Below are positions 1-64,000 of a stretch of DNA of 64,000 nucleotides, piece by piece (within the stretch, counting starts at the first letter, position 1; the number at the start of each line of letters is the position of its first letter). The DNA comes from Agromyces salentinus (GTDB lineage: Bacteria; Actinomycetota; Actinomycetes; Actinomycetales; Microbacteriaceae), in NCBI RefSeq assembly GCF_009749395.1, contig NZ_WBIR01000001.1, forward strand, positions 558,001 to 622,000, in the 5' to 3' direction. The position numbers were made by a program, and so were the translations under genes. The notes below the pieces were generated by a model. It worked only from the letters and a program-made list of their open reading frames with translations. It was not told where the DNA came from and made no database searches.

Positions 1-692
1 TACTCGCCGGCGCCCCAGTTGGCCTTGCCGATCTGCAGCACTCCACCGGTGGCGCCAAGGATGCCGCTGAGCGTCCGCCCCGTCGTGTTCTCACCGACGA
101 GCACGTGGTCGACGTAGAGCTTCGCGGTGGCGCCGTCGACGACGAGGTCCACGTGCGTCCAGTCGGCCCGGCTCGCGGCGGCCGTCATGTTGCCGTCGAC
201 GTTGCGGAACCCCGCATTGTCGTAGCGCTCGACGGTGATGGCCGATGCGGTGTCGATGACGCCGAGGTAGGTCTCGTTCTCGAAGACGTTCGGGCTCGCC
301 GAACGCGAGGCGAAGACCGTCCAGCCCTGGTTGCCGCCCTCGGGCTTGCGGTCGTACGAGAACGTGGCGGCATCGAGCCCCTGCAGCACCGGCGAACCGT
401 CGGTCTTCGCGAGGTCGAGCCAGAACCCGGCGCCGATCCGGGCCGCGGTGCCCTGGCCCTCCTTGCCGGCGACGAGCGAGGCATCGCCCCGGACCGTCGC
501 GCGAACCTCGCCCGAGGTGAACGCACCCCCGGTCGGTTGCTCGTCGAAGGTGAACTTCGCGATCGCGTCGGTCTCGGCGTGCGCCGCGGGAGCGGCGAGG
601 CCGAGCACGAGGGCCCACGCGGCGACGATGGTCCCGAGACCGCGGAGTCTCCGGCTGCGGGACCGGGTGGCCGCTCGGTTGGGATCGTTCAC
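1..692 (-). CDS. secreted LamG/concanavalin-like protein, 3' end outside window
   Basis: The gene starts at GTG (690-692) with a strong GAGGAGG Shine-Dalgarno at about 698-706 and runs off the left edge, so about 230 residues are visible. Residues 1-40 form a Sec signal peptide: an arginine-rich n-region, a hydrophobic core AWALVLGLAAP and an AHA cleavage site. What follows reads as a LamG/concanavalin A-type beta-sandwich (FTFDEQ, GAGFWLDL, WTHVDLVVDG, AKLYVDHVLV), the module common in actinobacterial GH43-type arabinanases and xylosidases or as a lectin domain. No catalytic domain is visible in the part present, so enzyme class cannot be assigned. A LacI-type operator lies upstream at 769-782, which fits sugar-controlled expression. 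The secreted LamG call is firm; the substrate is unknown. Confidence 0.75.
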   Translation of the reverse strand, partial: MNDPNRAATRSRSRRLRGLGTIVAAWALVLGLAAPAAHAETDAIAKFTFDEQPTGGAFTSGEVRATVRGDASLVAGKEGQGTAARIGAGFWLDLAKTDGSPVLQGLDAATFSYDRKPEGGNQGWTVFASRSASPNVFENETYLGVIDTASAITVERYDNAGFRNVDGNMTAAASRADWTHVDLVVDGATAKLYVDHVLVGENTTGRTLSGILGATGGVLQIGKANWGAGE

Positions 693-768
693 GGGACATC
701 CTCCTCGATGTCAGGGAATACAGGGGGTGCGTCGGATCGTCACGGGCCAGGCGGTGCTTCCACCAGAT

Positions 769-782
769 TGTTCCCGGTAACA
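769..782. promoter_or_regulatory. LacI-family-type operator
   Basis: TGTTCCCGGTAACA is a near-perfect 14-base palindrome with a central CG and one mismatched pair. It matches the general TGTTNCCGGNAACA form of LacI/GalR-family operators in actinobacteria. It lies about 77 bases upstream of the LamG gene start, suggesting repression relieved by a sugar. No cognate regulator lies inside the window. Confidence 0.5.
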
Positions 783-974
783 CTGAGCGCTTGGCGATCG
801 TAACTCACGGAACGGTCGGTGCGCCAGACCGACCCCGTGGCTTCTCGGCCGCACCAGCTCCGCCCCGGTGGCAGCTTCGCCCGGCGACGGCCTCGAGCAG
901 CTTCACGGCGCGACGAGTCCATCCCGGTTCGCCTCGACCCGTCGGCGAGATCCCCCGGGTCGTGGTCTCGAGGC

Positions 975-992
975 GCGCTGCCCACGCAGCGC
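975..992 (-). terminator. possible weak terminator hairpin
   Basis: GCGCTGC and GCAGCGC pair around a CCAC loop, 10 bases beyond the acyl-CoA dehydrogenase stop. There is no T-run, so this could simply be an mRNA-stabilising hairpin. Confidence 0.3.
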
Positions 993-1001
993 AAGCCCGC
1001 G

Positions 1002-2201
1002 TCAGAACGCCGCGATGCCCGTGAGCGCCCGCCCGAGCACGAGCTGGTGGATCTCGTCGGTGCCCTCGTAGGTGCGAACCGACTCGAGGTTCGCGGCGTG
1101 CCGCATGACGGGGAACGCGTTCGTGATGCCGTCGCCGGCGAGTATCGACCTGGCCTGGTGGGCGATCTCGAGCGCCTCGCGCACGCTGTTCAGCTTGCCG
1201 ACCGAGATCTGGGCCGGGGTGAGCGCGCCGCGCTCCTTCAGCCGGCCGAGGTGCAGCGCGAGCAGCACGCCCTTCTCGACCTCGACGAACATGTCGGCGA
1301 GCTTGGCCTGCGTCAGCTGGTTCGCGCCGATCGGCCTGCCGAACACCTCGCGCGTCATCGAGCGCTCGAGCGCGGCCTCGAGGCACGAGCGCGCGGCGCC
1401 CATCGCTCCCCAGACGATGCCGTACCGCGCCTCGTTGAGGCAGCCGAAGGGTCCGGAGAGACCGGATGCCCCGGGCAGCATCGCGTCGGCCGGCACGCGC
1501 ACGCCGTCGAGGTCGAGGTCGCACTGCACCGAGGCGCGCATCGAGAGCTTGCCGTCGATGGGCGTGGCGGTGAACCCGGCCGTCGTGGTGGGCACGAGGA
1601 AGCCGCGCACGGCGCTCGCTCCCGCGCCGTACGCCCCTGACGCGTCGTCGACACGCGCCCACACGACGGCCACGTCGGCGAGCGACGCGAGGCCGATCCA
1701 CCGCTTCGCCCCGTCGATGATCCACTCGTCGCCCTCGCGCCGAGCCACCGTGATCATCGCGGCGGGGTCGCTGCCGCCCTGGGGCTCGGTCAGCGCGAAG
1801 CATCCGATCAGGTCGCCCGCGGCCATGCCGGGCAGCCAGCGCTGCTTCTGCTCCTCCGAGCCGTACTTGTGGATGGCGCTCATCGCGAGCGATCCCTGCA
1901 CCGACACGAACGTGCGCCAGCCGCTGTCGGCGGCCTCGAGCTCGAGGCAGACGAGCCCGTACGCTACGGCGCCCGCACCGGCGCACCCGTAGCCCTGCAG
2001 GTGCATGCCGAGGAATCCGGCGTCGCCCATGACCTTCACGAGCTCGCGGCGGAAGTGCTTCTGCTCGAAGTCGTCCTCGATGATCGGCAGGATGCGCTCC
2101 TGCGCGACGGTGCGCGCCCGCTGCTGCCACTCGCGCTCCTCGTCGGTGAGGAGGGCGTCGAGGTCGAACACGGTGTCGATGCGGGGGGCGATGACGGTCA
2201 T
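1002..2201 (-). CDS. acyl-CoA dehydrogenase (glutaryl-CoA dehydrogenase-like)
   Basis: This 399-residue flavoenzyme should oxidise an acyl-CoA at the alpha-beta bond with FAD and pass electrons to ETF. The family order is visible: N-terminal helical domain, the mid-domain motif FALTEPQGGSDPA (about residues 130-142), a beta domain with DGAKRWIG, and a C-terminal helical domain. EGTDEIHQLVLGRALTG near the end has the usual Glu/flavin-contact region, and ARYGIVWGAMG with TYEGTDEIHQ resembles glutaryl-CoA dehydrogenases. Its ATG overlaps the stop of the upstream CoA-transferase (ATGA), so the two are translationally coupled. Together they could activate and oxidise a dicarboxylic acid such as glutarate. 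The pathway is inference; the family is secure. Confidence 0.9.
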   Translation of the reverse strand: MTVIAPRIDTVFDLDALLTDEEREWQQRARTVAQERILPIIEDDFEQKHFRRELVKVMGDAGFLGMHLQGYGCAGAGAVAYGLVCLELEAADSGWRTFVSVQGSLAMSAIHKYGSEEQKQRWLPGMAAGDLIGCFALTEPQGGSDPAAMITVARREGDEWIIDGAKRWIGLASLADVAVVWARVDDASGAYGAGASAVRGFLVPTTTAGFTATPIDGKLSMRASVQCDLDLDGVRVPADAMLPGASGLSGPFGCLNEARYGIVWGAMGAARSCLEAALERSMTREVFGRPIGANQLTQAKLADMFVEVEKGVLLALHLGRLKERGALTPAQISVGKLNSVREALEIAHQARSILAGDGITNAFPVMRHAANLESVRTYEGTDEIHQLVLGRALTGIAAF

Positions 2202-3397
2202 GCGCGGGGTCCTTCCGAAGGGTCGAGCGGGTCGAGCGGGTCGAGCGGGTCGTCGAGCGGATGCCAGTCGGCGCCCGCGTGCTCGTCGAGCGACGGCGGC
2301 GGCGTGCGATAGGCGGCGGGCGTCTCGGCGAGGTGGATCGGGTTGGCGATCGACCGGCCGGCGTGCGCGTCTGGCGCATCGCGCCGCGTCTCCACCACCG
2401 GCTCGAGCCCGAGCGACTCGGCGAACGCGATCGCCTCGCCGATGTCGTTCACGAGGCCCGCGGGCACACCGGCGGCGGCGAGCTGCTCGATCCACTGCCC
2501 GGCGGATGCCGCGGCCAGTCGCTGCTCGATGACGGCCGTCAACTCGGCACGGTGCTCGACGCGCGAGGCGTTCGTCGCGAACCGCCGATCGTCGGCGAGG
2601 CCGGCTTCCCCGAGCACCCCGGCCAGCGCCCGGAACTGCCGGTCGTTGCCGACGGCGATGACGAGCGCTCGGTCCTCGGCGGTGAAGACGGCGTACGGGG
2701 CGATGCTCGGATGCGCGTTGCCGAGCCGTCGGGGCGGCGTGCCGGTCGCGAGCGTCGAGCCCGCCTGGTTCGTGAGCGCCGAGAGGAGACTGCCGAGCAG
2801 GTCGAGCTCCACGAGCTGCCCTCGCCCCGTGCGGTCGCGCTCGCGGAGCGCGAGCAGGATGCCGGCGAACGCGTTCTGCCCGGTGAGCACGTCGACGAGC
2901 GCGACCCCCGCCTTGGCCGGGGCGCCGTCGGGCTCGCCCGTGATCGACATGAGCCCACCGACGGCCTGCACGAGCAGGTCGTACCCCGCGAGGGCCGCCC
3001 CCGGCCCCGAGCCGAAGCCCGTGATCGAGCAGTAGACGACGCCGGGGTTCACCGCTGCGACATCCTCGTACGCGAGGCCGAACCTCGCCATGACCCCTGG
3101 ACGGAAGTTCTCGATCACGACGTCAGCGGAGGCGACGAGCCGCCGGGCCTCGGCCACTCCCGCGGCATCCGCGAGGTCCAGCGCGATCGACCGCTTGTTG
3201 CGGTTGACGCTGCCGAAGTAGGTGGCCTGGCCGCTCGCGTCGACCGGCGGCGTCCAGTGCCGCGTGTCGTCACCGGTCGGCGGCTCGACCTTCAGGACGT
3301 CGGCGCCGAAGTCGGCGAGCATCATGGTCGCGTACGGACCGGCGAGCACGCGCGAGAAGTCGGCGACCCGCACGCCGTCCAGCGGTCCCCGCGGCAT
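2198..3397 (-). CDS. family III CoA-transferase (CaiB/BaiF)
   Basis: This 399-residue CaiB/BaiF-type CoA-transferase moves CoA between acyl-CoA and a free acid through an aspartyl-CoA intermediate. LDGVRVADFSRVLAGPY opens the Rossmann-like domain, and the catalytic Asp sits in GYDLLVQAVGGLMSITG (about residues 140-156). KRSIALDL and the linking of two domains by a long loop also fit. The ATG at 3397 is preceded by GAGGAGGG at good spacing, which decides against an ATG 24 bases upstream. The C-terminus carries a short LDP tripeptide repeat from a 9-base tandem repeat. ATGA overlap couples it to the acyl-CoA dehydrogenase; a glutarate or similar acid is a plausible substrate. Confidence 0.9.
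   Translation of the reverse strand: MPRGPLDGVRVADFSRVLAGPYATMMLADFGADVLKVEPPTGDDTRHWTPPVDASGQATYFGSVNRNKRSIALDLADAAGVAEARRLVASADVVIENFRPGVMARFGLAYEDVAAVNPGVVYCSITGFGSGPGAALAGYDLLVQAVGGLMSITGEPDGAPAKAGVALVDVLTGQNAFAGILLALRERDRTGRGQLVELDLLGSLLSALTNQAGSTLATGTPPRRLGNAHPSIAPYAVFTAEDRALVIAVGNDRQFRALAGVLGEAGLADDRRFATNASRVEHRAELTAVIEQRLAAASAGQWIEQLAAAGVPAGLVNDIGEAIAFAESLGLEPVVETRRDAPDAHAGRSIANPIHLAETPAAYRTPPPSLDEHAGADWHPLDDPLDPLDPLDPSEGPRA
2220..2252 (-). repeat. 9-base tandem repeat in the CoA-transferase tail
   Basis: GGGTCGAGC is repeated three times in a row plus a broken fourth copy. It keeps the reading frame and encodes the repeated Leu-Asp-Pro tail of the CaiB-type protein. Confidence 0.8.
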
Positions 3398-3592
3398 CCG
3401 GCCCTCCTCGGTTCGATGCACGCCACGATACCGACGGCGGCCGCATCGGCGGGTGTACGCGTTGTCGATCGGAGCGCCGAGAACAGACTCGACGTCGATA
3501 TCCGGGCCCCGGGTACGAGGCTTAAGCTTGCATCAGGTGTGCGTCGGCGCCGACCGGCGCGAGCGATTCGTGCACCGTCGAGAAGGAGCCCA

Positions 3593-4957
3593 ATGAGCTA
3601 CGCAGTGGTCAACCCGGCGACCGGGGAGACGATCAACACATACCCGACGATCACCGAGGAGGGCCTGCAGGCCGCCATCGCCTCCGCCACCGAGGCGCAC
3701 CGCACGTGGTCGAGGAGCACCACGGTGGCCGAGCGTGCCGCGCTCATCCGCCGCGTCGCCGAACTCCACACCGAGCGGGCGCAGGAACTCGGCGAGATCA
3801 TCGTGCGCGAGATGGGCAAGCCCATCGAGCAGGCGGTCGGCGAGGTCGAGTTCGCCGCGGCGATCTACGAGTACTACGCCGACAACGCCGAGTCGCTGCT
3901 GGCCGACGAGCAGATCACGCTGCTCGACGGCGAGGGCTCGGCCCTCATCCGCCGCTCGTCGCTCGGCCCGCTGCTCGGCATCATGCCGTGGAACTTCCCG
4001 TACTACCAGGTGGCCCGCTTCGCCGGCCCGAACCTCATCATCGGCAACACCATCCTGCTCAAGCACGCCGAGCAGTGCCCCGAGTCGGCTGCCGCGATGG
4101 AGCGGATCTTCCGCGACGCCGGGTTCCCCGAGGGCGCCTACGTCAACATCTACGCGTCGCACGACCAGATCGAGACCGTCATCGCCGACCCTCGGGTGCA
4201 GGGCGTCTCGCTCACCGGCTCCGAGCGGGCGGGCGCCGCCGTCGCCGAGATCGCCGGACGTCACCTCAAGAAGGTCGTGCTGGAGCTCGGCGGGTCCGAC
4301 CCGTTCATCCTGCTCTCGACCGACGACCTCGACGCGACCGTCGAGGCGGCCGTGCTCGCGCGCGTCGACAACAACGGCCAGGCCTGCAACGCGGCCAAGC
4401 GCTTCATCGTCGTCGAGGACCTCTACGAGCCCTTCCTCGAGAAGTTCACCGCCGCGATGAACGCCGTTGAAGAGGGCGACCCCGCCAAGGAGGGCACCGC
4501 GCTCGGACCGCTCTCGTCGGCCAAGGCCGCCGACGGGCTCGCCGAGCAGGTCGAGCGCGCCGTCTCGCAGGGCGCGACGCTGCACTCGGGCGGCGCCCGC
4601 AACGGCAACTACTACTCGGCGACGATCCTCACCGACGTGGGGCCCGAGTCCGACGCCTTCCGCGAGGAGTTCTTCGGCCCCGTGGCGCAGGTGTTCAAGG
4701 TCGCCGACGAAGAGGCCGCCGTCGACCTCGCGAACGACACGCCCTTCGGTCTCGGCTCCTACGTGTTCACGACCGACCAGGAGCAGGCGCTGCGCGTGGC
4801 CGACCGCATCGAGGCCGGCATGGTCTTCGTGAACGTCGTCGCCGCCGACGGCGCCGAGCTGCCCTTCGGCGGCATCAAGCGCTCGGGCTCGGGCCGCGAG
4901 CTCGGCCGCTTCGGCGCCGACGAGTTCGTCAACAAGAAGATGATCCGCATCGGCTGA
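3593..4957 (+). CDS. NAD(P)-dependent succinate-semialdehyde-type aldehyde dehydrogenase
   Basis: This 454-residue aldehyde dehydrogenase starts at ATG 3593, after AGAAGGAG at 3581-3588. Key residues are visible: PWNFPYYQ (about 130-137), the general-base Glu in [10 protein letters not shown] (about 231) and the nucleophile Cys in [11 protein letters not shown] (about 265). FFGPVAQVF and [17 protein letters not shown] complete the family signature. The length and the short N-terminus match the YneI/GabD2 group of succinate semialdehyde dehydrogenases, which make succinate from succinic semialdehyde. It stands alone, with a hairpin just downstream. A second, longer enzyme of the same class occurs at 55986-57458, so this copy may serve another aldehyde. 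Confidence 0.9.
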
Positions 4958-4991
4958 TCATCTCGAAGGCCTCACGGCTCGCGAGAGCGAG

Positions 4992-5037
4992 CGGATGCCC
5001 CGGGCTCCCGATCCACGTCGGCGGCCCGGGGCATCCG
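4992..5037 (+). terminator. GC-rich hairpin after the aldehyde dehydrogenase
   Basis: CGGATGCCCCGGG pairs with CCCGGGGCATCCG: 13 base pairs around a 20-base loop, 34 bases past the stop. There is no T-run, as is usual in high-GC actinobacteria. The stem contains the GGATGCC word that is over-represented in this window. Confidence 0.6.
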
Positions 5038-5230
5038 TCATCTGCGCTGCCCGACCGTCCGCGCTGCCGGCGTCCGCGGTGCGACACGCGGAGCTCTGGC
5101 CGCGAGCGGTCACGATCTGCGGTCATCAGTGACGCCGAGGCAGCAGAACGTGACCGTTCGACGATGGCGTCCGGCGTGTCGAGAAGCACCGCGACGCGGC
5201 CGCCGTCGCGGTGCCGCGCCGCCTTCCGGG

Positions 5231-5236
5231 TAACGT
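5231..5236 (+). promoter_or_regulatory. -10 box TAACGT, leaderless start
   Basis: TAACGT matches TANNNT and ends 7 bases before the GTG of the HAD gene, which lacks a ribosome-binding site. This is the actinobacterial leaderless layout seen at several genes in this window. Confidence 0.45.
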
Positions 5237-5243
5237 CGACCGG

Positions 5244-5927
5244 GTGCCCATCCTCAAGCGGTTCCAGGCCGTCCTCTTCGACTGCGACGGCGTGCTCGTC
5301 GACTCCGAGCGCATCACGAACGGCGTGCTGCGGACCATGCTGCACGAACTCGGGTGGCAGATCAGCGCCGAGGAGTGCGTCGAGCGATTCATCGGCCGTG
5401 CCCTGAGCGACGAGTTCGACGTGATCGAGGCGCACACGGGGATCCGTCCCGACCAACGCTGGCTGCTGGAGTTCCGGGCGCGCCGCAACGCCGCACTGGC
5501 GGCCGACCTCGAACCGATCGACGGCGCGGTCGACGCGGTCACCGCCGTCGCCGCGGACTTCGCGGGCCGCGTCGCCTGCGCGTCGGGCGCGGATCGCGCG
5601 AAGATCGAGCTGCAGCTGACGAAGGTCGGCCTGCTCGGCACGTTCGGAGAGCACGTCTACAGCGGCATGGAGACCGCGCGGAGCAAGCCCGCCCCCGACG
5701 TCTACCTCGCCGCTGCCGCTGGGCTCGGCCTCGACCCCCGCGGCTGCGCGGTCGTCGAGGACACGGTGGCCGGGGTGACCGCGGGAGTGGCAGCCGGGGC
5801 GACCGTCTTCGCGTACGCCCCCGGCGGGTTCGCCTCCACGAGCCCCGAGGCGCTCCGGGCGGCGGGCGCTGCACACGTCTTCACGAGCATGGCCGAACTG
5901 CCGGGGCTCCTCGACGAACGCGGCTAG
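5244..5927 (+). CDS. HAD-superfamily hydrolase (phosphoglycolate phosphatase/PGMB-like)
   Basis: This is a 227-residue subfamily IA HAD phosphatase. Motif I is LFDCDGVLVDSE (about 11-22, nucleophile and acid/base Asp), motif II is ACASGAD, motif III includes KPAPDVYLAAA, and motif IV is CAVVEDTVAGVTAG. A helical cap domain lies between motifs I and II. Substrate could be a sugar phosphate or phosphoglycolate; the sequence does not settle it. The GTG at 5244 has no Shine-Dalgarno but is preceded by TAACGT ending 7 bases upstream, which suggests a leaderless transcript. It converges with the DUF1801 gene and shares CTAG with it, each gene ending in TAG. Confidence 0.85.
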   Translation: MPILKRFQAVLFDCDGVLVDSERITNGVLRTMLHELGWQISAEECVERFIGRALSDEFDVIEAHTGIRPDQRWLLEFRARRNAALAADLEPIDGAVDAVTAVAADFAGRVACASGADRAKIELQLTKVGLLGTFGEHVYSGMETARSKPAPDVYLAAAAGLGLDPRGCAVVEDTVAGVTAGVAAGATVFAYAPGGFASTSPEALRAAGAAHVFTSMAELPGLLDERG

Positions 5928-6295
5928 CGCTTCTTGCCCCGCCGGTCGAGCTGCTCGTCGATCTGGGCGATGCGCACCTCGAGGATGCGCCGCAGCAGGG
6001 GCTCGGGGATCTCGTGGTCGGCACGGAACTTGAGGGCGCCCGGCGTCCAGTCGAAGTCGGTGAGCTCGTCGGCGAGGGAGGCGAACACGCTGCCGCTGAA
6101 CGGGTAGAGCCCGAGATGCGACTTCGCCTCGAGCGCGGCCACGTAGCCCTTGCCGCGGTGCAGGAGCGCGGCCATGCCGTAGCTCTCCCCCTCAGTGGCA
6201 TCGGGGTCGACCGCACGCGCGACGTCGTACACGCGGGCGAGTGCCGCGCGATTGCCCTCTGCGACGCTCGCGAGGTGCGTGTCGATGAGTCCCAT
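5924..6295 (-). CDS. DUF1801 (YdhG-like) small protein
   Basis: This 123-residue protein has the DUF1801/YdhG-like fold: VYDVARAVDPDATEGESYGMAAL, GKGYVAALEAKSHLGLYPFSG and WTPGALKFRADHEIPEPLLRRI are typical blocks of the family, which is related to Fra/frataxin-like and YdhG proteins of poorly defined function. ATG 6295 was chosen because homologous families begin with the MGLIDTHL-type helix; the ribosome-binding site is weak. Its TAG overlaps the convergent HAD gene TAG by 4 bases. Cytoplasmic, no signal peptide, no operon partner. Confidence 0.75.
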   Translation of the reverse strand: MGLIDTHLASVAEGNRAALARVYDVARAVDPDATEGESYGMAALLHRGKGYVAALEAKSHLGLYPFSGSVFASLADELTDFDWTPGALKFRADHEIPEPLLRRILEVRIAQIDEQLDRRGKKR

Positions 6296-6390
6296 GGGGG
6301 CATCATCCCACCGCGTGCGCGCGCCTGCCACCACCCACCCGGGGGTACCGTTCGCGGCTGCGGAGCACGGTTCGCCGGATCGGCGGACGA

Positions 6391-6424
6391 CGAAGGGCCC
6401 GCCGGCGAACCGGCGGGCCCTTCG
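6391..6424 (-). terminator. terminator of the rplK-rplA transcript
   Basis: A perfect 15-base-pair stem (CGAAGGGCCCGCCGG with its complement) closes on a 4-base CGAA loop (TTCG on the minus strand), 44 bases beyond the rplA stop. It is a strong intrinsic-type hairpin without a T-run. Confidence 0.75.
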
Positions 6425-6467
6425 TGGATCACGGAATGCGCTCAGCGCGGCCCGATCACCGAGGTGC

Positions 6468-7157
6468 TCAGATGGCGTTGACGTCCAGCGGGATGCCGGG
6501 GCCGAACGTGGTCGACACGGCGCCCTTCTGGATGTAGCGGCCCTTGGAGCTGGACGGCTTGAGACGGACGACCTCTTCGAGGGCGGCCTTCACGTTCTCG
6601 TCGAGCTGCTCGAGCGAGAACGACGCCTTGCCGACGACGAAGTGCACGTTGGCGTGCTTGTCGACGCGGAACTCGATCTTGCCGCCCTTGATGTCGGAGA
6701 CGGCCTGGCCGACGTTCGGGGTCACGGTGCCGGTCTTCGGGTTCGGCATGAGGCCGCGCGGGCCGAGGACCTTTCCGAGACGACCGACCTGGCCCATGAG
6801 CTCGGGCGTCGAGACGGCTGCATCGAAGGACGTGTAGCCGCCGGCGACCTTCTCGATGAGCTCGGCGCCGCCGACCTCGTCAGCGCCGGCCGCGATCGCG
6901 GCCTCGGCAGCGGGGCCGGTCGCGAACACGATGACGCGGGCGGTCTTGCCGGTGCCGTGCGGGAGGATGACGGTGCCGCGCACCATCTGGTCGGCCTTGC
7001 GGGGGTCGACGCCGAGCTTCAGCGCGACCTCGATGGTCGAGTCGAACTTCGCCGAACCGGTCTCCTTCGCGAGCGCGACGGCGTCGGTCGGGGTGTAGAA
7101 CTTGTCGGCCTCGATCTTCTCGGCCGCGGCCCGGTAGGCCTTGGACTTCTGTGCCAT
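6468..7157 (-). CDS. rplA: 50S ribosomal protein L1
   Basis: This is ribosomal protein L1 (229 residues, normal length), which builds the L1 stalk of the large subunit and represses its own operon in bacteria. [15 protein letters not shown] at the start, [20 protein letters not shown]-type sequence, [12 protein letters not shown] and [16 protein letters not shown] are diagnostic. ATG 7157 follows AAGGAG at ideal distance. It lies 147 bases downstream of rplK on the same strand, and that gap contains a perfect 18-base palindrome. A strong hairpin ends the transcript. Confidence 0.98.
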
Positions 7158-7230
7158 GTTGGTTCTCCTTGAGAGAGTGTGGTCATCGCGCCTGGCGGGC
7201 GCTGCCACGAGTGAGGAATTCTGTGGTGTC

Positions 7231-7248
7231 GGATGCCGCGCGGCATCC
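7231..7248. repeat. perfect 18-base palindrome between rplK and rplA
   Basis: GGATGCCGCGCGGCATCC is fully self-complementary. It sits in the untranslated gap between two co-transcribed ribosomal genes and is another instance of the GGATGCC...GGCATCC arrangement. It could fold as an RNA hairpin that adjusts the L11:L1 ratio, or act as a DNA site. Confidence 0.6.
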
Positions 7249-7304
7249 GTATTCCGAAGGCCACGTGGGCGCGTCAGCGCCCGTCGAGTCCGACGGAACG
7301 AGCG

Positions 7305-7733
7305 CTATTCGACCGTGATGCCCATCGAGCGGGCGGTGCCGGCGATGATCTTCGACGCGGCGTCGAGGTCGTTCGCGTTGAGGTCGACCATCTTCGCCTC
7401 GGCGATCTCGCGCACCTGCGCCTGGGTCAGCTTGCCGACCTTGGTGGTGTGCGGGACGCCAGAGCCCTTGGCGACGCCGGCGGCCTTCTTGATGAGCTCC
7501 GCGGCGGGCGGGGTCTTCAGGATGAAGGTGAACGAACGGTCCTCGTAGACGGTGATCTCGACGGGGATGACGTTGCCGCGCTGCGACTCGGTCTGCGCGT
7601 TGTACGCCTTGCAGAACTCCATGATGTTGACGCCGTGCTGACCCAGCGCCGGGCCGATGGGCGGGGCGGGGTTGGCGGCGCCGGCCTTGATCTGAAGCTT
7701 GATCAGACCAGTGACCTTCTTCTTCGGTGCCAT
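7305..7733 (-). CDS. rplK: 50S ribosomal protein L11
   Basis: Ribosomal protein L11 has 142 residues and binds the GTPase-associated region of 23S r[42 protein letters not shown] (proline-rich switch) and [10 protein letters not shown] at the C-terminus are diagnostic. ATG 7731-7733 follows a weak GAGAG ribosome-binding site. A near-consensus -10 box TATACT lies about 120 bases upstream in the nusG-rplK gap, so rplK-rplA can be transcribed separately from nusG. Confidence 0.98.
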
Positions 7734-7843
7734 GATTTCTCTCTTTCTGTTCGAACGCCCAAGTCCTGGGCACTCTCCCGCTCGACCGGCGGTTCCGGAG
7801 GGCGGTGGATCGGGTGCTGCGCAGCATCGCTGACACAGCACAA

Positions 7844-7864
7844 CCCTCCGAGTATACCGGAGGG
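7844..7864 (-). promoter_or_regulatory. rplK promoter -10 box inside a hairpin
   Basis: On the minus strand TATACT (complement of 7851-7856) is a nearly perfect -10 hexamer. It lies in the loop of a 7-base-pair inverted repeat, CCCTCCG (7844-7850) with CGGAGGG (7858-7864). The same element could end nusG mRNA and start rplK mRNA. No good -35 hexamer was found. Confidence 0.5.
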
Positions 7865-7926
7865 CTGGCTGGGTGATCGGTGAGGGTCTCGAGACGGCGC
7901 CGGAGCGCCGCCTCGGCCGTCGGGAT

Positions 7927-8856
7927 CTAGAGCTTGGTGACCTGGTCGAAGCTGAGCTCGACCGGCGTCTCGCGCTCGAAGAGCGAGACGAGCACGGTGA
8001 GCTTGCCGCTCTCGGGCTTGATCTCGCTGATCGTGCCGGGGAGGCCGGCGAACGAGCCGTCCTTGATCGTGATGGTCTCGCCGACCTCGAAGTCGATCTC
8101 GGCCGGGATGACGCGGGCCGCGCTCGACGTGCCGCCAGACTTCGCGCCCTTGGCGGGTGCGACGTCCTTCGGCTCCACGAGGCTCTTCAGCATGCCGAAG
8201 GCCTCTTCGAAGCGGAGCGGCGTGGGGTTGTGGGCGTTGCCCACGAAGCCCGTGACGCCGGGGGTGTGGCGGATGACCGACCAGCTGTCTTCATTCAGGT
8301 CCATGCGGACCAGCACGTAGCCGGGGATGCGCACGCGGGTGACCATCTTGCGCTGGCCGTTCTTGATCTCGACGACGTCTTCCATCGGCACTTCGACCTG
8401 GTAGATGTAGTCGGCCATGGCCATGGACTCGCGGCGCTGCTCGATGTTCGCCTTCACGCGACGCTCGAAGCCCGCGTAGGAGTGGATGACGTACCACTTG
8501 CCCGGGAGGAAGCGCAGTTCGTTGCGGAACTCCTCGTAGGGGTCGTGCTCGGGCTCTTCGCTCTCCTCGGAGACGGCCTCGAGCGCGGCGTCGGCCTCTT
8601 CGACCGAGTCGATGTCGAGGGCGTCGTCGACGACCGCGTCGGCCTCGGGGTCGTTCGCCTCGGCGATGGCGTCGAGAACGGCATCGAGGTCGACGTCGTT
8701 GCCTTCGTCGTCGATCACGTGCACGGCACGGTGCTCGGCCGGCTCGACCGACTGCTCGTCGTGCTCGAGCGAGTTGCCCTCCTGGGCCTCGTCGTCTTCG
8801 GCCGACTGCTCTGCAGCCGTGGCCCAATCGACGTCGTCGCGCTCAATCTTTGCCAA
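7927..8856 (-). CDS. nusG: transcription termination/antitermination protein NusG
   Basis: This 309-residue NusG binds RNA polymerase and couples or pauses transcription. After a roughly 110-residue acidic, disordered N-terminal extension ([35 protein letters not shown]), the NGN domain starts at [17 protein letters not shown]. It continues with [12 protein letters not shown] and TPGVTGFVG, and a C-terminal KOW domain follows ([17 protein letters not shown]). Such extensions are usual in actinobacterial NusG. The start is TTG (8854-8856), with GAAGGAA about 10 bases upstream and no better start nearby. It follows secE by 62 bases; rplK follows after its own promoter. Confidence 0.97.
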
Positions 8857-8918
8857 TTTCTCGATTCCTTCTCATTCGTGCGCCTCGCGGCGCGCGGTTC
8901 TTCAGGACGAGTGGCTGA

Positions 8919-9194
8919 TCAGGCCCCCGTCGACCCGAAGACGTACAGCACAGCCCATCCGAACACCGTGTCGAGCACCCAGACGAGCGCCATCATGATG
9001 ACGACGAACACGAGCACGACGACGGTGAAGCTGAAGAGTTCTTTCCTCGTCGGGGTGACGACCTTCTTCAGCTCGGCGAAGACCTGGCGGATGAACAGCG
9101 CGATCCGGGCGAAGGGATTGCGCCGCGCCGCGCGCTCGCGCTTCGCGTTGGCGACGACGTCCTCGCTGGGTTCGTCGATGATCTTCCGTGCCAC
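8919..9194 (-). CDS. secE: preprotein translocase subunit SecE
   Basis: SecE is the small essential SecYEG subunit. This 91-residue copy has a charged N-terminus, the amphipathic helix FIRQVFAELKKVVTPTRKEL and a single membrane span (about 55-78, FTVVVLVFVVIMMALVWVL), the standard single-span SecE layout. GTG 9194 was chosen because AAAGGTG lies 7 bases upstream; longer readings run into the tRNA. The gene lies 40 bases downstream of tRNA-Trp and 62 bases upstream of nusG, the conserved actinobacterial order. Confidence 0.95.
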   Translation of the reverse strand: MARKIIDEPSEDVVANAKRERAARRNPFARIALFIRQVFAELKKVVTPTRKELFSFTVVVLVFVVIMMALVWVLDTVFGWAVLYVFGSTGA

Positions 9195-9234
9195 CTCGTA
9201 CACCTTTCGTGGGCCGGCAATCACTGCCGGCTCG

Positions 9235-9307
9235 CAGGGCGGACAGGACTCGAACCTGCAACCTGCGGTTTTGGAGACCGCTGCTCTACCAATTGAGCCA
9301 CCGCCCT
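9235..9307 (-). tRNA. trnW: tRNA-Trp (CCA)
   Basis: A 73-base cloverleaf is readable on the minus strand. The 7-base acceptor stem is AGGGCGG/CCGCCCT, the D-arm is GCTCAATTGGTAGAGC, and the anticodon loop CTCCAAA carries anticodon CCA. The T-arm contains TTCGAGT and the discriminator base is G. The 3' CCA is not encoded. It directly precedes secE, a conserved position in actinobacteria. Confidence 0.97.
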
Positions 9308-9417
9308 TCAGGAGCAACGCCCCTGAAGATCACACCTTGTGACCGGCTCACCCTACTCGACTTCTTGAGGAAATCGGGCACGGGAAAGCTTGGTCGTCGT
9401 GCGCAACCTCAGCAAGT

Positions 9418-12400
9418 TTAGGCGACGGATGCCCCACCGCCAAACCGGTCGCCCCTGCGGCGTCCCGGCGGCGCCCAGAGGGCCGCGCCGAGCACGGCGA
9501 CGAGGCCGCCGGCGGCGGCCGCCCACCACGCGGCATCCGCCGGGATGCCGAGGTAGACGGTGATGCCGAGGATGCGCGAGAGGCCCCACGGCAGCAGGGC
9601 CATCTGGTCGTTCCAGGCCGTCAGCGCGGCCTCGAGGCCGATCACGGCGACGAGCCCAGCGATGACCGCGATCGCCGCGCCGCACGCCGTGGCGATGACG
9701 CCGACGGCCCGTCGGGCGCCGATCACGCGGGCGAGCGCCCACGCCGCGGCGACGATCACCCACGCGAACAGGGCGAAGGCGACCGTCGAGTAGGCCGATC
9801 GCGCGACGGGATCGGTCCAGAAGCCGAACCAGTAGCCGCCGGGGCCGGTCGGCGCGAGCGCGAACGAGAGCAGGGCGACGCGCAGCACGACGGCTCCGGC
9901 GACGGATGCCGCGACCGAGCTCATCGCCTCGCGCCCGCCGATGGCGCGGGCGAGGAGCAGCGCGACCGCGCCGAACACGAGCCACGCCCCGAGGGTGGCC
10001 ACGAGATGCGCCGGCGCGGCGAACCAGGTGAGGATGCAGCGGCTCAGCACGAGGGCGAGGGCCGGCACCGCCACGAGGAGCACGCGCTCGAGGCGCCCGA
10101 GGCCCGCCGTCGCCTCGGCGGCCCGCCACGGCCGCGTGCCGGCGACCCACATGGCCCGGGCCAGCCGCGCACCCGGCCACGCCGCGATGCGGGGGCGCCG
10201 TGCCGCGATGCCGTAGGCGATCCACGCGAGCGCGAGCACGAGCGTCACGCCGGCCGCCCAGCCCATGGCCTGGTCGCGGTCGGCGCGCTCGAGCCCGAGC
10301 CGGGCCGCCTCGAGGTTGTACGCCGGGTGGTACGGGTCACCGGCGTACTCCTGCTCGTGCGCGGCCGCCGACTCGACGAACGCCGCCCGCGCCCGCTGCC
10401 ACTGGTCGTACACCGCGGCGTCCTTCGTGTCGTGCCACTGCGCCTTGCGCAGCACGGTCTCGCGGTAGTCGGCGAGCATCGCGAGGGTGCTGCGCTCGTA
10501 CGCGAGGGCCTCGACGAACTCCCGGTGGAGCTCGGGATCCCTCCAGGTCGCGGCATCCGTGCCCTCGATGGACGCCTGCATGCGATCGACGGCGTCGAGG
10601 GCCCGGTGCCCGCCCGCGATCGCCTCGTCGAGGTCGTCGCGCGCGATCGCGTAGATCACGTCGAGGGCCGCGCTGTCGCCCGTCGGGATGTCCCACTCGA
10701 AGATCCACATCATGGGCGGCGGCTCGAGCCCGATGGCGTACACGCGGTGCTCTGCGAACGGGCCGATGTAGAGGCCGTCGGTGATCGCCTCGCGCGAGTC
10801 GGTCATGGCCGTGGCGATCGCGGCGACCGTGGCCGGATCGTCCGAGAACCAGCGCCGGGCCCAGTCGGCGGTGACGGATGCCGGGTCGAGCGACGGATCC
10901 CGCGCGAGGCGCACCGCGAGCTCGGTGTTCAGCTCGGCGAGGTGCCAGAAGCCGGCCTTCAGCTCGAGCGAGAGCGGCCCCGCCCGCCAGGGGCCGCCGT
11001 CCTGGGTCCAGGTCCAGATGCCCTCGATGTTCGGGTTCGCGGCGAGCAGCTCGTCGAGGGCCTGCGCGTACAGGTCGCCGAGGTCGTTCGGGAAGGCGCC
11101 GAAGTTCTCGAACTCGCGCCGGCTCTGGAACTCGATGATGCGGCGCTGGTCGCCGATCTCGAGCGTGTCGTTCAGGGGCAGGTGGCTGTAGAAGTCGCCG
11201 AGCGTGTACTTCGTCGAGACGATGAGGCGATCCGAGTCGATGCCCTCGAACACGGTGCGGTACGAGTCCTGGTTGGTGTGCAGGTCGCCGACGGCGCCGA
11301 CGCCGACCGTCCACGTGCGGAAGATCACCTCGCGGTCGGCGCCCTCCGCCTGGTCGAGCAGGGTCGTGAGCATCGCCTGCACGGCGTCGACGGTGGTCAC
11401 GGCGAGCGCCGAGCGGTAGTCCCAGTCGGGCAGGTCGTAGACCTCGCCCGCCTCGCCGATGCGGATGAGCACGCCGTCGATGGCGGGCATCTCCCGGTAG
11501 AGCTCGTCGAGCCCGGCGGCGTAGACCTCCCAGAACTCGGGGTTCTCCGTATCGAGGCTCCCGAAGCGCTCGATGAGGTACTCCTCGAGGGGCGTCGTGA
11601 TGACGAGCATGTCGGTGCGGAGAAAGACCTGCAGGCCGGCATCCCTCGCCGACTGCCAGATCGGCCCGAACGCCTCGCGCATCGCGAGCGCTCGCGCGAC
11701 GTGCTCGTCGTCGGGCCCGTAGACCTCGGTGCCGTCGCCGACGTCGGAGAAGGTCAGGTACTCGAGCAGGCCGGGAACCGCGACGGCGGTGTAGCCCTCG
11801 GCGAGGAGGTGGCGCACGTACTCGTCCATCTCCTCGCGGGCGACGGCGAGGGCCTGCTCGTCGATGTACGGCGCATCCGGCAGGATGACGTCCTCGAAGG
11901 CCTTCGAGGTGTGGGAGTAGTCGTCGCCCGCGGCCCACGCGGCCTCGTCGACCTCGACGCCGACCGCCCCGAGGTCGGCCATCCGGAACGGCAGGCGCGA
12001 CTCCACGCGCTCGCCGAGGCGCTCGGCGGTCGAGCGTCCGTCGCGCACCGCCTGCGCGAGGTCGTAGACGCCGCGCACGGCGCCGGCCTCGCTCGCGGCG
12101 ACCACGCGCAGCGCCGAGGGCGTGCCCTCGAGGGAGTAGGCCTCGTCGGCCGGGTCGCCGTCGCCCGCCTCGACCGAGAGCGTCGCGGTCCCGGATGTCG
12201 CCGCGGCATCCACGACCGCCGCCTGCAGTTCCGCGAGCGCGGCGTCGATGCGCGGCGATGCGGTTGGCGACCCGTTCGGCACCCCCGTCGCCGTCGCGAC
12301 GACGTCGAAGACCGGCGGCGGCACCGTCGCCTCGACGTCCGCCACGGCGGTCGACTCGACGGGGATGTCGGCCTGCTCGGTGCGGATGCCGAGGGCGTCC

Positions 12401-12489
12401 GTCAGCACGAAGGCGACGCCGGCCCCGAGGGCCAGCAGGATCATGGCGGCGACCACGGCGAGCATGGGTCGACCGGGGCGCTTCATCAC
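9418..12489 (-). CDS. membrane-anchored glycosidase-like protein with C-terminal polytopic domain
   Basis: This protein of about 1023 residues is not recognised as a named family. Residues 10-35 form one hydrophobic anchor. The next ~110 residues (ALRVVAASEAGAVRGVYDLA) resemble the N-terminal domain of GH20/GH67 enzymes. Residues ~165-560 read like a TIM-barrel hydrolase: LPFRMADLGAVG, IDGVLIRIGEAGEVYD, VIFRTWTVGVG, IIEFQSRREFENFGAFPND and IEGIWTWTQDGGPWR, closest in feel to alpha-glucuronidase-type enzymes. A helical segment follows, then about seven membrane spans from ~760 to ~1010. GTG 12489 is preceded 6 bases upstream by TATGCT (leaderless); ATG 12486 is the alternative. An outward-facing, membrane-held sugar hydrolase is inferred, but no catalytic pair was identified. 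Confidence 0.6.
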   Translation of the reverse strand: MMKRPGRPMLAVVAAMILLALGAGVAFVLTDALGIRTEQADIPVESTAVADVEATVPPPVFDVVATATGVPNGSPTASPRIDAALAELQAAVVDAAATSGTATLSVEAGDGDPADEAYSLEGTPSALRVVAASEAGAVRGVYDLAQAVRDGRSTAERLGERVESRLPFRMADLGAVGVEVDEAAWAAGDDYSHTSKAFEDVILPDAPYIDEQALAVAREEMDEYVRHLLAEGYTAVAVPGLLEYLTFSDVGDGTEVYGPDDEHVARALAMREAFGPIWQSARDAGLQVFLRTDMLVITTPLEEYLIERFGSLDTENPEFWEVYAAGLDELYREMPAIDGVLIRIGEAGEVYDLPDWDYRSALAVTTVDAVQAMLTTLLDQAEGADREVIFRTWTVGVGAVGDLHTNQDSYRTVFEGIDSDRLIVSTKYTLGDFYSHLPLNDTLEIGDQRRIIEFQSRREFENFGAFPNDLGDLYAQALDELLAANPNIEGIWTWTQDGGPWRAGPLSLELKAGFWHLAELNTELAVRLARDPSLDPASVTADWARRWFSDDPATVAAIATAMTDSREAITDGLYIGPFAEHRVYAIGLEPPPMMWIFEWDIPTGDSAALDVIYAIARDDLDEAIAGGHRALDAVDRMQASIEGTDAATWRDPELHREFVEALAYERSTLAMLADYRETVLRKAQWHDTKDAAVYDQWQRARAAFVESAAAHEQEYAGDPYHPAYNLEAARLGLERADRDQAMGWAAGVTLVLALAWIAYGIAARRPRIAAWPGARLARAMWVAGTRPWRAAEATAGLGRLERVLLVAVPALALVLSRCILTWFAAPAHLVATLGAWLVFGAVALLLARAIGGREAMSSVAASVAGAVVLRVALLSFALAPTGPGGYWFGFWTDPVARSAYSTVAFALFAWVIVAAAWALARVIGARRAVGVIATACGAAIAVIAGLVAVIGLEAALTAWNDQMALLPWGLSRILGITVYLGIPADAAWWAAAAGGLVAVLGAALWAPPGRRRGDRFGGGASVA

Positions 12490-12495
12490 GCGCGG

Positions 12496-12525
12496 AGCAT
12501 ACCCCACAGTGGGTCGCGTGACCCA
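12496..12525 (-). promoter_or_regulatory. TATGCT -10 box and adjacent palindrome
   Basis: TATGCT (complement of 12496-12501) ends 6 bases before the GTG of the glycosidase-like gene. Just upstream, TGGGTCGCGTGACCCA (12510-12525) has two perfect 6-base arms around a 4-base centre. Its position over the -35 region suggests a regulator site. Confidence 0.45.
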
Positions 12526-12658
12526 GTTGTGATCTCCGGCAACCCCGGTGCCCGTGCTACCGCCACGCGGGCACCCGTAGATTGGGAGCGGGCCGGCCGC
12601 GGCATCCGTCGCCTCATGCGACATCCGACACCATCACCGCGGCCCGGAAGGGACGCAG

Positions 12659-14176
12659 ATGTCGATCGATCGGGGCACCCGGCTCGTCGCGGAGCCGCAG
12701 AGCAGCGTGCGGGTCACGGGCGAGCACTCGCAGTTCCGGCTCGACCTCGAGCGCATCCGGTTCTCGCCCTACTTCTCCAGGCTGTCGGCCGTCACCCAGG
12801 TCATCGCCCAGCCCGGAGCGGGCCCGCTGATCCACAACCGGCTCACCCACTCGATCAAGGTCACGGCGGTCGCACGGGCCATCGCGGTCGGGCTCTCGGA
12901 TGTCGCGTCGCCGGCGCGCGAGCTCGCACTCGAGCACGGCTGCGACGCCGTCGTCGTGCAGGCCGCGGCGAGCGCGCACGACCTCGGCCACCCGCCGTTC
13001 GGGCACCTCGGCGAGCGGGTGCTCGACCGGCTCGCCCGGGAGACGCTCGGGCTCTCCGACGGCTTCGAGGGCAACGCGCAGACCTATCGCATCATCGCCA
13101 CGCTCGACGTCACGGCGAACTCGCCGCATGGCCTGAACCTCACCGCGGCGGTGCGTGCGGCCGTCGCGAAGTACCCGTGGACGCGCTTCGTCGATCCGGT
13201 CTCATTGGGCTCCGGGACCCTGCCGCGCGGCATGCGCCGCATCTCGGGCGGCGTCGACGTCGTGAAGTTCTCGGCCTACGACCTCGACGCGGCCGACCTG
13301 TTCGCCGCGAGGCGCGACCTGCCGGCCATGCAGCAGTCGCTCGAGTGCTCGGTCATGGACATCGCCGACGACATCGCGTACTCGATCCACGACGTCGACG
13401 ACTTCTATCGCGCGGGCCTGCTGAGCCAGGGCTCGGTGGCCCGCGAGTTCCGCGGCTTCATCGAGGACGGCGCGACGCTGCGAGCCCTCGACGACGACGC
13501 GCTCGCGGCCCGCTCGGCTCCCCCCGGCGCCGCGCTCGAGGGACTCCGGCGCAAGCTTCACCGCAGCGACGCGTGGATCGCGACCGACGAGGCGTTCGCC
13601 GAGGCGGTCGACGTCGTGGCCGACGACCTCGTCGATGGCCTCCTCGCGACCCCGTTCGACGGCTCGATCGCCTCGGAGCGGGGCCTCTCGTCGTTCACGA
13701 ACCGGTGGATCAACCACCTCCAGACCTCCGTCGTCCCCGCCCCGCCCGACGAGGTGCGCACGGGCCTCGTGACCCTCGACCGGCTCGCCTGGCACGAGGT
13801 CGAGGTGCTGAAGTTCGTGCACCGGCACTTCATCCTCGACCGCGCCGACATCGCGATGTACCAGCGCGGGCTCAGCCGCGTGCTCACCCGGGCCGTCAAG
13901 GGGCTCACCGCCTGGATCACCGACGACATCGACCGGCACCGCGTGCCCGAGCGGCTCCGCGAACTCGTCGAGCTCGCAACCGAGGGGTACGCGCTGCTCC
14001 GCGTCACGAAGCCCGAGGGCATCCCGATCCCGGATGCCGCCGACGTGCACCGCCTCGGCCTCGGCCGCGGCGTCGTCGACTACGTCGCCTCGCTGAGCGA
14101 CGACCAGGCGCTCGCCGTCTCGGAGGCGATCGACGGCCGCCCCGACCGGCTGTGGGACATCGGGCAGAACCTCTGA
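12659..14176 (+). CDS. dgt: dGTPase-like HD-domain triphosphohydrolase
   Basis: This 505-residue HD-domain protein resembles deoxyguanosinetriphosphate triphosphohydrolase, which hydrolyses dGTP to deoxyguanosine and triphosphate. Metal ligands of the HD motif are visible: RLTHSIK (about 62-68), HDLGHPPFGHLGE (about 105-117) and DIADDIAYSIHDVDD (about 236-250). FSPYFSRLSAVTQV near the N-terminus is the usual substrate-site segment. ATG 12659 follows GAAGGGA. No operon partner is present; the next gene starts 88 bases on with its own signal peptide. Confidence 0.9.
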   Translation: MSIDRGTRLVAEPQSSVRVTGEHSQFRLDLERIRFSPYFSRLSAVTQVIAQPGAGPLIHNRLTHSIKVTAVARAIAVGLSDVASPARELALEHGCDAVVVQAAASAHDLGHPPFGHLGERVLDRLARETLGLSDGFEGNAQTYRIIATLDVTANSPHGLNLTAAVRAAVAKYPWTRFVDPVSLGSGTLPRGMRRISGGVDVVKFSAYDLDAADLFAARRDLPAMQQSLECSVMDIADDIAYSIHDVDDFYRAGLLSQGSVAREFRGFIEDGATLRALDDDALAARSAPPGAALEGLRRKLHRSDAWIATDEAFAEAVDVVADDLVDGLLATPFDGSIASERGLSSFTNRWINHLQTSVVPAPPDEVRTGLVTLDRLAWHEVEVLKFVHRHFILDRADIAMYQRGLSRVLTRAVKGLTAWITDDIDRHRVPERLRELVELATEGYALLRVTKPEGIPIPDAADVHRLGLGRGVVDYVASLSDDQALAVSEAIDGRPDRLWDIGQNL

Positions 14177-14264
14177 CGCCGGGCGCCCGGCGTTCACTCA
14201 GCGGTCGCGATCGGTTCGCCTGACGGTCATCCGGGCGAAGCCCTGCGCCGATTGGCTCGGCCGC

Positions 14265-16538
14265 ATGAGTCGAAACCCAGCCCGACGCGCCCTGCCGCGT
14301 CTGCTCGCCGTCGCCGTCACGGCCGCCGCCGCGGCGGCCGTCCTCGTTCCCGCACCGGCCCTCGCCGCCGGCGCCTCCGATGGACGCTCCCAGTCGCCGT
14401 ACGTCCAGGCATTCCAGCCCACGCTGGTCGCCCGGGCGACGCTCTCGGCCGACCACCTCGAGGCAGGTCCCGCCTCCGGCGCGCTCGCGTCGCCCGGGAA
14501 CGGCCGCACCGGCCCCTGGGCGGGTCAGGTCATCCCCGGGTTCTCCGCCGCGATCGACAACGGCGACGGCACGTTCTGGGCGCAGCCCGACAACGGCTTC
14601 GGCACGAAGGCGAACTCGGCCGACTTCCTGCTGCGCAACTACCTCGTGCGCCCGGCATGGCAGACCGCCGAGGGCGGCGACGGATCCATCGCCGTCGAAC
14701 GCTTCATCTCGTACAACGACCGCAACGGCGTGCTCGACTTCCCGATCGCGAACGGCGCCACCGACGAGCGCCTCCTTACGGGCGCCGACTTCGACATCGA
14801 ATCGGTCGTGCGAGCGAAGGACGGCACGTTCTGGGTCGGCGAGGAGTTCGGCCCGTTCCTGCTGCACTTCGCCGCCGACGGCACGCTCCTCGAGAAGCCG
14901 TTCTCCCTCGGCGGCGCGAAGTCCCCGCAGAACCCCTACCTGCAGGCCGGCGAGACGCCGCGCGTGCGCGCCAGCCGAGGCTTCGAGGCGCTCGCGGCAT
15001 CCGTCAACGGCCGCTACCTCTACCCGGTGGTCGAGGGCTCCTACGCGGACGACGCCGACCTGCGCCGTCGTGAGATCCACGAGTTCGACACGCGTCGCGG
15101 GGCGTACACCGGCCGCACGTGGAGCTACCAGACCGATCAGGAGGCCAACGTCATCGGCGACGCCTTCACGGTGCGCAACGACGTGCTGCTGCTCGTCGAG
15201 CGCGACGACTTCGAGGGCGACCAGGCGGTCACCAAGCGCGTCTACGAGGTCGACCTGCGTCGCACCGACGCCAACGGGTACGTCGAGAAGACGCTCGTGC
15301 TCGACGCGCTGCGCATCGCCAATCCCGACGGGATCGGCGCGGGCGACGGCTATGGCACCGGCGAGGTGTTCTCGCTGCCGGTCCAGTCGTTCGAGACCGT
15401 CGTGCAGCTGAAGGGCGGCGACCTGCTCATCGGCAACGACAACAACTACCCCGGCAACGACGCGCGCATCCCCGGCTCCCCCGACGACACGGAGTTCGCG
15501 GTCGTCGACCTCGACAAGGTGAAGATCGAGCCCTCGCCCGTGACGCTCATCGGCCACCGCGGGGCGAGCGGGTACCGCCCCGAGCACACGCTCGCCGCGT
15601 ACGAGACGGCGATCGTGCAGTGCGCGGACTACATCGAGCCCGACGTGGTCGCCACGAAGGACGGCGTGCTCGTCGCCCGTCACGAGAACGAGATCAGCGG
15701 CACCACGGATGTCGCGGCGCGCGCCGAGTTCGCGTCCCGCAAGGCGACCAAGGTCATCGACGGCACGCGCGTGACCGGCTGGTTCACCGAGGACTTCACG
15801 TTCGCCGAGCTGCGGACGCTCCGCGCGAAGGAGCGGCTGCCGCTCACGCGACCCGCGAACACCGCCTTCGACGGCCTCTACCTCGTGCCGACGCTCGACG
15901 AGGTCATCGACCTGGCCCGCCACTCGGTGAGCTGCGACGGACGCCAGGTCGGCGTCTACCCCGAGACGAAGCACCCGACGTACTTCGACTCGATCGGCCT
16001 GTCGCTCGAGGAGCCCCTCGTCGCGGCGCTGCAGGCCGACGGCCTCGACGACGCCGACGCCCCGGTCATCGTGCAGAGCTTCGAGGTCGCCAACCTGCGC
16101 GAGCTCGACGGCATGACCGAGGTGGCGATCGCGCAGCTCGTGAGTTCCTCGGGCCGCCCCTACGACTTCACGGCCGCCGGCGACCCGCGCACCTACAAGG
16201 ACCTGGTCACCCCGGCCGGCCTCGCCGAGATCGCGACGTACGCCGACGGCGTGGGCCTGGAGAAGTCCGTCATGATCCCCCGCACCCCGTCGGGCACGCT
16301 CGGCGCCCCGAGCCCGGTGATCGCCGACGCGCACGCCGCCGGCCTGACCGTGCACGGGTGGACGTTCCGGCTCGAGAACCAGTTCCTCCCCGCGGAGTAC
16401 CGCTCGAGCACCGACCCGAACGCCGCGGGCGACCTCGTCGGCGAGATCCGCGCCTTCGTGGCGGCCGGCATGGACGGCGTCTTCAGCGACCACCCCGAGG
16501 TCGCCGTGACCATCGACGCGGTGCCCGCCGAGGGCTGA
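14265..16538 (+). CDS. secreted phytase-like domain fused to glycerophosphodiester phosphodiesterase
   Basis: This 757-residue secreted protein has a signal peptide (about 1-34, LLAVAVTAAAAAAVLVPAPALAA) and two enzymatic modules. Residues ~45-425 form an esterase-like phytase domain, a beta-propeller with WAQPDNGFG, DIESVVRAKDGTFWVGEEFGP and NDNNYPGND. Residues ~430-755 form a GDPD TIM barrel with LIGHRGASGYRPEHTLAAY, EPDVVATKDGVLVARHE, YPETKHPTYF and HGWTFR. GDPD enzymes split glycerophosphodiesters to glycerol 3-phosphate, so the pair may release phosphate or glycerol phosphate from lipid head groups or teichoic acids. ATG 14265 lacks a clear ribosome-binding site. A 36-base perfect palindrome follows as terminator. 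Confidence 0.9.
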   Translation: MSRNPARRALPRLLAVAVTAAAAAAVLVPAPALAAGASDGRSQSPYVQAFQPTLVARATLSADHLEAGPASGALASPGNGRTGPWAGQVIPGFSAAIDNGDGTFWAQPDNGFGTKANSADFLLRNYLVRPAWQTAEGGDGSIAVERFISYNDRNGVLDFPIANGATDERLLTGADFDIESVVRAKDGTFWVGEEFGPFLLHFAADGTLLEKPFSLGGAKSPQNPYLQAGETPRVRASRGFEALAASVNGRYLYPVVEGSYADDADLRRREIHEFDTRRGAYTGRTWSYQTDQEANVIGDAFTVRNDVLLLVERDDFEGDQAVTKRVYEVDLRRTDANGYVEKTLVLDALRIANPDGIGAGDGYGTGEVFSLPVQSFETVVQLKGGDLLIGNDNNYPGNDARIPGSPDDTEFAVVDLDKVKIEPSPVTLIGHRGASGYRPEHTLAAYETAIVQCADYIEPDVVATKDGVLVARHENEISGTTDVAARAEFASRKATKVIDGTRVTGWFTEDFTFAELRTLRAKERLPLTRPANTAFDGLYLVPTLDEVIDLARHSVSCDGRQVGVYPETKHPTYFDSIGLSLEEPLVAALQADGLDDADAPVIVQSFEVANLRELDGMTEVAIAQLVSSSGRPYDFTAAGDPRTYKDLVTPAGLAEIATYADGVGLEKSVMIPRTPSGTLGAPSPVIADAHAAGLTVHGWTFRLENQFLPAEYRSSTDPNAAGDLVGEIRAFVAAGMDGVFSDHPEVAVTIDAVPAEG

Positions 16539-16560
16539 CGACCGACTCCGACCGACACGA

Positions 16561-16596
16561 ACGGGCGGGCGGATGCCGCGGCATCCGCCCGCCCGT
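16561..16596. terminator. 36-base perfect palindrome, bidirectional terminator
   Basis: ACGGGCGGGCGGATGCCG is followed immediately by its exact complement, with no unpaired spacer in DNA. It sits between the convergent GDPD gene and the WxL-like gene and is followed by GTTTCG on the plus strand. The core is GGATGCCGCGGCATCC. Confidence 0.8.
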
Positions 16597-16626
16597 TTCG
16601 CTGCCGCCACGCGGCATCCGCTCGCG

Positions 16627-17253
16627 CTACTCGAAGAGCGAGAGCGTGACCGTTCCGGAGTAGGTTCCGGCCTCGACGTCGGCCGGGGTGCGCAGGAACA
16701 GGTCGGCGTTCGCCGTCCACGACCCCTCAGCGGCGATCTCGCCGGAGTCCCAGGCGCTGGCGAACAGCTCCTGGTCGACGAGGCCGACGTTGTCGGGCGC
16801 CTCGTCGAGCACGGTCAGCACCTCGTCGCCCGCCGCGACGAGGCCCGACTCGCCGCCGTCGATCAGCTGGGGGGCCCAGCCGAGGTGACCGGCGCCGATC
16901 TCGGCCTGCCCGGCGTCGCCCGCGAAGCCCGACGAACTGCCCAGGACGTACCAGGCGGATCCCTCGGGGATCTCCTCGGCCGTGCGGGTGTCCGTGATCG
17001 TCACGGTCGGCAGCGTTCCCGTGAACTGGCGCACGAGCTCGCTCGAGCCGTTCTCGGCCAGTGCCACCTGCGTGCCCGCGATGCTCATCGCCAGCACGCC
17101 CGGCTCGGTGATCTCGGCGACCTCGACGCTCACCTCGACCTCGCCGCCACCGTGCTGCTCCTCGGCCATCGCGATGCCCGCGTTGCCCGCCAGCACCAGT
17201 CCGCACACGGCAGCGCCGGCCAGGGCTCCGATGCGCCATCTCGACTTCGTCAT
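16627..17253 (-). CDS. secreted WxL-like surface protein
   Basis: This 208-residue secreted protein starts at ATG 17253 after AAGGAGAG. A signal peptide covers ~1-30 (IGALAGAAVCGLVLAGNAGIAMA). The mature part reads like WxL-type beta-sandwich surface proteins: VEVSVEVAEITEPGVLAMSI, TLPTVTITDTR, SAWYVLGSSSGFAG, GHLGWAPQL and the closing TPADVEAGTYSGTVTLSLFE. WxL proteins bind peptidoglycan or stay cell-surface associated in other Gram-positives. It is the last gene of the glycosidase operon, 56 bases after the GH29 gene, so it may display or bind the same glycans; that role is inference. Confidence 0.75.
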   Translation of the reverse strand: MTKSRWRIGALAGAAVCGLVLAGNAGIAMAEEQHGGGEVEVSVEVAEITEPGVLAMSIAGTQVALAENGSSELVRQFTGTLPTVTITDTRTAEEIPEGSAWYVLGSSSGFAGDAGQAEIGAGHLGWAPQLIDGGESGLVAAGDEVLTVLDEAPDNVGLVDQELFASAWDSGEIAAEGSWTANADLFLRTPADVEAGTYSGTVTLSLFE

Positions 17254-17309
17254 GTTGCTCTCCTTCATCACTCGGGTCGGCCCGCGGTCGGGGCCCGTGA
17301 ACCACGTCA

Positions 17310-20300
17310 TCAGCCGCACGAGCGCGCCTCGTACGGAACCGTCTGCGCCGAGGTGACCGGCTCGCCGTCGACTTCCGCCTTCGCCGTGATCGACACCTCA
17401 CCGGCCGGCAGCTCGGCGAGCCGGGTCGAGAACGCGTGGAAGGCGTTCTTCCCGGGCTGCACCGCCGAGAACGAGCGCTCGCCGAACCCGGTCGCGAGCG
17501 TCACGGCGACCGGGTCGGTCTCGCCGTTCACCGCGCGCACCGACAGCACCGCGGCACCCGCGACGCACTTGCTGGACACCGACGCCACGACCTCCAGCGA
17601 GGGCGCCTCGGGAAGGTCGAGCACCCAACCCTGCTGCGAGAGTGCGCCGAACACCTCGTGGACCGATCGGTCGCCGAACGTGGGCGCGGTACCGCCGCCG
17701 ACCACGTCGACGGTGATCGGCGCCTCATCGGTGCCGTACCCCCAGAAGGGCGTCGGCGAGTCGGCGCAGGTCGTCCCGGAAGCGAGGTGGACCTCGGCGC
17801 CGGGCGCCAGCTCGGCGGTGCGGAACTGCGCGAGGGACGAGAAGGGCCGCTCGGCGCTGCCGTCGCCCGCGACATCCGCTGAGCAATCGAGCGTGACGTC
17901 GGCGAGCCGGCCCGGATCTGTCGAGAGCTGCTCGTAGAGCGCGAGGGTGGCGAGCGAGTACGGCGCACGAGCCCGATCGATCGACACCCGGAAGCGCTGC
18001 GCGGTCACGGTGCTCGGGAGGGTCACGATGCGGCTCAGTCCGACGGTTCCCGCCTTCGCGATCTCGACCCATGCGCCGTCGACCTCGGCGTCGATCGAGA
18101 ACGACTCGATGACCTGGCCGTGCTCGAGCACGCCCTCGCCGAGCTCGACGCGGCGCACGGCCTGCGGCGAACCGAGGTCGAGGACCACGTCGCCCGGAGC
18201 GGCATCCGCGCTGAGCCAGGATGTGCGGGTGTCGCCGTCGGTGAGGGCTGCGGATGTCTCGTCGCCACCCACCTCGACCGGAACGCCGATCGCATGGTCC
18301 TCGGTGAGCGCCTTGCGCCGCTCCGCGGCGAAGCCGTCGAGTGCGGCGACGGAGGCCGGCGCGAACGAGCCCGTCGTGGTCGGCGGCGTGTTCAGGAGCA
18401 TGACCGAGTTGCGACCGACGGTGTTCTGGTAGTGGCCCATGAGGGCACTCGGAGTCTTGGGCGTGTCACCCGGGTGCGCGAACCATCCGGGCGTGAGCTT
18501 CATGTCCGACTCGGTGGGCCACCAGTGCAGGGCGTCGGCGCCGCTCGCCACGGCCGCCTCGAGCGCCGCGGCCGAGCCGACCTGCTCGAACGAGCCGCCG
18601 TCGACCGGATCGATCTTGCCGCCGTCGCCTCCGTCACTGATCGCGACCGGCGCCCACTCGTCGACCCGCGCCGTGCCGTGTTCGTTGCCGACCCAGCGCA
18701 CGTCGCGCCCGCCGACGGCGACGACCGCCCCCGGTTGCACCTTCGAGATCAGGTCGTAGAACGCGGGGTAGTCGTAGAACTCCTGCTTTCCGGTGTTGCC
18801 CGCGGCTCCGTCGAACCAGACCTCGTCGACCTGGCCGTACTGGGTGAGCACCTCGTAGAGGGTGTTCAGGAAGTACGCGCCGTAGTCGGTCGCCGAGTAC
18901 TCGAAGGTCTCGAGCTCGGTTCCGGCCCGATCGTCGCCCTCGACGAGCGTCGGAATGGTGCGCGGCGTCTTCGCGCTGCCGTTGCCGAAGACCCCGAACT
19001 GCTCCTCGTGCGAGTCGGCGGGCGACATGTAGAGGCCGACCTTCATGCCGTACTTGCGCGCGGCCTCGGTGAACTGGCGCACGATGTCGCCCTCACCGTC
19101 CTTCCACGGAGTGCCTGCGACGTCGTACGCCGAGTAGCGCGAGGGGTAGAGCAGGAACCCGTCATGATGCTTGACGGTGAGGATCGCCATGCGGTGGCCG
19201 CTGTCACGCAGCGACTTCACCCAGCCATCGACATCGATCTCGCCGGTCGGCTGGAACCGCGAGAGGTCCTCCGTGCCGTGGCCCCATTCCTGGTTGTAGA
19301 ACGTGTTGATGCCGAAGTGGATGAACGCGGTCAACCCGAGTTCCTGCCAGGCGACCTGTGCCTCCGTCGGACGCACGAGCGCCGCCTTCGCGAGGATGTT
19401 CTCGGGGCAGTCGGCCGACGTCACCTGGATGTAGTTGGCCGGGGCGATCTCGCCGAGCGGGAGGCAGGGCATCGGTTCGTCGAGCTCCTGGTAGCGGAAC
19501 GCAGCGTCGGCGAAGTCGCCGTTCAGCAGCGCGAATCGAGCGCGATCGATGGTCCCGCTGAATCCGCGGTTCCCGACCGCCGGCACGTCGTTGCCGAGTG
19601 CGAGCGCCGTCGTCGTGGCTTGGTTGCGCGTGGCGGGCGCCGCGCCGGTCACCACGGGCAGCGCCTTCCCGTCGAGCCACGCGATGACCTTCGTCTCGGT
19701 CGCGCTGGGAACATACGCAAGAGACAGGATGTGCGGCTGGCCGGTGGCCGGGAGGGCGACCTTGCTCGAGTAGTCGTGCCACGTGCCGTCGATCTGCGCG
19801 CTGAATCCGTACTGCAGCCCGTCCGAGCGATAGCGAGCCGAGAAGTTCCCGCCGACGGCGGCGACCGTCGCGAGATCCGCCTGGGCACCGGTCGCGCTGA
19901 ACTCCGTCTCGATCACGAACCCGCGATCGAGGGATGCCCCGGTGAACGGATCCTCGGCCGCGGTGAAGTCGGCAGCGTGGTTGCCGCCGCCGAGGTTCAA
20001 CCGGCCGCTGCCGATCGTCGCGCCGCTGCGAAGAGCCAACGCGCCGTCGAGGTCCTCTCCCGAGGCGGGCGTGTACGCGGCGGCGGCCGTCGCACCGTCG
20101 AATCGCAGGTCGAGCAGGCTCGTGGTGAGCGGCGCGGGCTGGAACTCGAAGAGCTCGGGATCGTAGGCTTCGATGTCGCCGACGACTCGCACCTTCGCGA
20201 GGTCCCCCCGCAGGCCGCGGGCGGCACCTGACGGATGCACTTCGTGGCCGAAGCCGAACGCGTTCGTGGCTGCGGCGCTGACGCCGACCGGTGCGTCGGC

Positions 20301-20876
20301 GGTCACCGTTCCGAGCTCCTCGCCATCGAGCCAGACGTGCATCTGGGCGCCCTCACCGCCTTGCAGGTACTGGAGCGACAGCTGGTGCGCAACGCCTGCG
20401 GCCGGCAGGGGCGCGTCGGTGCGGTGCGACGACCAGGTGGTGCCGTCGTAGGACTCGAAGCCGTACACCAGCTTTCCGCCCTGCACCCGCGCGAAGAGGT
20501 TGCCCGCCGCCGAGAAGATCGTCCCCAGGTCGGATTGGACGCCGGTCGGAGTGAACTCCACCTCTGCGAGGAATCCACTCGTGGGCGTCGCCCCGCCGAA
20601 GCCGAAGTCGGATGCCTCGAAGCGGATGCCCTGCGCGCCGCCGGCCAGGCGCACCCCGCCCGCAGGCAGTTGCTCCTCACCGCCGGCGACCCGGCGGACG
20701 ACGCCGCGCATCGATTCGCCCTCGGTCGTCGTGTAGGCCGTCGTCCCGACCAGGGATCCTCCGAAGCGGATGTCGAGGTCGTCACCGGTGGCCGCAGTCG
20801 CGAGCCCGATGGGGCCGAGGCCCGCCACGATCGCCCCGATGACGGTGGCCATCGCGATCCGTCGCATCAGTCGCAT
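17310..20876 (-). CDS. secreted alpha-L-fucosidase (GH29), multidomain
   Basis: This exo-enzyme of 1188 residues should release L-fucose from glycans outside the cell. Order: signal peptide (~1-28); two LamG/concanavalin-like domains (~30-215 and ~230-415); GH29 barrel (~440-790) with LTAFIHFGINTFYNQEWGHG, AILTVKHHDGFLLYPS and the nucleophile Asp in VDEVWFDGAAGN; an F5/8-type domain (~805-930); a short piece resembling the start of a parallel beta-helix (DCSADVAGDGSAERPFSSLA, ~945-1015); and the shared cysteine-bounded C-terminal domain (last ~95 residues). ATG 20876 follows GAGGAG by 6 bases and overlaps the GH20 stop by 10 bases; an ATG at 20867 forms TGATG. GH29 is secure. Confidence 0.92.
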   Translation of the reverse strand: MRLMRRIAMATVIGAIVAGLGPIGLATAATGDDLDIRFGGSLVGTTAYTTTEGESMRGVVRRVAGGEEQLPAGGVRLAGGAQGIRFEASDFGFGGATPTSGFLAEVEFTPTGVQSDLGTIFSAAGNLFARVQGGKLVYGFESYDGTTWSSHRTDAPLPAAGVAHQLSLQYLQGGEGAQMHVWLDGEELGTVTADAPVGVSAAATNAFGFGHEVHPSGAARGLRGDLAKVRVVGDIEAYDPELFEFQPAPLTTSLLDLRFDGATAAAAYTPASGEDLDGALALRSGATIGSGRLNLGGGNHAADFTAAEDPFTGASLDRGFVIETEFSATGAQADLATVAAVGGNFSARYRSDGLQYGFSAQIDGTWHDYSSKVALPATGQPHILSLAYVPSATETKVIAWLDGKALPVVTGAAPATRNQATTTALALGNDVPAVGNRGFSGTIDRARFALLNGDFADAAFRYQELDEPMPCLPLGEIAPANYIQVTSADCPENILAKAALVRPTEAQVAWQELGLTAFIHFGINTFYNQEWGHGTEDLSRFQPTGEIDVDGWVKSLRDSGHRMAILTVKHHDGFLLYPSRYSAYDVAGTPWKDGEGDIVRQFTEAARKYGMKVGLYMSPADSHEEQFGVFGNGSAKTPRTIPTLVEGDDRAGTELETFEYSATDYGAYFLNTLYEVLTQYGQVDEVWFDGAAGNTGKQEFYDYPAFYDLISKVQPGAVVAVGGRDVRWVGNEHGTARVDEWAPVAISDGGDGGKIDPVDGGSFEQVGSAAALEAAVASGADALHWWPTESDMKLTPGWFAHPGDTPKTPSALMGHYQNTVGRNSVMLLNTPPTTTGSFAPASVAALDGFAAERRKALTEDHAIGVPVEVGGDETSAALTDGDTRTSWLSADAAPGDVVLDLGSPQAVRRVELGEGVLEHGQVIESFSIDAEVDGAWVEIAKAGTVGLSRIVTLPSTVTAQRFRVSIDRARAPYSLATLALYEQLSTDPGRLADVTLDCSADVAGDGSAERPFSSLAQFRTAELAPGAEVHLASGTTCADSPTPFWGYGTDEAPITVDVVGGGTAPTFGDRSVHEVFGALSQQGWVLDLPEAPSLEVVASVSSKCVAGAAVLSVRAVNGETDPVAVTLATGFGERSFSAVQPGKNAFHAFSTRLAELPAGEVSITAKAEVDGEPVTSAQTVPYEARSCG
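17398..17606 (-). repeat. direct repeat copy A (GH29 C-terminal domain)
   Basis: This 209-base stretch aligns without gaps to 20955-21163, with about 25 mismatches counted by eye (near 88% identity). One shared run covers CTGGACACCGACGCCACGAC and continues to the end of the repeat. It encodes most of the shared C-terminal domain of the GH29 protein. Confidence 0.85.
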
Positions 20877-23779
20877 GACCGCTCCTCGTACGGGAGGACC
20901 TGCGTCGACGACACGGTCTCGCCCTCGACCTCCGCCGACGCGGTGACCGTGACCTCGCCGGCCGGCAGCTCCGCCGACCGGGTCGAGAAGGCGTGGAAGG
21001 CGTTCTTCCCGGGCTGCACCACCGCGAACGAGCGCTCGCCGAACTCCGACGCGATGCGCACCGCGACCGGTCGGTCCTCGCCGTTCACCGCGCGCACGGA
21101 CAGCACCGCGGCACCCGCGACGCATCGGCTGGACACCGACGCCACGACCTCCAGCGAGGGCGCGGCCGCGACCGTGACGATGCCGTGACCCGCGACCGGG
21201 ATGCCACCGACGAGCGCCCGGTACTCGAGGCGCTGCTCCCCTGGCGCATCGAGCACGATCGGCCCCGAGACCTCCGCCCAGGCACCGTCGTCGACCCGGT
21301 ACTGGAGGCCGGAGATGGCCCCCGCCGTGCCCGCCGCGCTGATCGTCACCGACGGCGGCGCCGTGTACGAGCCATCGGGCCGGTCGGGCTGCGCGGGTTC
21401 GATCGATGCCGTGATCGCGGCCTCTGGCTCCGCCGACGACGGAACCGAGAGCTCGAAGAGGCTGAGGTACGGGCTCAGGTTCTTGGCCGTGACCGTCACC
21501 CGCACGTGTCGCGCAGTGACGGGGTCGAAGCCGACGGTGTCGGTTCGAGCGCCCGCGGCCATGCCGGTCCGCGTCGCGACCGTCGTCCACGCCTGGCCGT
21601 CGGTCGAGACGGCGACCGCGTAGTCCTTCGCCGAGGCGCCCTCCCACTTCAGCACGACCTCGCCGAAGCGCTGCTGCGCCCCGAGGTCGGCCGCGATCCA
21701 CGGCTGGGCCACGTAGCTCGCCGACCAGCGGGTCGCGTCGTTGCCGTCGAGGGCGAGTGACGCCGGGAAGGCCGCCGCCTCGACGCCGGACGAGGTCGCC
21801 GTCGCGCCGGTGGTGAGCGGCGAGGGGCTGAAGACCGACATCCGCCAGGCGCCGATGTCGTCGCCGCCACCCGAGCGGATGTCGCTGACCGCGACGTGGC
21901 GGGCGGCGAGCCCGCCGACCTGGACCGTGCCCGTCGTGCCGTCGACGTCGTCGGCGACGTGCTGCCAGAAGCGGCCGTCCGTCGAGACGTGCACGTCGTA
22001 GCTCTCCGGCGGCGTGCCGGCCCAGTCGATCTCGACGCGTCCGGTCGGCGCGGTGGCGCCGAGGTCGATCGTGACGTCGGCCGTGTCCTCGGAGGTCGCC
22101 CACCTGCTGAGCGACCGCCCGTCGGTGAGTGCGGACGGCGGTGTGTCCTCGCCGCTCGACGATGCCGTCACCACCGCACCCAGCGAGCGTTCGCCCGCTG
22201 CTGCCGTGCCGATGCCCTGCTCGATCGTGCTGAGGCCTGGGCCCGGGCCGACCTGCCGCTGGAGCGTGGTGAAGTCGCCGTAGGCCAGAGCGGGAGTCGT
22301 CGACTTCCAGGTCTTCTGGGCGATGACGGGGAACGAGTCTCGCATGAGCCCGTGCACGTCGAGCTCGGTGTAGTCCTCGTGCACGAGATCGTTCCAGACC
22401 GCGAACATCGCGCCCTTCGGCGTGCCGGCGGGCACGACCTCGGTGCTGCCGAGCTTGTTGGGCAGCCACGAGCCGTAGAGCGAGGAGTTGTTCAGGCCGT
22501 TGCCGTGGTAGTAGTTCGCGAACGGCACCACGTAGAGGTCGCCGTCGTTCGTGTTGATGAACTCGTAGCCGTCGGCGAGCGCGGAGGCCATGCCGTACCA
22601 GCCGTTGTTCCATGCATTGATCGTCACGTCGCGGTCGTAGCCCTCGGCCGAACCGTGCATGACGGTCATGCTGCCCCATGCGCGCGGCTGCTTGCCGAGC
22701 CCGCGGATGTGCTCGGCCATGGTGTTGAAGAAGGTGCGGTAGTCGTCCCTGCCCTCACGGGGGTACTCGTCGGTCCCCATGTGCACGTCGGGTCCCTCGA
22801 ACCAGGGCGTGAACTCGTCGAAGACGGCCTTGATGGTCTCGGTCGATTCGGGCTTCGAGAGGTCGAGGTGGTCGGAGTCGCCGCCGTCGAACCCGATCTC
22901 GGGCTTCCAGCGGATGAACGAGCGCGAGTGGGCCGGGGCGTCGATCTCGGGGATGATCGTCACGGCGTGGCTCGCCGCGGCATCCTCGAAGCTCTGCCAG
23001 TCGTCCCGGTCGTAGGCGCCGTCCTCGGAGGCGAGGCCCGCGAACGCCGGGTTGTCGGTCTTCAGGCGGAAGCCGTCGTAGGCATCGACCCATCCGCCGG
23101 CCGGGCGCTGGATCTCGTTGTCGTTCAGGTGGATCTGGAACTCGTTGAGCTTGTACCAGCTCATCATCGTGATGTAGTCGCGGACGAACTCGGGAGTGAA
23201 GAACCGACGGCCGACGTCGAGCATGAACCCGCGCACCTCGTGGTTCGGCCAGTCGATGCTCTCGCCGACCGGAAGCTGGGCGCGACCGGGCGACTGCAGT
23301 AGCGCCTGCAGCACCGTGCGGGTCCCGTAGAAGGCGCCCTCGGCGCTCGGCGCTGCGATCTCCACGCCGTCGGCGGCGACGCTGAGGCGGTAGCCCTCGT
23401 CCAGGAACAGCTCGCCGCCCGCAGCGTGGCTGAGCGTCTCGTCGTAGTCGAGCACGAGGTCCGCCGCCGTCGCGCTCGCGCCGGCATCGGCGACGGCGAC
23501 GACCTCGGCGACGATGCCCGTGGTCGCCTCGAGGTCGGCCGCGAACTGCGTCGCGACCTCCGCGAGCTCGGGGTCGGCGACGATGCGGCTCGCGCCGTCG
23601 AGCGTGAAGGCGCCCTCGCCGCCGGTCCAGGTCTGGAGTTCGGGGATGATGCGGGGTGCCGGGTTGGCGGCCGCCTGGGCCGCGGCGGTCGGCACGAGCG
23701 TCGCGGCGATCACGCCGGCGCCGAGCACCATGGCCGCCGCGACGCGGGTCCGTGCCTGCGTGTGACGTCTGATGGGCAT
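20867..23779 (-). CDS. secreted beta-N-acetylhexosaminidase (GH20), multidomain
   Basis: This 970-residue GH20 enzyme should remove terminal beta-linked GlcNAc or GalNAc. It has a signal peptide (~1-37), the GH20b N-terminal domain (~40-165) and a catalytic barrel (~170-510) with EVRGFMLDVGRRFF and IPEIDAPAHSRSF. The Asp-Glu pair lies in DVHMGTDEYPREG; Asp positions the substrate acetamido group and Glu is the acid/base. Two F5/8-type (CBM32-like) domains (~555-680, ~685-795), an Ig-like module with LQYRVDDGAWAEV and the shared C-terminal domain follow. ATG 23779 follows GAAGGAG. It lies 63 bases after the GH123-like gene and overlaps GH29, so the three are one transcript. Confidence 0.93.
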   Translation of the reverse strand: MPIRRHTQARTRVAAAMVLGAGVIAATLVPTAAAQAAANPAPRIIPELQTWTGGEGAFTLDGASRIVADPELAEVATQFAADLEATTGIVAEVVAVADAGASATAADLVLDYDETLSHAAGGELFLDEGYRLSVAADGVEIAAPSAEGAFYGTRTVLQALLQSPGRAQLPVGESIDWPNHEVRGFMLDVGRRFFTPEFVRDYITMMSWYKLNEFQIHLNDNEIQRPAGGWVDAYDGFRLKTDNPAFAGLASEDGAYDRDDWQSFEDAAASHAVTIIPEIDAPAHSRSFIRWKPEIGFDGGDSDHLDLSKPESTETIKAVFDEFTPWFEGPDVHMGTDEYPREGRDDYRTFFNTMAEHIRGLGKQPRAWGSMTVMHGSAEGYDRDVTINAWNNGWYGMASALADGYEFINTNDGDLYVVPFANYYHGNGLNNSSLYGSWLPNKLGSTEVVPAGTPKGAMFAVWNDLVHEDYTELDVHGLMRDSFPVIAQKTWKSTTPALAYGDFTTLQRQVGPGPGLSTIEQGIGTAAAGERSLGAVVTASSSGEDTPPSALTDGRSLSRWATSEDTADVTIDLGATAPTGRVEIDWAGTPPESYDVHVSTDGRFWQHVADDVDGTTGTVQVGGLAARHVAVSDIRSGGGDDIGAWRMSVFSPSPLTTGATATSSGVEAAAFPASLALDGNDATRWSASYVAQPWIAADLGAQQRFGEVVLKWEGASAKDYAVAVSTDGQAWTTVATRTGMAAGARTDTVGFDPVTARHVRVTVTAKNLSPYLSLFELSVPSSAEPEAAITASIEPAQPDRPDGSYTAPPSVTISAAGTAGAISGLQYRVDDGAWAEVSGPIVLDAPGEQRLEYRALVGGIPVAGHGIVTVAAAPSLEVVASVSSRCVAGAAVLSVRAVNGEDRPVAVRIASEFGERSFAVVQPGKNAFHAFSTRSAELPAGEVTVTASAEVEGETVSSTQVLPYEERSCD
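20955..21163 (-). repeat. direct repeat copy B (GH20 C-terminal domain)
   Basis: This is the partner of 17398-17606: same orientation, same length, about 88% identical by eye, 3.56 kb apart. Identity drops sharply at the domain boundary (after GAGGGCGC), as expected for recent duplication or gene conversion of one module. Confidence 0.85.
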
Positions 23780-23842
23780 GTCCACTCCTTCGAGAACGAC
23801 TTCGAACAAACGCTTCGGAACGGCTACGGGCGACGGACCCGA

Positions 23843-26617
23843 TCAGCTCGAGCAGGCCCTCGCGTCGAATGCGGCGGTGCTGGTCGATGAGCGCTCCTCG
23901 CCGCCGATCGTCGCGACGGCCTCGATCGTGACGGCGCCCTCGGGGATGCTCGACGCCCTGGTGCTGAACGTGTGCGTGGCGTTCTTCCCGGAGGCGACGC
24001 TCGCGAACGATTTGCCGCCGTACGGTGACGTGAACGAGATCGACATCGGCACGGCCTCGCCGTTCCTCGCCGACACGGCGAGCACGGCCTTCGAGGCGAT
24101 GCAGCGCGTCTGCACGCTCACGGTCACGTCGAGCGGGGCACGCGACTCGAGGTACGCCCGCGTCACGCGGTCGAGCTCTCCCTCGAGGCGGTCGACCTCG
24201 GCCGGGATGTCGACGTCGCCCGGGTCGATGACCCCGCCGAACGGGTCGCGCTTCACGCCGGGGTTGCCCATGGCCGCCATCGCGGTCCTCAGCTCAGCGG
24301 CCGCCTCGGGCGACTGCTCGCTCAGCCAGCGCACCTTCTCCGCGTCGCGGATCCCCTCGTTCATGCGCTCCCAGCGCACGGACGACACGTTGCCCGGGTA
24401 CACCTGCGCAGTATCGCCGGACTCCCACGTCGTGAAGTCGGTGGTCGCGAACGGGTCCTCGACGAAGCTGTCGTAGGCCCAGCGCAGGTACCCGTCCGAG
24501 TCGGTCGCAACCGTCTTCCACTGGGTCCACGCCGCTTCGGCGAGGTTCGACCGGATGAAGGTGTTCGGATAGATGCCGACGCAGTAGTAGATGCTCGTGA
24601 TCAGCCCGAGTTCGCGCCGATGCTCGACGGTGGCGGCGAACGCCTCATCGCCGACGAGCACGTGGTCCGAGGAGACCGAGATCTTGTCGATCCGGTCGAG
24701 CCGCGGGTCCGACAGGCTGTTGTAGTTCATCGCCGCGCCGACCTTGAGTCCGGGTGCGTGGTCCTCGATCAGGTCCACCGCGTACATCAGGTCGCCGAGC
24801 GCTCGTTCGTCCATCGCCATGTAGGTGCGGTCGAACCAGCCCTTGGCCTCCAGGTGGGGCGCGAACGACTCGAGGAACGCGCTCCACATCTCGTTCCAGA
24901 CGGCCGTGCCCACGGGCACGCTCGCCGTGATCGTCTGGCCCGTCGCCTCGTCGAGGTACTGGACCTTGCTCGCCCAGTTGACCATCGAGTAGGCATCGAT
25001 CTGGCCGTCGATGCCGACCTCGTCGATCATGAACGACACCCACTGGTCGAAGACCGTGAAGTCGAACGCCCACGTGCCGTCGGCCTTCTTCGTCCACTGC
25101 ACCATCGAGCCGTAGGGGTCGTAGGTCTGCGATGCCCACGGGTCGTTGACGACGGTCGCGGTGATGACGTCCTGACCGGCATCACGGAGCCGCTGGTAGT
25201 GCGGCAGCATCGCGTCGAAGTGGCTCCTGGTCCAGAGCTGGTCGGCCGGGATGCCGGAGACGCGGGCCACCGCGTAGGGGTTCTGCCAGAGGTCGATGAA
25301 CTGCTCCCACTCGCCCGCCTGCGGCAGCTCCACGTCGAGGACTTCGAGCGCGAGGTCGAACTCGATGCGCTCGCCCTGGTCGTCGACGACGACGATCGAA
25401 CCGGTGTACTCACCGGCCGCGGCATCCGCGGGCACGTCGGCGACCAACCAGAGCGGCTGCACGGTGTCGGCCGGGATGTCGACGCTCGCGACCGTCGACA
25501 GCACGTCGGGGATCGGCTCCTGCGGTCGACCGAGCGAGGGTCGACCGCGACCCGCCATCACGGAGGCCACGAAGTTCACGTCCAAGCCGTCGGCGTCGAG
25601 TTCGGCGCCGGATGCTCCGACGAGCGTGGCGCTCTCGACGCGGACCCCGGTCTTGGCCTCATCGCCGGTCCAGAGCACGAACTGACCGCTGACCCGGTCG
25701 TTCCGCCACGCGGAGTCCGTCCAGGAGGTGCCCGTCATGCCGATGACATCGCTCAGGTACATCCGGCGGTAGTCGTCGAAGAGCTCGGTCGTCGCGTAGT
25801 GGAAGTTCGTGTCGCCGACGGCGCCGCTGAGCGTCGTCGGCGCGGCGGTCACCGAGACCGGGCGGGACGCGGTGAATCCGCCGTCGACGGTGGTGACGGT
25901 GATCGTCGCCGACCCCGCGGCCACCGCGGTCACCGTCCCCGACGAGCTCACGGTCGCGACCGACTCGTCGGAGCTCGACCAGCGCACGCCCTGTTCGGTC
26001 GCCCCGGCAGGGACGACGGATGCCGCGAGCCGGCGCGTCGCGGACTCGACGAGCTCGAGCGGCGCCGCCTCCATCTCCACACCGGTGACCGGCACCCGCT
26101 GCACGACGACCTCGGCGAAGTCGATCTGGCCGTCGGCCCTGGTGGCGGCCGGGTTCTTCTCGCCGGTGAGTCGGAGCTTCACCGTGTGCTGGCCCGCGGG
26201 CAGCGCACCGGTGTCGAAGAGGAGTTGCTTGAACGAGCGCGTCGGCGCGTAGGCGTCGACGACGACCTCGGCGCCGTCGTCGACGGAGACCGCGTACTTC
26301 CCGTGCGGCGCATCCTTGATGCCGAAGAGCCGCGCCTGCTCACCCGTGAACGAGAACGTGAGGGTGGACCGATCGGCGGCCCGCGCCCAGTGCTCAGTGC
26401 CCGCGTTCCACCTCGCCGGGTCGAGGCCCGTGCCGGCGTTCCAGCCGGGACCGAACTCGAACCGGTTCGCCCCACTCGCCTGCGCGTCGTCGACGACGAC
26501 CGTGGCGGTGTCGGCGGCCGCGGCGCCGGGCACGGCGACCAGCGCCAGCGGGAGCGCGAGCCCTGCAGCGAGGAACAGGGCGAGCCTGCGACGGGCGGTT
26601 CGTGTAGACGCGGTCAT
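23843..26617 (-). CDS. secreted GH123-like glycosidase (DUF4091) with Big_2 domain
   Basis: This 924-residue secreted protein carries a signal peptide (~1-35) and a beta-sandwich carbohydrate-binding-like domain (~40-165). A Big_2 Ig-like domain (~175-260, RWSSSDESVATVSSSGTVTA) follows, then the GH123/DUF4091 region (~270-825). YMAMDERALGD (~630) holds the Asp-Glu pair expected of GH123 beta-N-acetylgalactosaminidases, and SIYYCVGIYPNTFIRSNLAE with LRWAYDSFVEDPF are DUF4091 hallmarks. The last ~95 residues are the cysteine-bounded domain shared with GH20 and GH29. ATG 26617 follows GAAGGGA. It is the first gene of the operon. Substrate is inferred from the family: GalNAc-containing glycans. 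Confidence 0.82.
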   Translation of the reverse strand: MTASTRTARRRLALFLAAGLALPLALVAVPGAAAADTATVVVDDAQASGANRFEFGPGWNAGTGLDPARWNAGTEHWARAADRSTLTFSFTGEQARLFGIKDAPHGKYAVSVDDGAEVVVDAYAPTRSFKQLLFDTGALPAGQHTVKLRLTGEKNPAATRADGQIDFAEVVVQRVPVTGVEMEAAPLELVESATRRLAASVVPAGATEQGVRWSSSDESVATVSSSGTVTAVAAGSATITVTTVDGGFTASRPVSVTAAPTTLSGAVGDTNFHYATTELFDDYRRMYLSDVIGMTGTSWTDSAWRNDRVSGQFVLWTGDEAKTGVRVESATLVGASGAELDADGLDVNFVASVMAGRGRPSLGRPQEPIPDVLSTVASVDIPADTVQPLWLVADVPADAAAGEYTGSIVVVDDQGERIEFDLALEVLDVELPQAGEWEQFIDLWQNPYAVARVSGIPADQLWTRSHFDAMLPHYQRLRDAGQDVITATVVNDPWASQTYDPYGSMVQWTKKADGTWAFDFTVFDQWVSFMIDEVGIDGQIDAYSMVNWASKVQYLDEATGQTITASVPVGTAVWNEMWSAFLESFAPHLEAKGWFDRTYMAMDERALGDLMYAVDLIEDHAPGLKVGAAMNYNSLSDPRLDRIDKISVSSDHVLVGDEAFAATVEHRRELGLITSIYYCVGIYPNTFIRSNLAEAAWTQWKTVATDSDGYLRWAYDSFVEDPFATTDFTTWESGDTAQVYPGNVSSVRWERMNEGIRDAEKVRWLSEQSPEAAAELRTAMAAMGNPGVKRDPFGGVIDPGDVDIPAEVDRLEGELDRVTRAYLESRAPLDVTVSVQTRCIASKAVLAVSARNGEAVPMSISFTSPYGGKSFASVASGKNATHTFSTRASSIPEGAVTIEAVATIGGEERSSTSTAAFDARACSS

Positions 26618-26792
26618 GCTCGTTCCCTTCGCACCTCCGCTCGGCGGGATGCTCATCAACGTTGACTCGACATGATTGAAACTTGCCGAAGCGTGCAGGA
26701 TCTTTCAGGTTTCAGGCGAGCTTGTCGTATGGGCCCTGCCTCGTCAAGAGGCGGGATCGGACAGGATCGGGACGGGTCCGAGGGCCGCCGAG

Positions 26793-26815
26793 AACGCTCA
26801 ATCGCACTGAGCGCT
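26793..26815. promoter_or_regulatory. operator-like inverted repeat upstream of the glycosidase operon
   Basis: AACGCTCA and TGAGCGCT are inverted (7 of 8 pairs) around 7 bases. The right half with its flank, CACTGAGCGCT (26805-26815), is identical to 781-791 upstream of the LamG gene, in the same orientation to the gene it precedes. The AGCGCT core resembles LacI-family operators of actinobacteria. Confidence 0.4.
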
Positions 26816-26983
26816 GTGCTCATCCGGCGTTCTGCGCCACCGTGCCGATCACGCGGCGACGACCGCCCGCCTCGGCGCCGGCCGTCCGTCGCAACGCGCA
26901 GGCCGCGTGCTCGCAGAAATCATCGGCGGCGCGCCCATGCCACGCCGCCCCGACGCACTCGACCGGTGGCGGCATCCGCTCGG

Positions 26984-26989
26984 TACACT
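26984..26989 (+). promoter_or_regulatory. aspC -10 box TACACT, leaderless start
   Basis: TACACT ends 6 bases before GTG 26996 and there is no Shine-Dalgarno. A weak TCGACC -35 lies 19 bases upstream. Transcription should start at or next to the GTG. Confidence 0.55.
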
Positions 26990-26995
26990 TCTCGG

Positions 26996-28222
26996 GTGAC
27001 CGAGAAGCCGCGCCTTTCAGCCCGTATCGCCGCCATCGCCGAGTCCGCGACCCTGAAGGTCGACGCGAAGGCGAAGGCCCTGCAGGCCGAGGGGCGCCCG
27101 GTCATCTCCTACGCCGCGGGCGAGCCCGACTTCGCGACGCCCGACCACATCGTCGAGGCCGCGCTCGCGGCCGTGCACGACCCGAAGAACTACCGCTACA
27201 CGCCTGCCACGGGCCTGCCCGAGCTGCGGGAGGCCATCGCCGCGAAGACCCTGCGCGACTCGGGCCTCGAGGTCTCGCCCGGCCAGGTCGTCGTCACGAA
27301 CGGCGGCAAGCAGGCGGTCTACCAGGCCTTCCAGGTACTGCTCGACGCGGGCGACGAGGTGCTCGTGCCGACGCCCTACTGGACCACCTACCCCGAGGCG
27401 ATCAAGCTCGCGGGCGGCGTGCAGGTCGACGTGTTCGCCGGCTCCGACCAGGGCTACCTGGTCACGGTCGAGCAGCTCGAGGCCGCACGCACCGAACGCA
27501 CGAAGGTCCTGCTGTTCGTGTCGCCGTCCAACCCGACCGGCGCCGTGTACTCGCCCGAGCAGACCCGCGCCATCGGCGAGTGGGCGCTCGAGCACGGCAT
27601 CTGGGTCGTCTCCGACGAGATCTACCAGAACCTCATGTACGCCCCCATCGACGGCGACCTGGATGCCCCCGCCCCGCGGGCCGTCTCCATCGTCGAGGCG
27701 GTGCCGGGCCTCGCAAACCAGGCGATCCTGGTGAACGGCGTCGCGAAGACCTACGCCATGACCGGCTGGCGCCTCGGCTGGATGGTCGGCCCGGCCGACG
27801 TCATCAAGGGCGCCGCGAACCTGCAGTCGCACCTCACCTCGAACGTCTCGAACATCTCCCAGCGGGCGGCCATCGCCGCGCTCAACGGCCCGCAGGACGC
27901 GGTCGAGGAGATGCGTCGGGCCTTCGACCGGCGCCGACGGCTCATCGTCTCGGAGCTCTCGAAGATCGACGGGCTCACCGTCCCGGTCCCCGAGGGCGCG
28001 TTCTACGTCTATCCCGACCTCACCGGGCTCCTCGGCCGCGAGTGGGGCGGCGTCACGCCGACGAACTCCCTCGAACTCGCGGACCTGATCCTCGACCAGG
28101 CCGAGGTCGCGGCGGTTCCCGGCGAGGCGTTCGGGCCGAGCGGGTTCCTCCGGCTCAGCTACGCTCTGGGCGATGCCCCGCTGCTCGAGGGCGTGCAGCG
28201 CCTGCAGCGCCTCTTCGGCTAG
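26996..28222 (+). CDS. aspC: PLP-dependent aspartate-type aminotransferase (class I)
   Basis: This 408-residue fold-type I aminotransferase should interconvert aspartate and oxaloacetate using glutamate/2-oxoglutarate. Diagnostic parts: [15 protein letters not shown] (~35-49), [47 protein letters not shown], and the PLP lysine in [16 protein letters not shown] (~250). FLRLSYA near the end holds the substrate-carboxylate arginine. GTG 26996 is favoured because the TACACT box leaves no room for an upstream start. Downstream is a 13-base-pair terminator. The prephenate-aminotransferase subgroup is an alternative. Confidence 0.92.
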
Positions 28223-28225
28223 GCC

Positions 28226-28286
28226 GACGAGCCCGGACGCACCGACCCCCGACGGACAGGCCCGGACGCAGACGAGCCCGGACGCA
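28226..28286. repeat. short direct repeats after aspC
   Basis: GACGAGCCCGGACGCA occurs at 28226-28241 and again at 28271-28286, with a third partial copy (GCCCGGACGCA) ending at 28270. They lie between the aspC stop and its terminator and encode nothing obvious. Confidence 0.7.
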
Positions 28287-28304
28287 AGGCCTCCGAACAC
28301 ACGA

Positions 28305-28338
28305 GAACGCCCGCACTCCCCCTAGAGTGCGGGCGTTC
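28305..28338. terminator. bidirectional terminator between aspC and the CsbD gene
   Basis: GAACGCCCGCACT and AGTGCGGGCGTTC pair perfectly (13 base pairs) around an 8-base loop. It lies between two convergent genes and probably serves both. Confidence 0.8.
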
Positions 28339-28382
28339 CCGCCGTCATCTCCCGGGCTCACCGACCGGCGGCCCCGGAGAGC

Positions 28383-28556
28383 TCAGTGCTTGAAGGCGTC
28401 CTTGACGTCTTCACCAGCGTTCTTGAGGTCCGCCTTCGCCTGGTCGGCCTTGCCTTCGGCAACCTTCGAGTCGTCGTCGGTCATCTTGCCGTGGGCTTCC
28501 TTCGCCTTGCCCTTGAGGTCTTCGGCGGTGTTCTCGATACGGTCATCGATCCCCAT
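28383..28556 (-). CDS. CsbD-family stress protein
   Basis: This is a 57-residue hydrophilic, lysine- and aspartate-rich protein with the CsbD pattern: GIDDRIENTAEDLKGKAKEA, then a second copy-like stretch KADQAKADLKNAGEDVKDAF. CsbD proteins are small general-stress proteins without a known enzymatic role. ATG 28556 follows GAAGGGAG. Monocistronic, convergent with aspC. Confidence 0.9.
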   Translation of the reverse strand: MGIDDRIENTAEDLKGKAKEAHGKMTDDDSKVAEGKADQAKADLKNAGEDVKDAFKH

Positions 28557-28724
28557 GTTGGACTCCCTTCGCGAGCGGGCGGCGGTCTGCCGTGCTCGAT
28601 GACCAGTCAACCTCGTGCACGCGAGAAACGACTAGGGGTTGAGTTCACAGCGGGAATCGTCTAGCGCCTTCCGTGTCGCCCGAACCGGCCGCGTCCCGCG
28701 CTCGTCCCGACGATTCGCGCGACG

Positions 28725-29630
28725 TCACGCGCCGTGGGAACGCTCGGGTGCGAGCGCGCTCGCTGCCTCGACCGCGAGGGCGTCCGCGACCGCGTCGAGC
28801 AACGGCGATCGCAGGTTCCACTGCTGCCAGTACAGCGGCACGTCGACGGGCGGTCCGCCCAGGCGTACCAGGTCGCCCGCGGCGAGTTCCTCGGTCGATT
28901 GGAATCCCGGGAGCAGGCCCCATCCGAGACCGAGCTTGACGGCGGAGGCGAAGTCGCTGGACGCGGGCACGAAGTGCCGGGAGGGCTGCGACGGGTCCAC
29001 GCCCCGCTCCGAGAGGTACTGGCGCTGCAGGTCGTCACGGCGGTCGAATTCCACGATCGGCGCGGCCGCGAAGGCGTCCGCACCGTCGGGAAGACCCCAC
29101 CGCGCAGCGAACTCGGGCGTCGCCACGGCTTCGTACCGCATGGTCCCGAGCGGGCGCACGAGGCATCCGGCCACCGGCGTCGCCTGCGAGGTCACCGCAC
29201 CCATGACGGTCCCGGACTCGAGCAGGCCGGCCGTGAAGTCCTGATCGTCGCGGTGCAGGTCGAAGACCACCGGATGCCGCCGCGCGACGCGCGCGAGCGC
29301 CGGCAGGAACCAGGTGGCGAGCGAGTCGGCGTTCACCGCGAGCGGCAGCGCGACGGGCCTGACCGGCTCGGCCTCGAGGCCGAACTCGGCGAGGGTGTCG
29401 TGCTCGAGCAGGGCGAGCTGGCGCGTGAGCCGCACGACGGCGGCACCGGCGTCCGTCGCCCTGGCCGGCTTCGAGCGCACGACCAGCACCCGACCGAGCT
29501 GCTGCTCGAGCGCCTTGATGCGCTGCGACACGGCCGACGGCGTGACGTTGAGCCGACGGGCGGCGGCGTCGAAGGTGCCCTCGTCGATGACGGCGGCGAG
29601 CGTGCGGGCGAGGTCGAGCGGGATCTCCAT
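28725..29630 (-). CDS. lysG: LysR-family regulator LysG/ArgP
   Basis: This 301-residue LysR-type regulator is divergent from a LysE/ArgO exporter, the standard arrangement in which LysG activates the exporter when lysine or arginine accumulates. The winged helix is at 1-60 (TLAAVIDEGTFDAAARRLNVTPSAVSQRIKALEQQLGRVLV). The effector domain includes LAVNADSLATWFLPAL, GAVTSQATPVAGC and LGLGWGLLP, closely like Corynebacterium LysG. ATG 29630 was chosen over an upstream TTG because the helix follows directly. TAGCGT lies 8 bases upstream and there is no Shine-Dalgarno, so the transcript may be leaderless. Confidence 0.92.
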   Translation of the reverse strand: MEIPLDLARTLAAVIDEGTFDAAARRLNVTPSAVSQRIKALEQQLGRVLVVRSKPARATDAGAAVVRLTRQLALLEHDTLAEFGLEAEPVRPVALPLAVNADSLATWFLPALARVARRHPVVFDLHRDDQDFTAGLLESGTVMGAVTSQATPVAGCLVRPLGTMRYEAVATPEFAARWGLPDGADAFAAAPIVEFDRRDDLQRQYLSERGVDPSQPSRHFVPASSDFASAVKLGLGWGLLPGFQSTEELAAGDLVRLGGPPVDVPLYWQQWNLRSPLLDAVADALAVEAASALAPERSHGA

Positions 29631-29689
29631 GTGAAGCAACGCTAATGCTTCTGAAGGAACCTGAGCTGGATTGATGCCATCACGAGACC

Positions 29690-29695
29690 TACGCT
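29690..29695 (+). promoter_or_regulatory. lysE -10 box TACGCT, leaderless start
   Basis: TACGCT ends 6 bases before GTG 29702. The LysG and LysE promoters lie back to back within 71 bases, so a LysG site between them would control both. Confidence 0.5.
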
Positions 29696-29701
29696 CGAAC
29701 C

Positions 29702-30418
29702 GTGCCCCTCTCCATCGTCCTCGCCGGATTCGGCCTCGGCCTCTCGCTCATCATCGCCATCGGCGCGCAGAACCTCTTCGTGCTTCGCCAGGGCGTGCGA
29801 CGCGAGCACGTCTTCGCCGTGGCGGCCGTCTGCGCCCTCAGCGACCTGGCGCTCATCATCGCCGGCGTCTCGGGGATCGGTGCGGTGCTGCAGGCCGTGC
29901 CGTGGCTCGTCGAGGCCGTCCGCTGGGCGGGCGCGGCGTTCCTCATCACGTACGGCCTGCTCGCCGTGAAGCGCGTCGTGCGGCCGAGCGGCGAAGCCCT
30001 CGAGGTCGAGCCGGATGCCGCCGCCGGCGCGATCGGCGACGGACCGACCGACTCGGCGACGAGCGAGGGGCACGCGGCATCCGCGACCCCGACGCTCGTG
30101 CGCCCCAAGACGGCGGGGCCGCGGCGCACGGGACTCGCCGCGGCCCTGCTGACCTGCCTCGCGCTGACCTGGCTGAACCCGCACGTCTACCTCGACACCG
30201 TGTTCCTGCTCGGGTCCATCGCGAACACGCACGGCGACGACCGCTGGGCGTTCGCCGTGGGCGCCGGACTCGCGAGCATCGTCTGGTTCTTCGCACTCGC
30301 CTACGGGTCGCGGCTGCTCGGCGGCGTGCTCGGCAGCCCGCGCGCCTGGCGCGTGCTCGACGGCGTGATCGCCGTCGTCATGATCACGCTCGGCGTCATG
30401 CTCGTGCTGCCGCACTGA
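29702..30418 (+). CDS. lysE: LysE/ArgO-type basic amino-acid exporter
   Basis: This 238-residue membrane protein belongs to the LysE family, exporting lysine and/or arginine. About six membrane spans are seen: IVLAGFGLGLSLIIAIGAQNLFVLRQG (with the GAQN signature), VAAVCALSDLALIIAGV, AAFLITYGLLAVK, TCLALTWLNPHVYLD, FAVGAGLASIVWFF and VIAVVMITLGVMLVL. Between spans 3 and 4 is an unusually long hydrophilic loop of ~45 residues (~100-145), acidic then Pro/Lys-rich. GTG 29702 is set by the TACGCT box. Expression is expected to depend on the adjacent LysG. Confidence 0.93.
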   Translation: MPLSIVLAGFGLGLSLIIAIGAQNLFVLRQGVRREHVFAVAAVCALSDLALIIAGVSGIGAVLQAVPWLVEAVRWAGAAFLITYGLLAVKRVVRPSGEALEVEPDAAAGAIGDGPTDSATSEGHAASATPTLVRPKTAGPRRTGLAAALLTCLALTWLNPHVYLDTVFLLGSIANTHGDDRWAFAVGAGLASIVWFFALAYGSRLLGGVLGSPRAWRVLDGVIAVVMITLGVMLVLPH

Positions 30419-30486
30419 CGCCCCGACGTGGCCCCGCGGGCGCCCGGGACGGCGGGCCGCCCACGCGCGGCCCGCCGCGGCATCCG

Positions 30487-30834
30487 CTACCGCTCGAATC
30501 CCTCGCTGAGGGGCCAGGCGCGGCGCAGCTCGATCCGGCCGAACCTGGCCATCGGATGCTTGGCCGCGACCTCGATCGCCTCGTCGAGGTCCCGCACCTC
30601 GATGACGTCGAAGCCCGCGATCCACTCCTTCGACTCGGTGAACGGGCCGTCGGTCACGAGCGCCTCATCGCCGCGCACCCGCACGGTCTTCGCGAACTCG
30701 GGCGGGCGCAGGCGATCGCCCGCGATCGAGATGCCGCGACGGGTCATCTCGGCGTCCCAGTCGGCCATGCCGTCCTCCTCGGCGACGTACGGCTCGGCGT
30801 CGGGGTCGTGCACGACGAACATCATGAACTCCAC
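30487..30834 (-). CDS. YCII/DGPF-domain protein
   Basis: This 115-residue protein has the YCII-related (DGPF) signature TDGPFTESKEWIAGFDVIE (~61-79) and the ending HPMARFGRIELR. DGPF proteins form dimeric ferredoxin-like folds, have no firmly known substrate, and are the hallmark neighbours of ECF42 sigma factors. GTG 30834 follows AAGGA and lies three bases after the stop of the preceding DGPF gene, so both are made from one mRNA driven by the promoter at 31218-31244. Confidence 0.9.
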   Translation of the reverse strand: MEFMMFVVHDPDAEPYVAEEDGMADWDAEMTRRGISIAGDRLRPPEFAKTVRVRGDEALVTDGPFTESKEWIAGFDVIEVRDLDEAIEVAAKHPMARFGRIELRRAWPLSEGFER

Positions 30835-30837
30835 GGC

Positions 30838-31182
30838 TCAGTCCTTCCCGTACAGAGTCCAGAAGGGCCGCAGTTCGAGGGCCCCGTGACGCGCGAGCAC
30901 GTCGCCCTTCGCGATCTCGACGGCCGTCTCGAGATCGGGGACCTCGAGCACGTCGTAGCCCGCAATCCACTCCTTGGACTCGGTGAACGGCCCGTCGGTG
31001 ACGATCGTCTCGCCGCCCCTGACCCGCACCGTCACGGCCTCGTCGACGGGCCGCAGGCGCATGGCCCGCTTCAGCACGCCCTGCTCGGCCATCGTGCGAT
31101 CCCACTCGGCCACGGCCTCCTGGTCGACCTCCCCCGGATCCACGTCGGGGTCGGCGACCACGAACATCATGATCTCCATCAT
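30838..31182 (-). CDS. YCII/DGPF-domain protein
   Basis: This 114-residue DGPF protein is a paralogue of its two neighbours, with TDGPFTESKEWIAGYDVLE (~66-84) and a similar MEIMMFVV start. ATG 31182 follows AAAGGAG by 6 bases. It is the first gene after the divergent ECF42-type promoter on this strand. Compared with the other copies it has a longer acidic segment (DPDVDPGEVDQEAVAEWD) near residue 12. Confidence 0.9.
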   Translation of the reverse strand: MMEIMMFVVADPDVDPGEVDQEAVAEWDRTMAEQGVLKRAMRLRPVDEAVTVRVRGGETIVTDGPFTESKEWIAGYDVLEVPDLETAVEIAKGDVLARHGALELRPFWTLYGKD

Positions 31183-31217
31183 GCTGCGCTCCTTTCTCGT
31201 CACGCGCTTTCCCCTGC

Positions 31218-31244
31218 GACGAACGGGGTACGGCGAAATCGACA
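31218..31244 (-). promoter_or_regulatory. ECF42-type promoter for two DGPF genes
   Basis: On the minus strand, TGTCGA (complement of 31239-31244) and CGTC (complement of 31218-31221) are exactly 17 bases apart. TGTCGA at -35 with a CGTC-type -10 is the motif described for ECF42 sigma factors. It reads towards the two DGPF genes at 30487-31182. The -10 context GTTCGTCGC is identical to that of the divergent promoter. Confidence 0.75.
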
Positions 31245-31325
31245 CGGTCGCGGCATCCGTTCCGGCCGGATCCGCCGAGGCTCGACGGGGGGGTCGAAGG
31301 ATTTCCACGCGGATGTCGCATGAGG

Positions 31326-31352
31326 TGTCGATTCATCCTGTCCTCGTTCGTC
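31326..31352 (+). promoter_or_regulatory. ECF42-type promoter for DGPF gene and sigma factor
   Basis: TGTCGA (31326-31331), 17 bases, then CGTC (31349-31352) in the context GTTCGTCGC. It lies 38 bases before the DGPF ATG at 31391 and drives that gene with the sigma-factor gene behind it, implying positive autoregulation. Confidence 0.75.
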
Positions 31353-31390
31353 GCCTGGGCATACCGTGAAACCGAGACCGAGGAGAACCG

Positions 31391-31729
31391 ATGCAGTACT
31401 TCATGTTCGTCGCGACCGACACGCAGCCCGACCGCTCCGGCGACGAGGGCATCCCCATCGAGCAGTGGGTCGCCGAGAACGACGAGCGGGGCACGCGGAT
31501 CGCCGGTGACCGGCTGCGCTCCATCGAGGACGCCACGCTGGTCCGGGTCCGCGACGGCGAGACCATCGTCACCGACGGGCCGTTCACCGAGTCGAAGGAG
31601 TGGATCGCCGGGTACGACATCCTCGACTGCCGCGACCTCGACGAGGCGATCGAGATCGCGTCGCGGCATCCGATGGCCAGGGGCGGTCGCATCGAGCTGC
31701 GCCCCTTCTGGACCGGAGACGGCGAGTGA
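31391..31729 (+). CDS. YCII/DGPF-domain protein
   Basis: This 112-residue DGPF protein with TDGPFTESKEWIAGYDIL (~57-74) starts at ATG 31391 after GAGGAG. It is followed after 7 bases by the ECF42 sigma-factor gene, so the two are co-transcribed. The three DGPF copies in this locus share the central motif almost word for word but differ at the N-terminal third, suggesting distinct ligands with a common fold. Confidence 0.92.
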   Translation: MQYFMFVATDTQPDRSGDEGIPIEQWVAENDERGTRIAGDRLRSIEDATLVRVRDGETIVTDGPFTESKEWIAGYDILDCRDLDEAIEIASRHPMARGGRIELRPFWTGDGE

Positions 31730-31736
31730 TCGGCGG

Positions 31737-33137
<1,401 letters not shown>

Positions 33138-33144
33138 CTCCCGA

Positions 33145-35844
33145 TCAGCCCGTGTTCTGCACGCCGGCGGCGACGCCGTTCACCGTGAGGAGCAGCAGGC
33201 GGTGGTGGTCGTCGCTCGGCACGTCGGCCTCGCCGGCGCGCACCGCCGCGAGCGCGCGCAGCTGCAGCAGCGAGAGCGCATCGACGTAGGGGCTGCGCAG
33301 TCGCACGGCCTTCGCGAGCACCGGGCGGGCGACGAGCAGCTCGTCGCTCTGCGTGACGCGGCCGAGCCAGGCCTTGGTCAGTCGCATCTCGTCGAGCACG
33401 AGCTCGGCGAGGTCGTCTCGGTCGCCGAGGGCGAGGTAGCGGGCCGCGATGCGCTCGTCGGTCTTCGCGAGCGACATCGAGAAGTTGTCGATCATGGCCG
33501 TGAACAGCGGCCACTCGGCGTACGCCTCGCGGAGCAGGGCCTCGTCACCGACGGACTCGAGCGCCGTGCCGAGGCCGAACCAGGCGGCGAGGTTGATGCG
33601 CGCCTGGCTCCAGGAGAACACCCACGGGATGGCACGGAGGTCGTCGAGCGACTCGACCGAGAGCCCGCGCCGCGCGGGGCGGGAACCGAGGGCGAGGTGG
33701 CCGACCTCCTCCATGGGCGTCACGTCGGCGAACCACGGGGCGAACCCGTCGGCCTTCACGAGCGAGTGGAAGCGGGCGCGGCTCGTCTCGTCGAGCCTCG
33801 CGGCGAGGGCGGCGAACTGCTCGTCGGCCGCCCGGTTGCGGGCCTCGTTCGAAGGGCTCCCGGCGAGGAGTGCGGCGGAGGCCATCTGCTCGAGGTGGCG
33901 CCTCGCGATCGCCGGGTCGCCGTACTGGGCGAAGATCACCTCGCCCTGCTCGGTGATCTTCAGGCGTCCGTCGACCGAGCCCGCGGGCTGCGCGAGCACG
34001 GCCTCGTTCGCCGGGCCGCCGCCACGGCCGAGGGCGCCGCCACGACCGTGGAAGAGGGTGAGCTCGATGTCGTTGCGGTGGGCCCACGCGGCGATGCGGG
34101 CCTGCGCACCGTGCAGTGCGAGGGTCGCCGAGACCGGGCCGACGTCCTTCGACGAGTCGGAGTAGCCGAGCATGACCTCGACCTTGCGGCCGGTGGCCGC
34201 GAGGCGCGCCTGCACCTGCTCGAGTTCGAGCATGCGGTCGAGGATGTCGACGCTCGCCTCGAGGTCGGCGAAGGTCTCGAACAGCGGCACGACGTCGATC
34301 GCGACGTCGTCGGCGGCGTCGCCGAGGGCGGCCGCCGCGAGCTCGTAGACGTTCGCGAGGTCCTCCGGGCTCTGCGTGAACGACACGATGTAGCGGCGGA
34401 CCGTGCGCACGCCGTAGCGGCGCTGCAGGTCGGCGATCACGCGGAACAGCGCGAGCACCTCCTCGGTCATCTCGCCGAGTTCGCCGCCCGCGCGGATCTC
34501 GGCGAGCGCCTGCCGGTGCACCTTCGAGTGCTGGCGCACCTCGAGCTCGGCGAGGTGGAAGCCGAAGGTCTCCGCCTGCCAGATGAGGTGCTGCAGCTCG
34601 CCGTTCGCGCTCCGGAGCGCGCCGCCGTGGCGGAGCGAGTCCTGCAGGACCCGGAGGTCGGCAAGCAGTGCCTCCGGCCCGTCGTAGGCGAGGTCGGCAT
34701 CGCCGCGACGCGTGGCCGCGATGCGCTCGGCGACGACGAGCAGCACGCGGCGGTGCGGTTCGTGCGGGGCGCGCGTGCCGATGGTCGCCGTCACCCGGGG
34801 CGCGAGCACCTGCTGCGCGGCGAGCAGGTCGGTGAGCTCGGCGGAGGGCGGGGTGTCCTGCGCGTCGAGCGTGAGGGTGCGGCCGATGCGCGACGCCGCC
34901 CGCTCGAGGCCGAGCAGCACGTGCTCGGCCGCGATGCCCGCCGCCTCCCGCGTGATCTCGGAGGTCACGTACGGGTTGCCGTCGCGGTCGCCGCCGATCC
35001 AGCTGCCCACCCGGAGGAACGCCGGCGCGATGGCCGGGCCCCGCCCTGCGGCATCCGGTTGCAGGCGGTCGTCGATGCTGCGGTACACCTGCGGGACGAC
35101 CTCGAACAGCGTCTGGTCGAAGACGCCCATCGCCGTGCGGACCTCGTCGAGGGGGGTCGGCCTCGTGGTGCGGATCGGGGCGGTGCGCCAGAGGATCTCG
35201 ATGTCCTCGAGCAGCCTGCGGTCGAGTTCGGCGACGGTGCGGTCGCCGGGGGCGAGGTCGTCGCGCTCGTCGATGAGCTCGCCGATGCGCCGGATGGCCG
35301 AGGCGATGGCCCGGCGACGGGCCTCGGTCGGATGCGCCGTGAGCACCGGGTGGAACCGCAGGCCGGCGACGCGGGCCCTGGCCTCGTCGACCCCGACCTC
35401 GTCGACGAGCAGTCGGATCGTCGCCGACAGCGACCCGTCGGTGCCGGCCGGCGTCGTGGCCGGGGCCTCGCCCGCCCGGGAATTGCGCTCGCGCTGCTCG
35501 GCGCGGGCACGCAGGATGCGCACGCGCTGGTGCTCCTCGGCGAGGTTCACGAGGTGGAAGTACACGGTGAACGCACGAGCCACCTCCTCGGCCCTCGACG
35601 GGTCGAAGGAGGCCGCGATGCGTTCGGCCTCGGCGAGCGCCGCGTCGTCCCGTGTCTCGTGGGCATGGATGGCGGCGTGCCGCAGCTGCTCGACATCGTC
35701 GAAGAGGGCCTGTCCGCCGGCCTCGACGAGGATGGTGCCGAGGAGCCCGCCGAGCAGGCTCACGTCGGCGCGGAACTGCGCGTCGATGTCGTTCACGACG
35801 AGTTCGCGGTCGCGGACGTAGGCGGATTCCGTCGTGTTGGGCAT
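33145..35844 (-). CDS. ppc: phosphoenolpyruvate carboxylase
   Basis: This 899-residue enzyme carboxylates PEP with bicarbonate to oxaloacetate, replenishing the TCA cycle. Catalytic blocks are visible: VLTAHPTEARRR (~150, active-site His), GYSDSSKDVGPVSA (~540) and FHGRGGALGRGGGP (~575). The conserved C-terminus ends QNTG, which contributes to the active site. ATG 35844 has no usable ribosome-binding site but is preceded by TAGTTT ending 6 bases upstream, implying a leaderless mRNA. The gene is convergent with the sigma-factor gene and divergent from the ABC transporter. Confidence 0.97.
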   Translation of the reverse strand: MPNTTESAYVRDRELVVNDIDAQFRADVSLLGGLLGTILVEAGGQALFDDVEQLRHAAIHAHETRDDAALAEAERIAASFDPSRAEEVARAFTVYFHLVNLAEEHQRVRILRARAEQRERNSRAGEAPATTPAGTDGSLSATIRLLVDEVGVDEARARVAGLRFHPVLTAHPTEARRRAIASAIRRIGELIDERDDLAPGDRTVAELDRRLLEDIEILWRTAPIRTTRPTPLDEVRTAMGVFDQTLFEVVPQVYRSIDDRLQPDAAGRGPAIAPAFLRVGSWIGGDRDGNPYVTSEITREAAGIAAEHVLLGLERAASRIGRTLTLDAQDTPPSAELTDLLAAQQVLAPRVTATIGTRAPHEPHRRVLLVVAERIAATRRGDADLAYDGPEALLADLRVLQDSLRHGGALRSANGELQHLIWQAETFGFHLAELEVRQHSKVHRQALAEIRAGGELGEMTEEVLALFRVIADLQRRYGVRTVRRYIVSFTQSPEDLANVYELAAAALGDAADDVAIDVVPLFETFADLEASVDILDRMLELEQVQARLAATGRKVEVMLGYSDSSKDVGPVSATLALHGAQARIAAWAHRNDIELTLFHGRGGALGRGGGPANEAVLAQPAGSVDGRLKITEQGEVIFAQYGDPAIARRHLEQMASAALLAGSPSNEARNRAADEQFAALAARLDETSRARFHSLVKADGFAPWFADVTPMEEVGHLALGSRPARRGLSVESLDDLRAIPWVFSWSQARINLAAWFGLGTALESVGDEALLREAYAEWPLFTAMIDNFSMSLAKTDERIAARYLALGDRDDLAELVLDEMRLTKAWLGRVTQSDELLVARPVLAKAVRLRSPYVDALSLLQLRALAAVRAGEADVPSDDHHRLLLLTVNGVAAGVQNTG

Positions 35845-35850
35845 TCCTCG

Positions 35851-35856
35851 AAACTA
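35851..35856 (-). promoter_or_regulatory. ppc -10 box TAGTTT, leaderless start
   Basis: On the minus strand TAGTTT ends 6 bases before the ppc ATG. The bases between read CGAGGA, too close to the ATG to act as a Shine-Dalgarno. Confidence 0.45.
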
Positions 35857-35956
35857 CTGCGGGCGACCGGTGGGCCCGAAATCCTGTAACACGCTGTTTC
35901 CGGGAATCAACCGGAAGGGGGTGTCGGTCGGCGCGCTGAGCCGTCAGGCTCGACCC

Positions 35957-36901
35957 ATGGATGGATCATCAGCCGATACCGCCGTGCGGATCCGCGGTCT
36001 CCGCAAGGTCTACGGCGGCATCGCCGCGGTCGACGGCATCGACCTCGACATCCGCCGTGGCGAGACCTTCGCCCTGCTCGGTCCGAACGGGGCGGGCAAG
36101 TCGACGACCGTCGAGATCCTCGAGGGCTACCGTTCGCGCACGGCCGGCGAGGTCGAGGTGCTCGGGGTCGATCCCGCCCGCGGCGGACGTGACTGGAAGT
36201 CCCGCATCGGCATCGTGCTGCAGACCGGTGGCGAGACCGGCCTCTTGACCGTGCGGGAGGTGCTGCACCACTTCGCGGGGCTCTACCCGAACCCGCGCCG
36301 CATCGACGACGTGATCGCGGCCGTCGGCCTCGAGGCCAAGGCGAACGTGCGCGTCGCCAAGCTCTCGGGCGGGCAGCAACGTCGGGTCGACGTCGCCCTG
36401 GGCATCGTCGGGCGGCCCGAGCTGCTGTTCCTCGACGAGCCGACCACCGGATTCGACCCGGAGGCGCGCCAGCAGTTCTGGGAGCTCATCCGCTCCCTGA
36501 AGGCCGAGGGCACCACCATCCTGCTCACGACGCACTACCTCGACGAGGCCGCCCGGCTCGCGGACCGTGCGGGCGTCATCGCCGGCGGGCGCCTGCTCGA
36601 CGTCGGCGGCATCCAGGAGATCGGCGGCGCCGAGGCCCGCGTCCCGGTCGTCCGCTGGAACGATGCCGAGGGGCGGCCGCACGAGGTGCGCACCCACGAG
36701 CCCGGCCGCGTCGTGGCCTCCATCGTCTCGGCGCTCGGCGGGGAGCCGCGGGCGCTCGAGGTGATCCGGCCGACGCTCGAGGACGTCTACCTCGGCCTCG
36801 TCCGCGGTGCCGAGGCGGCGACCGCGACCCCGGATCCGCCTTCCGGCACCGCGATCGCCACGCCCGCACCGACCCCCGACGCCGAGGAGCCGGCAGCATG
36901 A
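35957..36901 (+). CDS. ABC-2-type exporter ATP-binding protein
   Basis: This 314-residue ABC ATPase has Walker A in LLGPNGAGKSTT (~36-47), the Q-loop at VLQTGGETG, the signature AKLSGGQQRRVDVALG (~135), Walker B LLFLDEPTTGFDP (~158) and the H-loop TTHYLDEA. DrrA/CcmA-type features and a ~70-residue C-terminal extension are present. ATG 35957 begins MDGSSAD; no strong ribosome-binding site is seen. Its stop overlaps the permease start (ATGA), so the two proteins form one exporter of unknown substrate, plausibly a drug or lipid. Confidence 0.93.
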   Translation: MDGSSADTAVRIRGLRKVYGGIAAVDGIDLDIRRGETFALLGPNGAGKSTTVEILEGYRSRTAGEVEVLGVDPARGGRDWKSRIGIVLQTGGETGLLTVREVLHHFAGLYPNPRRIDDVIAAVGLEAKANVRVAKLSGGQQRRVDVALGIVGRPELLFLDEPTTGFDPEARQQFWELIRSLKAEGTTILLTTHYLDEAARLADRAGVIAGGRLLDVGGIQEIGGAEARVPVVRWNDAEGRPHEVRTHEPGRVVASIVSALGGEPRALEVIRPTLEDVYLGLVRGAEAATATPDPPSGTAIATPAPTPDAEEPAA

Positions 36902-37707
36902 GCACGAACGTGACCACGCAGGGCGCCTCGCGCATCGGCGTCGAGACCCGGATGTACTTCCGGGCGCCCGACACGCTGTTCTTCACCTTCCTCTTCCCGT
37001 TCGTGATGCTCGCGATCTTCTCTGCGGCGTTCAGCGCCTCCGGCGAGGCCGGCCCGCCCGGCGCCGAGATCTCGGTCGCCGCGCTCTACCTGCCCGCGAT
37101 GCTCGCGTCCGGGATCTTCCTTTCCGGCGTGCAGAACCTCGCGATCGACATCGCGCTCGAGAAGTCGAACGGCACGCTGAAGCGCCTGGGCGGCACGCCG
37201 CTCTCGCCCATTGCGTACTTCGCCGGCAAGATCGGGCAGGTCTTCGTGACCGGCACCCTGCAGGCGTCGCTGCTCATCCTCGCCGGCTGGCTCGTGCTCG
37301 GCATCGAGCTGCCGACCGAGCCCGAGAAGTGGGTGACGTTCGCCTGGGTGTTCGTGCTCGGCCTGACGACCTGCGCCCTGATCGGCATCGCCCTGTCGGC
37401 ACTGCCCCGCTCGGGCAAGAGCGCGGCGGCCGTCGTGATCCCGATCGGCTTGATCCTGCAGTTCATCTCCGGCGTCTACCTGCAGTGGGACATGCTGCCC
37501 GACTGGCTGCAGAACATCGCGAGCGTGTTCCCGCTCAAGTGGATCGCCCAGGGCATGCGCTCGGTGTTCCTCCCCGACGGGTGGGAGGCGCTGGAGCAGA
37601 ACGAGTCGTGGAACCTGCCGGGGGTCGCCATCGCCCTGCTCGTCTGGCTCGTCCTCGGCCTGGTCCTCAGCCGCATCACGTTCCGCTGGATCCGCCGCGA
37701 CGCCTGA
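36898..37707 (+). CDS. ABC-2-type exporter permease
   Basis: This 269-residue integral membrane protein is the partner of the ATPase upstream. Six spans are apparent: FFTFLFPFVMLAIFSAAF, ALYLPAMLASGIFLSGVQ, VFVTGTLQASLLILAGWLVLG, WVFVLGLTTCALIGIALSAL, VVIPIGLILQFISGVYLQW and IALLVWLVLGLVLS. The block LKRLGGTPLSPIAYF after span 2 is typical of ABC2_membrane permeases. It is co-translated with the ATPase by ATGA overlap. The TetR/MFS pair follows after a 68-base gap with its own promoter. Confidence 0.93.
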   Translation: MSTNVTTQGASRIGVETRMYFRAPDTLFFTFLFPFVMLAIFSAAFSASGEAGPPGAEISVAALYLPAMLASGIFLSGVQNLAIDIALEKSNGTLKRLGGTPLSPIAYFAGKIGQVFVTGTLQASLLILAGWLVLGIELPTEPEKWVTFAWVFVLGLTTCALIGIALSALPRSGKSAAAVVIPIGLILQFISGVYLQWDMLPDWLQNIASVFPLKWIAQGMRSVFLPDGWEALEQNESWNLPGVAIALLVWLVLGLVLSRITFRWIRRDA

Positions 37708-37740
37708 GCTCGACCGTCGCCCTGCCCGCAGACCTGATTT

Positions 37741-40183
<2,443 letters not shown>

Positions 40184-40188
40184 CGACT

Positions 40189-40218
40189 CCGGGCGCGCCT
40201 CGACACGGGCGCGCCCGG
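40189..40218 (+). terminator. terminator of the tetR-MFS operon
   Basis: CCGGGCGCGCC and GGCGCGCCCGG pair (11 base pairs) around an 8-base loop, 5 bases after the MFS stop, followed by TCCTCCC. Confidence 0.75.
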
Positions 40219-40357
40219 TCCTCCCTGCCGCGCAGGGCTCGGATCCCGCACGGCGCATGCGAGTGCGCCTACGCTGGAAGGCGGCATCCGCATGCGCCGC
40301 GGCAACGACGAGCACCGCCCGTGGTCGACGCGTGCAGGGTGGCCTCGAGAGGGTCGC

Positions 40358-42058
40358 ATGACGTACGAACACCGCCCATGGCTCGCGCACTACGCCGAGG
40401 GGGTCCCACCCGAGATCGAGGAGCCGACCGAGACGCTCGTCGACATGATCGACGCCGCGGTCGGCCGCTACCGGCGGAGAACCGCCCTCGAGTTCTTCGG
40501 CGCGGAGACGAGCTACCGCGAGCTCGGCGAGCAGATCGCCTCCGCGGCGGAGGGACTGCGCCGCCTCGGCGTCCGCGCGGGCGACCGGGTCGCGATCGTC
40601 CTGCCGAACTGCCCGCAGCACGTCGTCGCGTTCTACGCGGCGCTGCGGCTCGGTGCGATCGTCGTCGAGCACAACCCCCTCTACACGCCGCCCGAGCTGC
40701 GGCACCAGTTCGAGGACCACGGCGCCCGCGTCGCGATCGCCTGGAGCAACGTGGCCGACACCGTCGCCGAGTTCCCGAGCGACATCCGGCCCGAGCACAT
40801 CGTGGCGGTCGACGTGTCGAGGGCCCTGCCGTTCGGCAAGCGGATGGCGCTGCGACTGCCGATCCCGCAGGCCAGGCGCTCCCGCGCCGCACTCGCGACG
40901 CCGGCGCGGGCCCGGGGACTCCTGGCGTGGGAGCACCTCACGTCCCGGCGGGCGCTCGGCAGGCGGCATCCGCGTCCCTCGCTCGACGACACCGCCGTGC
41001 TGCAGTACACGAGCGGCACCACCGGGACGCCGAAGGGCGCCGTGCTCAGCCACCGCAACCTGCGTGCGAACGCGATGCAGTCCCGCGCATGGGTGCCCGG
41101 ACTCGAGCTCGGCGGCGAGACCTTCTACGGCGTGCTGCCGCTCTTCCACGCCTACGGCCTGACGCTCTGCCTCACGACCGCCTTGAGCATCGGGGCGCGG
41201 CTCGTGCTGTTCCCGACCTTCGACCCGAAGCTCGTGCTCGACGCGGCGCGGCACTCGCCGCCGACGTTCCTGCCCGCCGTGCCGCCGATCTACGACCGCC
41301 TCGTGCGGGCCGCCGAGCGCCGGCCGCAGGCCCTGGCGAGCATCCGCTTCGCGATCTCGGGGGCGATGAGCCTGCCGATCGCGACCGTCGACCGATGGGA
41401 GAGCGCGACGGGGGGCCTCCTCGTCGAGGGCTACGGCATGACGGAGAGCTCCCCGATCACCATCGGCAACCCGATGGGCCCGACACGGCGACCGGGCACG
41501 GTCGGGGTGCCGTTCCCCAGCACCGAGATCCGCGTCGTCGATCCCGAGCAGCCCGACGTCGACCGCCCCGCGGGCGAGCCCGGCGAGCTGCTCGTGCGCG
41601 GACCGCAGGTCTTCCAGGGCTACTGGCGCCGGCCCGCCGAGACCGCGGAGACGCTGTTGCCGGGCGGATGGCTGCGCACCGGCGATATCGTGAGCGTCTC
41701 GGACGAGGGGTTCGTCACGATCGTCGACCGCGTGAAGGAGCTCATCATCACGGGCGGCTTCAACGTGTCCCCGTCCGAGGTCGAGTCGGCCCTGCTCGCG
41801 CACCCCGACGTGCGGGGCGCCGCGGTCGTCGGACTGCCCCGGCCCGACGGCGGGGAGTCCGTCGCCGCGGGCGTCGAGCTCCGCGAGGGCGCCGTGTTCG
41901 AGGCATCCGCGCTCCGCGACTTCTGCCGCACGAGCCTCACGCCCTACAAGGTGCCGAAGCACGTCGAGCTGTTCGACGAGCTGCCCCGGTCACTCATCGG
42001 CAAGGTGCTGCGCCGGCAGGTGCGCGACGAGCTGCTCGAGCGGATGTCGCGGAGCTGA
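40358..42058 (+). CDS. fadD: long-chain fatty-acid-CoA ligase (AMP-forming)
   Basis: This 566-residue adenylate-forming ligase activates a carboxylic acid to acyl-AMP and then acyl-CoA. The P-loop-like YTSGTTGTPKGAVLSH (~212-227), VEGYGMTESSP (~360), LRTGDIVSVSDEGFVTIVDRVKELIITGGFNVSPSEVE (~445-480) and the catalytic lysine in LIGKVLRRQV (~545) are in place. The pattern fits FadD-type fatty-acyl-CoA synthetases rather than peptide synthetases, since no carrier domain follows. ATG 40358 follows GAGAGGG. It stands alone between the MFS operon and the PAP2 gene. Confidence 0.9.
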   Translation: MTYEHRPWLAHYAEGVPPEIEEPTETLVDMIDAAVGRYRRRTALEFFGAETSYRELGEQIASAAEGLRRLGVRAGDRVAIVLPNCPQHVVAFYAALRLGAIVVEHNPLYTPPELRHQFEDHGARVAIAWSNVADTVAEFPSDIRPEHIVAVDVSRALPFGKRMALRLPIPQARRSRAALATPARARGLLAWEHLTSRRALGRRHPRPSLDDTAVLQYTSGTTGTPKGAVLSHRNLRANAMQSRAWVPGLELGGETFYGVLPLFHAYGLTLCLTTALSIGARLVLFPTFDPKLVLDAARHSPPTFLPAVPPIYDRLVRAAERRPQALASIRFAISGAMSLPIATVDRWESATGGLLVEGYGMTESSPITIGNPMGPTRRPGTVGVPFPSTEIRVVDPEQPDVDRPAGEPGELLVRGPQVFQGYWRRPAETAETLLPGGWLRTGDIVSVSDEGFVTIVDRVKELIITGGFNVSPSEVESALLAHPDVRGAAVVGLPRPDGGESVAAGVELREGAVFEASALRDFCRTSLTPYKVPKHVELFDELPRSLIGKVLRRQVRDELLERMSRS

Positions 42059-42185
42059 CGCGCCGCCGGCGGGCGAGCGCTGTCGCGCGCATGCGCTCAT
42101 GCGACGGTTTGCGGGCCAGAGGGAGGTCGCGAGGCGTCCTCCACACGGCGAGCCCTCGCACGAACGAACGAACGCGAGCCGCGCG

Positions 42186-42191
42186 TACGAT
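42186..42191 (+). promoter_or_regulatory. -10 box TACGAT, leaderless start
   Basis: TACGAT ends 6 bases before GTG 42198 of the PAP2/kinase fusion, which has no Shine-Dalgarno. Confidence 0.5.
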
Positions 42192-42197
42192 GACGAC

Positions 42198-43847
42198 GTG
42201 ATCCTCCAGAGCGCACGCGTCGCCGTCCAGCGCACGAGAATCCTCCCCGCATGGGTTCGGCGAGCGGATGCCGCGGCGGCACGCGCCGTGACCACGGGCC
42301 CCAGCCATCCCGTGGCCGACCGGGTGTGGTCGCGGGTCTCGGGGGTCGCCGACCGCGGGGTGCTGTGGTGGACGATCGCGGGCGTGCTCGCCGTGACCGG
42401 TCGCCGTCGGGCGGCCGAACGCGGACTCGGCTCGCTGCTCGTCGCGAGCGCGCTCACGAACCTGATCGCCAAGCGGGTCTTCGGCGGCGACCGGCCGTTG
42501 CTCGCCGACGTGCCGATCGGGCGGCGCCTTCCGAAGCCGCCCGCCACGCCGTCCTTCCCGTCGGGCCACTCGGCGAGCGCGGCGGCCTTCGCGATGGGGG
42601 TCGCGGTCGAATCCCCGCGCCTCGGCATCGCCCTGGCCCCGGCCGCGCTCGGCGTCGCCTACTCGCGCCTGCACACCGGGGCGCACTGGCTGTCGGACGT
42701 CGTCGGAGGCCTGGCGCTCGGCACCGGCGTCACCGCGCTCGGCACGCTCCTCGTACGGCCGGGCACGTCGCACGACCGCATCGACTCCGCTCCGACCGGC
42801 GACGACCGCCGTCTCCCGGCCTCTCCCGAGGGCGAAGGCGTGTTCATCGTCGTGAACCGGTCGTCGGGCACGAGCGTCGTGCGCGCCGACCCGGTCCGGG
42901 TGCTCGAACGGCGGCTGCCGCTCGCCGAACTGCACCTCCTCGATGACGGAGACGACCCGCGCACGGCCATGCGCGCCGCACTCGCCCGCGAGGAGCCGCC
43001 GTCGATCATCGGCGTCTGCGGCGGCGACGGCTCGGTCGCCGCCGTGGCGCACGAGGCCAGGGCGGCCGGGCTGCCGCTGCTCGTCGTGCCCGGCGGCACG
43101 TTCAACCACTTCGCGCGCACGGCGGGCGCGGCATCCGTCGACCTCGCCGTCGACGCCCTGCAGCGGGGCGAGGGCGTGCGGACGGATGTCGCCGAGCTCC
43201 GCTTCGCCGGCGGTTCGCCCATCACGGTGCTGAACACGGCCTCCGTGGGCATCTACCCGGATTTCGTCGCCGAGCGCGAGCGCCTCGAGCGGAGGTGGGG
43301 CAAATGGCCCGCGGCGGTCATCGCCGCGGTGCGGGTGCTGCGGAGTTCGGCTCCGGTCACCGTCGTGGTCGATGGTCGCCGGGCCCGCGTCTGGACGCTG
43401 TTCGTGGGCGTCGGACGCAACGAGGCGGGCATCGCCGCGCCGATGCAGCGCCGGCGCCTCGACGACGGCACGCTCGACGTGCGCGTGCTGCATGCCGGCA
43501 CCCGGGTGCGCGCCGTCGGCTCGCTCGCGTTCGGCCGGCGCACGAGTTCCGTGCTCCGGCGCCTTCGCCTGCTGCCCGAGCGGCTCGAGTCCTTCACGAC
43601 CGACTCGATCGACGTCCTGGTGCGACCGAGGGAGGGGCAGGCGCCCGGGTTCGCGCATGACGGCGAGGTGGCCATCGCTGCGCCCGCGGAGGCCTCCGCC
43701 CGGGGCGCGGTGCCCGGATACCGCACGACCGTGCGCGTCCTCCCGGCGGCGCTCGACGTCTACCGGCCGGCCGGAGACGACGGCGACGGCAGCGGCGGCC
43801 GCGGCACCCGGGTCACAGCAGGCGGCGGGCGTTCGCCCAGGCCGTGA
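42198..43847 (+). CDS. PAP2 phosphatase fused to diacylglycerol/lipid kinase
   Basis: This 549-residue protein joins two lipid-modifying modules. Residues ~40-195 form a PAP2/undecaprenyl-type phosphatase with KRVFGGDRP, PSFPSGHSASAAAFAMG and YSRLHTGAHWLSDVVGG, the three phosphatase motifs. Residues ~215-530 form a DAGK-type kinase with IIGVCGGDGSVAAVAHEA and VVPGGTFNHFART (ATP/glycine-rich loops) and VGRNEAGIA. The kinase makes phosphatidic acid from diacylglycerol and the phosphatase removes phosphate from lipids, so the fusion may recycle lipid carriers. GTG 42198 sits behind TACGAT. Its end overlaps the convergent LuxR-type gene by 35 bases. Confidence 0.88.
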   Translation: MILQSARVAVQRTRILPAWVRRADAAAARAVTTGPSHPVADRVWSRVSGVADRGVLWWTIAGVLAVTGRRRAAERGLGSLLVASALTNLIAKRVFGGDRPLLADVPIGRRLPKPPATPSFPSGHSASAAAFAMGVAVESPRLGIALAPAALGVAYSRLHTGAHWLSDVVGGLALGTGVTALGTLLVRPGTSHDRIDSAPTGDDRRLPASPEGEGVFIVVNRSSGTSVVRADPVRVLERRLPLAELHLLDDGDDPRTAMRAALAREEPPSIIGVCGGDGSVAAVAHEARAAGLPLLVVPGGTFNHFARTAGAASVDLAVDALQRGEGVRTDVAELRFAGGSPITVLNTASVGIYPDFVAERERLERRWGKWPAAVIAAVRVLRSSAPVTVVVDGRRARVWTLFVGVGRNEAGIAAPMQRRRLDDGTLDVRVLHAGTRVRAVGSLAFGRRTSSVLRRLRLLPERLESFTTDSIDVLVRPREGQAPGFAHDGEVAIAAPAEASARGAVPGYRTTVRVLPAALDVYRPAGDDGDGSGGRGTRVTAGGGRSPRP

Positions 43848-44514
43848 GCTCGTACCGGCTCGAGAGCTGGAGCTTGCGCAGCACGGCCGACACGTGCGTC
43901 TCGACGGTCTTCGTCGAGATGAACAGTTCGGCGGCGACCTCCTTGTAGGCGTACCCGCGGGCGATGAGGCGCATGACCTCCTGCTCGCGCGCCGAGAGCC
44001 GGTCGAGCTCGTCGCTCGCCGCGGCCGTCTCGCCGACCGCGGCACCGAAGGCGTCGAGCACGAAGCCCGCGAGCTTCGGCGAGAACACGGCGTCTCCCCC
44101 GGCGACGGCCTGCACGGCCCGGCTGACGTCGGCCCCCGACGATCCCTTCGTGATGTAGCCGCGGGCGCCCGCGCGGATGACGCCCACCACGTCCTCGGCC
44201 TTGTCCGACACGCTGAGCGCCAGGAACCTCGTCCCCGGCATCGACGACCCGACCCGCCGGATCACCTCGGCCCCGCCGCTCGCGCCCGACGGCACGCCGA
44301 CCCCGGGCAGGTGCACGTCGAGGAGCACGACGTCGGGCGCGGCATCCGTCACCGCGGCCACGGCGGACTCGACGTCATGGGCCTCGCCGACCACCTCGAT
44401 CGACGCGTCGAGGTCGGCCTTCAGGCCCGAGCGGAAGATCGAGTGGTCGTCGACGATGACCACGCGAACGGATGCCGCGGGCACGCCCCTGCCCGCGTCG
44501 GATGCGTCAGCCAC
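43813..44514 (-). CDS. LuxR/NarL-type response regulator
   Basis: This 233-residue response regulator has a receiver domain (VVIVDDHSIFRSGLK, phospho-acceptor Asp in VVLLDVHLPGVG, Lys in GYITKGSSG) and a C-terminal GerE helix-turn-helix (LSAREQEVMRLIARGYAYKEVAAELFISTKTVETHVSAVLRKLQL). GTG 44514 follows GGAGG by 6 bases and overlaps the kinase stop by 8 bases, so the pair is translationally coupled. About 18 extra residues precede the receiver. The glycine/serine insertion after the phospho-Asp (GVPSGASGG) is unusual but leaves the fold motifs intact. Confidence 0.93.
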   Translation of the reverse strand: MADASDAGRGVPAASVRVVIVDDHSIFRSGLKADLDASIEVVGEAHDVESAVAAVTDAAPDVVLLDVHLPGVGVPSGASGGAEVIRRVGSSMPGTRFLALSVSDKAEDVVGVIRAGARGYITKGSSGADVSRAVQAVAGGDAVFSPKLAGFVLDAFGAAVGETAAASDELDRLSAREQEVMRLIARGYAYKEVAAELFISTKTVETHVSAVLRKLQLSSRYELTAWANARRLL

Positions 44515-45697
44515 GGCCGGCCTCCGCCCCGAGGCGCTCGGCGGGGAAGCGCAGGCGCACCTCGGTGCCGATGCCCCCGGCACCGCGCCGGACCTCGCCG
44601 GAGCCGCCGGCGCGCCGCATCCGCCCGATGATCGACTGGCGCACGCCCAGCCGGTCGCCGGGGACGTCGCCCAACTCGAATCCCTCGCCGCGATCGCGCA
44701 CGAACACCTCCACCGTCTCGGGTGACGACTCGACGTACACCGACACCTCCCCGCCGGCATGGCGGGCCGCATTCAGCATGGCCTCCCGTGCCGCGGCCGC
44801 CACCTCGCCACTCGCCCGTTCGCGGGATTCGCCGACCACGACGACGTCGATCGTCACCGGGTAGTCGATCTCGAGCGCGGCCGCGAAGTCGCGGAGGTCC
44901 GTGCCGAGGTCGCTGTCGGCGGGCGTGTCGCCGTCGAACAGCCAGTCGCGCAGCTCCCGCTCCTGGGCGCGGGCGATGCGGGCGACCTCGCTCGAGGCTC
45001 CCGCTCGGTTCTGGATGAGCGCGAGCGTCTGGAGCACCGAGTCGTGCAGGTGCGCGGCGATCTCACTGCGCTGCTCCTCGCGGATGCGCTTGGTGCGCTC
45101 GTCGGCGAGGTCGCGCCAGGCGGTGACGAGCGTGGGGGCGTAGACGAGGCCGATGCCGAGCACGGCGGCGAGCGCGGCGGCGAACGTGGGCACCGGGTAC
45201 TCGTGCGCGACGTCGCCGAACACGAGCGCGACCGCCGTGATCGCGAGCAGCGCGGTCGCGGAGAGACGGATCGCGAGTTCGTGCCGCGGTCCGCGCTCGG
45301 GGTCGGGCCGGTCGACGAAGCCCGCCCAGGCACCGGATGCCACGGCCAGGCCGACCCCGGCGAGCACCGCGCCGAACCACCAGCGGAGGCCGCCCTCGTC
45401 GCCGTCGAGCACCCAGGCGCTCACCACCCAGGCCCCGAGGAGCGACAGGGTCGATGCGACGACGAGCAGCCAGGCCACCGGCGCCCGCCTCGTGGGACGC
45501 TCGTCGCCGGGTGCCCACGGGGTGAGCGCCCAGAGCCACACGTAGAGGAGGAGTCCGGCGCCCGCCGCGAGGCTCGTCGCGGCGAACGCCAGGCGCACGA
45601 CGGTCACGGGCCAGCCGAGGTGTTCCGCCATCCCTGCCGCCACGCCCGTCGCGACGCACGCGCGGGGGCGGATCATGCGGGGCTCCATGCCTGCCAT
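44507..45697 (-). CDS. PspC-domain sensor histidine kinase (LiaS/DesK-like)
   Basis: This 396-residue membrane kinase begins with a PspC domain (~8-65, VATGVAAGMAEHLGWPVTVVRLAF then LLLYVWLWALTPW). More membrane spans follow to ~185, then a HisKA_3 dimerisation domain with the phospho-His in AAHLHDSVLQTLALIQ (~218). The HATPase domain has N-box REAMLNAARHA and G-box VRDRGEGFELGD. It should phosphorylate the co-translated LuxR-type regulator in response to envelope stress, as in actinobacterial PspC/LiaRS-type systems. ATG 45697 and ATG 45688 are both possible; neither has a strong ribosome-binding site. Confidence 0.9.
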   Translation of the reverse strand: MAGMEPRMIRPRACVATGVAAGMAEHLGWPVTVVRLAFAATSLAAGAGLLLYVWLWALTPWAPGDERPTRRAPVAWLLVVASTLSLLGAWVVSAWVLDGDEGGLRWWFGAVLAGVGLAVASGAWAGFVDRPDPERGPRHELAIRLSATALLAITAVALVFGDVAHEYPVPTFAAALAAVLGIGLVYAPTLVTAWRDLADERTKRIREEQRSEIAAHLHDSVLQTLALIQNRAGASSEVARIARAQERELRDWLFDGDTPADSDLGTDLRDFAAALEIDYPVTIDVVVVGESRERASGEVAAAAREAMLNAARHAGGEVSVYVESSPETVEVFVRDRGEGFELGDVPGDRLGVRQSIIGRMRRAGGSGEVRRGAGGIGTEVRLRFPAERLGAEAGRG

Positions 45698-45803
45698 CCA
45701 AGCAGACCGCGTCGGCGTCGCCGGGGCCCGGGCGGGAGGATCAGGGTCGAATCAGGGACTCACCCCATGGCGGGGCATCCGGCGACGATGCCAGCATCGA
45801 GGC

Positions 45804-47525
45804 ATGGAGACGAACCAGACCGACCCGACGACCGACCCAGCGCCGGAAGACGTGCAGGGGGACTCCGCGCCCGCCGGCCCGCCGGCCGACGGCTCGGTCG
45901 GTTCGGCTCCATCCTCCGGTGCTCCCGGCGCGTCGACACACGCGCCGGGCACCGGCACCGGCCGCGGCGGCACCGCCGACAGCGCGACCGGCACCGACAC
46001 CGGCGCCGACACCGGCGAGGGCTTCTACGCGTGGCTGCGCCGCCTCGGGCTGCCGCGCCGCGCCGGATGGCTCGGCGGCGTCTGCGCGGGCATCGGCGCC
46101 CGCCTCGGCATCGACCCGATCATCGTGCGCGGCATCGTCGTCGTGGTCGCCGTGCTCGGCGCCCCGTTCGTGCTGCTCTACGCGATCGCCTGGCTGCTGC
46201 TGCCCGACGCCGACGGCGAGATCCACCTCGAGCGCCTCACCCGCGGCATCGTCGACCCGGCCGTCGTGGGCATCGCCGTCATGGGCGTCCTCGGCTTCAT
46301 CCCGTTCGTGCAGGGCGGGTGGCTCGGCTGGCAGTGGTGGGGCGACGACTGGCCCTACATCGCTGATCCGCTCTTCGGCTTCGACCTCATGGTGCCGCTG
46401 CGCATCATCTGGACCCTCCTCCTCGTCGGCGGCATCGTCGCCCTCGTCATCTGGCTCGCACGCCGGGCCTCCCAGAACCCCCCGGCCGGTGGCGGCGGCG
46501 CGCGAACGGCTTCCGCTGCCGACGCCACCCGGTCGGGGTCCGCATCGGCCCCGGCAGGTGCCACGGGCAGCAGCCCCGACGCGGATGCCGCGGGTGGGCC
46601 ACTCGTGAACGACACCGCCGCGACGACCGCCGCCGCCGGCGCCGCCGGCGCGACGGAGCCGCCCGTGCCCGCCATGGGCGCCGATGCCGACGCCATCGCG
46701 GAGTGGCGGGAGCAGCACGAGGCGTGGCGCGTCGCCCACGGCGAATGGAAGGCCGGACAGGACGAGGCGATGCGTGCGGCGAAGGCGCAGGCCGCGGCCG
46801 AGAACCGCGCGAAGGCGCAGGCGCTCGCCGCCGAGGCCGATGCCGCCCGCGCCACCCGCCGGGCGGCCCGACCGCGGGCCAGCGCCGCCTACGTGTTCAC
46901 GCTGCTCGGACTCGGCCTCGTCGCCGGCGCGATCGCCGCGCTCTGGGCCCTCGGCGATGCGGATGTCGCCGACTTCGCCGTGCCAGTCGCCCTCGCCGCG
47001 GCAACGCTCGTGCTGGCCCTCGGCATGGTCGTGGCCGCGCTCCGGCGGCGTCGCAGCGGTGCCCTCGCGTTCTTCACGCTCGTCTCGACGCTCGCCCTGC
47101 TCGTCGGCCTCGGCGGGGCGTCGTTCGGACAGCAGGGGCGGCTCATCGGGCCGAGCACGAGCATCGAGCTCACCCGATCGCTCGAGTACGTGCAGCCGCT
47201 CGGCGACGCGTACGTCACGGCGTACGCGACGGGATCGAGCCGGACCCCGACCGTGCAGCTGAACCAGGGCTTCGGCGACACCTGGATCACCGTCCTTCCC
47301 GGGTCGCGACTGCTACTCGACGCCTCCGAGGCCGACCGCATCGACATCGTGGTCTTCGGCGAGGACGGCTCCACGACCACGCCGCAACTCGACGGCCTCG
47401 ACCTCGACGAGCTGCTCATCGGCGGCCCCGAGGGCGTGAGCGCCCCCCGGAGCGGCGAGCACGTCGACGCCGAGTTCACCATCACCCAGCGCACGGGCAC
47501 CGTGTACGTCCAGATCCAGGAATGA
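45804..47525 (+). CDS. PspC-domain multi-span membrane protein
   Basis: This 573-residue protein is divergent from the PspC-type kinase. A disordered Thr/Gly/Pro-rich N-terminus (~1-72) precedes a PspC domain (~75-135: LPRRAGWLGGVCAGIGARLGIDPIIVRGIVVVVAVLG, ending LLLPDADGEIH). Two more spans, a charged coiled segment (~290-350, EWREQHEAWRVAHGEWKAGQDEA) and three spans (~365-450) follow. The C-terminal beta-rich domain (~455-573) resembles the LiaF-type ligand domain. It probably senses or holds the kinase in check at the membrane; this is inference from PspC/LiaF systems. The ribosome-binding site is weak. ATGA overlap joins it to the next gene. Confidence 0.8.
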   Translation: METNQTDPTTDPAPEDVQGDSAPAGPPADGSVGSAPSSGAPGASTHAPGTGTGRGGTADSATGTDTGADTGEGFYAWLRRLGLPRRAGWLGGVCAGIGARLGIDPIIVRGIVVVVAVLGAPFVLLYAIAWLLLPDADGEIHLERLTRGIVDPAVVGIAVMGVLGFIPFVQGGWLGWQWWGDDWPYIADPLFGFDLMVPLRIIWTLLLVGGIVALVIWLARRASQNPPAGGGGARTASAADATRSGSASAPAGATGSSPDADAAGGPLVNDTAATTAAAGAAGATEPPVPAMGADADAIAEWREQHEAWRVAHGEWKAGQDEAMRAAKAQAAAENRAKAQALAAEADAARATRRAARPRASAAYVFTLLGLGLVAGAIAALWALGDADVADFAVPVALAAATLVLALGMVVAALRRRRSGALAFFTLVSTLALLVGLGGASFGQQGRLIGPSTSIELTRSLEYVQPLGDAYVTAYATGSSRTPTVQLNQGFGDTWITVLPGSRLLLDASEADRIDIVVFGEDGSTTTPQLDGLDLDELLIGGPEGVSAPRSGEHVDAEFTITQRTGTVYVQIQE

Positions 47526-48079
47526 GCGAGCAGATGTCAGACTCCGAGCGCACGCCCCTCTCCCCTCCCGCCGCGCCGGTGCCGCCCGCACCGCCGGCGC
47601 CTCCGGCCGGCTCGACCGGCCCGACCGCCGTCATCGCGGCGGGTGCCGACTCCTCGACCGGCCCGACCACGGTGATCCCCACGGATGCCGGGTCCGCGAC
47701 CGGTCCGACGGCTGCGGCCGCGCCGGATGCCCCCGCCTGGCCGTTCGGCGCGACGCCCGCCTCGTCGCCGCAGGCCCGCCCTGCGGCATCCGCCTCGCCT
47801 CCCGCGACGGCCGTGCACGCGGCGTCCGCGGCTCGTCCGACGGTGCGCTGGGGTGCGCTCGTCTGGGCGCTGCTCTACGGCACGATCGCCGGCGTGACGC
47901 TCTGGATCATCGTGGACCCGGCGCGCCGCGAGGCCACCGCCGCCTGGTTCGCCGACCTGAACCCCTTGGCGGCCGGACTCTACGCGGTGATCGCCGTCGG
48001 CGTCGTCGTGGCGCTGTTCGGCATCGTGGGGCTGCTCCGCCGCGGGGAGCGGGTGCGCGCCGACGCGCGGCGGTCGTAG
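47522..48079 (+). CDS. proline/alanine-rich two-span membrane protein
   Basis: This 185-residue protein is not recognised. Residues ~1-105 are low-complexity Pro/Ala/Ser/Thr with STGPT-type repeats (GPTAVIAAGADS, GPTTVIPTDAGS, GPTAAAAPD). Two membrane spans follow: WGALVWALLYGTIAGVTLWIIV (~110-131) and AAGLYAVIAVGVVVALFGIVGLL (~150-172), with an Arg-rich end. ATG 47522 overlaps the stop of the PspC-domain gene (ATGA); a second ATG 12 bases on is possible. Coupling suggests it belongs to the same envelope-stress system. Confidence 0.8.
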   Translation: MSEQMSDSERTPLSPPAAPVPPAPPAPPAGSTGPTAVIAAGADSSTGPTTVIPTDAGSATGPTAAAAPDAPAWPFGATPASSPQARPAASASPPATAVHAASAARPTVRWGALVWALLYGTIAGVTLWIIVDPARREATAAWFADLNPLAAGLYAVIAVGVVVALFGIVGLLRRGERVRADARRS

Positions 48080-48170
48080 GCCCTTGGGGCGTGGCTGCCC
48101 CTGGCGGTCGGCACCTCGCCACGGGAGCCGTCCCATCGCATGCACCGCCCGACCGTTCGATATCGGCTCT

Positions 48171-48205
48171 GCCAGTTCCCCCTCATCGGGTGAGGGGGAA
48201 CTGGC
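48171..48205. terminator. bidirectional terminator with 15-base-pair perfect stem
   Basis: GCCAGTTCCCCCTCA and TGAGGGGGAACTGGC pair exactly around TCGGG. It lies in the 293-base gap between the PspC-system genes and the convergent murB. Unlike most hairpins here it lacks the GGATGCC core. The flanks carry CGATAT words on both sides. No gene is seen in the gap. Confidence 0.75.
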
Positions 48206-48372
48206 ATGTCGAGATCAGGACAGGTTCTCCGCTCCGATATGACGGCTCGCGCGAGAGGGGAGCGCCGGCCGGCCGCCGCGGACGACCACTCGATGGCCAG
48301 CACCGACGCGCTCGCCCGGCAGCCGCGCCGGTGGAAGCTCGAACCGGCGCGTCCACGCGACGGCCGCGTCGG

Positions 48373-49635
48373 CTAGAAGTCGAGGCCGACGACCACCGGC
48401 TCGGGGTGCAGCACGATCCCGAACTCGGACTGCACGCGCGACTGCACGAACCTGGCGAGCTGGGCGACCTCCTCGGCCGAGGCCCCGCCGCGGTTCGTGA
48501 GCGCGAGCGTGTGCTTGGACGAGACGGCGGCCCGCGACCCGGGCAGGGCGAACCCGCGGCCGATGCCGGCGCGCTCGATGAGCCATGCGGCCGACAGCTT
48601 CACGAGCGTGGGCTGCGGCCCGCCGTTCGCCGAGGGGCCGGATGCCTCGAGCGACGCCTGGTGCGCGAGGAACTGGTCGAGCGGCGACTCCTCGATGCCG
48701 CCGGCGATCGGCACGACCTCGTCGACCGGGTCGGGCTCGAGGTACCAGCGCGGCGCGTCGGCCGGGAGCGACCGGGCGGTGTGCTCATCGACGATCGGGT
48801 TCGTGAAGAAGGAACCGGCGCTCCAGGTGTCGGCGTCCTCCGGGTCGAGCACCATGCCCTTCGAGGCGCGGAGCGCGAGCACGCCCTCGCGGACCCGCGC
48901 GAGCGGCACCCGGTCGCCGAGGTCGACGTGCAGGGCGCCCGCGAGCTGCGGGTACGCGACGGGACGGCTGAGCGACTCGCCGAGCACGGCGCGCTCGGCC
49001 TCGGTGTCGTGCAGGTCGAGCTCGATGGAGAGCACGACGCCGCGCAGGCCCTGCTTCAGCACGGAGGTGCGGTACGCCAGCTCGAGCTCGTCGGCGGTCA
49101 TGCGCCGCGGAGCATCGGCACCCTCCTCGAGGAAGTCGATCGCGACGAGCGTGGACTCGAGCTCCTGCCCGTAGGCGCCGATGTTCTGCACGGGTGCGGC
49201 CCCGACGCATCCGGGGATGCCCGACAGCGCCTCGATGCCCGCGAAGCCGTGCTCGACGGTCCAGGCGACGAGGTCGTCCCACGACTCGCCGGCCTGCGCG
49301 CGGACGCGCACGGATGCCTCGCCCTCCTGCCTGCCCAGCACCTCGATGCCGCGGGTGCGGATGCGGATGACCGTGCCGTCGAACCCCTCGTCGCCGACGA
49401 GCAGGTTCGAGCCGCCGCCCAGCACCATCCACGGTTCGCCCTCCGACCACGCCTCGACGGCGAGGTCGATCAGGTCGGCCGAGGTGGCCGCCGTCACCAG
49501 GCGACGGATCGGACCCCCGACCCGCAGGGTCGTGAGGTCGGCGAACGTCGCGTCGGTCGGCTCGGTCGGGGCATCGACGGTCGCCGCGTCGCCGGGCGCG
49601 GTCGCATCGGTCGCATCCATGTCGCTCGCCCCCAT
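48373..49635 (-). CDS. murB: UDP-N-acetylenolpyruvoylglucosamine reductase
   Basis: This 420-residue MurB reduces enolpyruvyl-UDP-GlcNAc to UDP-MurNAc with NADPH and FAD, an essential peptidoglycan step. FAD-binding residues lie in TTLRVGGPIRRLV, VLGGGSNLLVGDEGFDG and SGIPGCVGAAPVQNIGAYGQE. The catalytic Ser is in WSAGSFFTNPIV and the catalytic Glu in VLHPEPVVVG near the end. The ~30-residue Thr/Asp/Ala-rich N-terminus is an addition. ATG 49635 lies one base after the stop of the upstream MaoC gene; ATG 49620 is an alternative with a GGGGCGAG ribosome-binding site. Confidence 0.95.
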   Translation of the reverse strand: MGASDMDATDATAPGDAATVDAPTEPTDATFADLTTLRVGGPIRRLVTAATSADLIDLAVEAWSEGEPWMVLGGGSNLLVGDEGFDGTVIRIRTRGIEVLGRQEGEASVRVRAQAGESWDDLVAWTVEHGFAGIEALSGIPGCVGAAPVQNIGAYGQELESTLVAIDFLEEGADAPRRMTADELELAYRTSVLKQGLRGVVLSIELDLHDTEAERAVLGESLSRPVAYPQLAGALHVDLGDRVPLARVREGVLALRASKGMVLDPEDADTWSAGSFFTNPIVDEHTARSLPADAPRWYLEPDPVDEVVPIAGGIEESPLDQFLAHQASLEASGPSANGGPQPTLVKLSAAWLIERAGIGRGFALPGSRAAVSSKHTLALTNRGGASAEEVAQLARFVQSRVQSEFGIVLHPEPVVVGLDF

Positions 49636-49636
49636 G

Positions 49637-50074
49637 TCAGCCGAGTGCGACGCGGACCTGCGCCTTGCCGAGCACGGTGTCGTCGCCGAGCTTCACGGTG
49701 AGGTCGATGCGGGCCACGCGGGCGTCGGCGTCGAGCTGGCCGACCTTCGCGGTGACGGTCACGGTGGCGCCGTCGACCGGGTCGACGACGACGGGGCGCG
49801 TGAAGCGCACCTGGTAGTCGGCGATGCGGCCGGGGTCGCCCGCCCAGTCGACGACCGGCTGCACGGCGAGGCCCATGGTGAGCATGCCGTGCGCCAGGAC
49901 GCCGGGGAGGCCCACGGATGCCGCGACGTCATCGCGGTAGTGGATCGGGTTGAAGTCGCCGGATGCCCCCGCGTAGCGCACGAGCGAGTCGCGCGTGAGG
50001 GGGAAGTCGCGCTCCGCGACGACGTCGCCGACGGCGAGCTCGTCGAAGACGGGGATCGAGGACACGGCGGCCAT
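49637..50074 (-). CDS. MaoC-fold (R)-hydroxyacyl dehydratase, HadB-like
   Basis: This 145-residue hot-dog-fold protein carries the hydratase-2 motif GDFNPIHYRDDVA (~38-50) with catalytic Asp and His. A GMLTMGLAVQPVVDW helix and LTVKLGDDTVLGKAQVRVAL ending also fit. With the upstream HadA-like protein it should form a heterodimeric dehydratase, as in mycobacterial HadAB, for fatty-acid elongation. ATG 50074 overlaps the hadA stop as TGATG. A GTG three bases upstream is the alternative. The order hadA-hadB-murB appears to be one transcript. Confidence 0.88.
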   Translation of the reverse strand: MAAVSSIPVFDELAVGDVVAERDFPLTRDSLVRYAGASGDFNPIHYRDDVAASVGLPGVLAHGMLTMGLAVQPVVDWAGDPGRIADYQVRFTRPVVVDPVDGATVTVTAKVGQLDADARVARIDLTVKLGDDTVLGKAQVRVALG

Positions 50075-50520
50075 CACTCATCACCCCGCACGACGAGCGT
50101 CGAGATGGCCGTGACGACGTGCTCGCCCGCGGCATCCGTGATCGCCGACTCGGCCGTGACCATCGAGTGCGGGCCGAGCGTCTTCACGCTCGCGACCGTG
50201 AGGGTCGCGGTGAGCAGGTCGCCCGCGACGATCGGACGCGTCGAGGTGAAGCGCTGGTCGCCGTGCACGACGCGCGAGAAGTCGATGCCCGCGTCGGGCT
50301 CGGCGAGCAGCTGCGCGAGCGTGTGCTCCTGCACCACGACGGCGAAGGTCGGCGGCGCGACGACGTCGGCGTAGCCCGCCGCCTGCGCGGCCTCGACGTC
50401 GAGGTTCACGGGATTCGTCGCGAACACGGCGCGCGCGAACTCGCGCACCTTCTCGCGACCGACGAGGTACGGCTCGGCCGGCGGGAAGACCCGCCCCTGC
50501 AGCTCGGGATTCACTGGCAC
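50074..50520 (-). CDS. MaoC/FAS1-like dehydratase subunit, HadA-like
   Basis: This 148-residue hot-dog-fold protein (GRVFPPAEPYLVGREKVREFA, APPTFAVVVQEHT, VVHGDQRFTSTRPIVAGD) matches the substrate-holding HadA-type subunit and lacks the catalytic Asp/His motif, which its neighbour supplies. GTG 50520 has no ribosome-binding site but lies 6 bases after TAGACT, so it is probably leaderless. It is translationally coupled to the HadB-like gene by TGATG. Confidence 0.87.
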   Translation of the reverse strand: MPVNPELQGRVFPPAEPYLVGREKVREFARAVFATNPVNLDVEAAQAAGYADVVAPPTFAVVVQEHTLAQLLAEPDAGIDFSRVVHGDQRFTSTRPIVAGDLLTATLTVASVKTLGPHSMVTAESAITDAAGEHVVTAISTLVVRGDE

Positions 50521-50526
50521 CCGGAC

Positions 50527-50532
50527 AGTCTA
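50527..50532 (-). promoter_or_regulatory. hadA -10 box TAGACT, leaderless start
   Basis: On the minus strand TAGACT ends 6 bases before the hadA GTG; the hadA-hadB-murB transcript should start there. Confidence 0.5.
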
Positions 50533-50582
50533 TGCAACGGGGCGCGGGCGGCGCGGGGCCCGTTCCGAGCACCGCGGACGGC

Positions 50583-52025
50583 TCAGATGCCGACCCAGCC
50601 AGCCGCGAGCGCGACGACGGCGGCGATCGCGCCGCCGAAGGCGACGACGAGCACGACGACGTCCCATGCGGATGCCACGAACGGGCGCCCGTTCTCGCGG
50701 CGGGCGATGAAGTACAGCAGCGTCGCCGGCGCCTGCACGATGAGCGAGATGAAGAGCAGCTCGAGGCCGGCGCCGAGGAGGAGGAAGACCACGTACCCGG
50801 TGGCGACCGCCCCGATGACGAGTTCGACGGTGCGCGAGCGTCGCGCCGCGGCATCCGGCCCGTAGCCGTCGGAGCGGATCGCGATCTTCAGCAGGTACCC
50901 GGCCGCGAACAGGAGCGGCAGGAGCGCGAGCGCGCTCGTGAGGTCGAGCGCGAAGTCGAAGGCGTCGGTCGAGAAGTACGCGACGACGAGCACGGCCTGC
51001 GCGAAGATCGTGGACCCGAGGAGGGCCGTGGTCGGCACGTCGCGCCGGTTGGCGCGGGCGAACGCGCGTGGGAAGTCGCCGTCGCGGGCGGCCGTGAACA
51101 CGACCTCGGCGGCCATGAGCGTCCACGCGAGGTAGGCGCCGAGCACGGCGATGATGAGTCCGACGCTCACGAAGACCGTGCCCCACGGGCCGACGGCGGC
51201 CTCGAGCACGCCCGCCATCGACGGCTGGCGGAGCTCGGCGATCTCGGCCGCGGGCAGCACGCCGTACGAGACGATCGTGACCGACGCGAAGACGGCGAGC
51301 ACCGAGAGGAATCCGAGCACGGTGGCCCGACCGACATCCGCCCGCCTCCTCGCATGGCGCGAGTACACGCTCGCGCCCTCGACGCCGAGGAAGGCGAACA
51401 CCGTGACGAGCATCGTCGCCCGCACCTGGTCGAACAGCGGCCCCGCGTCGGGAGCGCCGAGGAGGTTGTCGACGAACACGTCGGGCTTCAGCACGGTGAG
51501 GGCGATCACGATGAAGACGACGATCGGCACGAGCTTGGCGACGGTCACGATGCGGTTGACGGCGGCGGCCTCGCGGACGCCCCGGCGCACGAGCAGGAAC
51601 GTCACCCACAGCCCCGCGGATGCCGCGAGCATGGCCGGGATCGTGTCGCCGTCGCCGAGCGCCGGGATCCACGCGCCGAGCGTGGACATGATGAGCACCC
51701 AGTAGGTCACGTTGCCGACGCAGGCGCTGGCCCAGTAGCCGAACGCCGAGAAGAAGCCGAGGAGGTCGCCGAACCCGGTCTTCGCGTACGAGTACACGCC
51801 CGCGTCGAGGTGCGGCTTGCGATTGGCGAGCGCCTGGAACGTGAAGGCGAGCATGAGCATGCCCGTACCCGCGATGAGCCAGGCGATGAGGGCGCCGAGC
51901 ACGCCCGTGTTCTCGGCGAACTGGCCGGGCAGCGAGAACACGCCCGCCCCCACCATCGAGCCGACGACGACGGCGGTGAGGCTGCCCGTGCCGAGGTGCA
52001 CGGTCGTCTCGCGCGTGCTCGTCAT
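50583..52025 (-). CDS. APC-family amino-acid antiporter (ArcD/arginine-ornithine-like)
   Basis: This is a 480-residue, 12-span APC transporter. GTGSLTAVVVGSMVGAGVFSLP in span 1 is the substrate/ion-binding loop, GVYSYAKTGFGDLLGFFSAFGYW follows, and FAFLGVEGASVYSRHA in span 6 is typical of basic-amino-acid/polyamine antiporters such as ArcD. ATG 52025 follows AAAGGGGGAG. It lies 63 bases downstream of a second APC gene on the same strand. Given the putrescine/GABA genes behind it, a polyamine or basic amino acid is likely; the exact substrate is unresolved. Confidence 0.85.
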   Translation of the reverse strand: MTSTRETTVHLGTGSLTAVVVGSMVGAGVFSLPGQFAENTGVLGALIAWLIAGTGMLMLAFTFQALANRKPHLDAGVYSYAKTGFGDLLGFFSAFGYWASACVGNVTYWVLIMSTLGAWIPALGDGDTIPAMLAASAGLWVTFLLVRRGVREAAAVNRIVTVAKLVPIVVFIVIALTVLKPDVFVDNLLGAPDAGPLFDQVRATMLVTVFAFLGVEGASVYSRHARRRADVGRATVLGFLSVLAVFASVTIVSYGVLPAAEIAELRQPSMAGVLEAAVGPWGTVFVSVGLIIAVLGAYLAWTLMAAEVVFTAARDGDFPRAFARANRRDVPTTALLGSTIFAQAVLVVAYFSTDAFDFALDLTSALALLPLLFAAGYLLKIAIRSDGYGPDAAARRSRTVELVIGAVATGYVVFLLLGAGLELLFISLIVQAPATLLYFIARRENGRPFVASAWDVVVLVVAFGGAIAAVVALAAGWVGI

Positions 52026-52088
52026 GGCGCTCCCCCTTTCGCCGGCCTGCGCCGACGTTACACCCGGCCTCGCAGGTGGCCGTGGCGA

Positions 52089-53651
52089 CTAGGCGTCGGC
52101 GGCCGCCCGCGAGAGCGTCTCGCCGCGGAAGAACGCGGGCCGCTTGCGCCACTGCCAGAGCATCACGACGACCCCGCCGAGCAGCACGACCATGCCGAGC
52201 ACGAACACCAGCCCGACACCGCCGACCGACGACCCGGAGCCGTAGTCGGGGTCCATCGAGTCGATGAGCGTCGTGAAGAACAGCACGGCGAGGATGACGC
52301 CGCCGATGAGTGGGGCGAGCAGGGTGTAGATGACGTTCCGCGCCGACCGGAACCACACCTTCCGGAAGAACCAGACGCACGCGAACGCGGTGATGCCGTA
52401 GTAGAAGCAGATCATCATGCCGAGCGCCGTGATGGTGTCCCACAGCACGTTCTCGCTCAGCAGGCGCATGACCGCGTAGAACACGGAGGCGACGATCGCC
52501 GACACGACTGTGGCGTAGCCGGGCGTGAAGAAGCGCGGGCTGACGCTCGCGAACTTCTCGGGGATCGCGCCGTAATGGCCCATCGCGAGCAGCGTGCGCG
52601 CCGGCGACACGAACGTCGACTGCAGCGACGACGCCGAGCTCGTGAGCACGGCGAGCGAGACGAGCACCGCGAGCGGCCCGAGGATCGGCCCCGCGAGGTG
52701 GAAGAACACGTTGTCCTGGATGTCCTCGTTTCCGAGGCCGTACTCCCCCGTGCCGACGCCCGCGTAGGTGATGAGCGAGACGGCGATGAGCAGGTAGAGC
52801 ACCACGATGACGACGACCGTGATCGTCGCGGCCCGCCCGGGCGTCTTGTCGGACCCCTTCGTCTCCTCGTTCATCGTCAGCGTGACGTCCCAGCCCCAGA
52901 AGATGAAGATCGAGAGCGAGAGGCCCGCGGCGAACGCGGAGAAGGAGTCGACCTCGAACGGGTTGAACCACGACAGCTCGATCGGGGTCGCGTCGAACGC
53001 GTTGCCGTTCGCCGTCTCGATGAGCGCCGCGAGCGAGAACGTCACCAGCACGGCGACCTGGAAGCCGACGAGCCAGTACTGCAGCTTCTGCGTCGTCTGC
53101 ATGTCCCGGTACGAGATCCACGTCGCACCGAGCATGAAGAGCAGGCACACGGCCACGTTGATGAACGGGTTCATCGCGATGTCCGCGATCTCGGGGTTGC
53201 CGGAGACCTGCGCGATCAGGAGGAACAGGAAGTCGACGGCGATGCCGGCGAGGTTGGAGAGCACGAGGATGGTGGCCGCGATCAGGCCCCATCCGGCCAT
53301 CCAGCCGACCCACGGGCCGAAGGCGCGCGTCGCCCACGTGAAGGAGGTGCCCGAGTCCGGCATCCGCTTGTTGAGCTCGCGGTAGCCGAGGGCGACGAGC
53401 AGCATCGGGATGAACCCGACCAGGATGATCGCCGGGACCTGCACGCCGACCTCGGACACGGTCGGCCCGAGCGCCGCGGTCAGCGTGTACGCCGGGGCGA
53501 TGCACGAGATGCCGATGACGATCGCGCCGATGAGGCCGACCGAACCGGCCGAGAGCCCCTTCTTCGAGATGCCGCCCTGCTCGGGTGCATCCACGGCGGC
53601 GCTCGCCGAGGTCAGCGGGGCGCCGGATGCCGCGCCTGGTTCGTTCGTCAT
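52089..53651 (-). CDS. APC-family permease (putrescine/amino-acid importer-like)
   Basis: This 520-residue, 12-14-span APC permease resembles PuuP-type importers. GLIGAIVIGISCIAPAYTLTAALGP in span 1, GTSFTWATRAFGPWVGWMAGWGL, IFIFWGWDVTLTMNEETKG in span 6 and SSASSLQSTFVSPARTLLAMG are visible. The N-terminal ~30 residues are Ala/Ser-rich and soluble. ATG 53651 overlaps the UspA stop (ATGA), placing it firmly in the amine-oxidase operon. Uptake of putrescine or a related amine is the simplest reading. Confidence 0.88.
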   Translation of the reverse strand: MTNEPGAASGAPLTSASAAVDAPEQGGISKKGLSAGSVGLIGAIVIGISCIAPAYTLTAALGPTVSEVGVQVPAIILVGFIPMLLVALGYRELNKRMPDSGTSFTWATRAFGPWVGWMAGWGLIAATILVLSNLAGIAVDFLFLLIAQVSGNPEIADIAMNPFINVAVCLLFMLGATWISYRDMQTTQKLQYWLVGFQVAVLVTFSLAALIETANGNAFDATPIELSWFNPFEVDSFSAFAAGLSLSIFIFWGWDVTLTMNEETKGSDKTPGRAATITVVVIVVLYLLIAVSLITYAGVGTGEYGLGNEDIQDNVFFHLAGPILGPLAVLVSLAVLTSSASSLQSTFVSPARTLLAMGHYGAIPEKFASVSPRFFTPGYATVVSAIVASVFYAVMRLLSENVLWDTITALGMMICFYYGITAFACVWFFRKVWFRSARNVIYTLLAPLIGGVILAVLFFTTLIDSMDPDYGSGSSVGGVGLVFVLGMVVLLGGVVVMLWQWRKRPAFFRGETLSRAAADA

Positions 53652-54532
53652 GATGCCGTCTTTCCGGTGGAGGTGCGCGGCACGACGATCATCGGTACCG
53701 GGAGTTCGCGGATCATCTTCGATGCCGTCGAACCGAGGAAGAGGTGGTGCGGCCGGGCGAGCCTGCTGGAGGCGACGAGCACGACCTCGCCCTGGTGCCA
53801 GTCGAGGCTGCGCACGGCGGCCTCGATGCTGTCGCCCGTCGCGACCGCGACCGTCACGTCGGTGCCGGCCGGCAGCTCGCGACGCGCCGTCGCGAGCACC
53901 TCGTCGGCGTGCGCCGTGCTCGTGAGCTCGGCGAGTCCCTCGTCCATGCCCGCAGGCAGGTCGATCGACACGAGCGAGAGCAGCCGCACGGGTGCGTGCA
54001 TGGCCTTCGAGAGGCGCACGGCCGCGTCGAGCAGCGCACTCGCGCCGGGCCGGGAGCCCACCGCCGCGGTGATGCGCGAGACGCCGACGGATGCCGCCAG
54101 CTCGCGCGAGCCCGACGGGGCGAGGGCGACCGGCACGTCCGAGGAGTGCAGCAGCTCGTTCGCGACCGAGCCGATCCGCGACCGCCCGAGGATGCCGCCG
54201 CGGGCGGCGCCGACGATGATCAGCGATGCGCCGAACTCGTGCGCCGCGGCGATGAGGCCCTCGGCGAAGGACTCCGCGTATCGCACGTGCAGCGACTGGG
54301 CGACCTCGGGGTCCAGTCCCTTGGACGCCTCGGTCAGCCACGCCCGCGAGCGGGCCTTGAGGTGACGCTCGTACCCGATGTCGGAGGGCACCGTGCTGCT
54401 GCGCGCCTCGCTCGGGAGGACCATGACGACGTCGAGCTGGGCCTCGCTCGCGATCGCGAGCCGGGTCGCGAACGCGAGGGCGTCGGCTCCGTGCTCGTTC
54501 GCGGTGTAGCCGACGACGAAGCGCGCGGTCAC
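53648..54532 (-). CDS. tandem universal stress protein (UspA)
   Basis: This 294-residue protein contains two UspA domains (~1-145 and ~150-290). The first has the ATP-loop-like GASLIIVGAARGGILGRSRIGSVANELLHSSDVPVALAP; the second ends GEVVLVASSRLARPHHLFLGSTASKMIRELPVPMIVVPR. Tandem Usp proteins bind ATP and adjust stress responses. GTG 54532 lies 3 bases after the amine-oxidase stop. A Usp domain placed between an oxidase and its permease may control transport; that is inference. Confidence 0.9.
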   Translation of the reverse strand: MTARFVVGYTANEHGADALAFATRLAIASEAQLDVVMVLPSEARSSTVPSDIGYERHLKARSRAWLTEASKGLDPEVAQSLHVRYAESFAEGLIAAAHEFGASLIIVGAARGGILGRSRIGSVANELLHSSDVPVALAPSGSRELAASVGVSRITAAVGSRPGASALLDAAVRLSKAMHAPVRLLSLVSIDLPAGMDEGLAELTSTAHADEVLATARRELPAGTDVTVAVATGDSIEAAVRSLDWHQGEVVLVASSRLARPHHLFLGSTASKMIRELPVPMIVVPRTSTGKTAS

Positions 54533-54535
54533 GGC

Positions 54536-55900
54536 TCAGCCCTCCGCGATGATCGCGTCGGCGACGTCGCGGCCCACGCGGATCGCGCCGTCCACGTGCT
54601 GGTAGCCCTTGCCGGCCATGTCGCTGCACGAGAAGTGGATGGGGCCGACGGGCGTGCGCAGGTCCGCGCCGTACCTCGCGAGACCGCCCATGTCGAAGCT
54701 CGCAGCGTAGGCGCCGCGCGTCCACTCCTCGGAGCCCCAGTCGCTCTCGTAGTAGACCACCGGGTTCTTGGCCTGCTCGCCGTAGTAGTGCGCCATCGAC
54801 TCGAGGATGGCCGCCTTGCGCTCCTCGGCGCTCAGCGAGAAGACGCCGTCGGCCTCCTCGTCTGAGACGAAGCCCACGAGGGTGCCGCGCGGGTCGGCGT
54901 GATTCGTGTTGTCGTACGCCTCGTGCACGAGCTCGTACGGGCTGAAGGCGGTGCCGCTGAGCCCGTCGGCGCGCCAGAAGGGCGTCTCGTAGACGGCGTG
55001 CACCTTGATGACGAAGCCCATCGACAGGTGCTGGTGGAGCTGGTGCTGGCGCCGGGGCAGCGGCGGCTCGTACGAGATGCGGCTGATGAGCACCGGCGCG
55101 AGCGCGAGGACGACCCGCTTGGCGTGCACCTCGAGCGAGTCGGTCACGGCGACGACGCCCGCGTCGGGGGCGTCCGGGCTCCAGCGGAGCTTGCGCACCG
55201 GCTGGCCGAGCCGCACCGCACCGCCGAGCCGCTCCGCGAGGAGCAGCGGCACCTGCTGCAGGCCCCCGACGACGCGCTTGTCGAGGATGAAGTCGGCGTC
55301 CACGAGGTGCGAGAACGACCCCGCGGATGCCGCCATGAGCAGCGCCTGCAGCGCCGAGAACGCGTGCGCCGGCTTCGTGAGCATCGCCCCGGCGATGAAC
55401 ATGCCGATGTTGAGCTTCGCCTCCTCGTCGTCGGTCTGCGTGCCGAGCCACTCGGCGAACGAGATCTCGTCGAGCTCCTTCGCGCGCGGATGCGCCCACG
55501 GGGCATCCGGGTCGATCTCGGCGACGAGCGCGTCGAGCTTCTCGATGAGGCCGACGATCTCGCCCTCGGTGCGCTCGGGCACCGGGAAGATGTCGCCCTC
55601 GAAGAGGCGTCGTCCGCCGTCTTCGCCGATGTAGACGTTCTGGCCCTCGCGGTAGCGCGAGTACGTCTCCAGCCCGAGCTCCTCGATGGTCTCGATGAGC
55701 GCGTCCTGGTCGGGCGAGACCCACTGGCCGCCGATCTCGAGCATGGCCCCGTCGATGTCGTCGGTCCAGAGCCGGCCGCCGATGCGGTCACGGGCCTCGA
55801 GCACGACGACGGACTTGCCGGCCGCCTTCAGCCGGGTTGCGGCGGTGAGGCCCGAGGCCCCGGCGCCGACGATGACGACGTCGCAGTCGATGCGTTCCAT
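54536..55900 (-). CDS. flavin monoamine oxidase / putrescine oxidase-like
   Basis: This 454-residue FAD-dependent amine oxidase has the dinucleotide-binding VVIVGAGASGLTAA (~8-21), ARDRIGGRLWT, GGQWVSPDQDAL and the C-terminal FAD block GKGYQHVDGAIRVGRDVADAI. It should oxidise a primary amine to an aldehyde plus ammonia and hydrogen peroxide. With gabD and gabT beside it, putrescine to 4-aminobutanal is the most likely reaction. ATG 55900 has only a weak ribosome-binding site. A 15-base-pair hairpin lies between it and gabD. Confidence 0.9.
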   Translation of the reverse strand: MERIDCDVVIVGAGASGLTAATRLKAAGKSVVVLEARDRIGGRLWTDDIDGAMLEIGGQWVSPDQDALIETIEELGLETYSRYREGQNVYIGEDGGRRLFEGDIFPVPERTEGEIVGLIEKLDALVAEIDPDAPWAHPRAKELDEISFAEWLGTQTDDEEAKLNIGMFIAGAMLTKPAHAFSALQALLMAASAGSFSHLVDADFILDKRVVGGLQQVPLLLAERLGGAVRLGQPVRKLRWSPDAPDAGVVAVTDSLEVHAKRVVLALAPVLISRISYEPPLPRRQHQLHQHLSMGFVIKVHAVYETPFWRADGLSGTAFSPYELVHEAYDNTNHADPRGTLVGFVSDEEADGVFSLSAEERKAAILESMAHYYGEQAKNPVVYYESDWGSEEWTRGAYAASFDMGGLARYGADLRTPVGPIHFSCSDMAGKGYQHVDGAIRVGRDVADAIIAEG

Positions 55901-55947
55901 GTGTGCTGTTTCGCTTTCGTGTGTCTCGCGAGGGTGGAGGAGGAGGG

Positions 55948-55980
55948 TCGGATGCCGCGACGCGGCGTCGCGGCATCCGA
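55948..55980 (-). terminator. hairpin between gabD and the amine-oxidase gene
   Basis: TCGGATGCCGCGACG pairs with CGTCGCGGCATCCGA (15 base pairs) around a CGG loop. It starts 6 bases after the gabD stop and lies in a probable operon, so it may be an attenuating or processing hairpin rather than a full terminator. The core is again GGATGCC...GGCATCC. Confidence 0.6.
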
Positions 55981-55985
55981 TCGGG

Positions 55986-57458
55986 TCAGTCGACCGGGAT
56001 GAGGGTGTACTTCGTGTCGAGGTACTCGTGGATGCCCTCGAGCCCGCCCTCACGGCCGATGCCCGACTGCTTGACGCCGCCGAACGGTGCGGCGGCGTTC
56101 GAGACGAGCCCGGTGTTCAGGCCCATCATGCCCGTGGCGAGGCGCTCGATCATGCGGTGGCCGCGGGCCAGGTCCCGCGTGAAGACGTACGAGATGAGCC
56201 CGTACTCGGTGTCGTTCGCGAGGCGGACGGCCTCGTCGTCGGTCGAGAACGTGGTGATGCCGAGCACCGGCCCGAAGATCTCCTCGGAGAGCATGCGGCT
56301 GCCCGCCGAGACGCCGGCGAGCACGGTCGGCGCGTAGAAGGTGCCGTCGCCGTCGACGATGCGCTCGCCGCCGGTGAGCAGGCTCGCGCCGCGCGAGACG
56401 GCGTCCTGCACGAGCTCGTCCGTCGAGGCCACCGCCTTGCCGTCGATGAGCGGGCCGATGTTCACGCCCTCCTCGGTGCCGCGGCCGACCTTCATGGCCT
56501 TCACGCGCTCGGCGACCCGGTTCGCGAACTCCTCGGCGACGGACTCGTGCACGATGAAGCGGTTCGCCGCGGTGCAGGCCTGGCCGATGTTGCGGAACTT
56601 GGCGACCATCGCGCCTTCGACCGCCTTGTCGAGGTCGGCGTCCCCGAAGATGACGAACGGCGCGTTGCCGCCCAGCTCCATGCTCGTGCGGAGGATGCCC
56701 GTCGCCGCCTGCTTCATGAGCGAGCGGCCGACGCCCGTCGAGCCCGTGAACGAGAGCTTGCGCAGGCGCGGGTCCTCGATGATCGGGCCGGAGACCTGCG
56801 ACGAGGTCGACGTCGGGATGACGTTGACGACGCCCTTCGGCAGGCCGACCTCCTCCAGCAGCTGCACGAACGCGATCGTCGTCAGCGGGGTGAGGGCGGC
56901 GGGCTTGACGACCACCGTGCAGCCTGCGGCGAGCGCGGGCGCGATCTTGCGGGTCGCCATGGCGAGCGGGAAGTTCCACGGGGTGATGAAGAACGAGGGG
57001 CCGACCGGGCGCTGCGAGACGATCATGCGGCCGGTGCCCTCGGGGTTCAGCCCGTAGCGGCCCGTGATGCGCACGGCCTCCTCGCTGAACCAGCGCAGGA
57101 ACTCGCCGCCGTAGGCCACCTCACCGCGCGCCTCGGCGAGCGGCTTGCCCATCTCGAGCGTCATGAGGAGGGCGAACTCCTCCTTGCGCTCCTGCAGCAG
57201 GTCGAACGCGCGGCGCAGCAGTTCGCCGCGCGCGCGGGGCGCGGTCGCGGCCCACTCGTCCTGCGCGGCGACGGCCGCGTCGAGGGCGCGGATGCCGTCG
57301 GCGGGCGAGGCATCCGCGATCTGCTTGATCGTCTCACCCGTGGAGGGGTCCTCGACGGCGAGGGTCCTGCCGCCCTCGGCGTCGACCCACTCGCCGCCGA
57401 TGAAGAGCCGGTGCTCGACGGCGTCGAGCACGGTGGATTCGAGCGTTGCGTTCGTCAT
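55986..57458 (-). CDS. gabD: succinate-semialdehyde dehydrogenase
   Basis: This 490-residue aldehyde dehydrogenase converts succinic semialdehyde to succinate with NAD(P)+. ITPWNFPLAMATRKIAPALAAG (~160-181), KLSFTGSTGVGR, the general-base Glu in SMELGGNAPF, the catalytic Cys in NIGQACTAANRF and FGGVKQSGIGREGG are diagnostic of GabD. ATG 57458 has only a weak ribosome-binding site. It lies in the minus-strand operon after gabT and the glutamate dehydrogenase gene, completing GABA -> succinate. Confidence 0.94.
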   Translation of the reverse strand: MTNATLESTVLDAVEHRLFIGGEWVDAEGGRTLAVEDPSTGETIKQIADASPADGIRALDAAVAAQDEWAATAPRARGELLRRAFDLLQERKEEFALLMTLEMGKPLAEARGEVAYGGEFLRWFSEEAVRITGRYGLNPEGTGRMIVSQRPVGPSFFITPWNFPLAMATRKIAPALAAGCTVVVKPAALTPLTTIAFVQLLEEVGLPKGVVNVIPTSTSSQVSGPIIEDPRLRKLSFTGSTGVGRSLMKQAATGILRTSMELGGNAPFVIFGDADLDKAVEGAMVAKFRNIGQACTAANRFIVHESVAEEFANRVAERVKAMKVGRGTEEGVNIGPLIDGKAVASTDELVQDAVSRGASLLTGGERIVDGDGTFYAPTVLAGVSAGSRMLSEEIFGPVLGITTFSTDDEAVRLANDTEYGLISYVFTRDLARGHRMIERLATGMMGLNTGLVSNAAAPFGGVKQSGIGREGGLEGIHEYLDTKYTLIPVD

Positions 57459-57549
57459 GCGGGATTCCTGTTCGTGGTCGTTCGGGGTTCGTCGTGTGCT
57501 GCGAGTCCTGCGGCGTCGTGCGCGGGGTGTCGTGTGCGGCGTCGCCGGA

Positions 57550-58847
<1,298 letters not shown>

Positions 58848-58851
<4 letters not shown>

Positions 58852-60245
58852 GCCTTCTTGAGTCCTTCCGCGACGACCTGGAGTCCTTCGATGAGGAGGT
58901 CGTCGGTGATGGTGAGCGGGGGGAGGAAGCGGATCACGTTGCCGTAGGTGCCGCAGGTCAGCACGAGCACGCCCTGCGCGTGGGCGTAGGCCGCGACGCG
59001 GCCGGTGAGCGCGGCGTCGGGCGCCCCGGTGGCCGGGTCGACGAGTTCGATGGCGACCATGGCGCCGCGACCGCGGACGTCGCCGATGCGCGCGTCGGCG
59101 GTGCGCAGGGCGTTCAGGCGGCCGATGAGCACGGCGCCGATCTCGCGTGCGCGCTCGATGAGGCCGTCCTGCTCGTACGACTCGATCGAGGCGAGCGCGG
59201 CGACGCAGGCGAGCGGGTTGCCGGCGTAGGTGCCGCCGAGGCCGCCGGCGCCCGCCGCATCCATGATCTCGGCACGGCCGGTCACCGCCGAGAGCGGCAG
59301 GCCGCCCGCGATGCCCTTCGCCGTGGTGATGACGTCGGGCACGATGCCCTCGAGGTCGCTCGCGAACCAGGCGCCGGTGCGACCGAAGCCGGACTGCACC
59401 TCGTCGGCGATGAAGACGACGTCATTGGCGCGGCACCACTCGACGAGGGCCGGGAGGAACCCGGCTGCGGGCACGATGAACCCGCCCTCGCCCTGGATGG
59501 GCTCGATGATCATGGCGGCGAGGTTCTCGGCGCCGATCTGCTTCTCGATCTGCAGGATGGCGCGCGCGGCCGCCTCGGCGCCGCTGAGGCCGCCGTCGCG
59601 GTAGGGGTAGCTGAGCGGGACGCGGTAGACCTCCGGCGCGAACGGGCCGAAGCCGTTCTTGTACGGGATGTTCTTCGCGGTGAGGCCCATCGTGAGGTTC
59701 GTGCGGCCGTGGTAGGCGTGGTCGAACGCGACGACCGCCTGCTTCTTCGTGTACGCGCGGGCGACCTTCACGGCGTTCTCGACGGCTTCGGCGCCGGAGT
59801 TGAACAGTGCGGTGCGCTTCGCGTGGTCGCCGGGGGTGAGCTCGTTCAGCTTCTCGGCGACGTCGATGTAGGAGTCGTACGGCGCGACGGTGAAGCACGT
59901 GTGCGTGAACGAGTTCAGCTGCCGGGTCACGGCCTCGACGACGCGGGGGTTGGCGTTGCCGACGCCGGTCACCGCGATGCCGGAGCCGAGGTCGATGAGC
60001 GAGTTGCCGTCGGCGTCGACGAGCACGCCGCCACCTCCGGCGACGATCGCGACGGGGATGGTGGTGCCGACGCCGGATGCCACGGCGGCGGCCTTGCGCG
60101 CCATGAGCTCCTGCGAGCGCGGGCCGGGGATGGCGGTGACGAGCCGGCGCTCCTGCGGGAGCGACGGTCCTCCGGTGACGGCGGCCGGGCTTGCGGCCGG
60201 CGTTGCGGCCGAGGCGTCCTTGGCCGGGGTGTCGACGAGCGTCAT
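58848..60245 (-). CDS. gabT: 4-aminobutyrate aminotransferase
   Basis: This 465-residue class III PLP aminotransferase transfers the amino group of GABA to 2-oxoglutarate, making succinic semialdehyde. AIVAGGGGVLVDADGNSLID, NSGAEAVENAVKVARAYT, the aspartate in FIADEVQSGFGRTG (~310), the PLP lysine in TTAKGIAGGLPLSAV (~335) and GGTYAGNPLACVAA are in place. A ~35-residue Ala/Pro-rich N-terminus precedes the conserved part. ATG 60245 follows GGAG by 8 bases. It heads the catabolic operon and is divergent from the PucR-type regulator, 126 bases away. Confidence 0.94.
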
Positions 60246-60340
60246 TGGCGTGCTCCGATCAGGTGTGACGACGGTGGCTGATGCGGCAATGCTAGGTCGG
60301 GCACCGGCCCCCACGTACCGCCCCGATGTACACTGAGCTG

Positions 60341-60353
60341 GTCCACATTGGAC
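60341..60353. promoter_or_regulatory. candidate regulator site between gabT and pucR
   Basis: GTCCA and TGGAC are inverted around CAT, directly before the PucR-family gene in the divergent promoter region. Several GTAC words (60315, 60328, 60360) lie around it. It is a plausible PucR binding site, but small. Confidence 0.3.
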
Positions 60354-60371
60354 GCGACGTACAGGAGCCCC

Positions 60372-61982
60372 GTGAAGCCGACCGTGCAGACGCTGCTCGA
60401 CCGCGACGAACTCGGCCTGCGGCTGCTCACGTCGCCGCTCGCCCGCGACGGAGCGGCCCTCGCGGCGCCCGTCGTGTGGGCGCACAGCTCCGACCTCGCC
60501 GACCCGACGCCGTTCCTGGACGCGGGGCACGTGCTGCTGACCACGGGCACCCAGTTCGACGGCGACGAGGCCGGCGGGGATGCCGCGGGCTTCGCGCGCG
60601 CCTACGTGCAGCGTCTGGGCGACCGGGGCGTGGCCGCGCTCGGGTTCGGCACGGAGGTGATCCGCGACGGCACGCCGACGGCGCTCGTCGAGGCGTGCGC
60701 CGAGCTCGGGCTGCCGCTGTTCGAGGTGCCGTACCGCGTGCCGTTCATCGCGATCGCGAAGCTCGTCGCCGACCTCCTCGCCGAGGACGCCTACGCGCGC
60801 CAGGCGTGGGCCCTCTCGGCGCAGCGGGCGATCTCCCGCGCAGCGCTTCGACCCGACGGACTCTCGGCCACGCTCGGGGAGCTCTCCCAGCGGCTGGACA
60901 CCTGGGTCGGGCTCGTGGACGCCACCGGCGCGCTCGACCGCGAGGCGCCCATCGGCGGACTCGCCCAGCCCGCGCTCGGCGAGGTCGTCGGCGAGGCGCG
61001 ATCGATGCTCCGGCGCGGCCAGCGGGCGGGCCGCACGCTGCTCGCGGGCGACTCGGTCGGCGAGGCGCAGCAGGTCACCCTGCAGACGCTCGGTTCCGGG
61101 GGCGCCCTCCGCGGCGTCCTCGCCATCGGCGACTCCCCCGAGCTCGACCAGGCCGGACGCGAGGTGGTGACCTCGGTCATCGCGCTCGCGGGACTCGCGC
61201 TCGAGCAGAACCGCAACCTCGACCGGGCGCGCGGGCACCTGCGAACCGGCCTGCTCCGCAGCCTGCTCTCGGGCGACACCGCCCTCGCCGACGGGGTCGC
61301 CACCGAGATGTGGGGCCCGTTGCCGTCCGCCCCGGTGCGGGTCGCGGTGGCGGATGCCCCTGCGCTGGCGTTCGACCGCATGACCGAGCTGCTCGAACTG
61401 CGCGTCGACGAGCGCGGCGGCCGGCTGTTCTTCGCGCGTGACGAGGACCGGGTCGTGCTCGTGCTCGAGGCGGCCGACGGCGAGATCGCCGACGAGCTCT
61501 CGTCCGAGTTCGAGGTGCCCGTCGGCCTCTCCGACGCGGTCGGCCTCGAGGCCCTGGCCCTCGCGCACGAGCAGGGGCTCAGGGCCCTCGAGCGCGCACG
61601 GGAGTCCGGCGCCCGCGAGGCCGGGACCCGCGGTGCAGGTCAGGGCGGAGCCGGCGCCGCGCGGCCCAGGGTCGTCGCGTTCGACGAGATCAGCCGGCAG
61701 GGCGTCCTCGCCTTCCTCGCCCGGACCGACGCCAGGGCGGTCGCGATCGCCACGCTCGCGCCGCTCGTCGAGCACGACGCGGCATCCGGCACCTCGCTCG
61801 TCGAGACCGTGCGGACCTGGCTCGAGCACGGCGGCCAGTTCGACGCGACGGCGCAGCGGCTCGGCGTGCACCGGCACACGATCCGGAGCCGCATCGCACT
61901 CGCCGAGCGGCTGCTCGACCGCGACCTCTCGGGATTCCACGCACGCGCCGACCTCTGGGCGGCGCTGCTCGCGGTGCAGTAG
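60372..61982 (+). CDS. PucR/CdaR-family transcriptional regulator
   Basis: This 536-residue regulator has an N-terminal PucR domain (~1-125), a central GGDEF-like/CdaR region and a C-terminal PucR-type helix-turn-helix (~475-536: LFLARTD-like lead, then TWLEHGGQFDATAQRLGVHRHTIRSRIALAERLL). GTG 60372 follows AGGAG by 4 bases. Members of this family activate purine, GABA or amine catabolic operons when the substrate is present. Divergence from gabT makes control of the GABA/putrescine operon the obvious hypothesis. A low-complexity Gly/Ala/Arg insert lies at ~415-440. Confidence 0.88.
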   Translation: MKPTVQTLLDRDELGLRLLTSPLARDGAALAAPVVWAHSSDLADPTPFLDAGHVLLTTGTQFDGDEAGGDAAGFARAYVQRLGDRGVAALGFGTEVIRDGTPTALVEACAELGLPLFEVPYRVPFIAIAKLVADLLAEDAYARQAWALSAQRAISRAALRPDGLSATLGELSQRLDTWVGLVDATGALDREAPIGGLAQPALGEVVGEARSMLRRGQRAGRTLLAGDSVGEAQQVTLQTLGSGGALRGVLAIGDSPELDQAGREVVTSVIALAGLALEQNRNLDRARGHLRTGLLRSLLSGDTALADGVATEMWGPLPSAPVRVAVADAPALAFDRMTELLELRVDERGGRLFFARDEDRVVLVLEAADGEIADELSSEFEVPVGLSDAVGLEALALAHEQGLRALERARESGAREAGTRGAGQGGAGAARPRVVAFDEISRQGVLAFLARTDARAVAIATLAPLVEHDAASGTSLVETVRTWLEHGGQFDATAQRLGVHRHTIRSRIALAERLLDRDLSGFHARADLWAALLAVQ

Positions 61983-61999
61983 GCCGGACGGCCGACGGG

Positions 62000-62005
62000 T
62001 AGCGT
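62000..62005 (+). promoter_or_regulatory. -10 box TAGCGT, leaderless start
   Basis: TAGCGT ends 7 bases before ATG 62013 of the SGNH hydrolase gene and no Shine-Dalgarno is present. Confidence 0.45.
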
Positions 62006-62012
62006 TGGTCGC

Positions 62013-62783
62013 ATGTTCCACTCGTATGCGGCCATCGGCGACAGCTTCACCGAGGGCGTCGGCGACGAACTGCCCGACGGCACCGTGCGCGGCTGGGCCG
62101 ACTTCGTCGCCATGGGCCTCGCGCTCGCGGCACGCGAGCCGATCGGCTACGCCAACCTCGCGATCCGCGGCCGGAAGCTCGGACCGATCATCGAAGAGCA
62201 GCTCGAGGCGGCCATCGCGCTGAAGCCCGAACTGCTGAGCTTCAACGGCGGCGGCAACGACATGCTGCGACCCCGCATGGACGAGCAGACCACGGCGGCG
62301 CGCTTCCGGCAGGCCATCAACCGCATCCGCGAGGAGGACATCCACGTCCTCATGCTGAGCGGCGCGAACCCGACGGAGCACCTGCCCCTCGGCAAGGTGT
62401 TCGACGCACGTGGCGCCCGCCTGACGGCCGCGCTCGTCGATCTCGCCGACGTTCCCGGCGTCACGTTCGTCGACAACTTCAACGACCTCGGGCTCCGCGA
62501 CATCCGCTACTGGTCGGCCGACAAGCTGCACCTGAACTCGCTCGGGCACGCGCGGGTCGCGAGCAACGTCCTCACCGCGCTCGGCGTGGCCGTGCCCGAG
62601 GAGTGGGGCGTCGCCGAGGTCGCCGCGGCACCCGCCGGCCCGCGCAGCCGCAACACGGCGGCGTACTACCGCGAGTTCGTGCTGCCGTGGGTCGGGCGCC
62701 GGCTCACCGGGCGTTCCTCCGGCGACGGACGCCAGGCGAAGCGCGCGACCCTCGAACCGCTCACGCCCGACTCGGCGCGCTGA
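62013..62783 (+). CDS. SGNH/GDSL-family hydrolase
   Basis: This 256-residue serine hydrolase has the block I nucleophile in AAIGDSFTEGVGDE (~6-19), block II Gly in NLAIRGRKLG, block III Asn in SFNGGGNDML (~75) and the block V Asp/His in SADKLHLNSLGHARV (~170). There is no signal peptide, so it acts in the cytoplasm, probably as an esterase or lipase on small acyl esters. The ~50-residue C-terminal tail is Arg/Gly-rich. ATG 62013 is supported by the TAGCGT box. A degenerate repeat array begins at its stop codon. Confidence 0.9.
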   Translation: MFHSYAAIGDSFTEGVGDELPDGTVRGWADFVAMGLALAAREPIGYANLAIRGRKLGPIIEEQLEAAIALKPELLSFNGGGNDMLRPRMDEQTTAARFRQAINRIREEDIHVLMLSGANPTEHLPLGKVFDARGARLTAALVDLADVPGVTFVDNFNDLGLRDIRYWSADKLHLNSLGHARVASNVLTALGVAVPEEWGVAEVAAAPAGPRSRNTAAYYREFVLPWVGRRLTGRSSGDGRQAKRATLEPLTPDSAR

Positions 62784-62896
62784 AGCGCCGGCACCGCTGG
62801 ACCGCCGGCACCGCTGGACCGCGAGCACCGCTGAACCGCCGGCGTCGCAGACCGCCGGGGTCGCTGAACCGCGAGCGCGCTGAGCCGCCGGCCCAC
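62780..62896. repeat. degenerate 16-17-base repeat array
   Basis: Seven adjacent units share the form CTGNACCGCCGGCACCG: 62780, 62797, 62814, 62831 (17 bases each), 62848, 62864 (16 bases) and 62880. The first unit contains the hydrolase stop codon. Each unit holds a GCCGGC-type or GCGAGC core. No long open frame uses the array on the plus strand. Confidence 0.75.
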
Positions 62897-62929
62897 CGGT
62901 GCCACGGCGTCTCCGGGGCGGAACCCGCC

Positions 62930-63421
62930 TTAGGAACCCTCGCGCACCGACTGCATGAATCCCGTGACGTGGTCGCGCAGGGCCTCGATGCGACGGAGCC
63001 TCGCCGCCTCGACATCGAACCCGAGGTATGCGACCGGGGGAAGGCGTCGGACGTTCCTCGAGCACTCGAACCCCGCGCAGGCCAGCGTTCCGATCGTGTC
63101 GCCCTTGCGACCCGACGCCCCGGCGCGCTTGGCGGTGTAGAGCACGACGTCGTTCGGCAGCGTCACGTCCTCGCACCACGAGCATTGCGGCCGCGTGCGG
63201 ATCCGTCCGTCCGCCTCGCGGAGGATGATGCCGACGAGTCCGTCGCCGACCTCCGCGACGACGTACCCGACCTTGGGCAGCTTGGGGTCGCGCCATCCGA
63301 GGAAGTCGAGCCGCTCCCAGTCGAGGTCCGCGAAGCCGGCCGGGAGGGTGACCGAGGCGCGTTCGCGCTGGGTCGCGTTGATGAACGAGGCGCGGATGCG
63401 CGTGTCGTCGATGGGGAGCAT
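62930..63421 (-). CDS. FBP-domain (EF-G-binding/FusB-like) zinc-finger protein
   Basis: This 163-residue protein has the FBP_C treble-clef zinc finger: CSWCED (~78-83) and CAGFECSRNV (~113-122) provide four cysteines around VVLYTAKRAGASGRKGDTIGTLA. The N-terminal half (LDWERLDFLGWRDPKLPKVGYVV, GIILREAD) matches the family. FBP/FusB proteins bind elongation factor G and can free it from fusidic-acid-stalled ribosomes. ATG 63421 follows GAAGGACG. A paralogue lies directly upstream (63667-64000). The family is clear; drug resistance here is only inference. Confidence 0.88.
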   Translation of the reverse strand: MLPIDDTRIRASFINATQRERASVTLPAGFADLDWERLDFLGWRDPKLPKVGYVVAEVGDGLVGIILREADGRIRTRPQCSWCEDVTLPNDVVLYTAKRAGASGRKGDTIGTLACAGFECSRNVRRLPPVAYLGFDVEAARLRRIEALRDHVTGFMQSVREGS

Positions 63422-63538
63422 GTGAGACGTCCTTCGTCGTGTCGGGGTCGCTCGCGCGAGCCCGCAGCGTGGTTCGGTTCCGAATGGGTGCCCGTGCGGC
63501 GACTGCCGTTCACGGGAGGCGCGCCGAGGCGCGGGAGA

Positions 63539-63607
63539 TCACGGGCGCGACGGCCCTCTCCGGTCGGCATCGAATGCGCCGACGACCTCCTGACGCCCGA
63601 CGGGCAT
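63539..63607 (-). CDS. possible 22-residue leader peptide upstream of the FBP gene
   Basis: ATG 63607 opens a short frame encoding MPVGRQEVVGAFDADRRGP plus three residues, ending at TGA 63539. It lies between the TACACT box at 63639-63644 and the FBP gene. It has no Shine-Dalgarno and may be chance; it is listed because short upstream peptides often control ribosome-protection genes. Confidence 0.2.
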   Translation of the reverse strand: MPVGRQEVVGAFDADRRGPSRP

Positions 63608-63638
63608 GGGGAACGGAACGTGCTGACTCACGAGGGCG

Positions 63639-63644
63639 AGTGTA
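63639..63644 (-). promoter_or_regulatory. possible -10 box TACACT for the FBP gene
   Basis: On the minus strand TACACT lies about 218 bases upstream of the FBP ATG, with a weak -35. If used it leaves a long 5' leader, which includes the short frame at 63539-63607. Confidence 0.3.
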
Positions 63645-63666
63645 CACAGCGGGGCTGGGGCGACCC

Positions 63667-64000
63667 TCAGGCCTCGGCGGAGACGACGTTCGCGACGAAC
63701 GCGCGCGTCCGGCGTGCGAGCCCCTCGATGCGCTCGAGCTCGCGCAGGCCGGGCAGCACCTCCGACGGGCCGGCCGGGCGGCCCAGCCGCACGGTCTCCT
63801 GGCATGCGAGGTCGCTGCACATGTAGGTGCCGATGCTGTCGCCTCGCTCGCCCGCGGCGCCGGCCTTGCGCGCCGAGATGATCGCGACCTGGTCGGCCGG
63901 CTGCTGGGTATGGCACAGGTTGCAGATGGCCGCCCGGTGGTGGGACCCGCTCGCCGCCGGGGTGCGCAGCACGACGCCGACGGGTTCGCCGTCGAGCTCG
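63667..64000 (-). CDS. FBP-domain zinc-finger protein, 5' end outside window
   Basis: This gene runs off the right edge; about 110 C-terminal residues are visible, reading on from ELDGEPVGVVLRTP. The four cysteines are present as CNLCHTQQ and CSDLACQE around VAIISARKAGAAGERGDSIGTYM. This is the same treble-clef motif as the neighbour at 62930-63421, with clear similarity (ARKAGAAGERGDSIGT against AKRAGASGRKGDTIGT). The two are tandem paralogues on one strand. The start codon lies outside the window. Confidence 0.85.
   Translation of the reverse strand, partial: ELDGEPVGVVLRTPAASGSHHRAAICNLCHTQQPADQVAIISARKAGAAGERGDSIGTYMCSDLACQETVRLGRPAGPSEVLPGLRELERIEGLARRTRAFVANVVSAEA

Follow-up and report, generated by a model that had tools for sequence, protein, structure and literature searches.

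The heptamer GGATGCC is over-represented on both strands of the Agromyces salentinus genome, and our results support that it is maintained at the DNA level, where it overrides codon choice. The stretch of DNA analysed here (64 kb, hereafter the window) contains exactly 99 dispersed copies between positions 59 and 61787 (56 on the + strand and 43 on the - strand; the first at 59-65, the last at 61781-61787), compared to a mean of 13.5 and a maximum of 25 in 100 dinucleotide shuffles of the window. An earlier note, which had put the count at about 85 for about 15 expected, in both orientations and mostly inside genes, was close to these figures. Indeed, 76 copies lie in genes called with our own script, the other 23 being outside or straddling these genes, within the 6,216 bp called non-coding. 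The flank-extended form of the word is CGGATGCCGCG, and the 9-mer CGGATGCCG makes up 54 of the 99 copies.

The enrichment extends outside the window. The whole genome (G000) contains 5,842 GGATGCC, or 1.4 copies per kb, and 371 copies of the reversed word, a control which contains TAG and runs low (the same ratio is 1.3 to 3.5 in 23 genomes from other families of the same taxonomic order). No earlier report of such a word was found in the open-licence literature that we searched.

The excess in genes is not explained by the proteins they encode. Shuffling the window genes 300 times while keeping protein sequence, codon usage and codon-junction dinucleotides gives 25.1 ± 3.0 copies (maximum 34) for 76 observed, and the earlier note was right about codon choice. 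The same null applied to 424 kb of G000 (60 shuffles) gives 163.5 copies (maximum 184) for 497 observed, so that genic GGATGCC is about three times more frequent than codon-aware expectation. This enrichment is present in Agromyces and Microbacterium. Over-representation beyond composition and codon constraints, which is one criterion for uptake sequences, is therefore observed.

Codon usage shows the same effect. In the window genes, Asp is encoded by GAT in 24 of 41 xxG-Asp-GCC contexts and in 108 of 1,177 other contexts; the proportions in the 424 kb of G000 are 175/250 (70%) and 898/7,498 (12%), respectively. Similarly, Ala is encoded by GCA in 155 of 217 cases when it stands between G and TCC, compared to 882 of 17,280 elsewhere. 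The aspC gene (26996-28222, + strand), whose 21 Asp codons include 19 GAC, had been given as an example: each of its two GAT codons does precede GCC, but the word is formed at 27662 only (27661-27667, + strand, spelled CTG-GAT-GCC), while the other codon reads CGATGCC.

The word has a strict core and weaker, graded flanks. In a comparison with one-mismatch variants, the exact 9-mer is enriched 12.9-fold and those with a flank mismatch 2.9- to 4.6-fold, while mismatches within the 7-bp core leave at most 3.4-fold, except for GGATGTC (6.1-fold); locus L099 (2,989 bp) entered this comparison only, and L125 (1,930 bp) yielded nothing. GGATGCC sites are also kept between species more often than pooled one-mismatch words (0.56 compared to 0.34, and 0.77 compared to 0.42, the 23 Agromyces loci being taken without L011 and L017).

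Other Microbacteriaceae are enriched in other words: GGATGCG, GGATCC, AGGAGGCG and CAGGA[T/G]C/CGCAGGA. GGATCC is palindromic and therefore departs from the non-palindromic pattern of GGATGCC, GGATGCG, AGGAGGCG and CAGGAKC. In one genus, two species are enriched for GGATGCC and not for GGATCC, and the third (G207) shows the reverse. In the GGATCC group this word was tested in G207 and G090, and the three other members belong to the genus of G090; the codon-aware result for GGATGCG comes from the single genome G084, and G149, G204 and G247 hold 3,141 to 3,439 copies of it. CGGATCG is weakly above the codon-aware null in G106 (35 copies for 21.0 expected, maximum 31), for which we claim no dialect. 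Word counts revealed no comparable word in G071, G073, G100 and G208, of which G073 alone was compared to the codon-aware null. These counts exclude three short sequences (G063, 1,187 bp; G105, 5,677 bp; G207:C2, 1,351 bp), and lineages were compared as numbered genus groupings (such as g32, g75 and g99). The GGA[T/G] core common to the words was noticed post hoc, and it may be meaningful.

The word also forms the core of intergenic hairpins, as the earlier note had seen. Inverted intergenic pairs occur in the window; four are listed here, and the three that were folded in silico are predicted to form RNA hairpins. The pair at 4993-5036 (4993 + / 5030 -), 3' of the called gene 3593-4957, gives a 21-pair hairpin with one internal mismatch (-44.0 kcal/mol); that at 7231-7248 (7231 + / 7242 -) gives a compact one (-14.6 kcal/mol); and that at 16571-16586 (16571/16580), inside the palindrome CGGATGCCGCGGCATCCG between the convergent called genes 14265-16538 (+) and 16627-17310 (-), folds with -21.1 kcal/mol. 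The fourth pair lies at 55950-55978 (55950 + / 55972 -). Of the close intergenic pairs (≤45 bp), 20 of 25 are oriented '+-' in G000, as are 9 of 12 in G255. When all close pairs are considered, the ratio of '+-' to '-+' is 30:7 in G000, 24:12 in G255, 42:19 in other Agromyces, 36:12 in the M. testaceum group and, for GGAGGCG in G158, 8:0. No clear '+-' excess is seen in G247, G084, G251, G154, G138 and Herbiconiux, where close pairs are few.

Among the explanations offered by the earlier note, an uptake-type sequence fits best, uptake itself being putative, because the word is non-polar, has a strict core and graded flanks, shows an excess of inverted intergenic pairs and is replaced by other words in other lineages. 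GGATGCC (CGGATGCCGCG in Agromyces) might thus be a tag of self DNA spread by biased uptake and recombination, a reading to which we give somewhat less than an even chance. The DNA-binding step of natural transformation would favour fragments bearing GGATGCC, and homologous recombination of these fragments would spread the word, and restore it, at any site that codons or spacers can accommodate; the word would therefore accumulate through molecular drive. A shift in the specificity of the reader would give a lineage a new word around the common core. Three parts of this model are inferences: the identity of the reader as a transformation receptor, the bias of uptake, and the maintenance of the sites by drive and not by selection.

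The codon-aware enrichment, the retention of sites and the switch within one genus count in favour of uptake, as does the presence of TadE in all 29 GGATGCC-rich genomes among 67 examined (55 of which have it) and of ComEC in 197 of 199 genomes of the family. Counted against it, ComEC is so nearly universal that it does not discriminate, and 4 of the 17 GGATGCG-rich genomes lack TadE. PilM, present in 100 of the 199 genomes, was rejected as a correlate since its distribution shows no link to the word; it is absent from the strongly enriched G000 and from the sampled g75 and g99 genomes. T2SSF matches are found in 73 of 73 genomes, and just 1-2 of them in g32 despite its strong enrichment. The 67 and 73 genomes of these searches were hand-picked, not random, and the distribution of TadE and T2SSF is suggestive at most of a link to the word. 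The surveys of ComEC, PilM, TadE and T2SSF did not reveal a cognate receptor. Also counted against uptake are the enrichment of one phage (Efeko, see below), the absence of depletion in codon-atypical genes, the palindromic GGATCC, the lack of bias towards gene ends and the genomes named above that show no clear '+-' excess. The tad genes are needed for transformation in the actinobacterium Micrococcus luteus, according to a passage of PMC4322843; the literature matches listed include no report of natural transformation in Microbacteriaceae.

It is unlikely that the word is instead a non-polar 'self' signal for recombination or for a nuclease, whereby a helicase-nuclease or a defence nuclease would spare or recombine the DNA that bears it and new words would follow the evolution of the enzyme. 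The high density of the word, its retention between species and its variation between lineages would agree with this, as would four of five Microbacterium phages that contain 0.6 to 2.0 times the expected number of copies; the fifth, Efeko, has 19 copies for 3.7 expected. (The sole Microbacterium plasmid record among the matches listed carries chromosomal genes.) Such a signal gives no reason for intergenic pairs to be mostly '+-'. Chi, the site of RecBCD, is likewise a short, non-palindromic, over-represented word, but in E. coli it is polarised, lying almost solely on the leading strand, and has a density of about one per 5 kb, according to an excerpt of PMC8022716, whereas GGATGCC is denser and non-polar in the one genome sampled for polarity. 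Indeed, 20 stretches of 20 kb (400 kb, 722 sites) around one closed Microbacterium chromosome show no strand contrast at any origin position: the largest half-against-half contrast is 24, for a null mean of 43.3, and 93% of nulls are at least as large. Contig C12, judged by eye, shows none either. Thus, a polar Chi- or KOPS-like site was rejected, and the Chi-like option of the earlier note is unsupported in its polar form.

A site for a nucleoid-associated or chromosome-organising protein, whose specificity would drift between genera, is equally unlikely. The even use of both strands and the genome-wide spread over genic and intergenic copies would suit it, but there is no candidate protein, gaps between copies vary about as much as expected at random (CV of 0.87 compared to 0.92 in G000, 0.99 compared to 0.99 in G255), and, for the switch within one genus, thousands of sites would have had to change with no biased uptake to assist.

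It is rather improbable that methylation-linked repair produces a HIP1-like word, a methyltransferase setting the word of each lineage. Cyanobacterial HIP1 and the alternate HIPs, which replace it in some lineages, are also very frequent, and the alternate HIPs accompany specific methyltransferases (part of PMC4390886); HIPs are palindromic, whereas the words described here mostly are not, which argues against this origin for all of them except GGATCC. The D12 (PF02086) and C5 (PF00145) methyltransferases were rejected as word-setters because they match 12 and 30 of the 67 genomes. PF01555, with matches in 67 of 67, was more promising. Its presumed recognition region has one length in 19 of 20 fetched genes, and that of G207, which switched to GGATCC, is the least similar to G000 of 19 aligned copies (65 of 84 residues), as this explanation would have it. 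However, the region shares 65 to 81 of 84 residues with G000 whatever the word, the enzyme that carries it also occurs in G071, G073, G100 and G208, which lack a comparable word, and it was not found in the GGATGCG-rich G149, G204 and G247, whose best matches are other enzymes. PF01555 was therefore rejected as well, and the methyltransferase target proposed earlier is unsupported because none of the three families tested follows the words.

It is very improbable that the word is mainly a transcription terminator or an element acting at the RNA level, its genic copies being a by-product: the inverted intergenic pairs and the higher intergenic density in G000 (2.40 compared to 1.36 per kb in genes) would suit it, but 497 of 641 copies in the 424 kb are genic, both strands are enriched, the densities in G255 are alike (1.77 intergenic and 1.81 per kb genic), and hairpins leave the enrichment of single genic copies unexplained.

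The uptake-type reading can be compared with two known systems. The Pasteurellaceae USS occur at about one per kb. Like GGATGCC, they are short, non-palindromic and without orientation bias around the chromosome, and the known uptake sequences are described as non-palindromic in the same excerpt (PMC1939737); USS differ in sequence and phylum and by a bias towards gene ends (passage of PMC2346458). The Neisseriaceae DUS share with the words described here their thousands of copies and perhaps a short core in all dialects, the 3-nt CTG according to part of PMC3630211, the candidate GGA[T/G] here. About 10% of DUS copies form inverted repeats (excerpt of PMC1939737), and close '+-' pairs account for about 60 of the 641 copies in G000. 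Unlike DUS, the words occur in monoderm Actinobacteria, one of them is palindromic, PilM was not found in G000, and uptake is putative.

To our knowledge, uptake-sequence systems are known from Neisseriaceae and Pasteurellaceae alone. We suggest, tentatively, that the Microbacteriaceae may have the first outside these families, a monoderm recognition of self DNA that depends on no single type of pilus and uses five or more GGA-core words, with a species-level replacement of GGATGCC by GGATCC. If the word is of the uptake type, genome sequences alone would reveal a barrier to gene exchange in a large family of Actinobacteria. Uptake specificity would then also have arisen outside the two Gram-negative families in which it is known, and the switch within one genus would be a natural experiment on code change. 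If the word is something else, a genome-wide reader is still needed to account for the thousands of sites at which codon choice is overridden.

The heptamer GGATGCC, counted with its complement GGCATCC, occurs 99 times in the window (C12:558001-622000), 56 times on the plus strand and 43 on the minus strand; dinucleotide shuffles average 13.5. It is the top-ranked 7-mer of the window under an order-2 Markov model, and also of 424 kb of the Agromyces salentinus genome (641 copies, 121.4 expected). The whole genome (4.23 Mb, 40 contigs) has 5,842 copies, compared to 371 of the reversed word, a control that includes TAG and has a depressed count. The over-representation reported in the earlier note is real. 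In 23 genomes from other families of the same order, the ratio of the two words is 1.3 to 3.5. CGAGCAG/CTGCTCG is also frequent in the window (104 vs 33.6, order-2 model); this excess is probably codon-driven, since the word is outside the 15 highest when codons are taken into account.

The enrichment in genes was measured against 60 shuffles that keep the protein, the codon usage and the codon-junction dinucleotides (the codon-aware null), with genes called by our own script, a non-standard gene finder (380 genes, 86% of the 424 kb of A. salentinus). GGATGCC is found 497 times in A. salentinus genes (163.5 expected, maximum 184) and 591 times in those of G255, a closed Microbacterium genome (178 expected, maximum 199). 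It ranks first among all 7-mers in G255 and second in A. salentinus, after the overlapping CGGATGC. The Gly-Ile frame (GGC-ATC-C) supplies about two thirds of the null and is barely enriched (117 vs 107.6 in A. salentinus, 153 vs 121.8 in G255); in all other frames together the counts are 380 vs 56 and 438 vs 56, respectively. The word overrides codon choice, as had been claimed. Indeed, GAT encodes Asp in 175 of 250 xxG-Asp-GCC contexts and in 898 of 7,498 cases elsewhere in A. salentinus (G255: 260/316 and 1,018/7,051), and the share of GCA among Ala codons is 155/217 between G and TCC and 882/17,280 elsewhere (G255: 139/174 and 752/15,567). Both sense and antisense copies are in excess, an indication that the enrichment operates at the level of DNA, not of mRNA. 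Words containing GGAC/GTCC (e.g., CGCGGAC and CGCGTCC) are clearly under-represented in the genes of both genomes under the same null, as is CGCGCGC in A. salentinus.

In A. salentinus the word is preferentially preceded by C (position −1, 77%) and followed by G, C and G at +7, +8 and +9 (73%, 76% and 69%, respectively), which gives the extended form CGGATGCCGCG. The exact 9-mer is enriched 12.9-fold; mismatches at its two flank positions leave 2.9–4.6-fold and mismatches in the 7-bp core at most 3.4-fold, except for GGATGTC (6.1-fold). GGATGTC is itself enriched in Agromyces, to a lesser degree (18 vs 2.0 in locus L001; in named Agromyces 132 vs 88.2 against the codon-aware null, whose maximum was 102). 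Microbacterium loci have the identical core, with G or A at +7 (95%) and a weakly constrained −1.

The enrichment reaches through much of the Microbacteriaceae. The 36 Agromyces congeners have 2,611 to 5,916 copies of GGATGCC, exceeding the reversed word 6.5- to about 17-fold, and over 199 family genomes this ratio goes from about 0.9 (G106, G168) up to 25 (G112). GGATGCG is plentiful in other genera (3,725 in G077, 4,904 in G084), and Herbiconiux loci are rich in both (GGATGCG 125 vs 29.0, GGATGCC 79 vs 24.8). Under the codon-aware null (25 shuffles per genome), G207 favors GGATCC (346 vs 125.2; GGATGCC 46 vs 60.3), and its congeners G154 and G251 favor GGATGCC (108 vs 35.0 and 74 vs 26.9; GGATCC 32 vs 31.6 and 19 vs 16.6). 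GGATCC is also enriched in G090 (115 vs 39.5), GGATGCG in G084 (112 vs 39.9, with a weaker GGATGCC, 67 vs 40.5), AGGAGGCG in G158 (52 vs 13.6), and CAGGATC (75 vs 24.8), CAGGAGC (78 vs 38.7) and CGCAGGA (66 vs 28.2) in G138. None of three words tested is in clear excess in G073 (GGATGCG 38 vs 29.0, maximum 35), and Micrococcaceae and Nakamurella loci showed no comparable word. GGA followed by T or G is common to the lineage words, a post hoc observation. Separately, AATTGGCGT and AGAATTGG each reach 16 counts in G207 (L158, L159, L167-L173) for 0.1–0.2 expected, and are perhaps parts of one dispersed repeat; GTTGTAG/CTACAAC is abundant in Microbacterium testaceum group loci (77 vs 4.6, within L031-L058), and likewise in G112 and G154.

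Retention between species was measured in pairwise alignments around the dGTPase gene, for which the closest named relatives of A. salentinus are A. allii (90% identity) and A. terreus (87%). The partner carries the identical word in 1,298 of the 2,313 Agromyces cases of GGATGCC (0.56, vs 0.34 for the 21 one-mismatch words pooled; 100 of 210 pairs of 21 loci) and in 4,314 of the 5,572 in Microbacterium (0.77 vs 0.42; 100 of 153 pairs of 18 loci). GGACGCC, which has the preferred Asp codon, is retained at 0.21 and 0.22, respectively. Among variants with at least 60 cases, 4 of 19 are retained above GGATGCC in Agromyces (AGATGCC 0.72, GGATGAC 0.70, TGATGCC 0.64, GCATGCC 0.57); in Microbacterium none of the 20 is. 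These values are supporting evidence only, because frames are unmatched and pairs share sites.

A methyltransferase target had also been proposed, and HIP1 and alternate HIPs are described as associated with methyltransferases (PMC4390886). In 67 genomes chosen by word, PF02086 is present in 12, PF00145 in 30 and PF01555 in all 67. Nineteen of 20 fetched PF01555 genes encode one conserved enzyme with a DPPF motif, whose presumed recognition region is identical to that of A. salentinus at 65 to 81 of 84 residues in the other 18, G207 being the lowest. This enzyme is also present in G071, G073, G100 and G208; in G149, G204 and G247, the best PF01555 match is a different enzyme (22–43% identical in pieces). 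The linker length of the conserved, widespread enzyme (L229-L247, 19 genes, and L258-L261) varies by lineage.

A polar Chi-like site, the other suggestion, is not supported: E. coli Chi is polarized to the leading strand (PMC8022716), and the 722 sites in 20 stretches of 20 kb along G255 show no strand polarity at any origin position (largest half-versus-half contrast 24, null mean 43.3).

Close neighbors (≤45 bp) are most commonly inverted copies in the '+-' order (30 of 63 in A. salentinus, about 10.6 expected per class; 24 of 50 in G255, 13.9 expected), which make up 20 of 25 and 9 of 12 intergenic close pairs, respectively. The '+-' to '-+' ratio is 42:19 in 23 other Agromyces loci, 36:12 in the M. 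testaceum group and 8:0 for GGAGGCG in G158; the controls, GGACGCC and CGAGCAG, gave 1:0 and 9:7, respectively. No clear '+-' excess was seen, on small counts, in G247, G084, G251, G154, G138 or Herbiconiux. Of three window pairs folded, that at 4993-5036 has a predicted energy of −44 kcal/mol. Gap spacing is about as uneven as random, and copies show no gene-end bias.

Five Microbacterium phages together have 77 copies of GGATGCC for 47.5 expected. Min1 (16 vs 12.8), SanaSana (6 vs 10.0), Clayda5 (21 vs 10.7) and Lynlen (15 vs 10.2) are at 0.6 to 2.0 times expectation, and Efeko (L252, NC_052941, a 17.5-kb genome; 19 vs 3.7) at 5 times. Any model based on uptake alone has to account for this exception. 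A record labelled "Microbacterium plasmid" (NZ_CP072877.1, 230000-270000, L253) carries rplU, rpmA, leuS, dgt and a ComEA gene and therefore looks like chromosomal sequence.

Of 199 family genomes, 197 have ComEC (PF03772), among them genomes of non-enriched genera. PilM is found in 100 of the 199 (99 over the cut-off) and was not found in A. salentinus. TadE occurs in 55 of the 67 surveyed genomes: 29 of 29 rich in GGATGCC, 13 of 17 rich in GGATGCG, 5 of 5 for G207 and genus g53, 2 of 4 in genus g54, 1 of 4 in g26, none of 2 in g69, and 5 of 6 others. T2SSF is present in 73 of 73 genomes (72 over the cut-off), with a single match in G106, G168, G071, G146, G201, G100 and G139, and likewise in the enriched G144. 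Transformation of Micrococcus luteus needs tad genes (PMC4322843). The filament machinery of the Microbacteriaceae is compatible with DNA uptake without proving it.

Among the open-licence papers listed there is no prior report of the word, of uptake or of over-represented motifs in Microbacterium or Microbacteriaceae, nor of uptake or the methylome in Agromyces or of transformation in the family. Known uptake sequences are described as non-palindromic, without orientation bias around the chromosome, and about 10% of them are inverted repeats (PMC1939737). In the Neisseriaceae, the dialects have a CTG core in common and restrict exchange between species (PMC3630211). The earlier note had offered an uptake-type sequence as one reading. 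In its behavior the word comes closest to such a system, dialects included, and its membership in that family is putative.
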